DNA of 64,000 bases from contig NC_133770.1 in assembly GCF_003597395.2 (NCBI RefSeq), positions 35,540,428 to 35,604,427 on the forward strand, in the 5' to 3' direction. Every line of letters starts with the position of its first letter. Position 1 is the first letter of the stretch. Under the pieces are notes generated by a model. That model did not search any database, was not told the DNA's origin, and saw nothing but the letters and a program-made list of their open reading frames with translations. The stretch is from Chelonoidis abingdonii (taxonomy: Eukaryota; Chordata; Testudines; Testudinidae). A program made the position numbers and the translations under genes. Positions 1 to 64,000 of the stretch are shown here, piece after piece.

Positions 1-384
1 ATCTTCCTCTCAGTGTTCTTTCCTGAGCTACACTCAAGTGGCAGGGAGCAGAGGCTTCACTCATTGGTCATCTGCAGAGAGCTAGCCTTTTACGTAGAAA
101 GAACAAAGCCATTCCAAAAGTCAATTCAACTGTTTGTGGCCATGGAAGACAGGATGAAAAGACTTCCAGTCTCCTCTCAGCAAATTTTGTCATGGATCCC
201 GTCCTGCATCTGCTACAGCCTGGCAGAGTTGCCTTCCCCTCCACTTACAGCGAACTCCACCAGGGTGCAGGCTTCTTCACTCCTCACCCTCCGCCCCTCC
301 TCCTCCTCCTCTTCCCCCCCGAGTGTGCCACGTTCCCGCTTCTCCGTCTACCTCCCAGTGTTTCCCACCTGGCCGGCACCAAAC

Positions 385-660
385 AGCTAATGGTAGCATT
401 AACATGTTCCAGGAGGGAGGGGGAGCAGCGGGAGCGTGGTATGCTCAGGAGAGGAGGCATGAAAGAGGCGGGTCTGGGGCGGGGATTTGGGGAAGAGTTG
501 GAATCGGAGGAGGGACTTTGGGGAAGGGGTTGGAATGGGGGCGGGGTGGGAAGAGGCGGGGCAGGGGCAGGGCCTTATGGAAGGGGTGGAGTGGGACCGG
601 AGCTGAGGGTAGACAGGGGGTTGAGCACCCAGGGGAAAGTGGGGAAGTTGGCACCTATGA
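385..660 (+). repeat. G-rich low-complexity tract
   Basis: Strongly purine- and G-biased sequence with GGGGCGGGG-type runs ending near GAAGTTGGCACCTATGA. The same style of G-rich tail is common at the end of turtle interspersed repeats. The long frames here arise from this composition and are not genes. Confidence 0.5.
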
Positions 661-664
661 CTGG

Positions 665-2200
665 ATATTGGAATAATTAAAGAATCTGACGACTCCTGGA
701 CTTCACCTGTTGTGTTTGTCCCTAGGAAAGGCAAGACTGCTGTAAGGTTTATAGAAAACTTAATGCTCTCATAGTTCCTGATGCATAATTTATGCCCAGA
801 ATTGATTATATGTTATATATTTTGAGCAAAGCATAATATCTAAGCACAGTCAAACTGCTTAAAGGCTATTGGCAGATTCCTTAGACAACAATGCACAGAA
901 GAAATCCAATTTTATTACTGATGTGGGATTCTGAGTTCAAAATTTTACCGTTCAGATTAATTAATGCCGGAGCCACTTTTCAGAGGCTTGTCAGGCAAGT
1001 GTTAAATGGATTAAAAGACTTTGCGCAGGCTTATATCAGTGATCTAGCAATATTCAGCTACTCTTGGTCAGATCACACAAAATGTGGAGATTGTATTGTC
1101 AGTGCTCAGACGTGAGGTCTTATTGTAAAGGCATCTAAACATGAAATAGGAGCAGCAAAGGTTCCTTATTTAGGACATTGGATCACGGTGCTTGGGGAAG
1201 GACCCTGGTCTCTTGAAAGTAGAAGTGATTGTTGACTGGCCAGTACCCCAGACCAAAAAATAGATCCCATATTTCATAGGCTTGGTTGACAATTACCGCT
1301 GGTTTGTGCATGGGGTCAGTGACACTTGCGTACTATCACAGACTTGTATAAGAAGATAAAGCCAAACAGAGAGTGTGACCAGGAGGTTTGTTAAGGTAAA
1401 AAATATCTTCTCAGAAAAGTCTGCTCTGGCCAGTCCAGATTTTGACAAAACATTTGAACGTGCACAGATGCATCAGATATTGGGCTTGGTGCAGTTTTAA
1501 TGCAGTCAGGAGAAAGTAACAAAAAGACCCCATTGCTTTCTTGAGTAAAGAACTGACACCCACCAAGAGAATTACTTTGTCATAGAAAAAGAGTGCTATG
1601 CCATTGTATGGGCCAGAGCCAGTTCCAGCTTTTCTGCTGCCCCAAGTGGCCAAAAAAAAGAAAAGAAAAGATGAGCGGTGGCACTTCGGTGGCTGCTCAA
1701 TCGCGCCGCTTCTTCAGCAGCAATTCGATGGCGGGTCCTCCCTCTCTTCCTCTTCAGCGACAGCTCAAAGAGGAAGAGAGGGAATGAAGGACCCGCCGCC
1801 GAATTCCCACCGAAAACCTGGATGTGCCGTCCCGATACCGGACGGTGTGCTCTTTGTATTCGCCGCCCCAAGCACCAGCTTCCTGTGCTGGTGCCTGGAA
1901 CCAGCCCTGGTACGGGCAATCCAACAATTCAGGTCATATCTTTTTAACAGAAAGTTCAGGATTCTAACTGACCACGCTCCTTTATTGTGGCTACAGAGAT
2001 CCAAAGACACCAATTCCAAACTGCTGCAGTGGGGCCTGACACTCCAAGAATATTACACGGAAATTTTACATTTTAAGGGGAAGGAAAATGTACTAGTGAA
2101 TGCTCTGTCCAGGAAAAAGGATTTTGACCCAGCGCCTTTATATTCGTCAATGGCTGACCCTACTGAGTCATTGAAAGAGGTGAAGTGTGACCCTAAAATC
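665..2200 (+). mobile_element. Ty3/gypsy pol remnant (RT and RNase H)
   Basis: Decayed reverse transcriptase and RNase H of a Ty3/gypsy LTR retrotransposon. RT motifs visible in the plus frames include SPVVFVPRKGK near 700, SEFKILPF and INAGATFQR near 930-985, and a catalytic-strand region AYISDLAIFS at 1031-1060 (S in place of the second residue of the usual YxDD-type motif). RNase H motifs are KECYAIVWA near 1590 and FRILTDHAPLLWLQ with KENVLVNALSRKKDF at 1950-2130. Stops and frameshifts break it throughout. The RNase H region is split by a hAT element (1614-1909). No integrase is seen before the LTR-like sequence that follows. Confidence 0.8.
1614..1909. mobile_element. hAT-type MITE inside the gypsy RNase H
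   Basis: A 296 bp insertion with imperfect terminal inverted repeats (CAGAGCCAG at the left; CTGGCCC-type CAGCCCTG at the right, whose complement is CAGGGCTGG). Eight-base target duplications flank it: GTATGGGC (1606-1613) and GTACGGGC (1910-1917). Removing it restores continuity between KECYAIVWA and IQQFRSYLF of the RNase H. The right end resembles the left end of the larger hAT element at 61023 (GGCACCAGCACAG shared). Confidence 0.8.
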
Positions 2201-2299
2201 CCCTTCATGCCCACAGGCAGAGTAGACAAAGGACTGTGGATTTACCTGTTTCACCCACTTGATTCCAGGCAGAGGACAATGAGAGTACATTTACGTAAC

Positions 2300-3110
2300 A
2301 GGTAAACAAAGGAATCAAGCTAACAAGCAGCAGAGGAAACAGTTTAACAACCACACCAGGGCATATAGTTTACAGAAGCTCTTCCTGGCTCATGAAACCA
2401 AGACAATGGACTTTGGAAAAGATAAAGAGTGCAAACAGACATTCTAGTTATCCATCACTTAGGGAACAAAGGGGAGAGTACCTTCTAGCTCTGTGAAGGT
2501 TGGGTCCTCTGGCTTGGAGAGCTAGTGATGCTGGTAACTTGCTGTAAGTAACAAAACTCCTTAAGTAAAGATTCTAACTTACTAAAATTAAGTGGGTTTT
2601 AATTTATTTTGTTTGTAACTGTACCTGTCTCTTTTTCTCTTGCTTAGTAGCACTTAAATCTATGTTCCTTATTAATAAACTTAGTTTATAGTAAAATTAA
2701 GAATATCTCAGGACTGTTATATTGAAGTAAAGAGTGAATCCTCAGCTACCTGAACAGGCTGATACACGTACTGTCTCTTTGGAGGTAGCAAAGTTAATAA
2801 TTTCTGGGAGTATCCAATGAAAGAGACTGGACATGGCAGAGAGATACTTCTGGAGGACATGGGAACTGGGATTCACTGAATGTTACTTGCAAGCCAAGGA
2901 TTAGACTGTCTCATGGAGTTTGTTGGTGAGGTGGAAACGCTGATGTGGCAGGGAGCTGACACACAGTCTAAATTCCAACAAAAGTCTCCCTTGCTGAGGC
3001 AGAGAGGGTAATACAGTGGCTGACAGTTCTGGTGGTCCTGAGCAGAGCATCACAAAAGCCTTCAGAAATCTGGCTGTGTCCCATGATGTGGTGTGGGTAT
3101 TTTTTTTCAA
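2300..3110 (+). repeat. LTR-like sequence downstream of gypsy pol
   Basis: Non-coding sequence with an AATAAA at about 2674 and T-rich stretches. It is similar in layout to the other LTR-like repeats in the window. Its position directly after the pol remnant suggests the 3' LTR of that element or a related solo LTR. Borders are not defined. Confidence 0.4.
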
Positions 3111-3949
3111 ACTACATCAGTTTAGATTCGTAGTATAGAGGCAATGCTCTTTTTTTGTTGGTGCAGCATTAGACAAGAAAATGCAAAAAGATGAGCTGCT
3201 AATAGTGCTGATAAAGATCAGGCATCAGTGCAAGCCCATCCTGTACAGTCCCTTCCCTTTCTGCCCTACATTCCAGATGCCTTGCTGGTCCACGTGCTGT
3301 CCCCATAAGCCACACATGTATTTCATCAAATGCTTCTATAGCGCTTGGGTGGAACTAGATTTGGGGGTAGGGCAGCAGGGACTGAGGGCACAGCACTGAG
3401 TGTGTGGCACACATGCAATTGCAATGGGTTTTTACAACCCCCTAAGCAGAGACCTGAGCAGCCAGACACTTTGTACAACCAAAGTCTAACCTGACTTTGG
3501 GAAAACAAATGGCTTAAAAATGTTTTGAATATTGTTTTTTAAGCACCCAAAACCTGCCTAAAGGTGATGCACTACAGACTCACCTGTGTATCGCTCTATC
3601 AGCATTAATATTATTCCCTGCCTCTTAAGCACTCCCAATTTCTGATTCTTTTCTCCATCTGCTCGCCTTGATTTCTCTATCAGAAAAAAGGAGATAAAAA
3701 TGCTTTCCTTCCCCCACCCTAAGTCTAACTTGTCTATTTACATTGTACGCTCTTTGAGGCACGGACTGTCTCTCACTCTCCGTGTCTGTGCAGTGATTAA
3801 CACAATAATGATAAATAATAATATAGCGCTGAGCTCTTCTATAGCACTTTTCATCAGTAGTTCTCACTGCACCTCACAAAGAAAAGCAACATCATTATCC
3901 CCATTTTACAGACATTTGGTTTAGGGAAGCTGGAAGGTTTGTGTTATTT
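3111..3949. repeat. Unassigned sequence with a MIR/CORE-SINE-like fragment
   Basis: From about 3735 it holds GCTCTTTGAGGCACGGACTG, and near 3895 the phrase ATTATCCCCATTTTACAGA. Both are typical of old amniote SINE and LINE2 relatives. The remainder (3111-3700) shows no gene or recognisable element. Confidence 0.4.
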
Positions 3950-4247
3950 TAGTGCGTTTTTTATTTCACTGAGTTTACATTAAACTGTTGCCAGAAGTGC
4001 CTGAGGGTTTCAATCTCTTCATTACTGTGCTCACAAAAAACGGAGGCTGATATTAATAAAGCAGAAGGCCCTAGGGTGTCAGTAGATTTGTTTAGAGCTG
4101 TGAGACCCACTCAGCAGCATCAGACTGGGTAGGCAAGGACCTACAGGGAAAAGAGGAAAAAGAGACCTCTAAGACTTTGTCCATCCCAGTCCTCGCTGTA
4201 CCTCAATCCCTTTGACTATAGTTTTCTTCTTATGTAAAACAGAAGAG

Positions 4248-4317
4248 TGAAATCCTGACCCATTAAAGGCAGTGGGAGTTTTGCCACTGACTTTAATGGG
4301 GGCCAGGATTTCACCCA
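4248..4317. repeat. Short palindromic amniote repeat
   Basis: GTGAAATCCTGACCC at the left and GGCCAGGATTTCACCC at the right form an inverted pair around a GCAGTGGGAGTTTTGCC core. The same repeat occurs at 20546-20619. Confidence 0.55.
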
Positions 4318-5368
4318 GGGAAGGGACACTTGGGATGGCTGTGGTCCAAGGGATAAGAGTTTTGCAGGGTTTCAAGGCTTCCACAAACCTTTGGTACTTG
4401 ATCCGTTTCCTCCTGGCTTCCTTTTATTTGCCCTGCAAAAAATGTTGCTGTTACCAAGGGCTAATAATTTCTAAAGCAACATTTTTCTTTTTTGCATATT
4501 TGTACATTTGAATTATTAATCAATGGAAATATTTTGACATCAGTTTGTGTGTGTTCAATGAAATCAATGTTTGAGATTTAGCAATAGAAATATAAGCTTA
4601 CCAAGCCTAATCATTATAAGCAGTTCACTGAACTCCAGTGAATTCCAACTGGATTATTTTGCAGCATGTGTTGAACTTCAGAGGCTGTTGTCTTATTTTG
4701 GTGAAATACTACCCCTTCCACTTTCTCCTGGAGATATTATTTTAAAAAGGACAATTATAAACATTGGCTCAAAGGAACCTAAGGGAATTTCACTGAAAGC
4801 TGGGATCCTAACTTCTTCAGGCTCCTCTAAAAATATCAACCTTTCCATATTACCTTTTTCACCCTGAATGAAATAAGGGCTTTTTAAAAAGCATTAAGGA
4901 GGGAAAGAGGGGTGGGGGAAGAGGAGAAAAAAAAGAACTAAAATAAGGCTGTGGAAAATGGAAACATTTACTAGATTTTTCTTTTCTTTTCTACTGTATT
5001 TATGTGTTTGCTTTTTAATAGTGGATGGATAATAATTGATACAATGAACTGAGATCAACTTGTTATACTGCGTGCTTTTATATACATTAATTCTGATATT
5101 TTTCATGGATATGTAAATATTTATAACTAAAACAGAAAAAATGTAAGCTTGTGGCAGTTGAGACAGCTTTTTGATTTACGATATATGATGAAAAGACAAG
5201 CCTGGTGTATCCTGGGACCAAGGTGGCTACAACACTACAAACAATATGTGTTAGCATCATGCAAAGCATTTCTTCATTTGAACGGAAATGATATGTATTC
5301 ATAAACAACATATGTAATAGGCAAGTAATAATATAAATCACAAAACAATTGCTAAGATATTGTTTTGT

Positions 5369-5374
5369 TTTATT
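5369..5374 (-). terminator. Candidate polyadenylation signal of the PKS gene
   Basis: AATAAA on the minus strand, about 340 bases downstream of the PKS stop codon, in an AT-rich 3' flank. It is the nearest canonical signal I noticed below the stop. Such hexamers are common by chance in AT-rich DNA, so confidence is limited. Confidence 0.3.
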
Positions 5375-5713
5375 TTAGTATATTCATAATTTAAGATGCA
5401 GCTCAATCTATTATTCATTAATATCCAAACAGAAAAAATATACAGTTTACTTACATTTTATCTCATATACAAATCTGCAAAATAAAGATGTATATACATT
5501 TACTGTATTTTTACTAATACAAGTTAACAAAAAAATGTGTGCTGCACAGAGAAGGTATGAGTGCAGTACCAAAACTAAGCTGGTTTGGTGGTAAAGAACT
5601 AACTTATTATAATTCAAAGCTTTACTCTACCCAAAGAGTATGATGATTATTTTGAAAAATCACTAGGGTCCTAGTAATTCCAAAGTTACCAAATTACTAC
5701 ATGAAATGGGTTC

Positions 5714-6985
5714 CTATAACCAGCTTCCATCATCAATACTTTCTGCTACATGAGTTGTTTTCTCAAGTGACCCACGTTCATTAGAACTTTCTTCTAAAAG
5801 TCGTACTAAACTTGACATAGTTGTGTGAGGATCAAGTAGTTTCACAAGGGGGATCTCCACCCTTCTATCATGAAAGATACGATTCTGTAGCGTCATGGCT
5901 AACATAGAGTCCATGCCCAGTGATGCAAGTGATGTGTTCATTGTAAGATCACTCACATTTGTACTACTAAGATGACTCACCAGAGAGGTGATATAATCTT
6001 CAGAATTGACTGGAGATAAATTCTGAGGGGTTCCTTGTTCAGATAGCTCGAGCTTGCTGCCGAATTCTTCTGAAATGAGTGTACGGAAGCGACTTTTGAG
6101 TGATGCTATTCGAGAAAGAACATGATTGCTTAGCGTTCCAAAATTTAATTTTACTACAGCTTGCTGAGGATTATTCAGAATTAAAATTTTTTTAAGATAT
6201 TCATAAATTTCATGTACCTGCAGAATATCTATGCCTTTGGATTCCAAAATATTTTGAATCTTGTTTTGATTTACCAATAAGCCAAGATTCAAGGCACCCC
6301 AATTAATGGATTGTCCTGAAAGTCCACAATTCCTCCTGTAGTGGCAGAAAACATCCAGGAAAGAATTAGCAGCAGCATAGTTTGCTTGTGTTGAATTTCC
6401 AAGAAATGAAGTCACAGAGGAGTAACACACAAAATAGTCGAGTTCCTGCCCTCTGGTAGCCCGGTGGAGATTTATTACCCCTGCAACTTTGGGACTTAAC
6501 ACTTTCTCAAAGTGAGATAAGTTCAGAGCTTCAAGACATCCATCATGCAAAACCACAGCACTATGGAATACACCTTTGATTGGGCTCTTTGGAAAGATTT
6601 TGTCAATTGAACTCATAGCTTTCTCAACCTGAGAGCTAGAAATAACATTACACTGCAAACTGACTATTCTGCTCCCTTCACTCTGATTTTGCAAAGCCTT
6701 GATTTCTTCTTGTTTCTCACTGCTTGGATTGCTCCTTGAAAGTATTGCAATACAGCCCCCTCCATTCTGGGCTATAAATTTCACAGTTTCAAATCCAAGC
6801 CCAGTGAGCCCCCCTGCCACTATGTAAACCGCATTCTGCTTAAACATTTTCTTCTCTGCTTCATATACTGGTATGTCTGAAATCCTGTTGGTCTCCACAT
6901 CCCCTTTCAGCACAGCCAGTGGGATAGATTTGCAGGTGAAATAGGAGGTCGTGGCAGTGTTTGTACTTTCAAAGTACTCATTCTG
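5714..6985 (-). CDS. PKS terminal exon: ketoreductase and acyl carrier protein
   Basis: This is the clean last exon, with an acceptor TTCTGTTTTTCAG near 6986 and stop TAG at 5714-5716. The KR (about 190 residues) has the NADPH loop GGLTGLG, the Ser-rich strand CYSSVTSFLGN and the catalytic Tyr and Asn in QANYAAANSFLD. A VVLHDG segment sits where B-type KRs have LDD. The ACP (last roughly 90 residues) carries LGMDSMLAM with the phosphopantetheine Ser. The protein ends about 63 residues after that Ser with no thioesterase or other release domain, as in vertebrate AFPKs of the fish and parrot PKS type. The open frame extends upstream to 7030, but the tract before 6985 looks intronic or damaged, so the exon start is uncertain by some tens of bases. 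Confidence 0.9.
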   Translation of the reverse strand, partial: QNEYFESTNTATTSYFTCKSIPLAVLKGDVETNRISDIPVYEAEKKMFKQNAVYIVAGGLTGLGFETVKFIAQNGGGCIAILSRSNPSSEKQEEIKALQNQSEGSRIVSLQCNVISSSQVEKAMSSIDKIFPKSPIKGVFHSAVVLHDGCLEALNLSHFEKVLSPKVAGVINLHRATRGQELDYFVCYSSVTSFLGNSTQANYAAANSFLDVFCHYRRNCGLSGQSINWGALNLGLLVNQNKIQNILESKGIDILQVHEIYEYLKKILILNNPQQAVVKLNFGTLSNHVLSRIASLKSRFRTLISEEFGSKLELSEQGTPQNLSPVNSEDYITSLVSHLSSTNVSDLTMNTSLASLGMDSMLAMTLQNRIFHDRRVEIPLVKLLDPHTTMSSLVRLLEESSNERGSLEKTTHVAESIDDGSWL

Positions 6986-7107
6986 CTGAAAAACAGAATA
7001 TGATAGGTTTTTAAATTGTTTCATTTGCATTGATTTGATCCATCTGTGGACAGCCCTTAGGGACTGCTTCAGAGATGCTTTCTGAAAGATACTGAATTAA
7101 CACAGGT

Positions 7108-8440
7108 GCCAAAAATAGATACTAATCTGAAGTACTTAAAGGCACTTTTGGACTCTGAGACTACTCATCACGATGCCAACCGAGCTCTGCAAAAATGCAC
7201 TGGAACTAAAGCACACCATTGTTTTGTGCTCTATATAGGTTTTAAGCCTGGGACCTAGGCATTGAATTGGGTGTTGTCGTTGTTCAAACTGTAAATCAAG
7301 GATGATTTGGGTTTACAGCTCTTCGATTTGCTTGTTGATGGATGTTCAAATAGGTCATTAGCTTCTTACGATCAAACTGGTACCTGGGAAATGCTGTGGA
7401 ATACTTTGTACCCTTCATAAAAGTGATGCCAGTCAGGATTATATCCGTTAACAAATCCTGCAAGGCTAGAAGAGTCTGATATTCTTTTTCAGTTTGCAAG
7501 GAGGACGAACTCTAGTTCTTTGCTAGCGTTTCCATTATTACTCTGTATGCTCTTCCTGGGCCTATTTCAACCAACACAACATTATCCTTTTCTTTAGCTG
7601 AAGTCACTATGGCCTGTGTGAAAGCAAGATCTCGAGCATGTCGGGCCCAGAACTTGCCTGTAGTGAAATCATCTGCAGAAGCACCTTCCAGTCAGTGTTG
7701 AAATACTTCATTTGGCTTCTGTTTTTCAAATATTGTAATGCTCACCATCTCTTTATATTGGATCCATCATGTGGCTGTGGTATGCAGCTGGACATGTAAA
7801 CATGAAGAATATGTCTCTCTTGCTGAACACTTGAGCTAGTTTTTCTGAAGGGCATCACAGAGTCTGCATCTCCGACAAGTACAGGAAGAGGGCTGTTAAA
7901 AGCTGCAATGACACCTTCCCGAATACAGGCCAAGGGTTCTGATACTTCTTGAACAGGACGGTTACCACTACCACATTCTGCCTCCGGTAACCTTCGCCTG
8001 TACCTACTCCTGTGAAAATACTTTGACGGCATCTTAAGGGAAAGAAACCTCCCAATGGGGCAGAACTTCTCCAACTGAATGGCCAACAGCAGCACGGGCT
8101 TAATTCCCCAGTGTTTTCAGAAGAGAAGTTAAGGCTACTGGGAGAAGTAAAAAGAGTGGGCAATTTTGCTGGAGAAATCCTCAATTCACCTTCCGTTAAT
8201 CAGGAGGCTGATGGGTAATATTGCTGAATAACTTTCTATTTCTTTACATTTTTATTTGAATACTGCTCTGAACTCAAATATGTTTGAGATCCCTTTGAAA
8301 TTTACTCCATTAGCACGAACACAAAACTAGTTGTGGAGTCATCTTTGACGGAGTTATTTCTGTTTTAGTGCTATGCAACTTGTTGGTGTAAATGTCGAAG
8401 GGGGTTCTAATAGTACATATCTCGAATCACTCTGTAAGTT
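7108..8440 (-). pseudogene. Duplicate of the AT-DH segment inserted before the KR exon
   Basis: This stretch repeats 9184-10490 in the same orientation and order: AT entry strand, GHSVG (8084-8070), AYHSHMMDP near 7775-7755, the QTEKEYQTLLALQ helix near 7500, the AFPRYQFDRKKLMTYL linker near 7400, and the beginning of DH, ending at GTGCCAAAAATAG (7108, equal to 9184). Differences from the other copy are mainly 1-10 base deletions. It keeps the YHSH motif that is shifted in the other copy. Below 7108 the sequence runs into PVLIQYLSESISEAV and a broken frame toward the KR exon. It is probably an assembly duplicate or a fragment of the paralogue, not a second module. Confidence 0.6.
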
Positions 8441-8740
8441 ATTTTTTGAGTGCTGGAGGCTTATTCAAGTTTGTCAGAGGACACAATGACAATGAACTGG
8501 GTGCTCCCTAAACTTCTATGGTCTGAGCGGAATATTTCTTTCCACTTATTTTCAAAGAGCAAAGTCATTGTCTCGGGGGATGTTGGCTTCATAAAAGTGA
8601 TCCAAACATTTCAGTTTCTGCCAAACAGAGCCATGTTTATCTGCAAGCATCAAACCTCTAAGTAGTTTCAGCAGTCGATTTGCTTGTTTTCAAATATTTA
8701 TCATTTCCTCCTCCAAGGTCTGAAAAACTACAAGGCTGCC
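8440..8740 (-). CDS. PKS post-DH segment
   Basis: On the minus strand it continues from the DH with an AAFPSGIGSLVVFQTLEEE-like segment (in pieces) and YLKTSKSTAE, then LFENKWKEIFRSDHRSLGST and QFIVIVSSDKL near 8560-8470. The W-K-E segment resembles the start of the structural region after DH in FAS and AFPK proteins. A matching but noisier copy lies at 17990-18375 and carries on into ER-like sequence. Here it is instead followed at about 8440 by a second copy of AT and DH. The real gene presumably continues into the ER-like region, which is missing at this point. Confidence 0.6.
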
Positions 8741-9600
8741 TATGCCAGAAGGAAAGCTGCTCTGGTCTGGAAAGTTGTTGTCGTCATGAAGTGGTCATCT
8801 GTAGAAACAGTCTAACAGCACTGGATGGATACAGTAGTCAGACATCTCTTCTCTTGTCTCTCTGTTCACCTTTATGGTGGTTATAGCTTCCTTTAGCTCT
8901 TCACAATAAAAACATCACTTAACTGTCCTGAACGTGGACCATATTGAAATCCAACCTGAGATAGTGTTTTCATACACCTCATTGGCTGTAACTACTGATT
9001 TACACCTTTGAAAGATGTCTTGAAAGGAGATGCTGTTTTCTTCCACTGCAGCTTCAGACTTCTTGGTAATTTGTCCTGATGCATAAACTGCAGCTGAGGA
9101 TGACAGGATTTTGAAATCTGTCACATTTTTTTGTGATGCCAATTCTATCTTTAAAACATGGTAATTTTTGTTTAAAAACACATGGTGCCAAAAATAGATA
9201 CTAATCTGACAAGTACTTAAAGGCACTTTTGGACTCGAGCTACTCATCACAGATGCCAAACCGAGCTCTGCAAAAAATGCACTGGAACTAAAGCAACACC
9301 ATTGTTCTTGTGCTCATACAAATAGGGTGTTAATGCCTGGGACACTAGGCTTTGAATTCGGGTGTTGTCGTTGTTCAAACTGTAAATCAAAGGATGATTT
9401 GAGTTTACAGCTCTTCGATTTGCTTGTTGATGGATGTCCAAATAGGTCATTAGCTTCTTACGATCAAACTGGTACCTGGGAAATGCTGCTGGAATACTTT
9501 GATACCCTTCATAAAAGTGATGCCAGTCCAGGATTATATCCAGTTCAAAACAAATTCCCTGCAAGGCTAGAAGAGTCTGATATTCTTTTTCAGTTTGCAA
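8740..9600 (-). CDS. PKS post-AT linker and dehydratase (DH) domain
   Basis: After the AT comes a linker with AAFPRYQFDRKKLMTYLDIH, the Y-x-W/FxRK-type post-AT motif. The DH first half-fold follows with YEHKNNGVALVPG around 9320-9285, fitting the DH active-site HxxxGxxxxPG, then AFFAELGLASVMSS. The second half contains DFKILSSSAAVYASGQI, GFQYGP near 8935-8950 and IHPVLLDCFLQM at 8830-8790, where HPxxLD carries the DH catalytic Asp. Both catalytic elements are thus present, suggesting beta-hydroxyacyl dehydration. One base is missing just after the VP of the HxxxGxxxxP motif (near 9284), and other indels occur, so no continuous frame spans the domain. Confidence 0.72.
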
Positions 9601-10555
9601 GGAGGACAGACTCTAGTTTCTTTGCTAGCGTTTCCATTATATACCTCTGTATGCTCTTCCTGGCCTATTTCAACAACACAACATTATCCTTTTCTTTAGC
9701 TGAAGTCACTATGGCCTGTGTGAAAGCAACAGGATCTCGAGCATGTCGGGCCCAGAACTTGCCTGTAGTGAAATCATCTGCAGAAGCAACCTTCCCGTCA
9801 GTGTTGAAAGTCACTTCAATTTCCGGCTTCTGTTTTTCTAAATATGTAAATGCTCCACATCTCCTTTATTATTGGATCCATCATGTGGCTGGGTATGCAG
9901 CTGGACATGTAAAACATGAAGAAATATGTCTCTCTTGCTGAACACTAGAGCTAGTTCTTTCTGAAGGGCACTCACAGAGTCTGCATCTCCAGACAAGGTA
10001 CAAGAAGAAGGCTGTTAAAAGTGCAATGCACACCTTCCAGAATACAGGCCAAGGGTTTCTGATACTTCTTGAAACAGGGACGTTACCAACTACCAACATT
10101 CTGCCTCCGGTAACCTTCGCCTGTAACCTACTCCTGTGAAAAAAATACTTTGACGGCATCTTCAAGGGAAAGAAACCCTCCATAATGGGCGGCAGCAACT
10201 TCTCCAACTGAATGGCCAACAGCAGCCACGGGCTAATTCCCCAGTGTTTCAGAAGAGAAGTTAAGGCTACCTGGAGAGTAAAAGCAATGGCTGGGCAATT
10301 TCTGGCCTGGAGAAATCCTCACATTCACCTTCCGTTAAATCCAGGAGGCTGATGGGTACATATTGCTGAAATAACCTTTTATTTCTTTACATTTATTCTC
10401 TGAATACGCTCTGAACTCAATAATGTCTTGCAGATCCCTTTGAAATTTACTCCATTAGCACAGAACACAAAAACTAGTTGTGGAGTCATCTTTGACGGAG
10501 TTATTTCTGTTTTAGTTGCTAATGCAACTTGTTGCTGTAAATGTCGAAGAGAGTT
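9600..10555 (-). CDS. PKS acyltransferase (AT) domain
   Basis: This domain loads malonyl-type extender units. The segment opens with PQLVFVFCANGVNFKG, the AT entry strand (normally FxFxGxGxQxxGM), then a TLQVALTSLLKHWGISPVAA-type helix assembled across small frameshifts, and GHSVGEVAAAHYGG at 10217-10203 with the catalytic Ser. Later pieces are GRMLVVGNV, an FNSPSSCT-type loop, SGDADSVSALQKEL, FWARHARDPVAFTQAI (the FWxxxxRDPVxF motif) and the C-terminal YQTLLALQG. The YHSH specificity-loop motif is shifted here near 9885 but intact in the duplicate at about 7770. Single-base deletions break the frame at several places. The domain call is secure; the exact protein is not. Confidence 0.75.
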
Positions 10556-11305
10556 TGTAACAAATGCTTTTCTGTACTTGTAATTTACATTGCTTCTTCT
10601 ACAGGCAGATGTATAGGCCAGATTTGGGAGAGTTACTGAGTTGCTTATGTTTAACTGCTCCGCTGTGTCTTCCATTGTCAATTTGAGGATTTGCCTGAAG
10701 CCGCAGAGAGTACAAATAATTCAATCGGTCGTTTAAAAGAGGGAAGAACCTGTGTTTGCTTGAACTGTCTGACACAACATGGGCATTGGTTCCCCCAAAT
10801 CCAAAACAGTTGACACCAGCTACTCTTCCAAATTCTCTCGACTCTTCCAATTTTTTCTACAGTCGTTGGAATTGATAAATTTAATTTCTCTGTATTTATG
10901 CTACTAATAGCCTCTCTGTAATGCAAAGATGGAACAATCGTTTCATGGTGCATCATTAAAAGAACTTTAATTAATGCAGCTGCCCCAGCAGCTGATTCAG
11001 CATGGCCAACATTCCCTTTAACAGAACCAATCTTTAGAACAGGCATTGTAGGAGATCTGTTATTACCAATGAACAGATGCTACCTAGGTTCTCTGCTTCT
11101 GTAGAATCTCCAGCAGGAGTTCTGTGCCATGTGCTTCAAATACTGCACAACTGATGGTCAACATGAGTCCAGATAAAATGCTGCGTAGTAATTTTTCCTG
11201 TGCTGTCTGAGATGGTTTTGTGATTGGAGTCACGGATCTACCATTCTGATTGACTGCACTGATGTTTATAAACTCCCCATATCTTCTGCTGTGGTCTTCT
11301 AGTGC
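10555..11305 (-). CDS. Second copy of PKS exon 6, KS C-terminus continuing toward AT
   Basis: The acceptor matches that at 19114. Most of the KS C-terminal half is readable in pieces: [20 protein letters not shown] is intact; the HGTGTPAG motif is broken by small deletions near 11130; the GFGGTNAH region is shifted near 10790. Unlike the 18.4-19.1 kb copy, it continues past KAFV into [18 protein letters not shown] and the AT, so this copy shows the natural exon continuation. Substitutions against the other copy are rare (for example, TAGCCTCTC against TATCCTCTC), while indels are common. That pattern suggests uncorrected sequence of a near-identical gene. Confidence 0.65.
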
Positions 11306-11591
11306 CTGTTTCAGAAGAAGGAATTGATGTATGGTATTATTGGGATTTTTACAATATATAGAATACCACAAAAGCAAGAGCAGATAGAACACTTATTTAA
11401 CTGTTCAATGTACTTTTTTTTCTTACACAAAGACGAGTGCCTAAATATTTAGCCTGGATATTAACCTCACAGTAGAAGAGTCCAGAGTTGTGAATATGTC
11501 CTCCCATAAGAGGACATATTAGAATGGGAATTGCCACACTCCTGGTTATCTGGAAAATCTTATTTTTGCAAGCTCTGTGAAATGAACCTAC

Positions 11592-11773
11592 CTTTTTTAG
11601 TGGCTTCAGTAAAAGAACACCGCAGCCTTCTCCCCTTCATAACCATTTGCCTTTTAGTAAAGGGCATACCCATCCCCTCAGGAGAGATCATTTTTGCTTT
11701 TACTCAGAGATACGAAGGTGCGGGGGATCTATAATGCAGTTCACTCCTCCACACAGAGCCGCTTCACAATCTC
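11592..11773 (-). CDS. Second copy of PKS KS exon 5
   Basis: It has the same splice borders as 19402-19583 (acceptor ATCACAG side at 11773, donor AAAAAAG|GTAGG at 11591). The sequence is nearly identical apart from a few substitutions and single-base indels that break the frame (for example, an extra base in the run near 11698). It encodes the same GGVNCIIDPRTF and GEGCGVLLL segments. It belongs to a tandem second copy of the KS 3' half that runs into the AT. Whether it is a paralogue, the other haplotype or an assembly duplicate is not settled. Confidence 0.6.
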
Positions 11774-12174
11774 CTGTGATAAAAGAAATGTGTGACTGTT
11801 TTCCATCTTCTGTACATCTCTACAGATTTACATTAACACGCTGTAGTAATAAACTGAATTGACAGCATTACCATTGCTGATAAAATGAAAGAATTTATGG
11901 AAGATTATAAAAACAGAATTGACCACTGAAAGTTCTTAGACATATTCAGACTTTCAGGGCTGAACCCAACAGATGGTAAAATTCTCAGTGTTTGGAATTG
12001 GCCTGAGCAGAACAGCAGAATATTAGTAGAAGTCAGTGAGGTAGTAAACATTCTTCGTCTAAAAAAATAAAATAAAAAAACCACCTCAACGCTCCATGAA
12101 TCATGATAGTATGATAGGGCAGAATGGCAGATACTAAACAATTTCACAAGTTCCTAAAATGGAAAGCTTTTTTG

Positions 12175-13385
12175 ACAAATGCATCCCCATGTTCACACCC
12201 TACACACTATTGTAATAATCTTTGTGCAAATATGCCTTGTGAGGTATCATTTGAACTAATAATTCATGAGTCAATAATATCATGGTGAAATTTAGGTAGC
12301 AACCTTATATGTAAAGTTTTATGAATGCCCCAAGAATATTGGTTGTGGCACATGTTCAAGCCCACATAGCCCAGTTAGGCAGAACTGGTCAAGTAGGTCC
12401 TCTCTTAAAACACAGGAAATGTGTGTTTACCTCACTTTACAGATAAGTAGTAAAACTGGATCCTTGAGGCAGTAAGGCAGGAGAAGGAAATTTGCTTTTT
12501 ATCAAACAATAGCATGAAATGTCTTTCATGATGAGACTCCTTGTTTCCTTCTTCACATCAAGAATGAACTTTGTCTAGAAGGGAAAAACCTCAGGGAAAA
12601 TGCCTTTCAAAGGGTGACTGAACTATAATATCCCAAAGCAAAAACATCTCAGTTATCCCTCCTTATCCATCTCTCTTCTCCTTCACCCCTAAGAAGACAA
12701 AAGAATAGACCTTTGGGGCAGATCGTGGTGAGATTTTGGTCAGCGATATTACTGGAATTATGTGGTAAGGGACTTCACCCTTGAATCAGTCTAGTTTGTT
12801 AAATGTTTATCTCTATTTCTTTTGTAACTACTTCTAACTTTAATGCTTAAACTTGTACTCATTAAAATCTCTCTCTTTGTATTAAATATACTTATTTTAT
12901 TATTTAATCAAAAAACTAATCAGTGTTTTGAATGGTTTTTTGGGTAACTCCCCATTAATTTAAGTGGTAAATTGCTGTATGTTTGATCCCCTTAGAGGGC
13001 AACAGAACCTAATATATCTGGACTATCAAGAGAAGTCTGGGCAGTGAAGAAACAAATATTTTTTTAGGGAAAATCCAGGTTGACTGGGATTGTAGTGGAG
13101 TCCCCCCTGCAATGTGGTAAACAATGGCTTTGGTAGAAGTCAGAGTGTGACTGGAGCTCGCTGGCAAGTTGCAGCTATACACAGACAACCAGGTATGAAC
13201 CTGCATGCTATTTTTCTGTTTGTGAGGGGCCCAGGTTGGGTGCTGCAGCAGCAAAAGCATTGTGAGGCATCCCAGGTTACAGGGCAGGAAGTTACACAAC
13301 CCCCTCATTGATCTGGATTGCACTGCAGAATGTCATAACTCAAACATTTCTGGCTGCTGATAATCAGTGAGAGTGACTAGCAATT
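12175..13385 (+). mobile_element. LTR-like insertion in the second-copy KS intron
   Basis: The intron of the second copy aligns to the clean intron up to about 12170 (GACAAATG) and again from about 13385 (CAATTGGTGTGTTGCCTGTCACAGG, compared with CAATTGCTGTTGGCTGTCACAGG near 19997). About 1.2 kb between those points has no counterpart in the clean copy. It contains blocks shared in reverse with the LTR-like element at 42472-43895, such as TATGCCTTGTGAGGTATCATT, and an AT-rich poly(A)-signal-like region near 12870-12900. It therefore looks like a transposable insertion that marks the second copy. The exact ends are blurred by the noisy sequence. Confidence 0.55.
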
Positions 13386-14550
13386 GGTGTGTTGCCTGTC
13401 ACAGGAAATCAAGAGTGCAAAGAGTCTGGGGCAAGTCACTTTGGTATGGTTAAAATGGAATGCTTTTAGTCCTTACCGCTGTGATATAGTCAATTCTCTA
13501 GTACGTACCTTATAACGTGAGCAGTTTAACTTTGCTGAGCATCCTAATTTATTTTGCTTTATTCTTTAGGTCCGTACCTTGGTTAACTGCTTTCGAGGCG
13601 TATGCAGCAAAACTCTCTTCTTTTCCTCTCTCCGTTGTTTCTTATTATTTCGTTTTTTTTTTGTGTTGAGAGAGATCTGTTTTGCTTGCATTACGCCTGC
13701 AGAGTTAACAGGTTCTGGGACTAAAAAGTAAATAAGCATTAATAGGAGTTGCTACGCAATTAACTGCTAAGGTATATAGGTCAGTACTAGAATTTGACTA
13801 ATATCCAGGTGTACGGACTAAAGCATTTGCATTTTACATTACCAAGTGACACAATGAACTTTTGCTCTTGGTTCCTGTGACAGCAACACCAATTGCTAGT
13901 CACTCGTCAGATTTAATTTTTTTTTTCCAGCAGCATGAAGTTTGAGTTCATTCTGCAGTGCAATCCAGATCAATGGGGGGTGTGTCACTTCCTGCCCTGA
14001 ACTGGGAGCTACAATGCTTTGCTGCTGCGCACCAACGGGCCTCACAACGAAAATGCATGCAGGTTATACCCTGGTTTTCTGTGTATGCTGCAACTGCCAG
14101 CACGCTCAGTCAAACTCTGACTTTACCGCCTTGTTTACCAATTGCAGGGACTCACTACATTTCCAGTCCTGGGATTCCTAAATATTTTGTTCTTCCTGCC
14201 GGACTTCTCTTTGATAGGCCGTATATTAGGTCTGTTGCCCTCTAAGGGGTAATACAGCAATTTCACCTTAATGGAGTTTACCCAAACCATTCACAACACT
14301 GGATTAGTTTGATTAAATATATAAGATTAATTACAAAGAGAGATGATTTTAGTGAGTACAAGTTTAGTTAAGTTAGAAGTGGTACAAAGAAATAGAGTGA
14401 TGGGGGTATTAGATCGTTGTTTGGCTCCCTTACACATAATTCCAGTATACGGTGACCAAATTCCAGGAGCAGAGGTCGGCAAGGTGCTTTCGTGTTGTGG
14501 TGTTGTAGGGTGGAAAGGAGAGAGAGGATGGATAGGAGTATATTGTCTGG
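12650..14550. repeat. Long imperfect inverted repeat (hairpin) with apex near 13650
   Basis: The left arm (about 12650-13640) and right arm (about 13665-14550) are reverse complements with frequent errors. Examples: TGCAGTGCAATCCAGATCAA near 13955 against its complement near 13310-13330; the GGGCAACAG block near 12998 against CTGTTGCCC near 14232; the CACATAATTCCAGTA block near 14434 against its complement near 12750-12770. The arms include the end of the KS active-site exon, intron and an LTR-like repeat. Palindromes of this kind, with near-adjacent arms and random errors, are typical of long reads in which the hairpin adapter was missed. A genuine inverted duplication is the alternative. 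Confidence 0.7.
13578..13625 (-). pseudogene. Partial second copy of the KS active-site exon end
   Basis: The donor-proximal end of the exon is recognisable on the minus strand: ACGCCTCGAAAGCAGTTAAC then CAAG|GTACGGAC, compared with GCCTCGCAAGCAGTTAAACAAG|GTACTGGG in the clean copy at 20220. The exon cannot be followed further because the palindrome apex at about 13650 interrupts it. It lies in the correct order upstream of the other second-copy exons at 11592-11773 and 11305. Confidence 0.55.
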
Positions 14551-14604
14551 ATATGTTCGTCAAAGAGAGAATAATCCTCTCGCTAACAAACATCTGCTTT
14601 ACAG

Positions 14605-14817
14605 GTCTTAGAACCCGAACATGAATCATCACAACAAGCAGTAACTGAAATAAACCATGTATAGGACTGGCTAGCATCAAAGCAATAGCTGCTAACAGAT
14701 CTTCATACACTTATAAATACCTGACTGACCATCCACTTTCCACGATACTGGCCTCTCAGTCATTCTTTTTGCTTTGGGCATTCACGCCCTCGCAGCAGTT
14801 AACCAAGGTAACTGGAC
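14605..14817 (+). pseudogene. Inverted noisy copy of the KS active-site exon
   Basis: On the plus strand the stretch starts after TGCTTTACAG, reads through ATCATCACAA and GCAGTAACTGAAATAAACCA, and ends CAGTTAACCAAG|GTAACTGG. It is a damaged sense copy of the minus-strand exon 20220-20423, with the flanking acceptor and donor also copied. Scattered indels and substitutions destroy the frame, including around the TACTGCC active-site codons. The following intron piece (AAATTAGGGATGA near 14835) also matches the clean intron in reverse. It is best read as part of an uncorrected inverted read. Confidence 0.6.
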
Positions 14818-15384
14818 TAAAAGTAAATAAAAAATAAATTAGGGATGAACGTAGTAAGTTACCAGGTATTTATGTGCAATGTCCTCACCGGAATTGACTA
14901 GTCACCCAGGCGCACCCAACATTTTGCCATTACCAAATGAAAGTTTCATCTCATTCCACCTATATACTTAGATACAGAGCTTTTATACGCACCGGTGACA
15001 GCTCAATCTATCCACGTCACCAAGTATCACAAGATTGCACAACTCACAAGATGAAGCGCTGTAGTCTGCCAATTCGTTCAAAATCACATTACTCAGATCA
15101 GAAGGGGTGATGTTTTTGTTTTGAAAAGACAGAGTATTTACCCTCAATGCTTCTATTATATGCTGCGCCTCACCATCAAGCCCATTCCAAACATTGAGAA
15201 TTTACCATCTGTTGGCTTCAGCCTGAAAGTTTGAATAGTCCGAATGCAACTTTCAGTCGGTCAGTTCTTTAATAATTCTCTGCAAGTCTATCATTTTATC
15301 ACTAAGGCATGTTAACAATCCATTTCTCACGCGTATTAGTAAATCTGCTAGAGCCGATGGAGTCACACAATTTCCTTTTCACCA

Positions 15385-15559
15385 TCGAGATGTGAAGCAG
15401 CTCTGTGTGCAGCGAGTGAACGCATCAGAGATCCCCCACCTTCGATCTCCTGAGTAAAGCAAAAATGATCTCCCTGAAGGATCAAGCTAGCCCTTTACTA
15501 AAAAGGCAAATATTATGGAAGGAGAAGCTGCGGTGTCTTTTACTAAACCACTAAAAAAG
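15385..15559 (+). pseudogene. Inverted noisy copy of KS exon 5
   Basis: The plus strand carries GTGAAGCAGCTCTGTGTG, AGTAAAGCAAAAATGATCTC and CTAAAAAAGGTAGGTTCC. These are sense-strand landmarks of the minus-strand exon 19402-19583, with its donor, separated by many small errors. No usable frame remains. It follows the 14605-14817 copy in the correct gene order, so the whole 14.56-16.57 kb block is an inverted copy of the 18.4-20.4 kb gene region including introns. Confidence 0.6.
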
Positions 15560-15827
15560 GTAGGTTCCTTTTCCAGAGCTGCAAAGAATCAAGATTCCAG
15601 ATAACCAAGGAGTGGCAAATTCCATCTCTAATATGTCCTCCTTAGGAGATGATCACAACTCTGGACTCTCACTGGAGGTTAATAATCCAAAGCGCTAAAT
15701 ATATTCATTACATATAAAGAAAGGTACATTAACAGTTAAACAGAATTTCTGTCGCCCTTGATCCTTCTTCTATTTGTAAACAATCCCAAATGACAATATA
15801 TTTTTCCTTTTTTGAAAACAGACTCAA

Positions 15828-16560
15828 GAAAGACTAAATACAGAATAGGGGATTATAGCACACATCAGTGCAAACTAAATCAGAGTGGAAGACTGTGAAC
15901 CTCAATCACAAACCATCTCAAACAGCACAGGAAAAGTTTACTAACGTAGCATTATCTGACAGTTGACCCATCATCTGCAGTATTGAAGCACAAATGCACA
16001 GAACTCTCTGAAGTCCTAACAGAACAGAGAGCCTAGTAGCATCATGGAAAAACAGATCCTAAAAGCCTGTTCATAAGATTGGTTCTGTTAAAGGAATTGC
16101 CATGCTGAATCACTGCCGGGCAGCTGCATAATAAAGTTCTTAATGAAGCAAACCATGAAACGATTGTCCATCTTGCATTACCCAAGAGGAATAGTACATA
16201 AATACAGAGAAATTAAATCATCAAATTCCAACCACGAAAAAATGGCAAAGTCCGAGAGAATTTGAAGAGTAGCTGTTCAATGTTTGGATGGGAACCAATG
16301 CCCATTGTGGTGCGAGACAGTTCAACGCAAAACACAGTTCTTCCGCCTCTTTAAACGACCGATGAATATTTGTACTCTCTGCTCTTCAAGATGCAAATCC
16401 TCAAATTGACAATGGAAGACACAGCGGAGCAGTTAAACAAATGCAACTCATAACTCTCCCAAATCGCCATACATCTGCCGTAGAAGAAGCCATGTAAATT
16501 CAAAGTACAGAAAACATTTGTGACTACTGATCGTATTCAGTCATGAACCGGATATCTTGC
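15828..16560 (+). pseudogene. Inverted noisy copy of KS exon 6
   Basis: Sense-strand pieces of exon 18376-19113 are recognisable on the plus strand: AACAGCACAGGAAAAG near 15923, ACCATGAAACGATTGTCC near 16150, and GACAATGGAAGACACAGCGG AGCAGTTAAAC near 16410. Error density is high, roughly one difference every five to ten bases in places, and is made of mixed indels and substitutions without codon bias. That argues against a coding paralogue and for raw-read noise. The block runs into unplaced sequence after about 16570. Confidence 0.55.
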
Positions 16561-16599
16561 TTGATCACTTCAATTAGGTATGAAACATTACGACTCACT

Positions 16600-17480
16600 G
16601 ATTACTCATGTACTAAAAGAAGGTCTCCGGAGAATCGAAAGATAGACTAAACCGTCTAGGACATTCCATCGTTACTGGAGGAAATAAACAAGGGCATTAC
16701 ACCGATTTAGACTTCCACTCATCGAGATTAGGTTTTGCAAGTATGTTCCACAGCCCGCATCCTGTGCTGTCAGAGCTGAGCACATTTGCATAACACTGAC
16801 TTTCTGGTCAGTAGAAAATAATGCCTAAAGTCCCACTGTGTCAATTTGCATAGCTCTTGGCAAATGGGTAACTTTTTGCGTATTACAATTTACTCATGTA
16901 GCCTCATAAAGTATGACACCACATAGGGGTACATTTCTAAGCATGAAAATTCTCGGATGTTGAACAAAACTGTCCCTGGAACCATGACTCTCACGACATA
17001 GCAAAACCGGATAACATGAATGCCACATGATCTCCCACCTTAACTTTTTCACTTCACTGCCTACTCGCAGTTACTGTGCCACTGAGTCCAGAGCTAAAGC
17101 TTATGTTTGTCTATTGCATATGAATTCCAATACATGTATTCCAAGTTACAGCTGAAACGCTAACCGGAAAATCGTTCTGAAGGATGCATACTTATCCTTT
17201 GAACTTCAACATTGTGATTTGCTAGCTGAGCAGTAATGGTATTATGGCTATTCAGCAGATAAATTTCACTTTGTAAGGATCTGTAGTGTATAAAGTGATG
17301 TCTCTGAGTTCTGAGAGACTTTGAAGTTGACTGTAATCCACCATTTTAATGGTGTGCGTCTGATTTCCGAAGTGTAAATTCTTCCTTGATGAATCCAAAT
17401 TTCTGGATGATCCTGTCCTTCGTACTTTACAATAAATCTGCTAAGCTGAGTGTCCAGTGTTATGGGAAGAGTATGTCAAT
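16600..17480 (-). pseudogene. Noisy ER-like segment of the PKS
   Basis: This is the only place in the window where enoylreductase-type sequence appears. On the minus strand, around 17080 down to 17000 and across two small frameshifts, it reads GLSGTVTA, then VGSEVKK, then KVKVGDHVAFMLSGFA. This is the GroES-like core of MDR-family enoylreductases (GxVxxVGxxVxxxKVGDxV). Upstream of it (17480-17230) are QLSRFIVKYEGQDHPEIWIH and ETSLYTTDPYKVKF, typical of the segment between DH and ER. The reading frame is broken repeatedly, like the rest of 13-18.4 kb. The NADPH loop is not convincingly visible, so ER activity cannot be judged; a degenerate ER is possible, as in other AFPKs. Confidence 0.5.
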
Positions 17481-17989
17481 CATCTGTAAATGTGATTTCT
17501 GGAACTTAACTATGCAGGTTCGTCATGCACACAACAAATCCGGTTAAGATGATTACCATTTCTTCTGTTGTTCTGTTACTGTACCTGTGACTTCTTGTAG
17601 ACTGCTAACTTACTCGAGAGACATTTTTTGTGCTCGTGCGTCATTCATTTGCCACCCACAAACTTACAGATTTTGAGGTCAGACTGATGGTTTTCCATCT
17701 CTATACCTCTCTAGCTAAATGTGTCACCACTTTGGTTGGGAACTCTGTCACTTTTGCTTAAATTCTGTTATTTCCCATCTACATTTGATGACTAGCCAAA
17801 GACTTACATTGGATATTCCTTTGCGTGACTCTTGTCTCTTTGTAAATTTGTGGGTCCAATATACTGAAATGTATTTGGGTCATTTCCGGGCAAATGGTTT
17901 CGGCAATGTTACCCTAACGATAGACAGTATGCATGAAATCACTCTGTAGTATGATATATCAGTCCAGCTGAAGTCGGTGTGTCCACACA

Positions 17990-18375
17990 TGTTATGCTCC
18001 ATATTACAAAACACAATGACTCTAGGTGCTTTCCCCTAAAACTGTCCTATGGTCATGACAACTGACGGCGGAATTTGCTTTCTTTCACCTTGATGTCAAG
18101 GACGCCCCGTACGATTCTGGTGCTTGCCCAGCCAGTTTGTATGAGTGTTAGCTTCATAAAAAGTTGAGCAGTCCGCACCCTCAACAGCCTCTCGTTCTGC
18201 ATCAAACAGAGCATTATGTATATGATGCTGTCTCTCAGAGGTCATCCAACAAAACGCGTCTACATGTAGTTCCAGTCAATTTGCTTGTTTTCACATATAT
18301 CAGTTACATTGCGATTCCTCCAAAGTCTGAAACTACAGGGTGCCGCTGGGATATCCTCAGAGAGAATCCATTAAC
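17990..18375 (-). pseudogene. Noisy PKS DH C-terminal and post-DH segment joined to the KS exon
   Basis: In the minus-strand orientation this stretch matches, with many indels and substitutions, the post-DH part of the gene seen more cleanly at 8480-8730: the CAAATTGACTGG block near 18260-18285, the QTLEE-type block near 18300-18330, and the block around AAATTCCGC near 18060-18075, which matches AAATATTCCGC near 8530. It directly abuts the KS exon at about 18376, skipping AT and most of DH. I read it as uncorrected sequence misjoined here; a deletion paralogue is the alternative. Confidence 0.5.
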
Positions 18376-19113
18376 AAATGCTTTTCTGTACTTGTAATTT
18401 ACATGGCTTCTTCTACAGGCAGATGTATAGGCCAGATTTGGGAGAGTTACTGAGTTGCTTATGTTTAACTGCTCCGCTGTGTCTTCCATTGTCAATTTGA
18501 GGGATTTGCCTGAAGCCGCAGAGAGTACAAATAATTCAATCGGTCGTTTAAAAGAGGGAAGAACCTGTGTTTGCTTGAACTGTCTGACAACAACATGGGC
18601 ATTGGTTCCCCCAAATCCAAAACAGTTGACACCAGCTACTCTTCCAAATTCTCTCGACTCTTCCCATTTTTCTACAGTCGTTGGAATTGATAGATTTAAT
18701 TTCTCTGTATTTATGCTACTAATATCCTCTCTGTAATGCAAAGATGGAACAATCGTTTCATGGTGCATCATTAAAAGAACTTTAATTAATGCAGCTGCCC
18801 CAGCAGCTGATTCAGCATGGCCAACATTCCCTTTAACAGAACCAATCTTTAGAACAGGCATTGTAGGAGATCTGTTATTACCAATGATGCTACCTAGGTT
18901 CTCTGCTTCTGTAGAATCTCCAGCAGGAGTTCCTGTGCCATGTGCTTCAACATACTGCACAACTGATGGGTCAACATGAGTCAGATAAATGCTGCGTAGT
19001 AATTTTTCCTGTGCTGTCTGAGATGGTCTTGTGATTGGAGTCACGGATCTACCATTCTGATTGACTGCACTGATGTTTATAACTCCCCATATTCTGCTGT
19101 GGTCTTCTAGTGC
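18376..19113 (-). CDS. PKS exon 6, KS C-terminal half and linker (truncated)
   Basis: The acceptor reads TTCTGAAACAG at 19114. It encodes [20 protein letters not shown] and then both catalytic-histidine motifs of the [22 protein letters not shown] and [20 protein letters not shown], followed by [16 protein letters not shown] and the KS-AT linker. The frame is clean for about 245 codons down to KAFVN near 18376. There the sequence switches abruptly to a noisy post-DH segment instead of continuing into AT, as the 10.6 kb copy does ([14 protein letters not shown]). The exon end is therefore an assembly or rearrangement junction, not a splice donor. The KS is otherwise complete across the exons at 35.4, 29.0, 21.6, 20.3, 19.5 and 18.4-19.1 kb. 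Confidence 0.88.
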
Positions 19114-19401
19114 CTGTTTCAGAAGAAGGAATTGATGTATGGTATTATTTGGGATTTTTACAATATAAGGAATACCACAAAAGCAAGAGCAGATAGAACA
19201 CTTATTTAACTGTTCAATGTACTTTTTTTTCTTACACAAAGACGAGTGCCTAAATATTTAAGCCCTGGATATTAACCTCACAGTAGAAGAGTCCAGAGTT
19301 GTGAATATGTCCTCCCATAAGAGGACATATTAGAATGGGAATTGCACACTCCTGGTTATCTGGAAATCTTATTTTTGCAAGCTCTGTGAAAATGAACCTA
19401 C

Positions 19402-19583
19402 CTTTTTTAGTGGCTTCAGTAAAAGAACACCGCAGCCTTCTCCCCTTCCATAACCATTTGCCTTTTTAGTAAAGGGCATACTCATCCCCTCAGGAGAGAT
19501 CATTTTTGCTTTACTCAGAGATACGAAGGTGCGGGGATCTATAATGCAGTTCACTCCTCCACACAGAGCTGCTTCACAATCTC
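19402..19583 (-). CDS. PKS exon 5, KS middle segment
   Basis: The acceptor reads TTTTACCACAG and the donor CTAAAAAAG|GTAGG. It encodes GDCEAALCGGVNCIIDPRTF, then a segment with SKAKMISPEGMSMPF and ANGYGRGEGCGVLLLKPLKK. This is the standard KS region between the active-site Cys and the first catalytic His: the GGVN, the S-x-x-x-M(L/I)SP-x-G motif, and the D/NGYxRGEGxGVxxLKPL motif. It is 182 bp, ends in phase 0, and joins the next exon at ALEDHSR. A second minus-strand copy (11592-11773) and a noisy plus-strand copy (15385-15559) exist. Confidence 0.9.
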
Positions 19584-19639
19584 CTGTGGTAAAAGAAATG
19601 TGTGACTGTTTTCCATCTTCTGTGCATCTCTACAGATTT

Positions 19640-20219
19640 ACATTAATACGCTGTAGTAATATTTGGAATTGTTAACATTGCCCATTAGTGATAAAATGAT
19701 AGAACTTGCAGAGAAATTATAAAAACAGAACTGACTCACTGAAAGTGCATAGACATATTCAAACTTTCAGGCCCTGAAACCCAACAGATGGTAAAATTCT
19801 CAATGTTTGGAATGGGCTTGAGTAGACAGCAGCATATTAATAGAAGCCATTGAGAGAGTAAACACTCTTGGTCTTTTACAAAAACAAAAAACATCCACCC
19901 CTTCATGAATCATGATAATGTGATTTGAAAGAATGGCAGACACTAACAAAGGCTTACATCTTTTATGGGTGCCAAAAATCAGTGATATTGTTTGACAATT
20001 GCTGTTGGCTGTCACAGGTGGTATAAAGCTCTGTAATCTGTTCTGGTGGAACTGAAGATGAAAACTTTCATTTTGGTAATGGCAAAAAACAAATGGTTTT
20101 AGCCCTTACCAGCTGTAACATTAGTCAAATTCCAGTGAGACACTGCACATATATACCTTAGTAACTTAACTACAGTATCATCCCTAATTTATTTTCTTAT
20201 TTACTTTTAGTCCCAGTAC
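19640..20219 (-). other. Intron between PKS exons 4 and 5 (clean copy)
   Basis: Non-coding AT-rich sequence between the 20220 donor and the acceptor at 19584. It contains no repeat insertion, unlike the corresponding intron of the second copy, which carries about 1.2 kb of LTR-like sequence. Confidence 0.6.
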
Positions 20220-20423
20220 CTTGTTTAACTGCTTGCGAGGCATAATGCAAAGCAAAAAGAAATGATGAGCAGGCAGTATCGATGGAAAGTGATGGTCCAG
20301 TCAGATTAAAAGTGTATGAAAGTCTGTTAGCAGCTATGCTTACTGCTAGCCCAGTCCCATCATAATGGTTTATTTCAGTTACTGCTCTGCTTGTGATGAT
20401 CTCATAGTCTCGGTTCATAAGAC
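20220..20423 (-). CDS. PKS exon 4, KS active-site exon (DTACSS)
   Basis: This exon carries the ketosynthase nucleophile. The acceptor reads TGTTTTTACAG and the donor AAACAAG|GTACTGG. It encodes LMNRDYEIITSRAVTEINHY, then the GxxxSxxxNRLSYxFNLxGPS segment and SIDTACSSFLFALHYASQAV. DTACSS is the KS active-site signature with the catalytic Cys. The 204 bp exon keeps phase 1 on both sides. Lower-quality copies of the same exon lie at 13578-13625 (minus, partial) and 14605-14817 (plus, noisy). This is the clean copy. The role is decarboxylative condensation of malonyl units with the growing chain. Confidence 0.92.
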
Positions 20424-20545
20424 CTGTAAAAACAGCAGACATGCTTCATGTTAGCGAGAGAGATTAAAACATATGATCAGATACAAACCTAGTGGTGTTC
20501 TTTGCTCTTGTAGTTTTATCATGTGCCACCCTACATCAGCACCTA

Positions 20546-20925
20546 GAGTGAAATCCTGGCTGTACTGAAGTCAATGGCAAAACTCCCATTGACTTCAGTG
20601 GGGCCAGGATTTTACTCCTTAGCTACATATTTAACATTTGAAATTTGTCTGAAGGTATTAAACAACATGAAGGCCTCGTCTGCAGGAGAAAGTTGCAGTG
20701 GTCTAACTAAAAGTGTGATTCTAAACTGATTCAGTGACACTAGGACAAACCCCTATTTTGATTTAACTTAAATGGATTCCTAATTAACTTAAACTAAACC
20801 AAAATAAACCTTGTTTAAAACTGAAACAGAGTCTGTGGAATCTTTTGAACTATTTTAACTGACTGGGTTTTAAAATCACACCTTTAGTGAAACCAGCACA
20901 ACTTTCTTGTGTAGCCCAGGCATTA
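20546..20925. repeat. Two short inverted-repeat elements in the PKS intron
   Basis: 20546-20619 is a palindromic repeat (GTGAAATCCTGG at one end, CCAGGATTTTAC at the other) like that at 4248. 20670-20925 begins AAGGCCTCGTCTGCAGG and ends CTTGTGTAGCCCAGGCATT, an imperfect TIR pair typical of turtle MITEs. Confidence 0.45.
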
Positions 20926-21501
20926 GTGCTCGATATTGACACAGCCCTGAGCAGGGCAGTGAGGCCTTATAAGAACCATCCCCATCCCGTGTGGCCAAGC
21001 AGAACTTAGCTGGCTTAAGAGATATTGGGTTGAGTGAGGCAAGAGCAAGAGCTGCACTCCCAATAGACTTGCTGTGAGCAGGTAGATGAGGGGAAAGGGG
21101 CCGTGTTGCTGATCGTGTGGACATACAGCCAGGCAGTGGGAAGAGAGAGGAGTACGACCAGCTGGAGCACCAGAAGCTGGAGGCAAAAGGCTGCCAGAGT
21201 CATCAGGAGTACAAGGGAAGCTTCCACACTACTACCTCCATCCGGAGAGCACAATGTCCATCCCCCTCAGCCAGGCAGTGCTGTTTGTGATTTATGTAAC
21301 AATGACCAATACAATGAATTCATTAGACAATGTCAGCTGTTTATAACATACACTATGCAGCATTGTTCAGAGCATGGTAGCTTTAGATATTCCATCATTA
21401 AATTAATAATGTTAGATAACTATGTAAAGTATATGGAAATGTGCACTGTTTTCCAAGATGCTAAATTTATGAATTGGTTCACCACTAGACTGTGAGCTTA
21501 C
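20926..21501. other. Remaining PKS intron sequence
   Basis: Moderately GC-rich at first (20930-21290), then AT-rich. Several frames are open by chance across the GC-rich part, but none shows a known domain. No gene is called. Confidence 0.4.
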
Positions 21502-21662
21502 CAACAAAAACCCCTGTTTTGCTGCCACTGACACGTTCCATCGTGACTCCTGCATCCTCCAGTGCTCTGTATGTGCATTCCAGGAGTAACTTTTGTTGAG
21601 GATCCATGCGCTCAGCTTCCATATCATTAATTCCAAACAGCTTGTTGTCAAATGTGTTAAAT
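21502..21662 (-). CDS. PKS exon 3, KS segment with MDPQQ motif
   Basis: The acceptor reads GTATGTCTTAG and the donor TTTTTGTTG|GTAAGC. The reading frame contains FNTFDNKLFGINDMEAERM, then MDPQQKLLLECTYRALEDAG, and ends TGVFVG. This is the strongly conserved KS stretch FDxxFFGIxxxEAxxMDPQQRxLLExxxxALEDAG, placed directly before the active-site exon. It is 161 bp, entering in phase 2 and leaving in phase 1. The intron above it (21663-28899, 7.2 kb) is mostly CR1 and LTR insertions; the intron below it is about 1.1 kb. Confidence 0.88.
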
Positions 21663-21689
21663 CTAAGACATACAAATCAGGAAATGGCA

Positions 21690-23118
21690 TGAGCTTCTTA
21701 TAAGGAAGCTAGCGAAATGTGATCTAGGTGAAATTACTATAAAGTTGGCGAATAACTGGTTGAAAGAGTGTAATCCAAGGGTAATTATCAATGTTTTGCT
21801 ATCAAACTGGGAGAGTATATCTAGTGTGATAAAGTTCCTCCTCTACCTTGGTGGGTCCTGCGCTTATTGGCAGATTTGCTCACCTCAGTGATCTTCCCCT
21901 CTGGTGGAACCCACAGTCTCTGGGTCAACTCTCCTGTGTCTGATCAGGAGTTGGGAGGTTTGGGGGAACCCAAGCCCCGCCTCTACTCCGGGTTCCAGCC
22001 CAGGACCCTGTGGATTGCAGCTGTCTATAGTACCTCCTGTAACAGCTGCATGACAGCTACAACTCCCTGGGTTACTTCCCCATGGCCTCCCCAAACACCT
22101 TCTTTATCCTCACCACAGGACCTTCCTCCTGGTGTCTGATAATGCTTGTACTCCTTAGTCCTCCAGCAGCACACCCTTTCACTCTTCAGCTCCTTGCGCC
22201 TTCTTGCTCCAGCACTCCTCACACTCTTGGCACACCCCAAACTGAAGTGAGCTCCTTTTTAAACCCAGGTGCCCTGATTAGTCTGCCTTGATTGGCTGCA
22301 GGTGTTCTAATCTGCCTGTCTGCCTTAATTGGTTCTAGCAGGTTGCTGATTACTCCAGTGCAGCCCTGTTCTGGGCACTCAGGAACAGAAAAACTACTCA
22401 TCCAGTGACCAGTATATTTGCCCTCTACGCAGACTCCTGTACTCCACTGTCTGGGGTCTGTCACACTAACGTGAGGTCCCATGTAGGTCAGTGCTGGGTC
22501 TAGTACTAGTCAATATGTTCATTAATGACTTGCATAATGGGAGTTGATGAGTATGCTTATGAAATTTGTGGATGACATCCAATTTGGGAGGAGCTGTAAG
22601 CAACTTTCAGGGACAGGATTAGAATTCAAACAACAACCTTGCTAAATTAGAGAATTGGTCTGGAATGAACAAGATTAAATTCAGCAAAGGCAAGGGCAAA
22701 GTCCTGCACTTAGGAAAAAAATCAAACTGTATAACTACAAAATGGGGAATAACTGAACAGATGGTAGTACTGCTGAAAAGCATCTGGGATTATAGTGGAT
22801 AACAAATGTAATGAGAGTCAACAATGTGAAGCAGTTGTGAAAAAAGCTAATGTCATTTTAGGTGCAGTAACATAAGTATGCAACACACATGAAGTAACTG
22901 CCCTGCTTTACTTGCCAACTTTCTGAATTCTAAACACAGTTACACTCTGGGAATAGGTTCCAACAGAGGTTGTGAAATCCCCATTACTTGGATTAAGAAC
23001 AGGTGGACAAATACCTATCATGAATGGTATAGGTTTACTTGTCCTGCTCAGTGCCAGGGACTGGACTTGATGATTTCTCAAGGTCCCTTCCAGCCTTACA
23101 TTTTATGAATTCTATGAT
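21690..23118 (+). mobile_element. CR1 LINE fragment, split by an LTR
   Basis: 3' part of a CR1 reverse transcriptase (phrases equivalent to GGTCAGTGCTGGGTCTAGTA and GTCCTGCACTTAGGA) ending in ACATTTTATGAATTCTATGATG. It is interrupted at 21825-22465 by a solo LTR. It sits in the 7.2 kb PKS intron, antisense to the gene. Confidence 0.75.
21825..22465 (+). mobile_element. Solo LTR inside CR1
   Basis: It begins TGTGATAAAGTTCC and ends GGTCTGTCACA, the TG...CA ends expected of an LTR. Short direct repeats flank it (CTAG before, CTAA after). The CR1 sequence continues across it (GAGAGTATATCTAG on the left, GTGAGGTCCCATGTAGG on the right). No internal retroviral sequence is present. Confidence 0.65.
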
Positions 23119-23239
23119 GTATTACAGCATGCACTATGAGAGAGTTTATTTGTGTTGCATATTCAATTGTGATTACATGAACAAGCCAAACCTCTGTATC
23201 GCTCCAGGAAAAATTTACATCAGAAAGTAGCATGCCAGT

Positions 23240-25960
23240 TAAGCTACAAATGTACCAGTAGAAATGTGACCACAACGAATGGCTACGCAGGTGGTGTCGG
23301 AGAGAAGCGGCTTTGGATTCTTCGACCACGGGATGGTGTTCCAAGAAGGTGGAGTGCTAGTGCGGAGACGGGCTCCATCTAACGAAGAGAGGGAAGAGCA
23401 TTTCGCAAGCAGGCTGGCTAACCTAGTGAGGAGGGCTTTAAACTAAGTTCACCGGGGAAGGAGGATAACTCACATGACTGGAGTACTGTCATGGATGGAT
23501 ATAAACTGTTCAGGAAGGACAGGCAGGGCAGAAAAGGTGGGGGAGTTGCATTGTATGTAAGAGAGCAGTATGACTGCTCAGAGCTCCAGTATGAAACTGC
23601 AGAAAAACCTGAGAGTCTCTGGATTAAGTTTAGAAGTGTGAGCAACAAGGGTGATGTCGTGGTGGGAGTCTGCTATAGACCACCAGACCAGGGGGATGAG
23701 GTGGATGAGGCTTTCTTCGGCAACTAGCAGAAGTTACTAGATCGCAGGCCCTGGTTCTCATGGGAGACTTTAATCATCACCTGATATCTGCTGGGAGAGC
23801 AATACAGCGGTGCACAGACAATCCAGGAAGTTTTTGGAAAGTGTAGGGGACAATTTCCTGGTGCAAGTGCTGGAGGAACCAAACTAGGGCAGAGCTCTTC
23901 TTGACCTGCTGCTCACAAACAGGAAGAATTAGTAGGGGAAGCAAAAGTGGATGGAACCTGGGAGGCAGTGACCATGAGATGGTCGAGTTCAGGATCCTGA
24001 CACAAGGAAGAAAGGAGAGCAGCAGAATACGGACCCTGGACTTCAGAAAAGCAGACTTTGACTCCCTCAGGGAACTGATGGGCAGGATCCCCTGGGAAAA
24101 TAACATGAGGGGAAAGGAGTCCAGGAGAGCTGGCTGTATTTTAAAGAATCCTTATTGAGGTTGCAGGAAAAACCATCCCGATGTGTAGAAAGAATAGTAA
24201 ATATGGCAGGCGACCAGCTTGGCTTAACAGTGAAATCCTTGCTGATCTTAAACACAAAAAAAGCTTACAAGAAGTGGAAGATTGGACAAATGACCAGGGA
24301 GGAGTATAAAATATTGCTCAGGCATGCAGGAGTGAAATCAGGAAGGCCAAATCACACTTGGAGTTGCAGCTAGCAAGAGATGTTAAGAGTAACAAGAAGG
24401 GTTTCTTCAGGTATGTTAGCAACAAGAAGAAAGTCAAGGAAAGTGTGGGCCCCTTACTGAATGAGGGAGGCAACCTAGTGACAGAGGATGTGGAAAAAGC
24501 TAATGTACTCAATGATTTTTTTTGCCTCTGTCTTCACAAACAAGGTCAGCTCCCAGACTGCTGCACTGGGCAGCACAGTATGGGGAGAAGGTGACCAGCC
24601 CTCTGTGGAGAAAGAAGTGGTTCAGGACTATTTAGAAAACTGGACGAGCACAAGTCCATGGGGCTGGATGCGCTGCATCCGAGGGTGCTAAAGGAGTTGG
24701 CGGATGTGATTGCAGAGCCATTGGCCATTATCTTTGAAAACTCATGGCGAATGGGGGAGGTCCAGGATGACTGGAAAAAGGCTAATGTAGTGCCCATCTT
24801 TAAAAAAAGGGAAGGAGGAGGATCCGGGGAACTACAGGCCAGTCAGCCTCACCTCAGTCCCTGGAAAAATCATGGAGCAGGTCCTCAAGGAATCAATTCT
24901 GAAGCACTTAGAGGAGAGGAAAGTGATCAGGAACAGTCAGCATGGATTCACCAAGGGCAAGTCATGCCTGACTAACCTAATTGCCTTCTATGAGGAGATA
25001 ACTGGCTCTGTGGATGAGGGAAAGCAGTGGATGTGTTATCCTTGACTTTAGCAAAGCTTTTGATATGGTCTCCCACAGTATTCTTGCCAGCAAGTTAAAG
25101 AAGTATGGGCTGGATGAATGGACTATAAGGTGGATAGAAAGCTGGCTAGATCGTCGGGCTCAATGGTAGTGATCAATGGCTCCATGTCTAGTTGGCAGCG
25201 GTTTCAAGTGGAGTGCCCCAAGGGTCGGTCCTGGGCCGTTTTTTGTTCAATATCTTCATTAATGATCTGGAGGAAGGATGGCGTGGACTGCACTCTCAGC
25301 AAGTTTGCAGATGACACTAAACTGGGAGGAGTGGTAGATACGCTGGAGGGTAGGGATAGGATACAGAGGGACCTAGACAAATTAGAGGATGGGCCAAAAG
25401 AAATCTGATGAGGTTCAACAAGGACAAGTGCAGAGTCCTGCACTTAGGACGGAAGAATCCCATGCACTGCTACAGACTAGGGACCGAATGGCTAGGCAGC
25501 AGTTCTGCAGAAAAGGACCTAGGGGTTAGCACATGACTTATGAGGAGAGGCTGAGGGAACTGGGATTGTTTAGTCTGCAGAAGAGAAGAATGAGGGGAGA
25601 TTTGATAGCTGCTTTCAACTACCTGAAAGGGGGTTCCAAAGAGGATGGATCTACACTGTTTTCAGTGGTACCTGATGACAGAACAAGGAGTAATGGTCTC
25701 AAGTTGCAGTGGGGGAGGTTTAGGTTGGATATTAGGAAAAACCTTTTTATTCAGAGAGTGGTGAACTACTGTAATGGGTTACTTAGGGAGGTGGTAGAAT
25801 CCCTTCCTTAGAGGTTTTTAAGGTCAGGCTTGACAAAGCCCTGACTGGGATGATTTAGTTGGGAATTGGTCCTGCTTTGAGCAGGGGATTGGACTAGATG
25901 ACTTCCTGAGGTCCCTTCCAACCCTGATAGTCTATGATTCTATAATTCTATAATGTAATT
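23240..25960 (+). mobile_element. CR1 LINE, long copy with endonuclease and RT
   Basis: Most of a CR1 ORF2. Endonuclease pieces are GGGVALYVREQYDCSEL, VVVGVCYRPPDQGD and [12 protein letters not shown] sequence near 23750-23790. The RT region contains [26 protein letters not shown], a KAFDMVSH-type segment near 25050 and FADDTKLGG near 25300 (the F-A-D-D catalytic box). The 3' end is the CR1-type CTATGATTCTATAATTC tail. Frameshifts and stops are scattered, so it is inactive. It lies antisense within the PKS intron. Confidence 0.85.
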
Positions 25961-25964
25961 AAAT

Positions 25965-28165
25965 TTAATACCCTTGTAGCAAGGAAAATGACAAAGGAAG
26001 TCAGTTAAAGGGAAATTAAAAGAAACTGTCATAAGAATGAAATGCTTGCAAACACCATAATAAAAGTTCACGCTAAATGTATATCCAAAATTTTAAAAAA
26101 GTAAGAGGACCAAAAAAATGCCACCATGACAAAAAGAGGTGGTTAGAAGAAAAATTACCGTATATCTTTTAAAAATTGGAAGGAAAATCTTACTGAGGAA
26201 AACAGAAAGGAGCATAAACACTGGCAAGTCAAGTAAACGTATAATGAGGCAGGCCAAAAAAGAATTTGAAGAGCAACTAGCAAAAGACACAAAAACTGAC
26301 ATCAAAAAAAAATTTTAAGTACATTAGAAGCAGGAAGCCTGCAAAACAATCAGTGGGGCCACTGGATGATTGAGGTGCTAAAGGAGCATTAAAAGAAGAC
26401 AAGACCATTGTGGAGAAGTTAAATTAATTCTTTGCATTGGTCTTCACGGCAGAGGATGTGAGGGAGAGTCCCACACTTAAGCCATTCTTTTTAAGTGACA
26501 AATCTGAGGAACTGTACCAGAGTGAGGCATCAGAAGAGGAGGGTTTGGAACAAACTGATAAATTAGAAAGTAATAAGTCACCAGAACCGATGGTATTCAC
26601 CCAGGAGTTCTGAAATAACCCAAATATGAAATTGCAGAACTACAAACTGTGGTACATAACCAATTGCTTAAATGAGCTTCTGTACCAGATGACTGGAGGA
26701 CAGGAAACAGAATGCTGCTTTTTAAAAAAAGGCTCTAGAGGTGATCCCGGAAATTATAAGGCCACTAAGCTTAACTTCAGCATCAGGCAACTTGGTTGAA
26801 ACTATAGAAAAGGACAAAATTATCAGACACATAGATGAACACGGTATGTTGGGAAAGATTGAGCCTGGCTTTTGTAAAGGGAAATCATGCCTCATCAATT
26901 TATTATAATTCTTTGAGGGAGTTTACTAGGAAGTGGACAAGGATAAGCCAGAAACCCTTTGACAAGATCTCACACCAAAGGCTCTTAAGCAAAGTAAGCA
27001 GTCATGGGATAAGTATCAGTAATTTGTTAAAAGATAGGAAACAAAGGGTAAGACTAAAGGGTCAGTTTTCATAGTGGAAAGAGGTAAATATCAGGGTCCC
27101 CAAGGATATGTACGGAGACCTGTGCTGCTCAATATATATATAAATGAGCTATAAAAGGGGATAAACAGTGAGGTGGCAAAGTTTGCAGACAATACAAAAT
27201 TACTCAAGATACCTGAGTACAAAGCTGTCTGAAGAATTACAAAGGGGTCTTACAAAACTGGGCAACAAAATGGCAGGTGAAATTCAATGTTGATTAGTGC
27301 AAAGTAATGCACATTAGAAAACATATTCCCAACTATACATACAAAATGATGGAGTCTAAAGTAGGTGTTACCACTCAAGAAACAGATCTCGAAGTTATCA
27401 TGAATAGTTCTCTGAAAACATCTGCTCAATGTGTAGCAGCAGTAAAAAAAAAAAAACTAACAGAAAGTTAGGATCCATTAGGAAAGGGAAAAATATTGAC
27501 AAGAAATATCATAATGCCATTATATAAATCTATGGTATGCTCACACCTTGAATACTATGTACAGTTCTGGTTGACACATCTCAAAAAAAGATATATTAGA
27601 ACTGGAAAAAGTACAGAGAGGGGCAACAAAAATTATTAGGGGCACGGACCAGCTTCCTTATGAGGAGAGATTAAAAAGACTGGGACTGTTCATCTTAGAA
27701 AAGAGACAACTAAAGAGGAATATGATAAAGAGCTATAAAATCTTGAATTGTGTGGAGAAAGTGAAAAAAGAAGTGTTGTTTACCCATTCATATAACACAA
27801 GAACCAGGGATAACCCAATTAAATGAATAGGCAGAAGGTTTAAAAGAAACATAAGGAAGTACTTCTTCACAAAATGCACAGTTAACTTGTGGAACTCATT
27901 ATTGAAGATGAAGATTATAAATGGGTTGAAAAAAGAATTAAATACGTTAATGGTCCATCAAAGGCTATTAGTGAAGATTGCCTTGGTGTTCCTAGTCCTC
28001 TGACTGCCAGAAGCTGGGACTGGACAACAGGGGATGGGTCACTCAAATTTGCCCTGTTCTGTTCATTCCCTCTGAAGCATCTGGCACCAGCCACTGTCAG
28101 AAGACACGATACTGGGCTAGATTAATCATTGGTCTGACCCAGCATGTTCTTCTATCTGTTACGCA
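25965..28165 (+). mobile_element. Older CR1-type LINE copy
   Basis: Diverged, AT-rich CR1 RT sequence. Recognisable pieces are a FADNTKLLKI-like stretch near 27180, CACCTTGAATACTATGTACAG near 27543, GAGAGATTAAAAAGACTGGGA near 27665, and a 3' end reading GGTCTGACCCAGCATGTTCTT. It belongs to a different CR1 subfamily from the 23.2-26 kb copy. Confidence 0.7.
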
Positions 28166-28899
28166 CTCTCTCCAAAAATATTTATCTTTACAACAGTATA
28201 TTTACCAAATAGCCAGAGGGATTCACTGAAAAAAAACTATATAAAGAATTGAAATAAATAATGGAAGAAAACAAATATTAAGAGAAAAATATTTTTTAAA
28301 ATGTTATACCACTAACCTAGGGAAATAAGAATATTATTCACATTTATAAATCATAATAATATATATATAACTGTAGATATACATTAGATATTGATATAGC
28401 ACTGTCAGGTTTCACAATAAAAGTGGTTAGACAAATTCCAGTGACACATTTTTAGTCAGAATTTGCTGATTTGTGAAAATCAAAATGATCTGCAGAGACA
28501 GTTTGGTGTCAATGAAGTTCCAATAGAACCCAGGCAGAGGATTCTTAGGTGTCCCATACAGTCAGGCTCCACTGCCCTGTGGGTTTTTTGTTTTTTTTTT
28601 GGTTGGTTGGTTGGCGGTTGTTTTTTTTTAGAAAAAACATGAATGGAAACAGTTTGACTTTTTCAAAACAGAACATTTCAGAATTTCAGATATTTTGAAA
28701 TGTCAAAAGTTCCTGTGGAATGGAAATTCTGAGTTTCAGCCAGCTCATCTTATGAACAAGTGGCCAGATTCTCAGATGGCGTAAATTTTGGTAGCTCTTC
28801 TCAAGCCAGTGCTTATCACTTCACTGGGAACAGGATTACACTTTAACATCTAATGTAAGAAATTTGACCAATGATTTAGGAGCATAGAAACAGGCTTAC
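28166..28899. other. PKS intron without recognised gene
   Basis: AT-rich sequence. A T/G simple stretch lies near 28580-28630, and an inverted TTTCAAAACA/TTTTGAAATG type repeat lies near 28660-28710. No coding signal is seen. Confidence 0.4.
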
Positions 28900-29053
28900 C
28901 CATCAATAAGTGCAGCTCGTGTCGTACATATTTTTCCTGGTTTGGTATCATCTGGATCATACCATTCTGTGGTATTGAATCTTTCTGGGGTTATTTCTAC
29001 GGTACAGTTTCTTCCTTCCACTAGTACTTGCCAGAAATTCTCGATTCCTTCAC
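28900..29053 (-). CDS. PKS exon 2, KS N-terminal segment
   Basis: The acceptor reads GATGCAACAG and the donor GATGG|GTAAGCC. In the phase left by the start exon it reads GEGIENFWQVLVEGRNC followed by a segment containing TPERFNTTEWYDPD and ending TTRAALIDG. This is the KS region after the FPGG loop: the E-x-FW-x-L-x-x-G-x-x helix, then the R-F-x-x-x-x-(W/Y)-Y-D-P-D segment. It is 154 bp and ends in phase 2, compatible with the exon at 21502-21662. A tRNA-derived SINE lies only about 45 bases upstream of its acceptor, and the acceptor's pyrimidine tract is weak (TTCTGTTTTAAAAAC), which is unusual. No frame errors are visible. Confidence 0.85.
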
Positions 29054-29096
29054 CTGTTGCATCAATAGTTTTTAAAACAGAATTAAATGTTTTCCC

Positions 29097-29258
29097 CCTC
29101 AATAGCACAGTGGTTTGAGCATTGGCCTGCTAAACCCAAGGTTGTGAGTTCAATCCTCAAGAGAGCTATTTGGGGATTGGCCCTGCTTTGAGCAGGGGGT
29201 TGGACTAGATGATCTCCTGAGGTCCCTTCCAACCCTAATATTCTATGATCTATGAAAC
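29097..29258 (+). mobile_element. Turtle tRNA-derived SINE with CR1-like tail
   Basis: The head has pol III A-box-like TAGCACAGTGGTTTGAGCA and B-box-like GGTTGTGAGTTCAATCC. The tail is GAGCAGGGGGTTGGACTAGA, GGTCCCTTCCAACCCTAAT and ATTCTATGAT, shared with the CR1 3' ends nearby. This structure fits the Cry-type tRNA(Lys) SINE of hidden-necked turtles (recalled, not searched). It is not a functional tRNA gene. It lies about 45 bases upstream of the acceptor of PKS exon 28900-29053. Confidence 0.8.
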
Positions 29259-29259
29259 C

Positions 29260-30470
29260 CTCCTAGATCTACCTTGTAAAAGTAAAATTTTATATTGTCT
29301 TTTTTTTTAAAATGACTGGAGATAAGGAAATGTAAATTCCCCAGTGACAAGGAATTACTTCTTGCACTCCGAGTATTTACAAAATTACAAAACAAAAAAG
29401 CAAACCCCACAAAATCCTGTTGTCTCCATTTTGAGAAGCATTGGGATATTTTTCATAGCTATTAATGACATAGCTATTTTCCAAGCTATTAATGGGGTCA
29501 GAGACATTCACGTCTGCCATGAAGCATATACAATGTATACTGATCACAATTCAATATTTATCAGTGTGCACAAACTACCTGCTTTCCTGCATCACAGTAC
29601 GTGTAATCCTGTCCACTGTTGTGTTGATGTAAGTTAACTTCATTGAAGTCATCAGCGTTTACCCAGATGTAAAACTGTTGTGATGTGGCCTGTCACTGTT
29701 CCTTATAATGTATAGTATTTGTTCTTTTCAAAGGTAAGTTTTACGTTCATATACTAGGTTACACTGTCTGGTTTCTATAAATATAGGTAGTTGGTGTTTT
29801 ATTGGGGGTAGAGGTCAAGTTTTATCTTCCCAGAAATAGAGCTGCAGTTGCATAGAGATGATCTATAAAGGGTTTAGTTGTCTTTTCACTTACTGCACGG
29901 TGCTTTCCATCTGTTGAAAGCTAATAAAATGATAGGCTGCACAGATAGTGACTCCTCTAGTGACACTTCCCATTGTAAATCCTATTGTCAGTTATTTATA
30001 ATTTTGTCCATATTGTTTTGTCGCTTAGGCTGCTGGTGTGCTAAGACCACAACCTAGCATCCTGATTAATATTGTCTCACTGTTTCCTTTTACTCCCCTG
30101 TCTGTCTGTATCCATCTGTTGTTTCTTGTCTTATACTTAGGGATCCTGGTCAATGACTAGGGCTCCTAGGAGCTACAATAATACAAAGAACAATCATGTA
30201 AATTCTTATAACCATTTCATTGAGAAGCTCTTGAACCTCAGTGCTTTGGAGAAAGGACTTGAAATTAGACACCATGGTCACTCTGGAGACAGGTATGTGT
30301 CTTTTCCTATCTCCGTGAAAATCTGCCCAAACTTGACCAAGTTATAAGCCTCTGAAAAATCTCAGTTTGCATATGCTCAGTAGGAGTTTGTTAGAATTTG
30401 GCAACTAAATTCTCTGAAGGTTCCATCTGCACTGAGCATGTTCCACCCCCTTCATGTGCTGATCAGACTG
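29260..30470. other. PKS intron, nothing recognised
   Basis: AT-rich sequence, with no frame carrying a known domain, no clear repeat borders and no RNA gene. Confidence 0.4.
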
Positions 30471-30477
30471 CATATGC

Positions 30478-30721
30478 CAGGGGTGACCAAACTTAATGAC
30501 TCTCCGAGCCGTATACGACAATCTTTAGAAGTTCAAGAGCTGGAGCCCTGGCAGGGGCACCCGCGGGGTTGAAGGCCCACCACCCTGCTGCAAGGCAGAG
30601 GTCCCAAGCCCCTCCTCCCCCAAGTCTAGTAAGTGGAGAATGGGACGGGGGGCTCCACGAGCTGCACTTTAATTGTAAAAGAGCCACATGCGGCTCACGA
30701 GCCACAGTTTGGCCACCCCTG
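30478..30721. mobile_element. hAT-type MITE
   Basis: 244 bp with terminal inverted repeats CAGGGGTGACCAAACT and AGTTTGGCCACCCCTG. Eight-base target duplications are GCATATGC (30470-30477) and ACATATGC (30722-30729), one mismatch. The interior has the AGAGCCACATGCGGCTC motif common in this amniote hAT family. Confidence 0.85.
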
Positions 30722-30879
30722 ACATATGCACTATTCCTGCTGAGTGACTGAGCATGCGCCGGCCAGGGGATGCAAGGAGGAACAGAACTTTCCATGCAAT
30801 TGCTGCTTCTGGCTGCTGCAGACCTGTAAGGAGACTGTCTTTCCTATATGCTCAGTGCTCCCAGTGTGTGATTTGAATG

Positions 30880-31165
30880 CAGAGGAATGGGAATTGGGGA
30901 TGGAAGAGGTGGAGGGCAGGGAAGGAAGGGAGTTAAGAGCTGGGAGTGGGGGGACAGGGGCAGGAGAAGTTGAGGTCAGAAGATGAGGAAGAAAGGAACA
31001 AAGGCGGATGCAGCAGCCAGGGATGAGAGGATAGAAGTGAGGAAAGAAGAAGCAGGAGCTATGCTGGGGGAGGGGAGTTGACAAGCAGGAGCCAGGGGGA
31101 TAGAAAAAGGGGAGGAGACACAAACTGGGAGTGGGGAACAGGAACAGAATGGGACAGAGAGAGGA
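30880..31165 (+). repeat. Purine-rich (GA) tract
   Basis: Nearly 300 bases strongly biased to G and A on the plus strand, hence a long pyrimidine tract in the PKS sense direction within an intron. The frames there reflect composition, not genes. Confidence 0.5.
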
Positions 31166-31499
31166 TAACCATAACCACTAAAGAACATTCCCCTAAAGAA
31201 ACTGGGATTTGAACCTATTACTCCTGAGTCTCAACATTATTTTGCTGTCTAGCAAATAGCTGTGAAACCCACTGGCAAAGTGTGTATGTCTCATCCCCCT
31301 GTAGTGACAAGTCCACCTAGAAGACACCAACCTTCTAGTGCTCTCTGGTACTTCATTAACTCAACTGGTGAAGGACTGTGCTGCAGAACTAAAGATCCCT
31401 GCCCTGATGATGATCCATGTGGGGGGTCAGGATCTTTCTACCCAATGAAATTTGGATTTCTTTCATTTTTTTAAGTTTTTTTTTTAAACTTAGGAATTT

Positions 31500-32600
31500 A
31501 CTAGGGCTGTCAATTAATCGCAGTTAACTCAAGTGATTAACTCAAAACAAATTAACTCAAAACAATTAATCACATTTAATTGTAGTCTTAATCACACTGC
31601 TAAACAATAATAGAATATGCTTCTATGTTGATAACACTCCTTAAAAAAATAACATGTTAATTAAATTTTTGACTGAACTTCTTGGGGGAGAATTGTATGT
31701 CTCCTGCCCTGTGCTTTTACCTGCATTCTGCCATATATTTTGTGTTATGGCAGTCTTAGGTGACGACCCAGAATGTGTCATTTGATTTAAGAACTCTTTG
31801 GCCAGGTCTACACTACGCGCGAAAATCAATTTTAGATACGCAATTTCAGCTACGAGAATAGCGCAGCTGAAATCAAATATCTAAAATCGAATTACTCACC
31901 CGTCTTCACCATGCGGGATCGATGTCCGCGGCTCACCATGTCGATTCCGGAACTCCGTTGGTTTTGGTGGAGTTCCGGAATCGATATAAGCGCTCTCAGG
32001 GATCAATATATCCCGTCTAGATCAGACGCGATATAATGATCCCCGAGCAATCAATTTTAACGCGCCGATATGGCGCGTAGTCTAGACGTGGCCTTTCACT
32101 GCAAGTCTGATGAAATGCGAAGAAAGTACCACAGACTGCTATATCACTTGACCCAAGGTTTAAGAATCTGAAGTGCCTTCCTAAATCTGAGAGGGACAAG
32201 GTGTGGAGTCTTAAAAGAGCAATACTCCAATGCAGAAACTATAGAACCTGAACCACCAAAAAATATCAACCTTGTGTTGGTGGCATCTGACTCAGATGAT
32301 GAAAATGAACGTGAATCTGTGTGCGCTGCTTTGGATCGTTATCAAGCAGAAGCCATCATCAGCATGGAGGCATGACCTCTGGAATGGTGGATGAAGCATG
32401 AAGGGATATACAAATCTTTAGGCATTTGGCATGTAAATATCTTATGACGCCGGCTAAAACAATGCAACGCGAATGCCTATTCTCACTTTCAGATGACATT
32501 ATAAAGAAGAAGCAGGCAGCATTATCTCCTCCAACCTCAGTCATGGTAAATTTGGCTTCGAATTGGTATTTTTTCAAAACCTGATTTTTAAGCCTGATTC
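31500..32600 (+). mobile_element. hAT transposon remnant with decayed transposase
   Basis: The left end CTAGGGCTGTCAATTAATCG resembles Charlie-like hAT ends. The interior, after removal of a MITE at 31800-32093, carries broken transposase sequence: a KSERDK-type segment near 32185 and a PLEWWMKHEGIYKSL dimerisation-region motif near 32375-32420, with stops and frameshifts. The right end is not defined. Confidence 0.6.
31800..32093. mobile_element. Harbinger-like MITE nested in the hAT remnant
   Basis: 294 bp with long terminal inverted repeats: GGCCAGGTCTACACTACGCG at the left and CGCGTAGTCTAGACGTGGCC at the right. It is flanked on each side by TTT, a possible three-base target duplication. 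Further inverted subrepeats around TTCCGGAA and CAATTTTA give it an overall hairpin shape. Confidence 0.8.
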
Positions 32601-33540
32601 TTTGGCATGGATTATGTATGTTTGTTTAAACTGTATCTAATTTTTATGTCTGTGGTTCTAATTCAGGTTCATATAATGGGATGGGCCAGTGCATGTCATT
32701 TAAGGAAGAATGACTAGTTTGCAAGTCCCGTATGGGAAATATAACCTACAGCTGCTATAGAAATGGTCTATGGGTAATAATGAAAGCATAATAAACAGAA
32801 TGTTAAAAAGAAAATCCTGTTTTAGAACGTATGCATGCACAGAAATCTGGTATAGTCCATAAAGTCCATAAAGTTCTCAAGTTGCCAGAACAGTTTGTGT
32901 ATGAGAGAGAAAATAATGGCAAACCATGATAATATGTAATCAAACAGCCACATTATCTGAAAGCTGACACATACTTCTTGGCTACTGCTGCATGACCTTG
33001 TCTAGTAGTCTCAGTTTTTTAGGAGTATTTATGTTCCTACAACAGCTACAGAATAATATCACCACAGTCTTTTCATTTAGCAGGTTAGAGCAAAATGCAG
33101 ACTCAGGATAAAGCATGGATCTTAATGGGGTTGAACCTGTTTACCTCAGGTCTCAATATGGCCTGTAGCCTACAAATGACCCCGCTTTTAACTCCATGTG
33201 AACAGTTGTTTGCAATGTTGTTGTAACTGTGAAGGTCCCAGGATATTCGAGAGATAAGGTGGGTGAGATAACATATTTTGTTGGACCAACTTCTGATGGT
33301 GAAAAAGTCAAGCTTTAAAGCTACACAGACCTCTGAACTGAACCCTTGACAATCGTGCTAAAAAACTCATGAGTTTTACAAGCTGTTCTTAAATAACATT
33401 TTGGGTTAGGTTTGGTCTAAATCTCAAAGCAATGAAAAACTGCCTCATGTTTATCGGTGTGAAGAAGCAATTAGTAGAGATTGGGTCCCATCCTGTTGTT
33501 ATGGAAGCAGAAGCCAGGAGCACAGAGAGGAATGTAGTCA
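32601..33540. other. PKS intron with one dispersed repeat fragment
   Basis: Unassigned sequence, except that 33250-33350 holds GAGATAAGGTGGGTGAGATA and TTGGACCAACTTCTGATGG, a fragment of a repeat common in reptile and bird genomes. No gene is seen. Confidence 0.4.
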
Positions 33541-33802
33541 GAGGTTAATGCTTTGAGCCTAATCAAAGCCAATAAAGTCAATGGGAGAATTCCTGGGAAC
33601 TTCAATGGGCTTTGGATCAAGTCCTTTATTTGTCATAAGCAGGAAGTGACACAGTCAGTCACACTACTTCCCGGAGCAGTGAGACTTACAGTATTCACTT
33701 ATAAATGTCTTCTCTGAACTTAAAACATCAGGGAGTGTTCTAAATCTAAACTCAGATCCTCATTTAGTAGTTTGAACCTACTAACAATGCATTCTCTTCC
33801 AT

Positions 33803-34912
33803 ATGATATTTACTCCTGGGGGAATTCTGCTCCAAAAAATTAAAAATTTTGCACACAATATTTTAAAATTCTGAATATTTTATTTGTCAAAATAACACAA
33901 TATAATCACAGCAGTATCAATTAGTTTGGTCATTTATTTCAAAATACCTGTCAGCAAATATGTCTGTAACAATATGAACACTGAAAAAGATTCAGGAAAT
34001 GGGGTTTTTTGTCAGATTCCTTACTAGGCATACAAATACAGAATTTTGAGTAATTCATTTGAACTACAATACAAAACCATATTTTCCACTCCCCTCAGAA
34101 GCAGTGCAAAAGCTTGAGCGAGTCAACGATAACGGAGGAGCTGAGGGAGAGGGATGGAGTCTGGGAGTGAACCTGGTGGGTTGTTGGGTGTGGGTGGGAG
34201 AAATATGGAACAGGTTTTTTGGGGGGTGGGGAGGGATTGTTAGGGAGCCTCTCCCATACAGACCCTGCTGACCTCTAGGCTCTCCCATTCAGTCAGGCAC
34301 ATTTTCCCCTGTCCCCATGTGTCCCTCAACCCCCATTGAGTCATCTACTCCCCCCATCCCCATATGTCCCCGCACCCCACTCAGCCACCCCCATGTGTCC
34401 CTGCACTCCCTCCCCCATGCGCCCCTGTGCCCCTCAGCCAGCCCCCTTCCCTCATCCCTGTGTCCCTGAACCCCCTCCCCCATCTCCATGTGTCTCTGTG
34501 CCCCAACTCAGCCACCCCCTCCACCATGTGGCCATGCACCCCTTCCCCCCCATCTCCATATGGCCCAGTGCCCCCACTTCCGTTCACCCCCTACCCACCC
34601 TCCCCCAATAGTCCTTATGAACCCCAGTCTGTGACCCCCCAGCCCCATGCTGTCTATCCCCCTGTCTCTAACCCTGGTCCCATAGGCATAGCGCTGCCAG
34701 GCAGCCAACCTCTTCCTTTCCCTATTAACAGCTGGGGCTCCTTCCACGTGGGAGCAGCTGCTCTGGTCTAGTGCCACAGCGGCCCTTGGTGGGCGAAAGG
34801 CAGAACTGTAGCAACTTTCCAGCAGAAGTTACTTTCTGCAGGGAAAAAAAGTATGGTATTTGCAGCATACTAATTATGCACATGTGCAGTGGTGCAGAAT
34901 TCCCCCAGGACT
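33803..34912. mobile_element. TIR DNA transposon, about 1.1 kb, non-coding
   Basis: The ends are inverted repeats: TCCTGGGGGAATTCTGC near 33805 and GCAGAATTCCCCCAGGA near 34895. GATATT is present on both sides (GATATTTAC before, GATATTAC after), while the empty second duplication unit has a single GATATTAC. The interior includes a C-rich imperfect minisatellite (34290-34680). The superfamily is uncertain; hAT is the likeliest. Confidence 0.75.
34290..34680 (+). repeat. C-rich imperfect minisatellite
   Basis: Repeating units of the CCCCATGTGTCCCTGCACCCC type, diverged and of variable length, within the 33803-34912 transposon. Long overlapping frames on both strands are a by-product of the repeat. 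Confidence 0.6.
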
Positions 34913-35390
34913 AGATATTACTACATACTGCATGGTAGCACAAACTTACTATAGATACAGTAAGATACTGTAGTCACACGGAAGTTAATGCTTTGGGCCT
35001 AATCAAAGCCAATAAAGTAAATGGGAGAATTCCTGGGAACTTCAATGGGCTTTGGATCAAGTCCCTTATTTGTCATAAGCAGGAAGTGACACAGTCAGTC
35101 ACACTACTTCCTGGAGCAGTGAGACGTGTGCGATTATTGCTAGTTGTTAACTTACAAATGTCTTCTCTAAACTTAAAACATTGGGGAGTGTTCCAAATCT
35201 AAACCCAGATCCTCATTTTGTAGCTTGAACTTACTAATAATGCAATCCCTTTCATATGATATTACTACATATTGCACAGTAGTGCAAACTTACTGTAAAC
35301 ATCTTATCACACAGTAAAACAGAGAGGATTGAATGATGGCACTCTTTGATACTCTATCAGTATTGTGATTTGTATTTATTCAAAACTTAC

Positions 35391-35469
35391 CTCCGGGAAA
35401 ATTGCATCCTATCCCCACTATGGCAATTTCATCTCCAGTTGCCGTCATTTTTTCAAATCTATTCTTGAA
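35391..35469 (-). CDS. PKS exon with the start codon and KS N-terminus
   Basis: First coding exon of an animal FAS-like polyketide synthase. The acceptor is TTTTGCAG just above 35469 and the donor is GGAG|GTAAG at 35390. The ATG at 35446-35448 opens a frame reading MTATGDEIAIVGIGC and then NFPGG, the classical N-terminal strand of a beta-ketoacyl synthase (IAIVGIGCxFPGG). The upstream part of the exon contains an in-frame stop (TAG) if joined to the 38.6 kb donor, which supports this ATG as the start. The exon ends in phase 1, and the first base of a Gly codon is completed by GT at the start of the 28900-29053 exon. The start choice is fairly secure because AFPK and FAS proteins usually begin just before this motif. 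Confidence 0.8.
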
Positions 35470-35584
35470 CTGCAAAATACACTTTTAGATATCACATAAT
35501 TCAAATGAAAGTATATTTTTCTCATTAAATAAATATTCTTGCAGAAGTTGAACTTGCTATAATCACACACATCCAGACAAAGCT

Positions 35585-36850
35585 TGATTAATCTCGAGCA
35601 TTCTGTGTGTATTGTGTGAGATTCATACTCCCAAATGATGACCAGACTGCTACTATCTCAGTCTGTTTGATAGTGGATTTTTTTGCAACTGTATCACATT
35701 GTTGACTCATGTTCAATGTGTGATCCACTATAGCCCCAGATCCTTTTCAGAGGTACTACTGCCTAGCTAATTATTCTTCATTGTGTAGTTTCACATTTTA
35801 TTTCTTCTTCTGAAGTGTAGTACTTTTGCCTTTATTCAATTTCATCTTGTTGATGTCAGACCAATTCTTCAATTTGTCAAGGTAATTTTGAATTTTAATC
35901 CTATCCCCCAAAGTATTAGCAACCCAATCATGTTGTGACAAATTATGAAGAGGTCATGTGATGGGGTTTCACCCCATTACAGGCTGGAAAGGTGTTGATA
36001 GCCAATTAGTTACATTTATTGCCCCGTGCTGTAATTAATTCATACATTGCAGTACCAGAAGGTGTGATCATCTAGTCTGACATCCTCTATAACACAGGGC
36101 ACAAAACTCCCACCAAAATAATTTCTAAAGTATATCTTTTAGAAAAACATCCAATCTTGTTCTTAAAATTACTAGTGATGGAGATCCATCATGATCCTTA
36201 ATAAATTGTTCCAATGGTTAATTACCCTTGCTGTTAAAAATGTATGTCTTATTTCCGGTAGGAATTTGTCTAGCTTCAACTTCCAACAACTGGATCGTGT
36301 TTCTTTGCTAGATTGAAAAGCCCATTACCAAATATTTGTTCCCCACGTAGGTGCTTATAAACTGTGATCATGTCATTCAGTAACCTTCTCTTTGTTAACC
36401 TCAGTAAATTGAGCTCCTTAAGCCTATCACTATGAGAAATATTTTCTAATCATTTAATCATTCTCATGGCTCTCCTCTGAATCCTCTCCAATTAATTCGC
36501 TTCCTTCCTGAATTGTGGACACCACAACTGGACACAGAATTCCAGTAGCAGTCATACCACTGCCAAATACAGAAAACCAGTCTCTTCACTCTTACTTAAG
36601 ATTCTCCTATTTATGCATCCAAGGATCACACTAGGCCCTTTGGCCACAGTGCAGTACTGGGAGTTCATGTTCAGATAATTATCCACCACTACTCCCAAAT
36701 CTTTTTCAGAATCATTGCTTCCCAAGATAAAGACCCCTATCGTGTAAGTATGGCCTACATTCTTTGTTCCTAGATGTATATAGAATATTTAGCTGTATTA
36801 AAACCCATATTGGTTTCTTATGACCAACTTACCAAGCAATCCATGCACAC
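35585..36850 (-). mobile_element. CR1 LINE fragments, minus strand
   Basis: Reverse-complement CR1 RT 3' sequence. One piece (about 35585-35950) holds TTCAATTTCATCTTGTTGAT. A second (about 36045-36850) starts at the CR1 3' end with GTGATCATCTAGTCTGACAT and continues through AACTGGACACAGAATTCCAG. It lies in the PKS 5' intron in the same orientation as the gene. Confidence 0.7.
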
Positions 36851-36859
36851 TGCATCAGT

Positions 36860-38577
36860 GATCTGTTAGTTAGCTTGACTACCATTAATTATACTGTCCA
36901 CCATTAATTCTTTATTGATCAAGTCCCATATCATCCACTCCATTAACTTGCCTGAGTTCAATGTTTTTAGTTGGTCTTCAGCTAGAGGGGCAGGAAGAGG
37001 CATCAAGTGATAACTTAATGGACACCTGGGCCTCACAAAGGGAGACAGTTCCTTCCGAAAGAAAGATTCACAGGGACTTCTGTGAAGGGGCATGAGCTGA
37101 AGTCTGCAGGTAAACAGACACCGAAGGAAGGCAGTCTGAGGGGTGAGTGCTCAATAGTGGAGCTGGGGGGGAAACTTCAGACTAGCTGACATAGGAGATT
37201 GAAGACAGAACCCAAAGGAAAGTCTGTTTTGTTGGATATTAGCTTGTGTTTTTCTTGCACCAAAAGGGATCTGAACTATACAATTCTCAGGTGGACAGCT
37301 GAGTTGCGCACAGCAACTGATGGTCTACAGGGTGCACTGGAGATAAAGACCCCAGAAACATTGCATCTTGATGTGCTGGGGCGCTATGGGAGTGAGTGTG
37401 CACCATAACAGGTGGTGCCTCCTTTCATACTGGCGGCAATAAAGGGCCACTACTGCCGCAAAAGTGGGAAATGTTGGCTAAAAGGGGGCATGCTGAGGGA
37501 AACAGCAGAGTGAGAATTCAACATTTCCCTTCAGAGGTGCCCACTGGTACACTCCCCATAATGCACTGGAAAATGCTGAAATTGTCTTTGTCCCAGTTCA
37601 GTAGCAGCGCTACCAGAGCATAGAGGAAGAAGTATTAACTATCTTCTGCTAGTATGACTCTCCTTGGATGCAATCAGTTGGACTGGTGCAGAAAAGAATA
37701 CTTGCCATCCACTTTTAATGGTTTTGTAGAATTCACTCCAATCTGCAGAAAACTAAGTCCCTTTAGTCTTTGTGCTTGTGGCCAGATTTTCAATGGGAGC
37801 CGCTGAGAGCAGCTTTTGAAAATCTGTCCAGAAAGATAAATTTGTTTTAACTGTTAATACTGCATTTCTAGTAAAAAAAAAAATTAGTAATGAAGACATT
37901 CAAACTCTGGGGGTCAGATTCTGACCTCAGTTACACCAGCGTAGAGCCAGAGAAACGTCACTGTCTGCAGTGCAATTATATCAAATTAACACTGATGTAA
38001 CTGAGATCAGACTCTGATGTTTTAGATCTTGTAGGTTGTTTATAGTTACAGTTTCTGATGTTTCTTTTTTTCTAATGTTTAAAGTTGGTACACTCCCTCA
38101 TGCTGAGTAGTCTCACAAATACTGTGGTGTAAGATGTTACCAAACTTGAGGAAGAGGGTCAGAATGTGGCCCTCCAAAAGTAAAAATCTGTTTTTATATG
38201 TGTCTATAAAAATTATTTTCTTTGTATTCTTTCAAAAATTGCCCCCTTATGAAGCCTGAAGATGTTCTCCCAGGAAGCAGAGAGAGACCTGACAATCGTA
38301 AAAATGGCAAATATTTTGTTGGTTTTGGTTTATAAAATATTATATAAAAATCTGGCCTCAATTTTTTGATCCAGTGAAGTTATATCCTTTTAAGCTAAAG
38401 CTGGAAAGTCTAGTATAGACACTAACAGAAAGCTACTTATAACTGATGGTTATTGTTAAACTAGAACCTACGTAGTGCATGAACAATTGCAATGGAAAAA
38501 TAATAGTCACAATTAAACATAATATATTTCAAATTATATAGCATTCTTGTCTCTTAAATGAGATATGTTGTTCTTAC
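36860..38577. other. PKS 5' intron, mostly unassigned
   Basis: No recognisable gene. 37910-38015 contains a palindromic repeat (TCAGATTCTGACCTCAGTTAC against GTAACTGAGATCAGACTCTG). Open frames at 37200-37620 have no known motif. Confidence 0.4.
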
Positions 38578-38605
38578 CTTGTTTCATTTCTCCTGAATGG
38601 CGTTA
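38578..38605 (-). other. Possible tiny non-coding first exon of the PKS gene
   Basis: A short stretch downstream of the TATA box ends with ATGAAACAAG followed by the donor GTAAGAAC. Splicing to the acceptor at 35470 would give a short upstream reading frame (M-K-Q-V-Q-E-stop) before the start codon at 35446-35448, so this piece would be 5' UTR. The exon is about 28 bases if transcription starts near 38605. Support is the donor, the TATA spacing and the strand. Confidence 0.35.
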
Positions 38606-38627
38606 AATGCTGATTTTCTTGAAAGCC

Positions 38628-38635
38628 TTTATATA
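38628..38635 (-). promoter_or_regulatory. Predicted TATA box of the PKS gene
   Basis: On the minus strand the sequence reads TATATAAA, followed about 20-30 bases downstream by TCAGCA-type initiator-like sequence (near 38605-38612) and then by a consensus splice donor at 38577. This spacing fits a TATA-driven promoter with transcription starting near 38605, about 3.1 kb upstream of the first coding exon of the polyketide synthase. The link to that gene is inferred from position and strand only; no transcript evidence is available here. Confidence 0.4.
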
Positions 38636-38639
38636 GTCT

Positions 38640-39223
38640 TCTGAGAAGCGTCAAATTTAACTAACCTCAATAAAATGGGGTAAAGAAATGTTAACATGCT
38701 TTAAGGAAGAGGAGACCAAATGAATAACTGGAATAGGCAGTGACCTTGACTGAAGTTCAAACCATTTGCTGTTAAGTGGTATGTTGTTACACTAATAAAT
38801 AGGGAGTAATTAATGTTTTACAGTGGCTAAAGTATCAGATTGCTGAAATACATAATAAAGTCAATGTACTATCAAATAGTGCTTTTGCAGTAATTACTGT
38901 CCTAAACAGGAGATGTTAGCCTCACATTACACTAACCAACAATGTGCTCTGAATTTAAGAAATCAGCTAAGCACAACAGTCTTCCAAGTAATGGATCAAG
39001 ACTGTCTGCCCTTTATCTCAATAAATCTCAAATATTATTTAAAGACACATTGCATTCACAGCAGTTTTGATGCCTAAAGAAAAAATCCTATATCAACTGA
39101 AATTGTTCTTTGTGTTTCATTTTGAGGCTTCTATTTTTAAGTTGTTTTCAAATTTGCAAATACAAAACTTCTTTAAAAGTTGAAAATATGTTTTATTAGA
39201 ATGCGGCTAGCACTGAAAAACAC
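38640..39223. other. Upstream flank of the PKS promoter
   Basis: AT-rich, without repeats that I can name and without coding signal. Any proximal regulatory elements of the PKS gene would lie here, but none can be identified by eye. Confidence 0.3.
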
Positions 39224-39675
39224 ACTGTATATACTTGTTCATAAGCCCAATATTTTTGGCAAAAAAGTGATGCATCAAAGGGGAGGGGCTGGCTTATAAA
39301 TGGGTCTACACCAAAATTTGATGATTTTGAACTCTATGGAATCATTGAGTTGAATATCTAATACATTGTCATTTTGTTTACCTGGAGCGTCTGCAGGCAT
39401 AGAACCCCTCAGCTCCCTGTGGCCACAGTTCGCCGCTCCCATTGGCTGGGAACGGCAAACCGCAGATACTGGGAGCTGAAGGGCTCCATACCTGTGAAGG
39501 CTCCAGGTAAACAAAATGTCCAGGTCCGCAAGCGACTTACCCTAATGGGCCAGGAGCCAAAGTTTCTAACCCCTGTAATATAGGGTTGGTGTATAAACGT
39601 TTTTGCTACTTTTACCCAACCATCTTGGGGGGTCGGTTTATAAACGAACGGGCTAATGAACAAGTACATGGTACT
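39224..39675. mobile_element. TIR DNA transposon (MITE)
   Basis: Inverted ends TGTATATACTTGTTCATAAG and (at the right) GGGCTAATGAACAAGTACAT match each other in reverse complement over about 20 bases. The core contains a further inverted GGGAGCTGAAGGG/CCCCTCAGCTCCC pair. No transposase is present. Confidence 0.65.
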
Positions 39676-40924
39676 ATAATTTCTTTTTAAAAATTCTGCA
39701 CCTTTAAAAATAACAACAAATATTGGCATGTCCAGAAGTGAATGGTTAATGGATTCAGTCAGTTCTTCGCTACTATATGATCCTTCATCACTTGCCCATC
39801 TGATTTTACATCACCCACCCAAACCTATCTCAGCCCCCTTGTTTTGACGTGAAATGGAAATATGTTCTTGTATATATATACTGTTGAGTGTATATGTTGT
39901 TAACTTAGGACCCATCTTACAATTGGATCCTTTCCAAAAAGGGAAAATAGTGAAAAAGAAAATACTGAACATATTTGAAGAAACAATTCAAGTTACCACT
40001 CAAAACCCATGAAACTGTAACCAAATTCTGCTATCAGTTACACTTGTGTGAATCTGAGTAACTTCACGGTAATGAACAGAGTAGTCATTACTGATTTATA
40101 ACATGTCAGTGAGAAGAATTTGGGGTCATTTGTTTAAACAGTCATGCAAATTACCATTTCTAAGTAATTAATGCTGTAGTAGTAATTCTAAGGTCAAGGA
40201 ACATGTGGTCTGCATGTCAAAATTCAATGTCAGAGTTCCCACTGACTTTAATGAAGACAGGATCAGCCTGGCTGTGAACATCACTGAAACATTAAAAATC
40301 CACAATCTATCAGTGTGCTCTGATCATACGTAGTTCTGGCTAAATTTGCATCGTGGTTTTATTTGCATATGTTCATAAGAACACTAAAAGTTACAATGGT
40401 TTAGTGATTAATGACTACCCAGTAACTAGGAAATGTAAACCAGACAGATAAGGATTACAGCAATAATGACTAAAGGCCTGATCCTCTCACTGACTTCAGT
40501 GGTACAAGATTGAAGCATAAAAACTTGTTTCTGCAACTAATCTAAATCATTCAATTATTGACACATTAGAGAGGAAATTCAAAATAGCAAAAAGTTAACA
40601 TTTTTCAGGCAACGTAGTCAACTTCTCTACCACATAATGATATTGTCCATGTTTGAACTGTATTTTGACAGTTTCCAAATGTGTGTCAGGCACCACCATT
40701 GTATTAATTTCAATGGAATAAATGGACCCAGAGAGTCATAGACATTAATATGACCTTGTCACTGTATAACATTGAACAAGGTTCAGGATTTCAAGTACAG
40801 AGACCTCAGCCTGCTTAGTACCATGGCAAACACACTATTAAACATCTTTTCCAATTTTTATTGAACATAGAGAAAAAGAAGGAAAATTAGCTAAAGCATT
40901 TGAAACAACGTATTAAGTAGGATT

Positions 40925-41205
40925 TTCAGAGATGCATAGATTCCAAGGCCAGAAGGGAAGCATTGTGATCATCTAGTCTGACCTCCTGCATAACACAAGA
41001 CATAGAACTTCCCCCAATATAATGCCTAGAATTTATCTTTCAGGAAGAAAACCCCAACAAATCTTGATTTAAAACTTTTCAGTGGTGAAGAATCCACCAT
41101 AATCCTCGGTAAGTTGTTCCAATAGTTAATTACTCTCTCTCTCAAAAATTTATGCCTTATTTCCAGGCAGTCTGGGCAGAGCTTTTATCCAGGAGTTGAA
41201 GCCTC
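40925..41205 (-). mobile_element. CR1 3' fragment within segmental copy 1
   Basis: Reverse-complement CR1 3' end: AAGGCCAGAAGGGAAGCATT and GTGATCATCTAGTCTGACCT. Its duplicate is at 63265-63480. Confidence 0.65.
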
Positions 41206-41211
41206 TGTGGG

Positions 41212-41451
41212 TATGTATACATGGGGATAAACAGCCCACGGATGGCCCGGTCAGCTGACTTGTGCTCACAGGGCTCAGGCTACAGGGCTGAAAAATTGCT
41301 GGGTAGATGTTTGTACTTGAGCCTGAACATCCTCACAGCAGTTTTCAGCCCCAGAACATGAGCACCACAAGCCTGAGTCAGCTGATCTGGGCCAGCTGCA
41401 GCCATGCCATGTGGATTTTATCCCCATCTAGACATACCCTGTGTCTCTGGG
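41212..41451. mobile_element. Turtle MITE with GGGTATGT-type ends
   Basis: Ends GGGTATGTATACATGGGGAT and ATCCCCATCTAGACATACCC are inverted repeats. Related copies lie at 63500-63660 (within the duplicated segment) and, truncated, at 59012-59122. Confidence 0.7.
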
Positions 41452-42471
41452 CACCACAACATGTGTTCTTTGGGTCTTCATCTTGTAACATACCCCATTC
41501 TACAATTCTACTTGACAACACTTAAGAATATAAAAGTGGCCATATTGGGTCAGACCAATGGCCTATCTAGTCCAGTATCCTGTCGTCTAATAGGGGCCAA
41601 TGTCAGATACTTCAGAGGAAATTAATGAAACGGTAATTATCAAGGGTTAATTGAGTGAGATCTCCTGTCATCCAGTCCCAGCATCTGGCCAGTCAGCGGC
41701 TTCAGGACACCAAGAACATGAGGTTGCATCCCTGACTATCTTGGCTAATAGCCATTGATGGACCTTTCCTCCATGGATTTTTCTATTTTTTTTAATCTCA
41801 GTTATAACTTTCACCTTCACAACATCCCCTGGCAACGAATTCCACAAGTTGACTGTGCATTGTGTGAAAAAGTATTTCCTTTTGTTTGTTTTTTAAATCT
41901 GCTGCCTATTAATTTCATTGGGTCAACCCTGGATCTTGTGTTACGTGAAGTGGTAAACAACACTTCCCTATTCACTTTCTCCACACTCTTCATGATTTTA
42001 CACACCTCTATCACATCCCTTTAGTCATTTCTTTTCCAAGCTGAATAGTCACAGTCATTTTAATCTAGAAGGTGTTACATATAGAAGGTGTTACATAAGT
42101 TTAATCATTCTTTTCCATTTCTAATATATCTTTTTTGAGATGGAGCAATCAAAACTGCACACAGTATTCAAGGTGTGAGCATACCATGGATTTATATAGT
42201 GGCATTATCGCATTTCCTGTCTGATTATCTACCCTTTTCCTAATGGTTCTTAATATTCGGTTAGCTTTTTTGACTGCTGCTTCACATTGAGCAGAGGTTT
42301 TCAGAGAATTATCCACAACAACTCCAAAATCTCTTTCTTGAGTGGTAACAGCTAATTTAGATCCCATCATTTTGTATGGATAGATATTTTCCAATGTGCA
42401 TTACTTTGCATTTAACAATGCTGAATTTCAGCTGCCATTTTGTTGCCCAGACATCCAGTTTTGTGAGCTCC

Positions 42472-43895
42472 TGTGACATTACCCAGGGTGCAATCCAGAC
42501 TGTTGAATAGTGCTGTCCCATTAGCATTTTATCCAGAGGTACCTTTTACACTGCTTTTTAGTCACAACATCCACTCCTGGCCTGTTCTCACAGCCTTCAG
42601 CATGCAAATTCTCTCCCAGCTCAGTTCATGAGCACTCTGACCAGCCACTCATGAATCCCATATAGGGTGAAACCCACAAATTCCCAGAAATGTGCATTGT
42701 GTACTACTCAATACCCTTCTGAATTGTACAGGCTCATAGAAAGTCTGTCATTTCATCAAAGGAAAATGATAATGCACCTACTTTGTTATCCCAAATGGAA
42801 TTTTCCACACACTTTAACCAAAAACACTGGTTAAGATAAAACAATAAGCTAAGTTTATTAACTACAGAAAGACAGATTTTAAGTGATTACAAATGATGAT
42901 GCATAAAAGTCAGGATTGGTTACAAAAGAAACTAATAAAAGGAAAATGCAAGCTAATCCCTAATTTAACAAGCTAAGTGAATTTAAAAGCAAAAGTTTTT
43001 GTCTCACCATGTGCTGGAGTAAACTTCAAAGGCTGGATCACCTTTCAACATGGGACCCCTTTGCCCTTAGTTCAGTGTTCTTCAGGCATTCCTTGATGTC
43101 CTGAGCACAAAGATGAGAGAAGGAGTGAAATCAAGTGTTTTCCTCCCATCTTTATAATTCAATTTCTTGTGCTAGAAACATCATTGCTGAGTCATTGTGA
43201 CATGCAGTCCATTGTGGACCTGAGGTTTGAACTGTCCCTATGATGAAAGGTAAATTTCTTGTTTACACCTTCCTGTTGTTGGAGAATGGCTGCTTACGCA
43301 TGTGATAGCTCTTTAACACCTGGCTGGGTTGCCTGTGACTTTGTATCTGAAAAACTGGTTTGGGCATGCTTTTCTTAACCTTGGAGCATGTTAGAACAGT
43401 GTTACACAGTATAATCTTGTAACTTTATATACAATGTTGATACACATGTTTCACCAGGACAATAATGTTCAGCAGATTAAGAAATTTGGAATGATACCTC
43501 ACAAGGCATACTTTGTACAAAATTTATCATAGTCTTGTAAAAGTGGTAAACATAATAGTATAGACCAGGGGTTCTCAAACTTGGTTCGCGGCTTGTTCAG
43601 GGTAAGCCTCTGGCGGGCTGTGAGATGCTTTGTTTACCTGAGCATCTGCAAGTACGGCAGCTCCCAGGAGCCACTGTTCACCATTCCCAGACAATGGGAG
43701 ATGCAGGAAGCAGCATGGGCCGGGCCACCGCTTGCCGCAGCTCCCATTGTCCGGGAATGGCGAACCGCAGGCACTGGGAGCTGCGGGCAGTTGTACCTGC
43801 AGACTATCGGGTAAACAAAGTGTCTTGCAGCCCGCCAGGCACCTGCCCTGAACAAGCCGCAAACCAAGTTTGGGAACCCCTGATATAGATCATCA
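42472..43895 (-). mobile_element. LTR-like element inside CR1, carrying a MITE
   Basis: TG...CA borders (TGTGACATTACCC to ATCATCA in plus orientation) lie within a CR1, with GAGCTCC and GAGATCC on either side as a possible target duplication. On the minus strand it has a poly(A)-signal-like GTTAATAAACTTAGC near 42850. The 43566-43882 MITE sits near its upstream end. Blocks are shared in reverse with 12175-13385. Confidence 0.55.
43566..43882. mobile_element. hAT-type MITE
   Basis: Inverted ends CAGGGGTTCTCAAACTTGG and CCAAGTTTGGGAACCCCTG. Flanking eight-base repeats GTATAGAC and ATATAGAT match at six of eight positions. The interior is GC-rich and itself palindromic (GCTCCCATTGTCCGGGAATG region). 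It is the innermost layer of a CR1, LTR and MITE nest. Confidence 0.85.
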
Positions 43896-43991
43896 GAGAT
43901 CCCTTTGTAACTTTTCACAGTCTACTTTGGATTTACTATCTTGAGTAATTTTGTATCAGCTTCAAATTTTGCCACCTCACTGTTAACCCCC

Positions 43992-44843
43992 TGTGAGGCT
44001 GTATAACAGGTTACTACCACCCTAGAACAATAATGGCATTAGTATTTAGATGTGAATTTACTTAATGTGTAAAACTGCATGAAAACTAATGAAGAATTGT
44101 TTCTGGCTATCACACTGTGTTAATATTATGTTTACTTCTTGGAAACTGGAGCCTTGGAAATGTAACTGAAGGAATATGTTGACTTCAAAGTGTGGGTCAT
44201 TGTGTGCCCAACAATGGGGGAGCTACAGATCCATACTGTCCTGAGAACATTCTGTATCTCTGTTCCATTTGGAGGTTGTCAGCAGGTATTCCAGATACAA
44301 GACAGAGGTCTCCAAAGCCATTTTGGGCAACTCAGAGAGACCTATAGCAAACTAGGAGATACCACATCACTGCCATCATTTGGACTTATAAACTCTGACT
44401 CACCTGTTATGTATTTTATCTACTTTAACCTCTCAGTAACTTTCATTTCTTTTTCTTAGCTAATACATCTTTAGTTAGATTACTAGAGGATTGACTGTCA
44501 GTGTTGTTTTTGGTGTGAGATCCAGAGCATCCATTGACTTGGGATAAGTGACTTGCCCTTTGGGGCTGGGAGTAACCTAATACGTGGTGCTTTTTGGTTT
44601 TAATAACCTTTCATCGCAGAAGTTCAGCTTGTCTGAGTGGCAAGATGCACTGGAAAGCCTAAGGGGACTGTGAGTGGCTCCATAGTGAGACTAATAGAGT
44701 AGCCCAGGAGTTCACATTTGTTACTGCCTTGGTGAAATCTCATTATGGAATATACCACCAGTGTGGGTTATCTGCCCTGTTTTCTGGCAGTCTGACCTAA
44801 GTTTGGCACTCTCAGTTATAAGCCATATACCAGATACCATGAC
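43992..44843 (+). mobile_element. 5' LTR-like sequence of a gypsy-type element
   Basis: It begins TGTGAGGCTGTATAACAGG and ends near TACCATGACA. The end resembles that of the solo LTR at 49163-50263 (both have TCTCAGTT, then CCATGACA or GCATGGTTACA). It is followed by gag-like sequence on the same strand. Confidence 0.5.
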
Positions 44844-45009
44844 AGCTGAAATAGTCAGCAGGATTCACATGCCACAGATCAACTGGGCCTTAAGATCGGA
44901 ATCCAATGCTATTTAAAGTTTAAATTTGATATTGAGAATTTTGAGGGTTAAAGATTAGCCACAATGAGTCATATGGGAGTCTTTACAAAAAATAACTTAA
45001 ACATTATGA

Positions 45010-46330
45010 AAAGAACGGGGTATACCTATTAAGAAAGCTATCCCAGAGCGGGAACTGAGAACTTTGTTAATGGACTTTGACTAAAAAGCAGGGTCTCCGT
45101 CTCGCCTCTCCCTCTCCCCTTTCTCAAATGATGCAGAAATGATCCAAATGCAGCTCCTGACAGCCAAGAAACATCATGAACATGAAATAAAAATGATGGA
45201 ACTCCAAATGAAGAAGAAAGCAATTGATGAGATGGAGACGGAAGCCTACCAAAGATACACTCAGCAGTGGGCAGCTGAGGAAAAAAGTCACCAGAGATAA
45301 GTGGAAGCTCACACACTGCAGCTGCAAGTCCTGAAGCAGCAAAAGGAACAGCCGCTCAGCCTGTGGGTACATCCCCTCTCAATAGCAGAGAATGGAAGCC
45401 TGCCCAATGTATCATGAGTCTGACTGCACTGAGGAAGTCCTATTCACCTTTAAGAGACTGTGTGACATCCACAAGATTCCAGAGGATAAATGGATGCCAA
45501 TCCTTTTAACCAGATTGACTGGAAAAGCCAGACAAATATTTAATGAAATGAAGGTGGAGGATGCTATGATCTATAAGAACTTTAAAGAAACTCTATTGAA
45601 GATGTTTAAGATCACCCCTGAGTTTTATCGATTGAAATTTAGAAATCTTGAAATATCTGACAATATTACTTACGTGGAATATGTGCATAAGCTGTGTTGT
45701 TGTGTGAAAAAATGGATAATTGGGACAGGCATTGATAATAGTGTTAACAAGCTATTAGATTTGGTAATACAAGAACAGTTTTTCGGGGAAGTCACAGACA
45801 AGGCAAAAGCAGCTATCTGTGACAAAAAAATCTTCCACAGTTTCAAAGGCAGTAGAAATAGCTGATGAATATGTTCAGTCCAGGGCTCAGGAAGGGCACA
45901 AACCCCAGGGGAAGGGTAATTCCTCAGCTCACCAGGCTAAAAGGGATAAAGGGTTTAAGAATAAGCCTAATCTCCATTTTGTTAACAAACCTTGAGGGAG
46001 CCCAGATTTTAAAACCTCCTACCCTAAGGGAAAACCAGTAGTCTGCCATCACTGTGGGGCTCCTGACCGTATAAAACCAAATGGCCCAAAGCTTAAAACC
46101 ACCCCGCAAACTACATCCATAATCCCCACCATGAGTGTCAATACTAGCCATTAGTCTCAGAGGAAATTGTGAAGGAAGAAAATGGCATCTTAATTATATG
46201 AGAACTGAGTCTTGGGATGACAGTGAAGAATCCATTAAGAGTGCAAAAGTAAATGGCATTGAGTGTACAGTTTGGAGAGATACGGCATCTCATGTTACTT
46301 GGTTATGGAAAGTTTTGTGAGAGATGAAGA
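45010..46330 (+). mobile_element. Ty3/gypsy-type gag and protease remnant
   Basis: A charged, coiled-coil-like N-terminal region (45130-45380, with a stop) is followed by a 157-codon open stretch (45392-45865). This contains ILLTRLTGKARQIFNEM, FYRLKFRNLEIS and YVEYVHKLC, resembling the capsid/SCAN-like gag of Gmr1-type gypsy elements. A damaged zinc knuckle (CHHCGAPDRIKPNG, final Cys lost) follows near 46035-46075, and a retropepsin-like VNGIECTVWRDTASHVT near 46245-46300. Stops and frameshifts separate the parts. No RT follows; the element ends before about 46690. Confidence 0.65.
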
Positions 46331-46927
46331 TAGATTGCATGGCAGAAGTATAAATCTTTTGGTTTTAGCTGAATTTTCAGTGACTGGCTAAAATCCACCT
46401 CAAGTGGGAAGATTTTAAAGGTGAAATTGTGGTTAGCATTAGGAACTTGCTAAACAGGTTAATATTACAAGTTTTATAACCAGATCCCAGGGAAAGTTTG
46501 AATCTGACTCCTCTACTTTGCCGTTGTCAGTGAGGCCTGTGAAGGGTAGGAGAATCCCCTCAAGCTATTGTCTGTTAAGAATGGCAGCTTTCCAGCTGAG
46601 AAAGGAGATGAGGATTCTATTGCACCAGAATCACCTCTGGATTTAAGTGGAACACAGAAAGAAATTAAATCTGCCCTTAGAGAGGTGAATATAATAATAT
46701 AGATCATCACAGATCTCTGTAACTCTTAGCCATCTGCTTTGGATTCAAGTATCCTGAGTTATTAAGTATCATCTGCAAACTTGGCACCTCACTGTTTAAC
46801 TGCTTTTCCAGATAATTTCTGAGTATGTTGAACAGCATTGGTCCCAGTACACCACTATTTACCACTCACAATTCTGAAAACTGACCATTTATTGCTACTT
46901 TTTGTTTCCTGTCTTTTAACCAGTTAC

Positions 46928-47380
46928 CCGAGGTAAAAGTGAGCTGGTATGGGCCAGTACAGCGTACCAGTAAGAAGTGGCCACCAGTACAGGCCTGTAC
47001 ACAGCTGACATTAAAGCACTGCCAAGGAAACATTTTAACATTACTTTCCCTTTTGCCCTCCCCCCCAGCTGCTGGGGGCGGGGCAAAAGGGGCAGCTGTC
47101 CCAGGGTCTGGTGATTTAAAAGGGCCTGGGGCTCCCAGCCGCTGCCACTCCTAACGTGGCAGCAGTCCCAGGCCCTTTACATTGCCACCAGAGCTCTGGG
47201 TGGCACGGACTGGGTAGTGTGGAAGGGCTGGCTGGGGGAGGCTGACCGCAGACTCACCCCTTCTGCCTGAGGCCCCACCCCTTCTGCCCAAGGTCCCATC
47301 CCTTTCACCTGAGGCCCCGCCCCAGGGGCCCGGAGCTGGGCCCCCAGACCAGTAAGACTTTTAAGTTACTCTCACCCCTG
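46928..47380. mobile_element. hAT-type element nested in CR1
   Basis: Perfect eight-base target duplications CCAGTTAC (46920-46927 and 47381-47388) flank 453 bp whose right end is TTACTCTCACCCCTG and whose left end is a diverged inverted match. The interior is GC-rich with CCGCCCC runs. CR1 sequence resumes exactly after the duplication. Confidence 0.85.
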
Positions 47381-49162
47381 CCAGTTACTGATCCATGAGA
47401 GGACCTTCCCTCCTATCCCATGACTGCTTACTTTGCTTAACAGCCTTTGGTGCAGGACCCAGCTTTCTGAAAGTCCAAGTACGCTATATCCACTTGATCA
47501 CTCTTGCCCACATATTTGTTGACCCTCTCAAAAAATTCTAAGAGACAGGAGAGGTATGATTTCTCTTTACAAAAGCCATGTTGACTATTCCTCAACATAT
47601 TTTGTTCATCTATGAATCTGATAATTCTGTTCTTTACTATAGTTTCAACCAATTTGCCTGGAATTGAAGTTGTGCTTACTGGCCTGTAATTGCCAGGATT
47701 GCCTCTGAAGCCTTTAAAAAATATCAGTGATATATTTTCTATCCTCCCATCATTTGGTGCAGAGGGTGACTTAGTGGTAGGTTACATACCACATTTAGTT
47801 GTTCTGATATTTCATATTTGAGTTCAGAACTCTTGGGTGAATATCATATGGTGCTGATGAGTTTTTACTGTTTAATTTATCAATTTGTTCCAAAACCCCT
47901 TCTACCGACACCTCAGTCTCGGACAGTTCCCCAGATTTGTCACCTAATAAGAATGGATAAGGTGTGGGAATCTCTCTCACATCTTCTGTAGTGAAGACTG
48001 ATGCAAATAATACATTTAACTTCTCAACAATGGCCTTCTCTTCCTTGAGTGCGTCTTTAGAACCTCAATCGTCCAGGCTCCACACTGATTGTTTGGAAGA
48101 CTTCCCACTTCAGATGTGCTTACAAAATTTTTTTGCTGTTAGTTTTTGTGTCTTTTGCAAGTTGCTCTTCAATTCTTTTATTGCCTGCCTAATTATACAT
48201 TTATACTATAATTGCCATAATTTATGCTCCTTTCTATTTCAGCAGGATTTGACTTCCAATTTTTAAACGATTCCTCTTTGCCTCTAACTTGGGCTGGTAG
48301 TGAAGAATTCATTTTTACTATATTTGACTCTTTTACATTGTTGTGTAGCCACGGTATCTTTTTTAGGGGGGAGGGGAAGGGACCTCTTACTCTTTTTTTA
48401 TTCTTTGGAATATACATTTAGCGTGAGCCTTTATTATGGTGTTTTTACATAGTTTATGGTGTTACATAGTTTCCAGGCAAGTTGCAGGAATTTCAGTCTT
48501 GTGACTGTTTCTTTTCATTTCTGTTTACTTAGCTTCCTCATTTTGTGTTGTTTCCTTTTTGAAGTTAAATGCTACTGTGGTGGACTTCTTTGGTATTCTC
48601 CCCTCCCCTCAAGGATGTTATTTTAAATTCTATTATTGTTGCAATTAGCAAGTGGTTCTGCTATATTCACCTCTTGAACCAGATCCTTGTGCCACCTAGA
48701 ACTATATCAAGAATTGCCTCTCTCCTTGGGGGTCCCAGGACGAGCTGCTCCAAAAAGCCATCATTAATGGTGTCTCAAAATTTTATCTCTGCATCCTGTC
48801 CTGAGGTGACATATAGCCAGTCAATATGGGAATAGCTGAAATTATAGAGTTTTCTGTTTTTGTAGCCTCTCTTATCTCCAGTAAGATAGCATCTTACTAT
48901 CACCATCACCATCCTGGTCGGTTGGTCAACAGTATATTCCTACTGCTATATTCTTATTATATAAGAATGGAATTTATATCCATAGAGGTTCTATGGTACA
49001 GTTTGATTCATTTAAGATTTTTACTATATTTGACTCTATGCTTTCTTTCACATATAGTGCCACTCCGTACCAGCACAACCTACTCTGTCCTTTCTATGTA
49101 ATTGTACCGTGGTATTACCATGCTCCATAGATTATCATAGTTCCAAGTTTCTGTGATGCTTA

Positions 49163-50263
49163 TGTGATATTATCTGATTAAAATATGATTACATAGATCA
49201 CTGTTGCAACCACTGTTATATATTTGCAGCAAATCTTGTACAAACGATATCAAGGAAGGTATCTATGGAAAGGTTATGATTTGCTGAATATAATTATGCT
49301 ATCTGTATGCCTGTATCACTTTTGTATTTGAAGTTATGAATATTGGCTCTATACCTGGATTTCAAATGTTTGCTCTTGGAGTAATACCCACAAGGTAGTT
49401 AGCCAGCACATCTTGGAGGGACTATTTAAATTGAGTGGCCCATAAAAAGGACACAACTCACAATGAACCATGGGAGATGCCTATCTATACTTAATTGAAT
49501 TTCCTGCTGTGACTAAGCGAAATGCATGGACGTGGGACTTGTCCATGTGACTTGTCCATGTGACTCCAAACTCCATCTTGTTGCTGTAATTTTCCACAGT
49601 AAGAACAATGGGATTCCCTCCACGTGGCAGAAGATATAAAAGGGCCTGGAAATACTTCTATTTTGCCTCTTTCCTGCCCATACCTCTGGACTATACTAAT
49701 GGGAGCATTCTAATCAATGGACTGAGGACCTTCCAATGATTTGGAAACAGCCAGAGACTTGACTTATGCCAGCAGTTTATTCTGTCACTGCTACAAACCT
49801 GAACCAAGAACTTTTCATTTATTGTATATATTTGATTCCTTTAACTATTTTTAACTCTCATTTTTCTTTCTTTCTTTCTTTCTTTCTATGAATAAACCTT
49901 TAGATACTAAAGGATTGGCAACAGCGTGATTTTTGGGTAAGATCTAAGTTATATGTTGACCTAGGTGTATGGCTGATTCTTTGGGATAAAAAAAAAACCT
50001 TTTATTTAATGAGATTGGTTTTAAAGAACCATTCATTTTTAAATCCATTGTTTTTGGTGGTGATACAAGGACTGGAATGCTGAGGAAATTGCTGTTCTGA
50101 CGTCTTGTTAGCCAGTGTAATGAAGCAGAAGTTTACTTTTGTTGCTGGCTTGGTAGATCTCATGGGGGATTAGTCACCAGTCTTGGGGTGTATCAGCCCT
50201 ATTTCTCAGCAGTTTGTCTTGAATTTAGCATTCTCAGTTGTGACCCACAAAGGCATGGTTACA
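49163..50263 (+). mobile_element. Solo LTR, 1.1 kb, with clean TSD
   Basis: It starts TGTGATATTATCTG and ends GGCATGGTTACA, flanked by GCTTA on both sides (49158-49162 and 50264-50268). It contains a TATA box (GATATAAAAGGGCC near 49630) and AATAAA (near 49892) in the order expected of U3-R. The host CR1 continues across it. Confidence 0.85.
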
Positions 50264-50690
50264 GCTTATTATATCAATATCCTCATTTAATACCAGGCAC
50301 TCATGTTCACCCATCTTAGTATTTAGACTTCTAGCATTTGTATACAAGTATTTATGAAATTTGTCAATATTTTTTTGTCTTCCTTGATATGATGTAACTG
50401 AATGGGACTCTTTTTCATTTAACCATTTTTGTTCTGGTCCTACCTGTACTTTGTCAACTTCTATCCTCTCTTAGATAGGATACAGAGAATCTACTAGGAT
50501 ATGGAGAATCCCCATTAATACATCCTTCTACAAAGGATGTCTCTGTCTGAACCGTGTGCTCCTTCATACCTGCTGGCATACCATAAGCCCATATCCTATC
50601 ACAACATCTCATCTCATAGAATTTTGAGTGAACACAGTTCCTTTCTGCACACTGGCCCTGATTACAAGTTCTGAGCACATGGAAATATAG

Positions 50691-51481
50691 CCCTGGGCTG
50701 TATTGGGGAAATCTGGCCCCAGTAGTGTCTCAAATGAGACATCATAAAAAATTCAGCAGCCTCATTTGGAGAAAAATACCCTGACAGCCTAAAGAACAGA
50801 GAAGTTGGTTAATAATGACAACATAAATTTTTTTCTCGGCTTAAATTTTCAGGAGTGGCTACTGATCCTGGGTGTCTGAATGCCCTCTGATAGCCAAGGT
50901 CCCTTTAAGAGTTCTCAGTATTGTTGCTTTTGTTTCTGCCCCTGCTTATGAGTTTGTTGTTAAAAGGACATCCAAGATAAAGGAAGTGTTCCCTCCCCCT
51001 TCTCCCCCCCACCCCCATAATCTAAGGATTCAAAATCAATCAAATGTTGACACTGCCCCCAACTGTTAAGGCCCACATACTTTTCACCATAAGCCCCTAA
51101 CCTAGAGTATTACTTGAGGGACCAAGGTTGACACATGACTAGAAGCAGGAGTTAGCATGTGACTACCTCTAAGAGCTTCCACTCCAATTGGTAGAGGGCA
51201 GTAGGAGGTTTCAGCCTCGTAGGACTTTCCTAGGACCCAGATTGACTAACCAGGGTAAATTCTGCGGTGGGGAGACCCCTCTTCCCACTCCCTTTACCAA
51301 TTGGCCTGGGTTTCACCCCCTGTAGGTCTTCCCAGAATGGAAACATGTACTAATCAGAATAAATTAGAACAAGGGTCTAGACCAGAAACCTCAATCTCTG
51401 GAGTTTAATGGTTGGCCAGAGGGCAGCACCATCCTCAGAAGCCCCATCACTGTCTGGAAGAGGCCATCTTGTTTCAATAGC
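50691..51481. other. Unassigned intergenic sequence
   Basis: No recognised repeat borders or coding signal. 50985-51020 is a C-rich run. Confidence 0.35.
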
Positions 51482-52131
51482 ATGTCTTTCAGAAATTGTG
51501 GAAATGCTCAGAGGAAACATGGCCTTCTTCACCACCCTTGTGAGAACTACAAAACTCATTTTGCTCCAAGGTTGCTCAGTTGCCTGAGAAGAAAGCACTA
51601 CATCAGTGACAGTTCTGAGGAGGAGGGGGAGGGAGCTGCCAAAGGGGGTTCGTTGGCCTACCCATTGATGGAGATGCCAGAACCTGACCTCGACACTCAA
51701 GCGCTCATGAGGCACATTGATAAGCATGATGGCCACCCATTGTCTTTCCCCATGAAGGAAGGCAACCACAGCTCATTGGAGGCACTGTTAGACAAGATGA
51801 ACAGAGAATATGTTGCTCAGGCAAATAAACTATAAAAAGTGATGGTCAAGGATGAAGTGTAATGGGGTAGGAACCAACTTAGGGTGGTGAAAATCTAAAA
51901 ACAGGGGACTTACAGCTGTTTCTTTTCTGAATATCTCTCAACAGCTCAATGACACTTTTCTAGAGGACTCAGAGGCCATGGACAATGTTGCATCAGAGAG
52001 TGAAGATGAATCAAGCCCAACTTGTTTTTGCTCAGCACCAAGACAAATTGTTCAAGAATACACTGAGCATGAAGAGGATGACAGCTATCTGGATTTAAGG
52101 AAGGCCCTTGGCATAGAACTATGAGTTCTTG
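51482..52131 (+). pseudogene. Unassigned ORF pair with an intron-like gap
   Basis: I do not recognise this. The first stretch (to 51835) is acidic in the middle (SDSSEEEGEGAAKGG) and ends LEALLDKMNREYVAQANKL. The second (about 51953-52124) is acidic (FLEDSEAMDNVASESEDESS) and ends LDLRKALGIEL-stop. Between them is a pyrimidine-rich acceptor-like TTTTCTGAATATCTCTCAACAG. No matching donor is obvious after the first stretch. It could be two exons of an unknown gene, a fragment of a copied gene or part of a mobile element. The adjacent downstream sequence is a non-LTR RT remnant. Confidence 0.3.
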
Positions 52132-52159
52132 TATTTCTATGGTTCTCAAGAACTCATGG

Positions 52160-53040
52160 ACTGCCTTTCAAGTACCTGTCAGGCATTTCCTCTCACCATC
52201 AGCATCAAGAAAATGGTTGTATTAGGACAGGGGATTCATAAGATCCTTCAATTACCTTAAATGCAAACAAGCTAAAAGTAGTCCAAAAATTCAGCTATTT
52301 AGGTTCTACAGTGACCACCAACCTCTCACTGGATTAATATTCGCATTAGAAAGGCTGCTACTACCTTTAGCAGACTAACTAAAAGAGCATGGAACAACTG
52401 AAAGCTAACCATCAAGACCAAAATGCTAGTGTACCAAGCTTGCATCCTCAGCACTCTCATGTATGGTGGGGAAATATGAACAACTTATGTTCATAAGAAG
52501 AAAATGTTAAACAATTTCCACCTATGTTGTTTACGCCACATACTCAACACCAAATGGCAGGGTAAAGTCACCAATGCAGAGGTTCTTCAAAGGGCAAATG
52601 TACCAAGTGTGACAGCCCTGTTCAAGCAAAGATGACTGTGCTGACTGGGCCATCTGAGTAGGTTGGAAGACTGATGTATAGCCAAGGACATGCTATACAG
52701 GGAGCTATCAGAGGGAACAAGAACAGGATGTCCCAAGTTTCACATGCAAGTGAGATATGAAGGAATTTGGAACTGATCCTGATTAATGGGAAATCTTGGC
52801 AAGTGATCGTAACAAGTGGCGCTATCGTCTCCATTAGGGTATGAAAGTCCATGATAGAAGTTGGCTCCTATAGCTTGAAGAGAAAAGAAAAGGAGCAGGC
52901 AGCTCCTAACCAAGATACACACATTTGCAATAACTGCCAAAGACCATGCAAATCTCAAATTGGACTATTCAGTCACATTGCAAACCATCTGCATCATAGG
53001 CTGCAATTCCCACCACCTCTCGCAGACAAAAGAATGCCAA
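52160..53040 (+). mobile_element. Non-LTR retrotransposon RT C-terminus with C2H2-type finger
   Basis: Broken frames contain KFSYLGSTVT-like, IRKAATTFSRLTKRAWNN, QACILSTLMYGGE and RRLCWLGHLSRLED-like segments. These are typical of the end of RTE/Jockey-type RT proteins. A finger CNNCQRPCKSQIGLFSHIANH-type stretch (C-x2-C, H-x3-H) lies at 52928-52990. Many stops make it inactive. Family assignment is from memory. Confidence 0.6.
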
Positions 53041-53779
53041 CAATATGAAATTGAAAACAAACCAAGATGCCCCATCAAGCCTTTCATCTTAAAGGACCAC
53101 ACAGACCTTGTAACAGAAGCAGACAGTCACAAAGACTTTCAACAGATATTTTTATTTACAGATATCAAGATTTATAACATGTTATGTCACATGTTTGTCC
53201 TCTCTCCATTTTCTAACTTAATCTTTTTAGATTTCTTACAATTAGTCTTTTTCCTAAGCAGGTTTGTATATAGCGGTTTGATGTTTAATACTATAAGAAC
53301 ACTACGTAGTGCTCTCTTTTTAATTGAAACAGACAAATACATTTTACCTAAATTAACCAAATGTTGTCCTGTTGTGTAGACAAATTAATTTTCACTCACA
53401 AATGGGGATCTTTGGGGACAGGTGCATAAATTCCTTACGTATCTATTAATTAAGAGCTGCAATGAACAAGTCAACCAACCAAATACAGAAATTGAACTTT
53501 GTTTGAAACAAAGATGTGGGGTGGGTATAAAAACCTGAGCTCTTTTGGAGCCTGTATTTTTACAACAGAAAAGAATGACTGCTGCTAGACTGCTTGATGA
53601 AGAAAATAAGCAATCATGGACTAACTGCTGCAACTCTGTCCTGAACTTATCAGGCACAAGCACCTGCTTTCAAATTTCACTAGGACACCTCTTTTTCCCT
53701 ATGGGAGCCTCTGTACAACAGCACCACATCTGTCAGCAGCATCCAGTAGACATATGGTGACATTGAAAAAAGGCGAGAA
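53041..53779. other. Unassigned AT-rich sequence
   Basis: It follows the RT remnant; the first part may be its 3' UTR. No gene is seen. Confidence 0.35.
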
Positions 53780-54575
53780 ACTATTTTTTCCCTTTGCTTT
53801 CACAGAGGGTGGGAGCAGAAGCTGACAACATATACCCTGAACCACCCGCGACAATGTTTTTGACCCTTCAGGCATTGGGAGCTCGGCCAAGAATTCAAAT
53901 GGTTTTCGGAGAGTGTAGGAACTGTGGGATAGCTACAGTCGTCAGTCACCCCTCCCTCCGTGAGCGTCCATTTGATTCTTTGGCTTTCTGGTACACTTGT
54001 CTCAGCTCCTTAAGTTTCACGCAGCACTGTGTTGAGTCCCTGTTGTGACCTCTGTCCATTATGGCATTGGAGATTTTTTCAAATGTTTTGGCATTTCATC
54101 TTTTGGAACAGAGTTCTGATAGAACAGATTCATCTGCCCGTACAGAGATCAGATTCAGTATCTCCTGTACAGTCTGTGCTGGAGCTCTTTTTTGATTCTG
54201 GGACTCCATGGTCACCTGTGCTGATAGACGCTCCACGCTGGGCAAACAGAAAATAAAATTCAAAAATTCGCAGGGATTTTCCTGTCTACCTGGCCAGTGC
54301 ATCCGAGTTCAGATTCCTGTCCAGAGCGGTCACAACGGTGCACTGTGGGATAGCTCCCGGAGGCCAATACCATCGAATTGCAGCCACACTAACCTTAATT
54401 TGAAATGGCAATGTCTATTTCAGCACTACTCCCTTCGTCGGGGAGGAGTACAGAAATCGATTTTAAGAGCCCTTTATATCGAAGTAAAGGGCTTTGTTGT
54501 GTGGATGGGTGCAGGGTTAATTTGATTTAACACTGCTAAATTCGAGATAAACTCATAATGTAGACCAGGCCTGAA
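53780..54575 (-). mobile_element. Harbinger-type element with MYB/SANT-like gene remnant
   Basis: On the minus strand from about 54210 it starts MESQNQKRAPAQTVQEILNL, with a following SVLSELCSKR. This is the start of the Myb/SANT-like DNA-binding protein that Harbinger transposons carry beside the nuclease. Further pieces continue toward 53800 in broken frames. The right terminus (GTAGACCAGGCC near 54560-54572) matches the TIR of the MITE at 31800. The left terminus is missing. Confidence 0.65.
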
Positions 54576-55500
54576 ATATGTTGTGAGATTGGGAACACCC
54601 AAAACCAGCCTTTCAGTTACAACATAGGAGTAGTCATCAATAGCCAACACCCATGAAGAAAAGAATCCACTATCCCAGAGACTCCTTGGAAAAGGCACAT
54701 ATGCAATGGAGGCTGCTTAACCAATGGGGATTCCCTGAACCCATGTCACAGCACAGATCTTTCCAGCATGCTGAAAGAAAGTATAAAAGAGGAAGTGACA
54801 TCATCACTTGGCCTCTCTCCTCCCCCATCTCAACACCTGGAAGCACATCTGGAGGAAGAAGACTGAATTGAGGGAGTTTGCTCCCAGGCTGGAAGTTAGT
54901 CCCAAACTGTGTATTGAGGAACTGTAATCTCCTTGTACCATCTGTCAGGGTGAGAAAAGCAGTTTTATTCAACTTGCTTAAAAGTTTGGGATTTAGATTG
55001 CCTGTTTACTTCTTATTTTCTTAAGGTAACTGTCTATGACCTTTATGCCTACCATTTATAATCACTTAAAATCTGTCTTTCTGTAGTTAATAAAGCTGTT
55101 TTATATTTTACCTAAAACAGTGTGTTTGGTGGAAGTACTTGGGAAATCTCAGCTCAGGTTACAAAGGCTGATGCATGTCCACTTTCCTAGGAAGAAGTGG
55201 TGAACTAACTAATGAACTTACATTGGGCAGGCTTCTGACCAATGCAAGACTATACAGTTCAGGGTTACAAGACTGGTGAACTAGGGGCAATTGGATGGAG
55301 CCTCTCTGTTGATGGTTCATGAGTGGCTGGGAGATCATTCATGTAATACAGTTAGGTGTATCCCTGCCTGTGAATGTCTGTGTTAGTGCAGTGCCTGTCA
55401 AGAGATTTGTTGTTTGACATCAGCATCACTGTGTGAGATGGTTGGTGAGCTTGGAGGACTCAGTGGTCCCTCAGTCCAGGTTGCACTCCGGGAACCCGGT
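54576..55500 (+). mobile_element. LTR-like sequence
   Basis: It begins near TGTTGTGAGATTGGG. It has a TATA-like AGTATAAAAGAGG near 54780 and AATAAA near 55089, followed by a TG-rich region, as in the other LTRs. The right border is not certain. Confidence 0.5.
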
Positions 55501-56600
55501 CGCCCCCTCCCAAGACTCAGACCAAATATAATTCATTAAGATTTCCTCCTGCTCTACTGCTGCCTCTGGAGCAGTGAAGTGGCATTCACTGTGGCAGGTG
55601 GGTGTATGGATCATGATTACCTTAACTTTAGGGCAATTTGCTTTTATGTGGCTGGCAGCCCCACAGTGATAGCAGATTACTTGCCTACACTTTGAGTAGG
55701 GACTTTTAAATGCTGTGCTTTGGGGGTTTTTTTAAACAAAGTTGGAGTTAAGTTTATTTCCAATTCCCTCTTCTCTCTTAACCTGGGTGACATAGGGATT
55801 TCCCTTCCCCTGGGATTTGGCCCCGCATGGGCCCTTGATTCAATATATTCATCAGCAATTTCTGCAGCTGATAAAACTGTAGATAGTTTTCTGTCACAGA
55901 TGGTTGCCTTTACCACATCTATAACTACCCAGAGCAATTGCTTCTGGGCCATCAGATCAAACAGTTTTCCATAATCGCCTTCAAACCCCACTTCCATTAT
56001 CCTTTTTTCCATAAAATTACACATTTTATGTACACATTCAACATGAAGGACACTGTCAAACATTCTGAGGTTTGTATACTTCAGTCAACAGGTCTCAGGG
56101 GTAAACAAATCTTGTCAATATGTTTTCTTTAAATTTCTTCGATCACCTTCCTCCATATCATTAAAAACTTGTCACGCTTTCCCAGTTAATCTAATTAAAA
56201 GGATGGCCATCTGTTTATCTTCTGGAATATTGTGCATTCCACAAAGTCTCTCTACAGTAGAGAGGAACTCTTCTGTAGAGAGTCTGTTTCTTTATAAATT
56301 GGGTAGAGTTTTTCCTACTCCCTTGTGTTGGGGTGAAACTCCTTTTGCCGCTATAGTATTTTGAGCTGTATTGCTTGAGCCTCCAGTGGGTTCTCTCTTC
56401 AACTGCCTCTGCTGCTTGATCTGCCTGATCCACAACTCCACCATGAGTTTCTGGTGCTCAGGTTTTTCCTTGGCTCTCCACTGCTGCAGTTGGACCTGTT
56501 CCCCTGTGATGGTTGCCTTGCAGGGTCTGGGAAAGGAGGGTTCTCTTCCTCTAGATTGGACTCCATCCCCTCTCCTTCGCTTGGCACCTGGCCAAAATTT
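55501..56600 (-). mobile_element. Second gypsy-type gag remnant, minus strand
   Basis: Reverse-complement gag similar to the 45.4 kb copy: YCHC-type zinc knuckle CYHCGAASHIKANC near 55655-55695, SAAEIADEYIESRAHAGPN at about 55835-55895, and upstream MAILLIRLTGKA near 56165-56200 and a charged N-terminal part to about 56600. Frames are interrupted. Orientation is opposite to the neighbouring LTR-like sequence, so the two belong to different insertions. Confidence 0.6.
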
Positions 56601-56689
56601 ATGAGCAAACCGCTCTGCTCCTAATCTGGAGTTTTCTCTTTAAAGGATATTCCCTCTTGCAAAGGTCTTTTGTCCCAAGGCCAACATAT

Positions 56690-58760
56690 CATAGAAGCAT
56701 AGAAGATTAGGGTTGGAAGAGACTTCAGGAGGTCATCTAGTCCAATCCCCTGCTCAAAGCAGGACCAAACCCAACTAAATCATCTCAGACAGGGCTTTGT
56801 CAAGCCAGGCCTTAAAAGGATGGAGATTCCATCACCTCCCTAGGTAACCCATTCCACTGCTTCACCACCCTCCTAGTGAAACAGTGTTTCCTAATATCCA
56901 ACCTAGACCTCCCACACTGCAACTTGAGACCATTGCTCCTTGTTCGGTCACCTGCCACAATGAGACCAGCCGAGCTCCATCCTTTTTGCAAACTCCTCCT
57001 CAGGTAGTAGAGGCTCTGCTATCAATCCCCCTCTCACTCTCTCTTCTGCAGACTAAACAGCACAGTTCCCTCAGACTCTTCTGTAAGTCATAGCCCCCGC
57101 CCCTGTCATTTCCTTGCCCTCCGCGGGACCGCCCAATTTGTCCACATTCTTTCTGTAGGCAGGGCCTAAACAGACACATACTCCAGATTTGGCCCACCAC
57201 CGCTACATAGTGGGCGAATAAACACTTCCCTCAACTAACTGGCAATGCCCCCTACATGGCCCAAATATGCCATTCAAACTCTCTTGCGAAAGGCACACTG
57301 CTGAGCTCATAGCAGCTTGTCATCCACTGTAACCCAGCGTCCTTTCTGCAGAACTGTGGCTTAGCCGATCGGTCCCAGCCGACGGTGTATGGAGTTCTTC
57401 CGTCCTAAATGCAGATCTGCACTTGTCCTTGTTGACCTCACCAGATTATTTTATCGATCTCCAATTTGTCTTAGGTCACGTCTGACCTATCCCTACCCCT
57501 AGCATTATCTACCCTCCCTCCCTTGGTCACCCACAACTGCCTACGTGTGTGAATCTATCCCATCATCCAGATCGAATTAATAAAGATGTGAACAAAACCG
57601 CCCAGGACCGACCCACTGGGCACTCCGTTGCTACCGCTGCCAACTCAACATCGAGCTGTTGATCACTACCCGTTGAGCCAGATTTCTATCTACCTTATAG
57701 TCCATTCATCCAATCCATACTTTTTTAACTTGCTGGCAAGAATACTGTGGGAGACCATATCAAAAGTTTTGCTAAAGTCAAGATCTCTCATGTCCACTGC
57801 TTTCCTCATATCCACAGCCAGTTATCTCATCATAAAAGGCAATCAGGTTGGTCAGTCTTGACTTGATCTTGGTGAATCCATGTTGACTGTTCCTGATCAC
57901 CTTCCTCTCCTCCAAGTGCTTCAGAATGGTTTCCTGGAGGACCTGCTACATGATTTTTCCAGGGACTGAGGTGCGGCTGACCAGTCTGTAGTTCCCTGGG
58001 TTCTCCTCCTTCCCTTTTTTAAAGATGGGCACTATATTTGCCTTTTTCTAATCATCCAGGACCTCCCCCCAATCGCCATGAGTTTTCAAAGATAATGACC
58101 AGTGGCTCTGCAATCACATCAGCCAATTCCCTCAGCACCCTCAGAAGGATTAGATCTGGATCCATGAACTTGTGCATGTCCAGCTTTTCTAAATAGTCCT
58201 TAACCTGTTCTTTCACTACTGAGGGCTGCTCACCTCCTCCGCATGTGTTGCCCAGAACTGCAGTGTGGGAACAGACCTTGTCTGTGAAGACTGAGGCAAA
58301 AAAAGCATTGAGTACTGCAGCTTTTTCCACATCTGTCACTATGCTGCATCCTCCATTCATTAAGAGTCCCACACTTTCCCTGACCTTTTTCTTGTTGCTA
58401 ACATACCTGTAGAAACCCTTCTTGTTACCTTTCACATCCTTTGCTAGCTGCAACTCCTGTTGTGTTTTGGTCTTCCTGATTACACCCCTGCATGCTCAAG
58501 CAATATTTTTATACTTCTCTCTAGTCATCTGACCAAGTTTCCACTTCTTGTAAGCTTCCTTTTTACCTTTAAGATCACTGAAGATTTCACCGTTAAGCCA
58601 AGCTGGTCACCTGTCATATTTGCTATTCTTTCTGCACATCGGGAGGGTTTGTTCCTGAGCCCTCAATAAGGCCTCTTTAAAATACAGTCAGGTTTCCTGG
58701 ACTCCTTTCCCCTTCATATTAGCCTTCCAGGGGATCCTGCTCAACAGTTCCCTAAGGGAA
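56690..58760 (-). mobile_element. CR1 LINE, minus strand
   Basis: The CR1 3' end is at 56690 (ATCATAGAAGCATAGAAG, GGTCATCTAGTCCAATCCCC), with RT sequence in reverse complement up to about 58760. It includes [20 protein letters not shown] and [20 protein letters not shown] (58052-58453), the same regions seen in the 23.2-26 kb copy. The middle (57100-57650) is more diverged. Confidence 0.8.
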
Positions 58761-59124
58761 TGATTCACTCATTGTGAATATTCTTCTACTTTTAAAACTC
58801 ATACTATCAAGTCTAAACTTTCACAGTGCTGGGGTTACGATCTATAAAATTAAATGACTTGTGAATCCTGCTGCCTGCAGTGATTCAAGAGAATGAATAC
58901 CAACCTCAGGCAGACTGTTAGGAACCAGAGCACAAACCCCAAACTGGCTGTGAGTTCTATATTTAGATTTCACCAACCAATTATCACATATAAACTTCTC
59001 AAGCACTATGGGTATGTCTACACGGGGATTGAAAAAAAAAAATCATGCCTGGGTCAACTGACTTGAGCTCACACGGTTTGGGCTCTAGGGCTGAAAAATT
59101 GCTGTGTAGAAGTTTGATCTCACC
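58761..59124. other. Unassigned sequence and a truncated MITE
   Basis: 59012-59122 begins GGGTATGTCTACACGGGGAT and matches the left half of the MITE at 41212. The rest is unassigned. Confidence 0.45.
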
Positions 59125-59571
59125 AGCCTCCTTGTTTTGGTGTAAAATGGAAAAATACTGTTGGACATATACTGCGGAGTTTATATATTGTTAATTTAGG
59201 CCCTGATTTTATAACCAGACCCTTTCTAAGAGAAAATAGTAAAAATAATGAAAATATATAAAGAAACAATTGAAGTTACCACTGAACCTATGAAACGATA
59301 TCCAAATTCTGCTCTGTTACACTGGTATGAATCTCAGTAACTTCAGTTTACTGAACAGCAGAGTTATTACAGATTTAAAACATGCAACTGAGCAGAATTT
59401 AGGGTCATTAGGTTCAACAGTCATGCAAATTACCATTTCTAAGTACTTAATGCTGTAGCGGCGTTACAAAGGAGCAAGGAGCACATGGCCTTATCCTTCA
59501 AATATGAAGTCAATGGGAACTTTGAGATTGAATTCAGCCTGGCTGTGAACATGACTGTACTATTAATTCGG

Positions 59572-61010
59572 GAAAAACCAATAGTAACCAATGGCCCACG
59601 CCTTCCGCCTCCTGATGTGCCTGGACCCAACAGTGAGGAGCATCGCACAGGAGTCCATACGGGGTGTGGTCAGGAAACGCATCGCCAGTTGCCACTTACC
59701 TCAGCGGCTCCCTGGAGGCTGAGATTGGGAAAGAAGGGGGGAGACCTATCCTCTCTCTGGTCCAGTGCCCACAACACCTCAAGATGCCTGAGTAAAAGGA
59801 TCGGCTGCTGCTGGAAGTGGTGTGAGGAACGCTGGGAGCCGGGAATACTGGTGCCATGTGTAAAGACCCCGGACCACACCATCGTCACCCCGACCTCCAG
59901 AGCCATGTTAGAAAGGTCCTGAAAGACACCATCCGCTACTACTACGCCAAGAACCTTAAGCGGAAGCTGGACCAAGGCAAGGTGTTCAAGGTGTCCAGCA
60001 AGTGGGACGCCAGTAACCACTTCCTCCCCGGGGGCAGCTTCACCAGGTTCGCCGACTGGCAGTTCATCCACAGGGCCCGACTCAACTGCGTTCCCCTCAA
60101 CGAAGCCCTCCACCACGGCAGCCGGGACAAGCGCTGCAGGAAGTGCAGCTACGTGAACGAGACCCTTCCGCATGTCCTGTGTGGATGCAAGCAGCAGTCT
60201 GGAGCCTGGCGGCACCACCACAACACCATCCAGGACCGACTAGTGAAAGCCATCCCACTGTCCCTGAGGAAGATCACCGTCGACTCCACTATCCCTGGGA
60301 CAGACAACTGACTGTGACCCGACATCGTCGTGATGGACGCAGAAAAGAAGAAGGTCCTCCTGGTAGACATCATGGTGCCTTTCGAAAACCGGTCACCTGC
60401 CTTCCACGAGGCCCGAGAACAGAAGGAGTTGAAGTATGCCTCGCCGGCTGAGACCCTGAGAGCCCAGGGCTACGAAGTCCAGGTACACGCCCTGATCGTG
60501 GGAGCCTTGGGCTCATGGGACCCCCACAACAAGCCGGTTCTGAAAGCATGTGAGGTCGGTCGACACTGTGCCCGGCTCATGAGACAACTCATGGTGTCCG
60601 ACACCATCAGGTGGTCCAGAGACATTTATATCGAACACATCACCAGACACCGCCAATACCACACTGAGTAATTGAGACCGCCGACCAGGGAAATAACCCA
60701 CTTCCTTCCCTAAGGGACCAAGGGACGCTCCCCATCCACATACCTATCCGCTCCACCTATACTGACTTGGACTCCTTATTCATTCCATGGGTGGCGAACC
60801 CAAGCCCACTTATTCGCTGACACTTTAAAAACCCTTGTACCGCAATCTGGGTCTATGCCGGTTATGCGATATGTATGTATCTTTTCATCCTTGCAAACGA
60901 TATCTGTAACCCCCATAACCCAAGCCTGACCCCAGATGTACAGTACGTTCCCTCTCAACCTGTGTACATTTCATTTCAAACATTTACTTTAATAAAATTT
61001 TTAAATCTAG
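59572..61010 (+). mobile_element. 3' end of an R2/NeSL-type non-LTR retrotransposon
   Basis: It encodes the C-terminal part of a single-ORF element with a restriction-like endonuclease. 59856-60305 has SKWDASNHFLPGGSFTRFAD, a zinc knuckle in CRKCSYVNETLPHVLCGC and a following HHHNTIQDRL where the family usually has a RHN-type motif. 60330-60668 continues in the same frame with the nuclease: PDIVVMD, VDIMVPFENRSPAFHEAREQ, VQVHALIVGALGSWDPHNKP and MVSDTIRWSRDIYIEHIT. Two TGA stops between them (60309-60311 and 60315-60317) inactivate it. A roughly 330-base 3' UTR ends near AATAAAATTTTTAAA. The 5' part is truncated. No 28S rDNA flanks it. Confidence 0.75.
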
Positions 61011-61022
61011 CTACAGTGCTGT

Positions 61023-62652
61023 CAGGGGTGGCTCTAGGCACCAGCACAGCAAGCACCTGCTTGGGGCGCCCCATTTGCAGGGGAAGCATGGGAGCTGAGA
61101 ACCAACAGGGGGCTCTGGGAGCTGTAGTTCCTTGGTTAGCTCCCTGCCTATAAAGCCAGCCCTGGAGCAGGTAAAGAACTACATTTCCCAGCATTCCCTT
61201 GGCCACTACCAACTGGAAAGGAAGGAGGGGGACCTCAGGCGGCAGCATGCTGTGAATGGTAGGGAGACCATATTTTAACATTCAAAAAACAGGACACTGC
61301 AGGAGGAGGGAAGTCCCACTCTGCCACCACCCACTCCTTCCAACTGCCCCCCACAGAAACCTCACCCATCCCAGCTCCCCCCCTACTCCCTGTCCCCTGC
61401 TCACCCCCTCCCGGGACCCCTGCCCCAACTGCCCCTTGGAACCCCAGCCCCTATCTAAACCTCCCTTCTCCTTGGCCCCAACTGCGCCCTCCTGAGCCCC
61501 CCCCCCAAGTTTCCCCCTAGGATTCCACCCTCTACCCTGTCCCCTGACAAACCCTGGTACTCCCATGCCTATCCAAGCACTGCCTGTCCCCTGACTGCCC
61601 CCCTGAACCCCTGACCCATCTAACCCCCCCTTCTCCCTGCCCCTGACTGCCCCACCGAACCTCTGCCCCATCCAACCCCCCCTGCTCCTTGTTCCTTGAC
61701 TGCCCTCTCGGAACCCCCTACCCCTTCTCCAACCCCCCAGCCCCCTTACCGTGCCACTCAGACCAGCGTGTCTGGCTCCGCGCAGCTCCAGACATGCTGC
61801 TGCATACATACTGCAGTGCTCCTCCGTGGAGCCCACACACACACAGCATCTGCCTTCCAGATTTGAACACCTCAAAATTCACGAGTGCTCTAGCTCAGTT
61901 TGGGCAACTGTTACTTCATTTCTCCCAAATCAAATATACTGATCCACTGTAACTTGCTGTAGAAAAAGTAGGATAAAATTCAGCAAGAAATGCTTCCCAG
62001 TGGTTATTAGGACTGGAATTTCTATTTTCAACAGCCATTGCCTTTTGTTTGTTTGTTTGTTTAAAAGGAAGACAGTAATATTGCATTGGCAAATTCCCCA
62101 TAGAAAGAAAGAGTGGAACAAAAGAATAATAAAGGCACCTCAACTTTTCCTCATTTATGGAGGACAGGCTTATAATATGCATCCAGATATCCTCCAATCA
62201 CACAAGCTGAAAATTGTTCCACTTTACTGCAGTTCTGTAACAATATGGGAACCAATCCTATCTGCGTTCTGTGCACATCTAAAATNNNNNNNNNNNNNNN
62301 NNNNNNNNNNNNNNNNNNNNNNNNNNNNNNNNNNNNNNNNNNNNNNNNNNNNNNNNNNNNNNNNNNNNNNNNNNNNNNNNNNNNNNNNNNNNNNNNNNNN
62401 NNNNNNNNNNNNNNNNNNNNNNNNNNNNNNNNNNNNNNNNGATTAATAATTTAGGAGGGCTGGGGTGGCAGCAGGGTGGGGGGAGGGCACTGGTGGAGGG
62501 GAAAGGGGGAACCCAGAGCTGGAGTGGCAGGGGGTGTGGGTGAGAGCCCAGGCCTGAGGCAGCAAGCGGGTACGGGGGGAGCCCAGGGCTGGGGTCGGGG
62601 GCAGCCAACATTTTTTTTGCTTGGGGCGGCAAAAAACCTAGGGCTGGCCTTG
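61023..62652. mobile_element. hAT-type element with assembly gap
   Basis: It begins CAGGGGTGGCTCTAGGCACC and ends ACCTAGGGCTGGCCTTG (imperfect inverted repeats). Eight-base target duplications are AGTGCTGT (61015-61022) and AGTGCTAT (62653-62660). The interior is C-rich (61300-61760), then unique, then N (62286-62440), then G-rich. No transposase is seen. It shares end sequence with the MITE at 1614-1909. Confidence 0.8.
62286..62440. other. Assembly gap (155 N)
   Basis: A run of undetermined bases inside the hAT element. Frames crossing it are meaningless. Confidence 0.99.
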
Positions 62653-63264
62653 AGTGCTATCACCATGCTATGGTCATAATTATTTCTGACTAAATTTGCG
62701 TCATAGTTCTATCTGCATATGTTCACAAGAACACTAAAAGCTATGATTTAATGATTAATGAATAACCAGTAACTAGGAAATGTAAACCAGGCTACAGCAA
62801 TAATGACTACAGGCCTGATCCTCTCACTGACTTCAGTGGTACAAAATTGAAACATAAAAGCTTGTTTCTGAACTAATCTAAATCATTCAATTTGACACAT
62901 TAGAGAGGAAACTGAAAATGACAAAAAGTTAGCATTTTTCAGGCACTATATTTAACTTCTCTACCATATAATGATATTGTCCATGTCTGAACTGTATTTT
63001 GACAGTTTCCAAATGTGTGTAAGGTACCAAGGTTGTATTAATTTCAATGGAATAAATGGGCCCAGAAAGTCAAAGTATTAGCATGACCTTGTCACTGTAC
63101 AACATTAAACAAGGTTTGGAGTTCCAAGTATAGAGACCTCAGCCTGCTTAGTACCATGTCAAACACATTATTAAACATCTTTTCCAATTTGTATTAAACA
63201 TACAGACAGAAGGAAAACTAGTTAAAGCATTTGGAACATAAAGTATTAAGTAGGGTTTTCAGAG

Positions 63265-64000
63265 ATGCATAATTTCCAAGGCCAGAAGGGAAGCATTGTG
63301 ATCATCTAGTCTGACCTCCTGTTTAACACAAGAGACAGAACTTCCCAACATAATGCATAAATCTTGATTTAAAAGTTGTCATTGATGGAGAATCTACCAT
63401 GACTCTTGGTGAATTGTTTGGTTAGTTACTCTCTCTCAAAAATATACATCTTATTTCTAGGTAGTCTGGGTGGTGCTTTTATCCAGGAGTTCAAGCTTCT
63501 GTGACTATGTATACATGGGGTTAAAAAAACCTGTGGCTGGCCCAAATGTCTACACAGCAATTTTTAGCCCCAGACACCAAGTCAGCTGACCCAGGATGGC
63601 TGCAACTGTGCCATGGAGCTCTTATCCTTATCCAGAGACACAGGGGATGTCTACATATCATGGAGCATGTGCTCTTTGAGTCTTCAGGCTTTAACATACC
63701 CCATAGTACAATTCTGCTTAACAACGTAAGATAGGAATGGCCAGACTGGGTCAGATCAATGGTCCCTCCAGCCAGTATCCTGTCTTCTGACAGTGGCCAA
63801 TACAAGATGCTTCAAAGAGAATGAACAGAACAGGGCAATTATAAAGTGACCCATTCCCTGTCATCCAGTCCCAGTATCTGGCAATCAGAGGCTTAGGGAC
63901 ACACAAAGTATGGAGTTGTATCCCTGATCCTCTTGGCTAATAGCCACTGACACACCTATCCTCCATGGATTTATCTAATTCTTTTTTTTTTAATCCCAGT
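63265..64000 (-). mobile_element. CR1 fragments and MITE in segmental copy 2
   Basis: 63265-63480 is a CR1 3' piece (CAAGGCCAGAAGGGAAGCAT). 63500-63660 is a decayed MITE related to 41212-41451. 63728-64000 is a second CR1 3' piece (CAGACTGGGTCAGATCAATG) continuing past the window. All mirror copy 1. Confidence 0.65.

Follow-up and report, generated by a model that had tools for sequence, protein, structure and literature searches.

The analyzed stretch of turtle DNA, hereafter the window (64,000 nucleotides), carries on its minus strand a polyketide synthase (PKS) locus in which six spliced KS exons and an open KR-ACP reading frame lie on either side of a disordered middle (Table 1). This locus very probably represents an iterative type I PKS gene of the MuPKS/ApPKS/OlPKS family from a sauropsid, with positions 18371-7099 made up of mis-assembled, uncorrected long reads.

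Table 1. Features of the PKS locus, with positions in the window
Feature	Position	Strand	Remarks	Evidence
KS exon 1	35391..35448	-	ATG to FPGG; donor GTAAGT	
KS exon 2	28900..29053	-		Splicing; tblastn matches of fish and lizard PKSs
KS exon 3	21502..21662	-		Splicing; tblastn matches of fish and lizard PKSs
KS exon 4	20220..20423	-	DTACSS with the active-site cysteine	Splicing; motif; tblastn matches
KS exon 5	19402..19583	-		Splicing; tblastn matches
KS exon 6	18372..19113	-	Both active-site histidine motifs; truncated at 18372 by the probable mis-join	
ER-like region (GroES-like core)	16545..17574	-	Frame-broken, out of order, of raw-read quality	
Inverted KS copy	14572..16524	+	Copies the KS region 18374-20466 with many errors (78.5-80.3%)	
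Palindrome, 1.88 kb	12659..14538		Centred close to 13598; 74% match to its reverse complement	
Intron 4 segment	11847..12141	-	Ordinary divergence from the main copy (80.5%; 0.26 gap openings per substitution)	
Second copy, end of intron 4 to exon 6	10557..11846	-	97% identity, mostly 1-base indels	
AT and DH, continuing the second KS copy	8407..10556	-	15 frameshifts and 2 stops over 10558-8990	
Additional AT copy with the N-terminal part of DH	7099..8406	-	22 frameshifts and 3 stops	
KR and ACP	5714..7096	-	Open throughout; stop codon 5716-5714	ORF; Pfam; alignments

Exons 1 to 6 (35448 to 18372) splice into a KS of 500 amino acids without a stop codon, and all five introns between them have GT/AG ends and matching phases. 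The GT/AG splice rule, like the AATAAA rule used for the 3' end, is general knowledge and was applied as such. Pfam assigns the spliced product to ketoacyl-synt (6.6e-83), and the KS motifs named in the earlier note are all present: DTACSS at 20280, EAHGTGT of VEAHGTGTPAGD at 18948, and a further motif at 18831 that is repeated at 11016. In a frameshift-tolerant alignment with a bird PKS, the main copy of exon 6 shows no frameshifts. An acceptor-like site directly 5' of the exon 1 ATG would allow for an untranslated exon farther upstream.

The other sound part, the KR-ACP reading frame, is recognized by Pfam as KR (5.3e-56) and PP-binding (7.8e-08) and contains GGLTGLG (6814), YAAAN (6379), and GMDS (5917), as the earlier note had read them. 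It aligns with two relatives without a single frameshift. The best named relatives are those from a gecko (63% identity, 96% covered) and a shorebird (70%, 77% covered); four bird rows show 58 to 76% identity over 43 to 77% of the length, and a fifth bird row covers 23%. The ORF stops at 5714, after the ACP, and Pfam lists no thioesterase in it, in agreement with the earlier note; AATAAA follows at 5374-5369. A splice acceptor near 7081 was considered for the start of this part and rejected. Positions 7096-7099 look like a join rather than an exon start, because the relatives align past 7081, to 7093. The features of vertebrate PKSs, namely, the Cys-His-His triad of the KS, the NADPH motif and Tyr of the KR, and the Ser of the ACP, are all present in these two parts. 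Pfam searches of 10 other ORFs of the window returned nothing beyond a sub-threshold SCAN fragment, none of the Rfam families scored up to the gathering cut-off, and the window contains one gap of 155 N.

Between the two sound parts, the earlier view of one continuous gene breaks down. Along the strand, the pieces follow each other in the order KS, ER piece, inverted KS, palindrome, KS-AT-DH, AT-DH, and KR-ACP, so that the claim of a single strand and consistent splice phases is correct for the KS exons and KR-ACP but not for the middle, with its duplicate, inverted, and out-of-order pieces. In a self-comparison, 10558-12137 matches the KS region 18372-19946 (93.8% identity), as does 14572-16521 in inverted orientation (78.5%), and 7099-8406 matches the AT-DH region 9177-10555 (90.6 to 91.2%). 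Position 10557 was rejected as a copy boundary: it is the main copy that ends there, and the second copy continues into the AT. Exon 6 in the second copy has 8 frameshifts relative to the bird PKS. The AT and DH domains are present in the window only as frame-broken copies. The AT motif GHSVG does occur, but twice (at 10217 and 8084), each time with a frame break nearby, at different bases. A shared lesion, i.e., a stop before GHSVG in both AT copies, was considered and rejected, as the upstream coding runs in another frame and the breaks fall at different bases. Of the two DH motifs claimed, HPVL of HPVLLD is found at 8827; the other shifts frame, reading HKNNGVALVPV, and HKNNGVALVPG is absent from any single frame. 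Because short indels account for most of the differences between the copies, a pattern seen in raw long reads with a missed adapter, the AT and DH frame breaks are most likely errors.

The ER-like GroES core proposed in the earlier note is also there, albeit broken and out of place, between the KS and the inverted KS copy. Against three relatives, it aligns with scores of 162, 323, and 414 and with 4, 20, and 23 frameshifts; none of 15 shuffles (five per relative) scores above 57, and the opposite strand gives 45, 71, and 54. In relative P0134, the ER piece matches as far as residue 228 and KR-ACP from 236 on; in P0123, the respective residues are 298 and 323. Directly before the ER piece, 18344-17920 is similar (64%) to the final part of the DH copy, 8740-8410. 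A pattern that we take to represent the ER NADPH motif is absent from all three frames of 17600-16500, which is weak evidence for the window because this stretch is full of read errors. It is likewise absent from all eight relatives scanned, of which five have an ER stretch (P0134, P0123, and P0139, and weakly P0133 and P0140) and two skip it (P0143 and P0144); the eighth, P0142, was scanned for the motif only. Lack of the motif in the relatives is consistent with a polyene product.

The differences between the copies in the middle have an unusual composition. Under a single scoring scheme, the number of gap openings per substitution is 1.54 in the palindrome, 2.89 between the AT-DH copies, 1.75 in the KS copy from 11846 on, and 2.43 in the inverted KS, versus 0.14 to 0.31 in seven control repeat pairs and 0.06, 0.31, and 0.19 in three control palindromes of the same window (ten control pairs in total, the palindromes being only 0.15 to 0.32 kb long). 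The cut at 11846 was chosen after viewing windowed counts, and the uncut whole KS copy has a ratio of 0.47; with default scoring and no cut, the four PKS pairs still show 0.47 to 1.85, versus 0.06 to 0.18 in eleven others. Frameshifts plus stops amount to 10.7, 10.8, and 19.1 per kb in the copies and to 0 in KS exon 6 and KR-ACP. The palindrome has 240 gap openings, 32 transitions, and 124 transversions (each difference being counted twice), a transition/transversion ratio of 0.26; in the other copies this ratio is 1.15, 2.00, and 0.84, versus 0.97 to 4.0 in natural repeats. It is low in the palindrome only, and the other copies are not clearly apart from natural repeats. The high indel/substitution ratio and the long palindrome can serve as an in-window signature of raw-read gap filling.

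PacBio reads have been described as having ∼1% missed adapters and an error rate of ∼15%, skewed to insertions (PMC3504050, on PBJelly). A gap in the middle of the gene would have been filled with uncorrected long reads, and one read with an unrecognized hairpin adapter would have produced the palindrome; the KS, AT-DH, and ER copies would have been placed out of order and in excess, one of them inverted. In the animal, the gene is probably intact, because the KS, AT-DH, ER, and KR-ACP pieces together cover nearly all of a single ordinary gene.

The gene belongs to a known family and to an animal group from which this family has already been recorded, as follows from the KS tree and scores and from the turtle and reptile PKSs in Table 2 of PMC4604110 and in PMC6334511. 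The former (2015) lists two PKS genes each in Chelonia mydas and Chrysemys picta and one in Pelodiscus sinensis, and the latter includes a tree in which animal PKSs, those of reptiles included, are separate from FAS; the novelty implied by the earlier note is not upheld by these sources. Judged from this published listing, these turtle PKSs belong to the same gene family and probably to the same group of animals as the present gene. No row named as turtle appeared among the 120 KS matches or the 39 KR-ACP matches listed, many of which carry no host name. The KS and KR-ACP searches scored 7995 and 7998 candidates, respectively, selected as sharing the most words, and the relatives compared are length-limited proteins, with full-length PKSs outside the set. 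The 120 listed best of 3598 KS matches have as their closest named members PKSs of birds, lizard, manatee, and fish (56 to 80% identity, several of them aligning with part of the KS), among them a quail PKS with 80% identity (65% of the query covered), a songbird PKS with 77% (52%), a lizard PKS with 76% (66%), and a manatee PKS with 72% (82%).

A maximum likelihood tree was built from the query KS and 29 of these 120 matches, picked by hand for named host and coverage. Of its 30 rows, the 20 vertebrate ones (the query, two birds, one lizard, one manatee, and 15 fishes) fall on one side of a branch with 100/100 support, away from the bacterial rows. The query groups with the two birds (95/89) to the exclusion of the lizard (100/97), a position that is consistent with a turtle or crocodilian origin. 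The row from the snail Lymnaea clusters with three mollusc rows. Identity to the fish rows of the tree is 60 to 68%. These data, together with the splice structure, bear out the earlier assessment of the locus as a real sauropsid gene for a vertebrate PKS-type megasynthase.

The closest described systems are ApPKS from mallard and MuPKS from budgerigar, reported to have the KS-AT-DH-ER-KR-ACP organization without a thioesterase and with an ER thought to be inactive (PMC6334511). Compared by description, the present gene shares with them the domain set lacking a thioesterase, and bird relatives of its KS show 77 to 80% identity over 52 to 65% of the query among the matches listed; it differs in species and product and in that its AT, DH, and ER are readable only across frameshifts. 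ApPKS is reported to use malonyl as an extender ∼64-fold better than methylmalonyl (PMC6334511). By analogy with ApPKS and MuPKS, the AT would load an acetyl (or propionyl) starter and malonyl units onto the ACP arm. Judging from the relatives, the KS would condense these units, the KR and DH would reduce and dehydrate, the ER-like region would not reduce, and a trans-acting partner would release the polyene chain. OlPKS from medaka and zebrafish pks1, described as required for otolith formation (PMC4604110, PMC6531356), belong to the same vertebrate PKS clade, of which the KS tree contains 15 fish rows, but the ear stone role is one described for fish. As to tissue and role in the reptile, the egg shell has been suggested (PMC4604110). 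The clean KS and KR-ACP make up a pair for asking what reptile PKSs make.

The alternatives to this reading are of very different weight. A bacterial contaminant is refuted by the splice structure and the KS tree, and contamination or recent bacterial transfer has next to no probability left: animal PKSs are reported to be closer to bacterial PKSs than to FAS (PMC6334511), but the spliced exons have matching phases, and the KS shares 72 to 80% identity with four amniote PKSs (across 266 to 409 aligned residues) versus 42 to 47% with six bacterial rows of the tree. It is hardly more credible that the gene encodes an AFPK, the label given to it in the earlier note, although the domain order does resemble that of animal FAS. 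That order and the type I organization are shared by the sea slug AFPKs EcPKS1 and EcPKS2, whose KS, unlike the present one, is FAS-like. In a phmmer search of solved structures with the single KS sequence (rather than with published HMMs), 49 PKS-type rows precede the first animal FAS (row 50) among the best 60 of 153; in the same set, the best FAS scores 252.0 bits, versus 363.5 for CurL (one stretch) and up to 596.4 for PKSs (two stretches). A CurL-like PKS C-terminal model passes on the KS, barely over its cut-off (27.4 versus 27), and the KS falls among vertebrate PKSs in a tree that contained no FAS or AFPK rows, so that the test against AFPKs is the score comparison alone. A survey from 2024 reports AFPKs as identified only in molluscs and arthropods and absent from vertebrates (PMC10764717). 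The enzymes behind fish otoliths and parrot pigment, cited as AFPKs in the earlier note, are treated as PKSs in the literature consulted. Two errors are thus corrected: a vertebrate PKS had been called an AFPK, and an assembly patch had been read as gene anatomy. A true degenerate PKS pseudogene cluster, formed by old duplications and an inversion, is improbable too, albeit less so than an AFPK. It would fit the frame breaks near GHSVG in both AT copies, though these lie at different bases, the ordinary transition/transversion ratios in three of the four copy comparisons, and the multiple PKS genes per genome reported in other vertebrates (PMC4604110). The indel/substitution ratios, however, exceed those of the 10 control pairs from the same window by a factor of ∼5 to 48, the transition/transversion ratio of the palindrome is 0.26, and the flanking KS and KR-ACP are open.

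A more substantial, if still tentative, possibility is compatible with the read-error explanation: two near-identical PKS copies, tandem or allelic, whose middles were collapsed and mixed by the assembler, possibly with gene conversion from ∼11847. The intron 4 segment differs from the main copy by 22 transitions, 21 transversions, and 11 gap openings in 292 columns (47 rather than 43 substitutions, in 300 columns, with alternative alignment ends), yet there are just 12 substitutions in 1300 columns from 11846 through exon 6. The second copy also holds ∼1.2 kb that is missing from the main intron 4, located between the counterparts of 19962 and 19949 (13612-13347 matches 20257-19962, and the match to 19949 onward starts at 12141); parts of this insert resemble repeats elsewhere in the window. 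Because this segment diverges naturally and the extra ∼1.2 kb is present, not all of the differences are read error, which hints that a second PKS gene copy or structural allele contributes to the middle. Painted turtle and green turtle are each listed with two PKS genes (PMC4604110, Table 2), and chicken and quail are reported to have two copies at 98% identity (PMC6334511). Against two copies, the window has a single KR-ACP and a single set of exons 1 to 3, the other differences are read-error-like, and a chimeric join at 11847 gives the same pattern without gene conversion. The fuller version, an adjacent PKS pair in which gene conversion keeps exons 5 and 6 alike, with intron 4 ∼20% diverged and carrying a repeat insertion, and in which near-identity broke the assembly, is more doubtful still. 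Such a gene-converted pair would, if real, represent concerted evolution of vertebrate PKSs, like the 98%-identical pair of chicken and quail.

The manatee Trichechus manatus latirostris encodes a 455-aa protein with a KS domain, LOC111822330, which is 72% identical to the KS of the window over 409 aligned residues and branches next to the sauropsids in the KS tree of 30 rows (support, 94/85). PMC10764717 states that PKSs are seen in no placental mammal. Set against that statement, the manatee match suggests a possible placental PKS gene, or a remnant of one, that deserves a look.

In the lizard Podarcis lilfordi, the 542-aa gene model (P0009) has the KS fused directly to the KR-ACP portion, and its listed domains include no AT, DH, or ER. 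The fusion may reflect a fault in annotation or assembly, similar to the one that probably affects the PKS gene of the window. Relatives of the KR-ACP portion are also encoded by the ray Mobula birostris (48% identity) and the frog Nanorana parkeri (50% identity), whereas Xenopus has no PKS entered in Table 2 of PMC4604110.

The second PKS copy has an insertion in its intron 4, and portions of this insertion are similar to positions 42816-42939, 43421-43553, and 55003-55128 of the window. The short palindromes may be remnants of DNA transposons.

Additional elements in the window
Feature	Position	Strand	Remarks
Intron 4 insertion, second PKS copy	13346-12142		~1.2 kb extra relative to the main copy
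Retroelement fragment	1586-2305	+	Contains a reverse-transcriptase RNase H-like domain (6.3e-13)
SCAN domain fragment	45386-45865	+	Sub-threshold, 24.2 bits (cut-off, 27)
Short palindromes	43566-43882, 41209-41439, 39370-39518		Ordinary divergence
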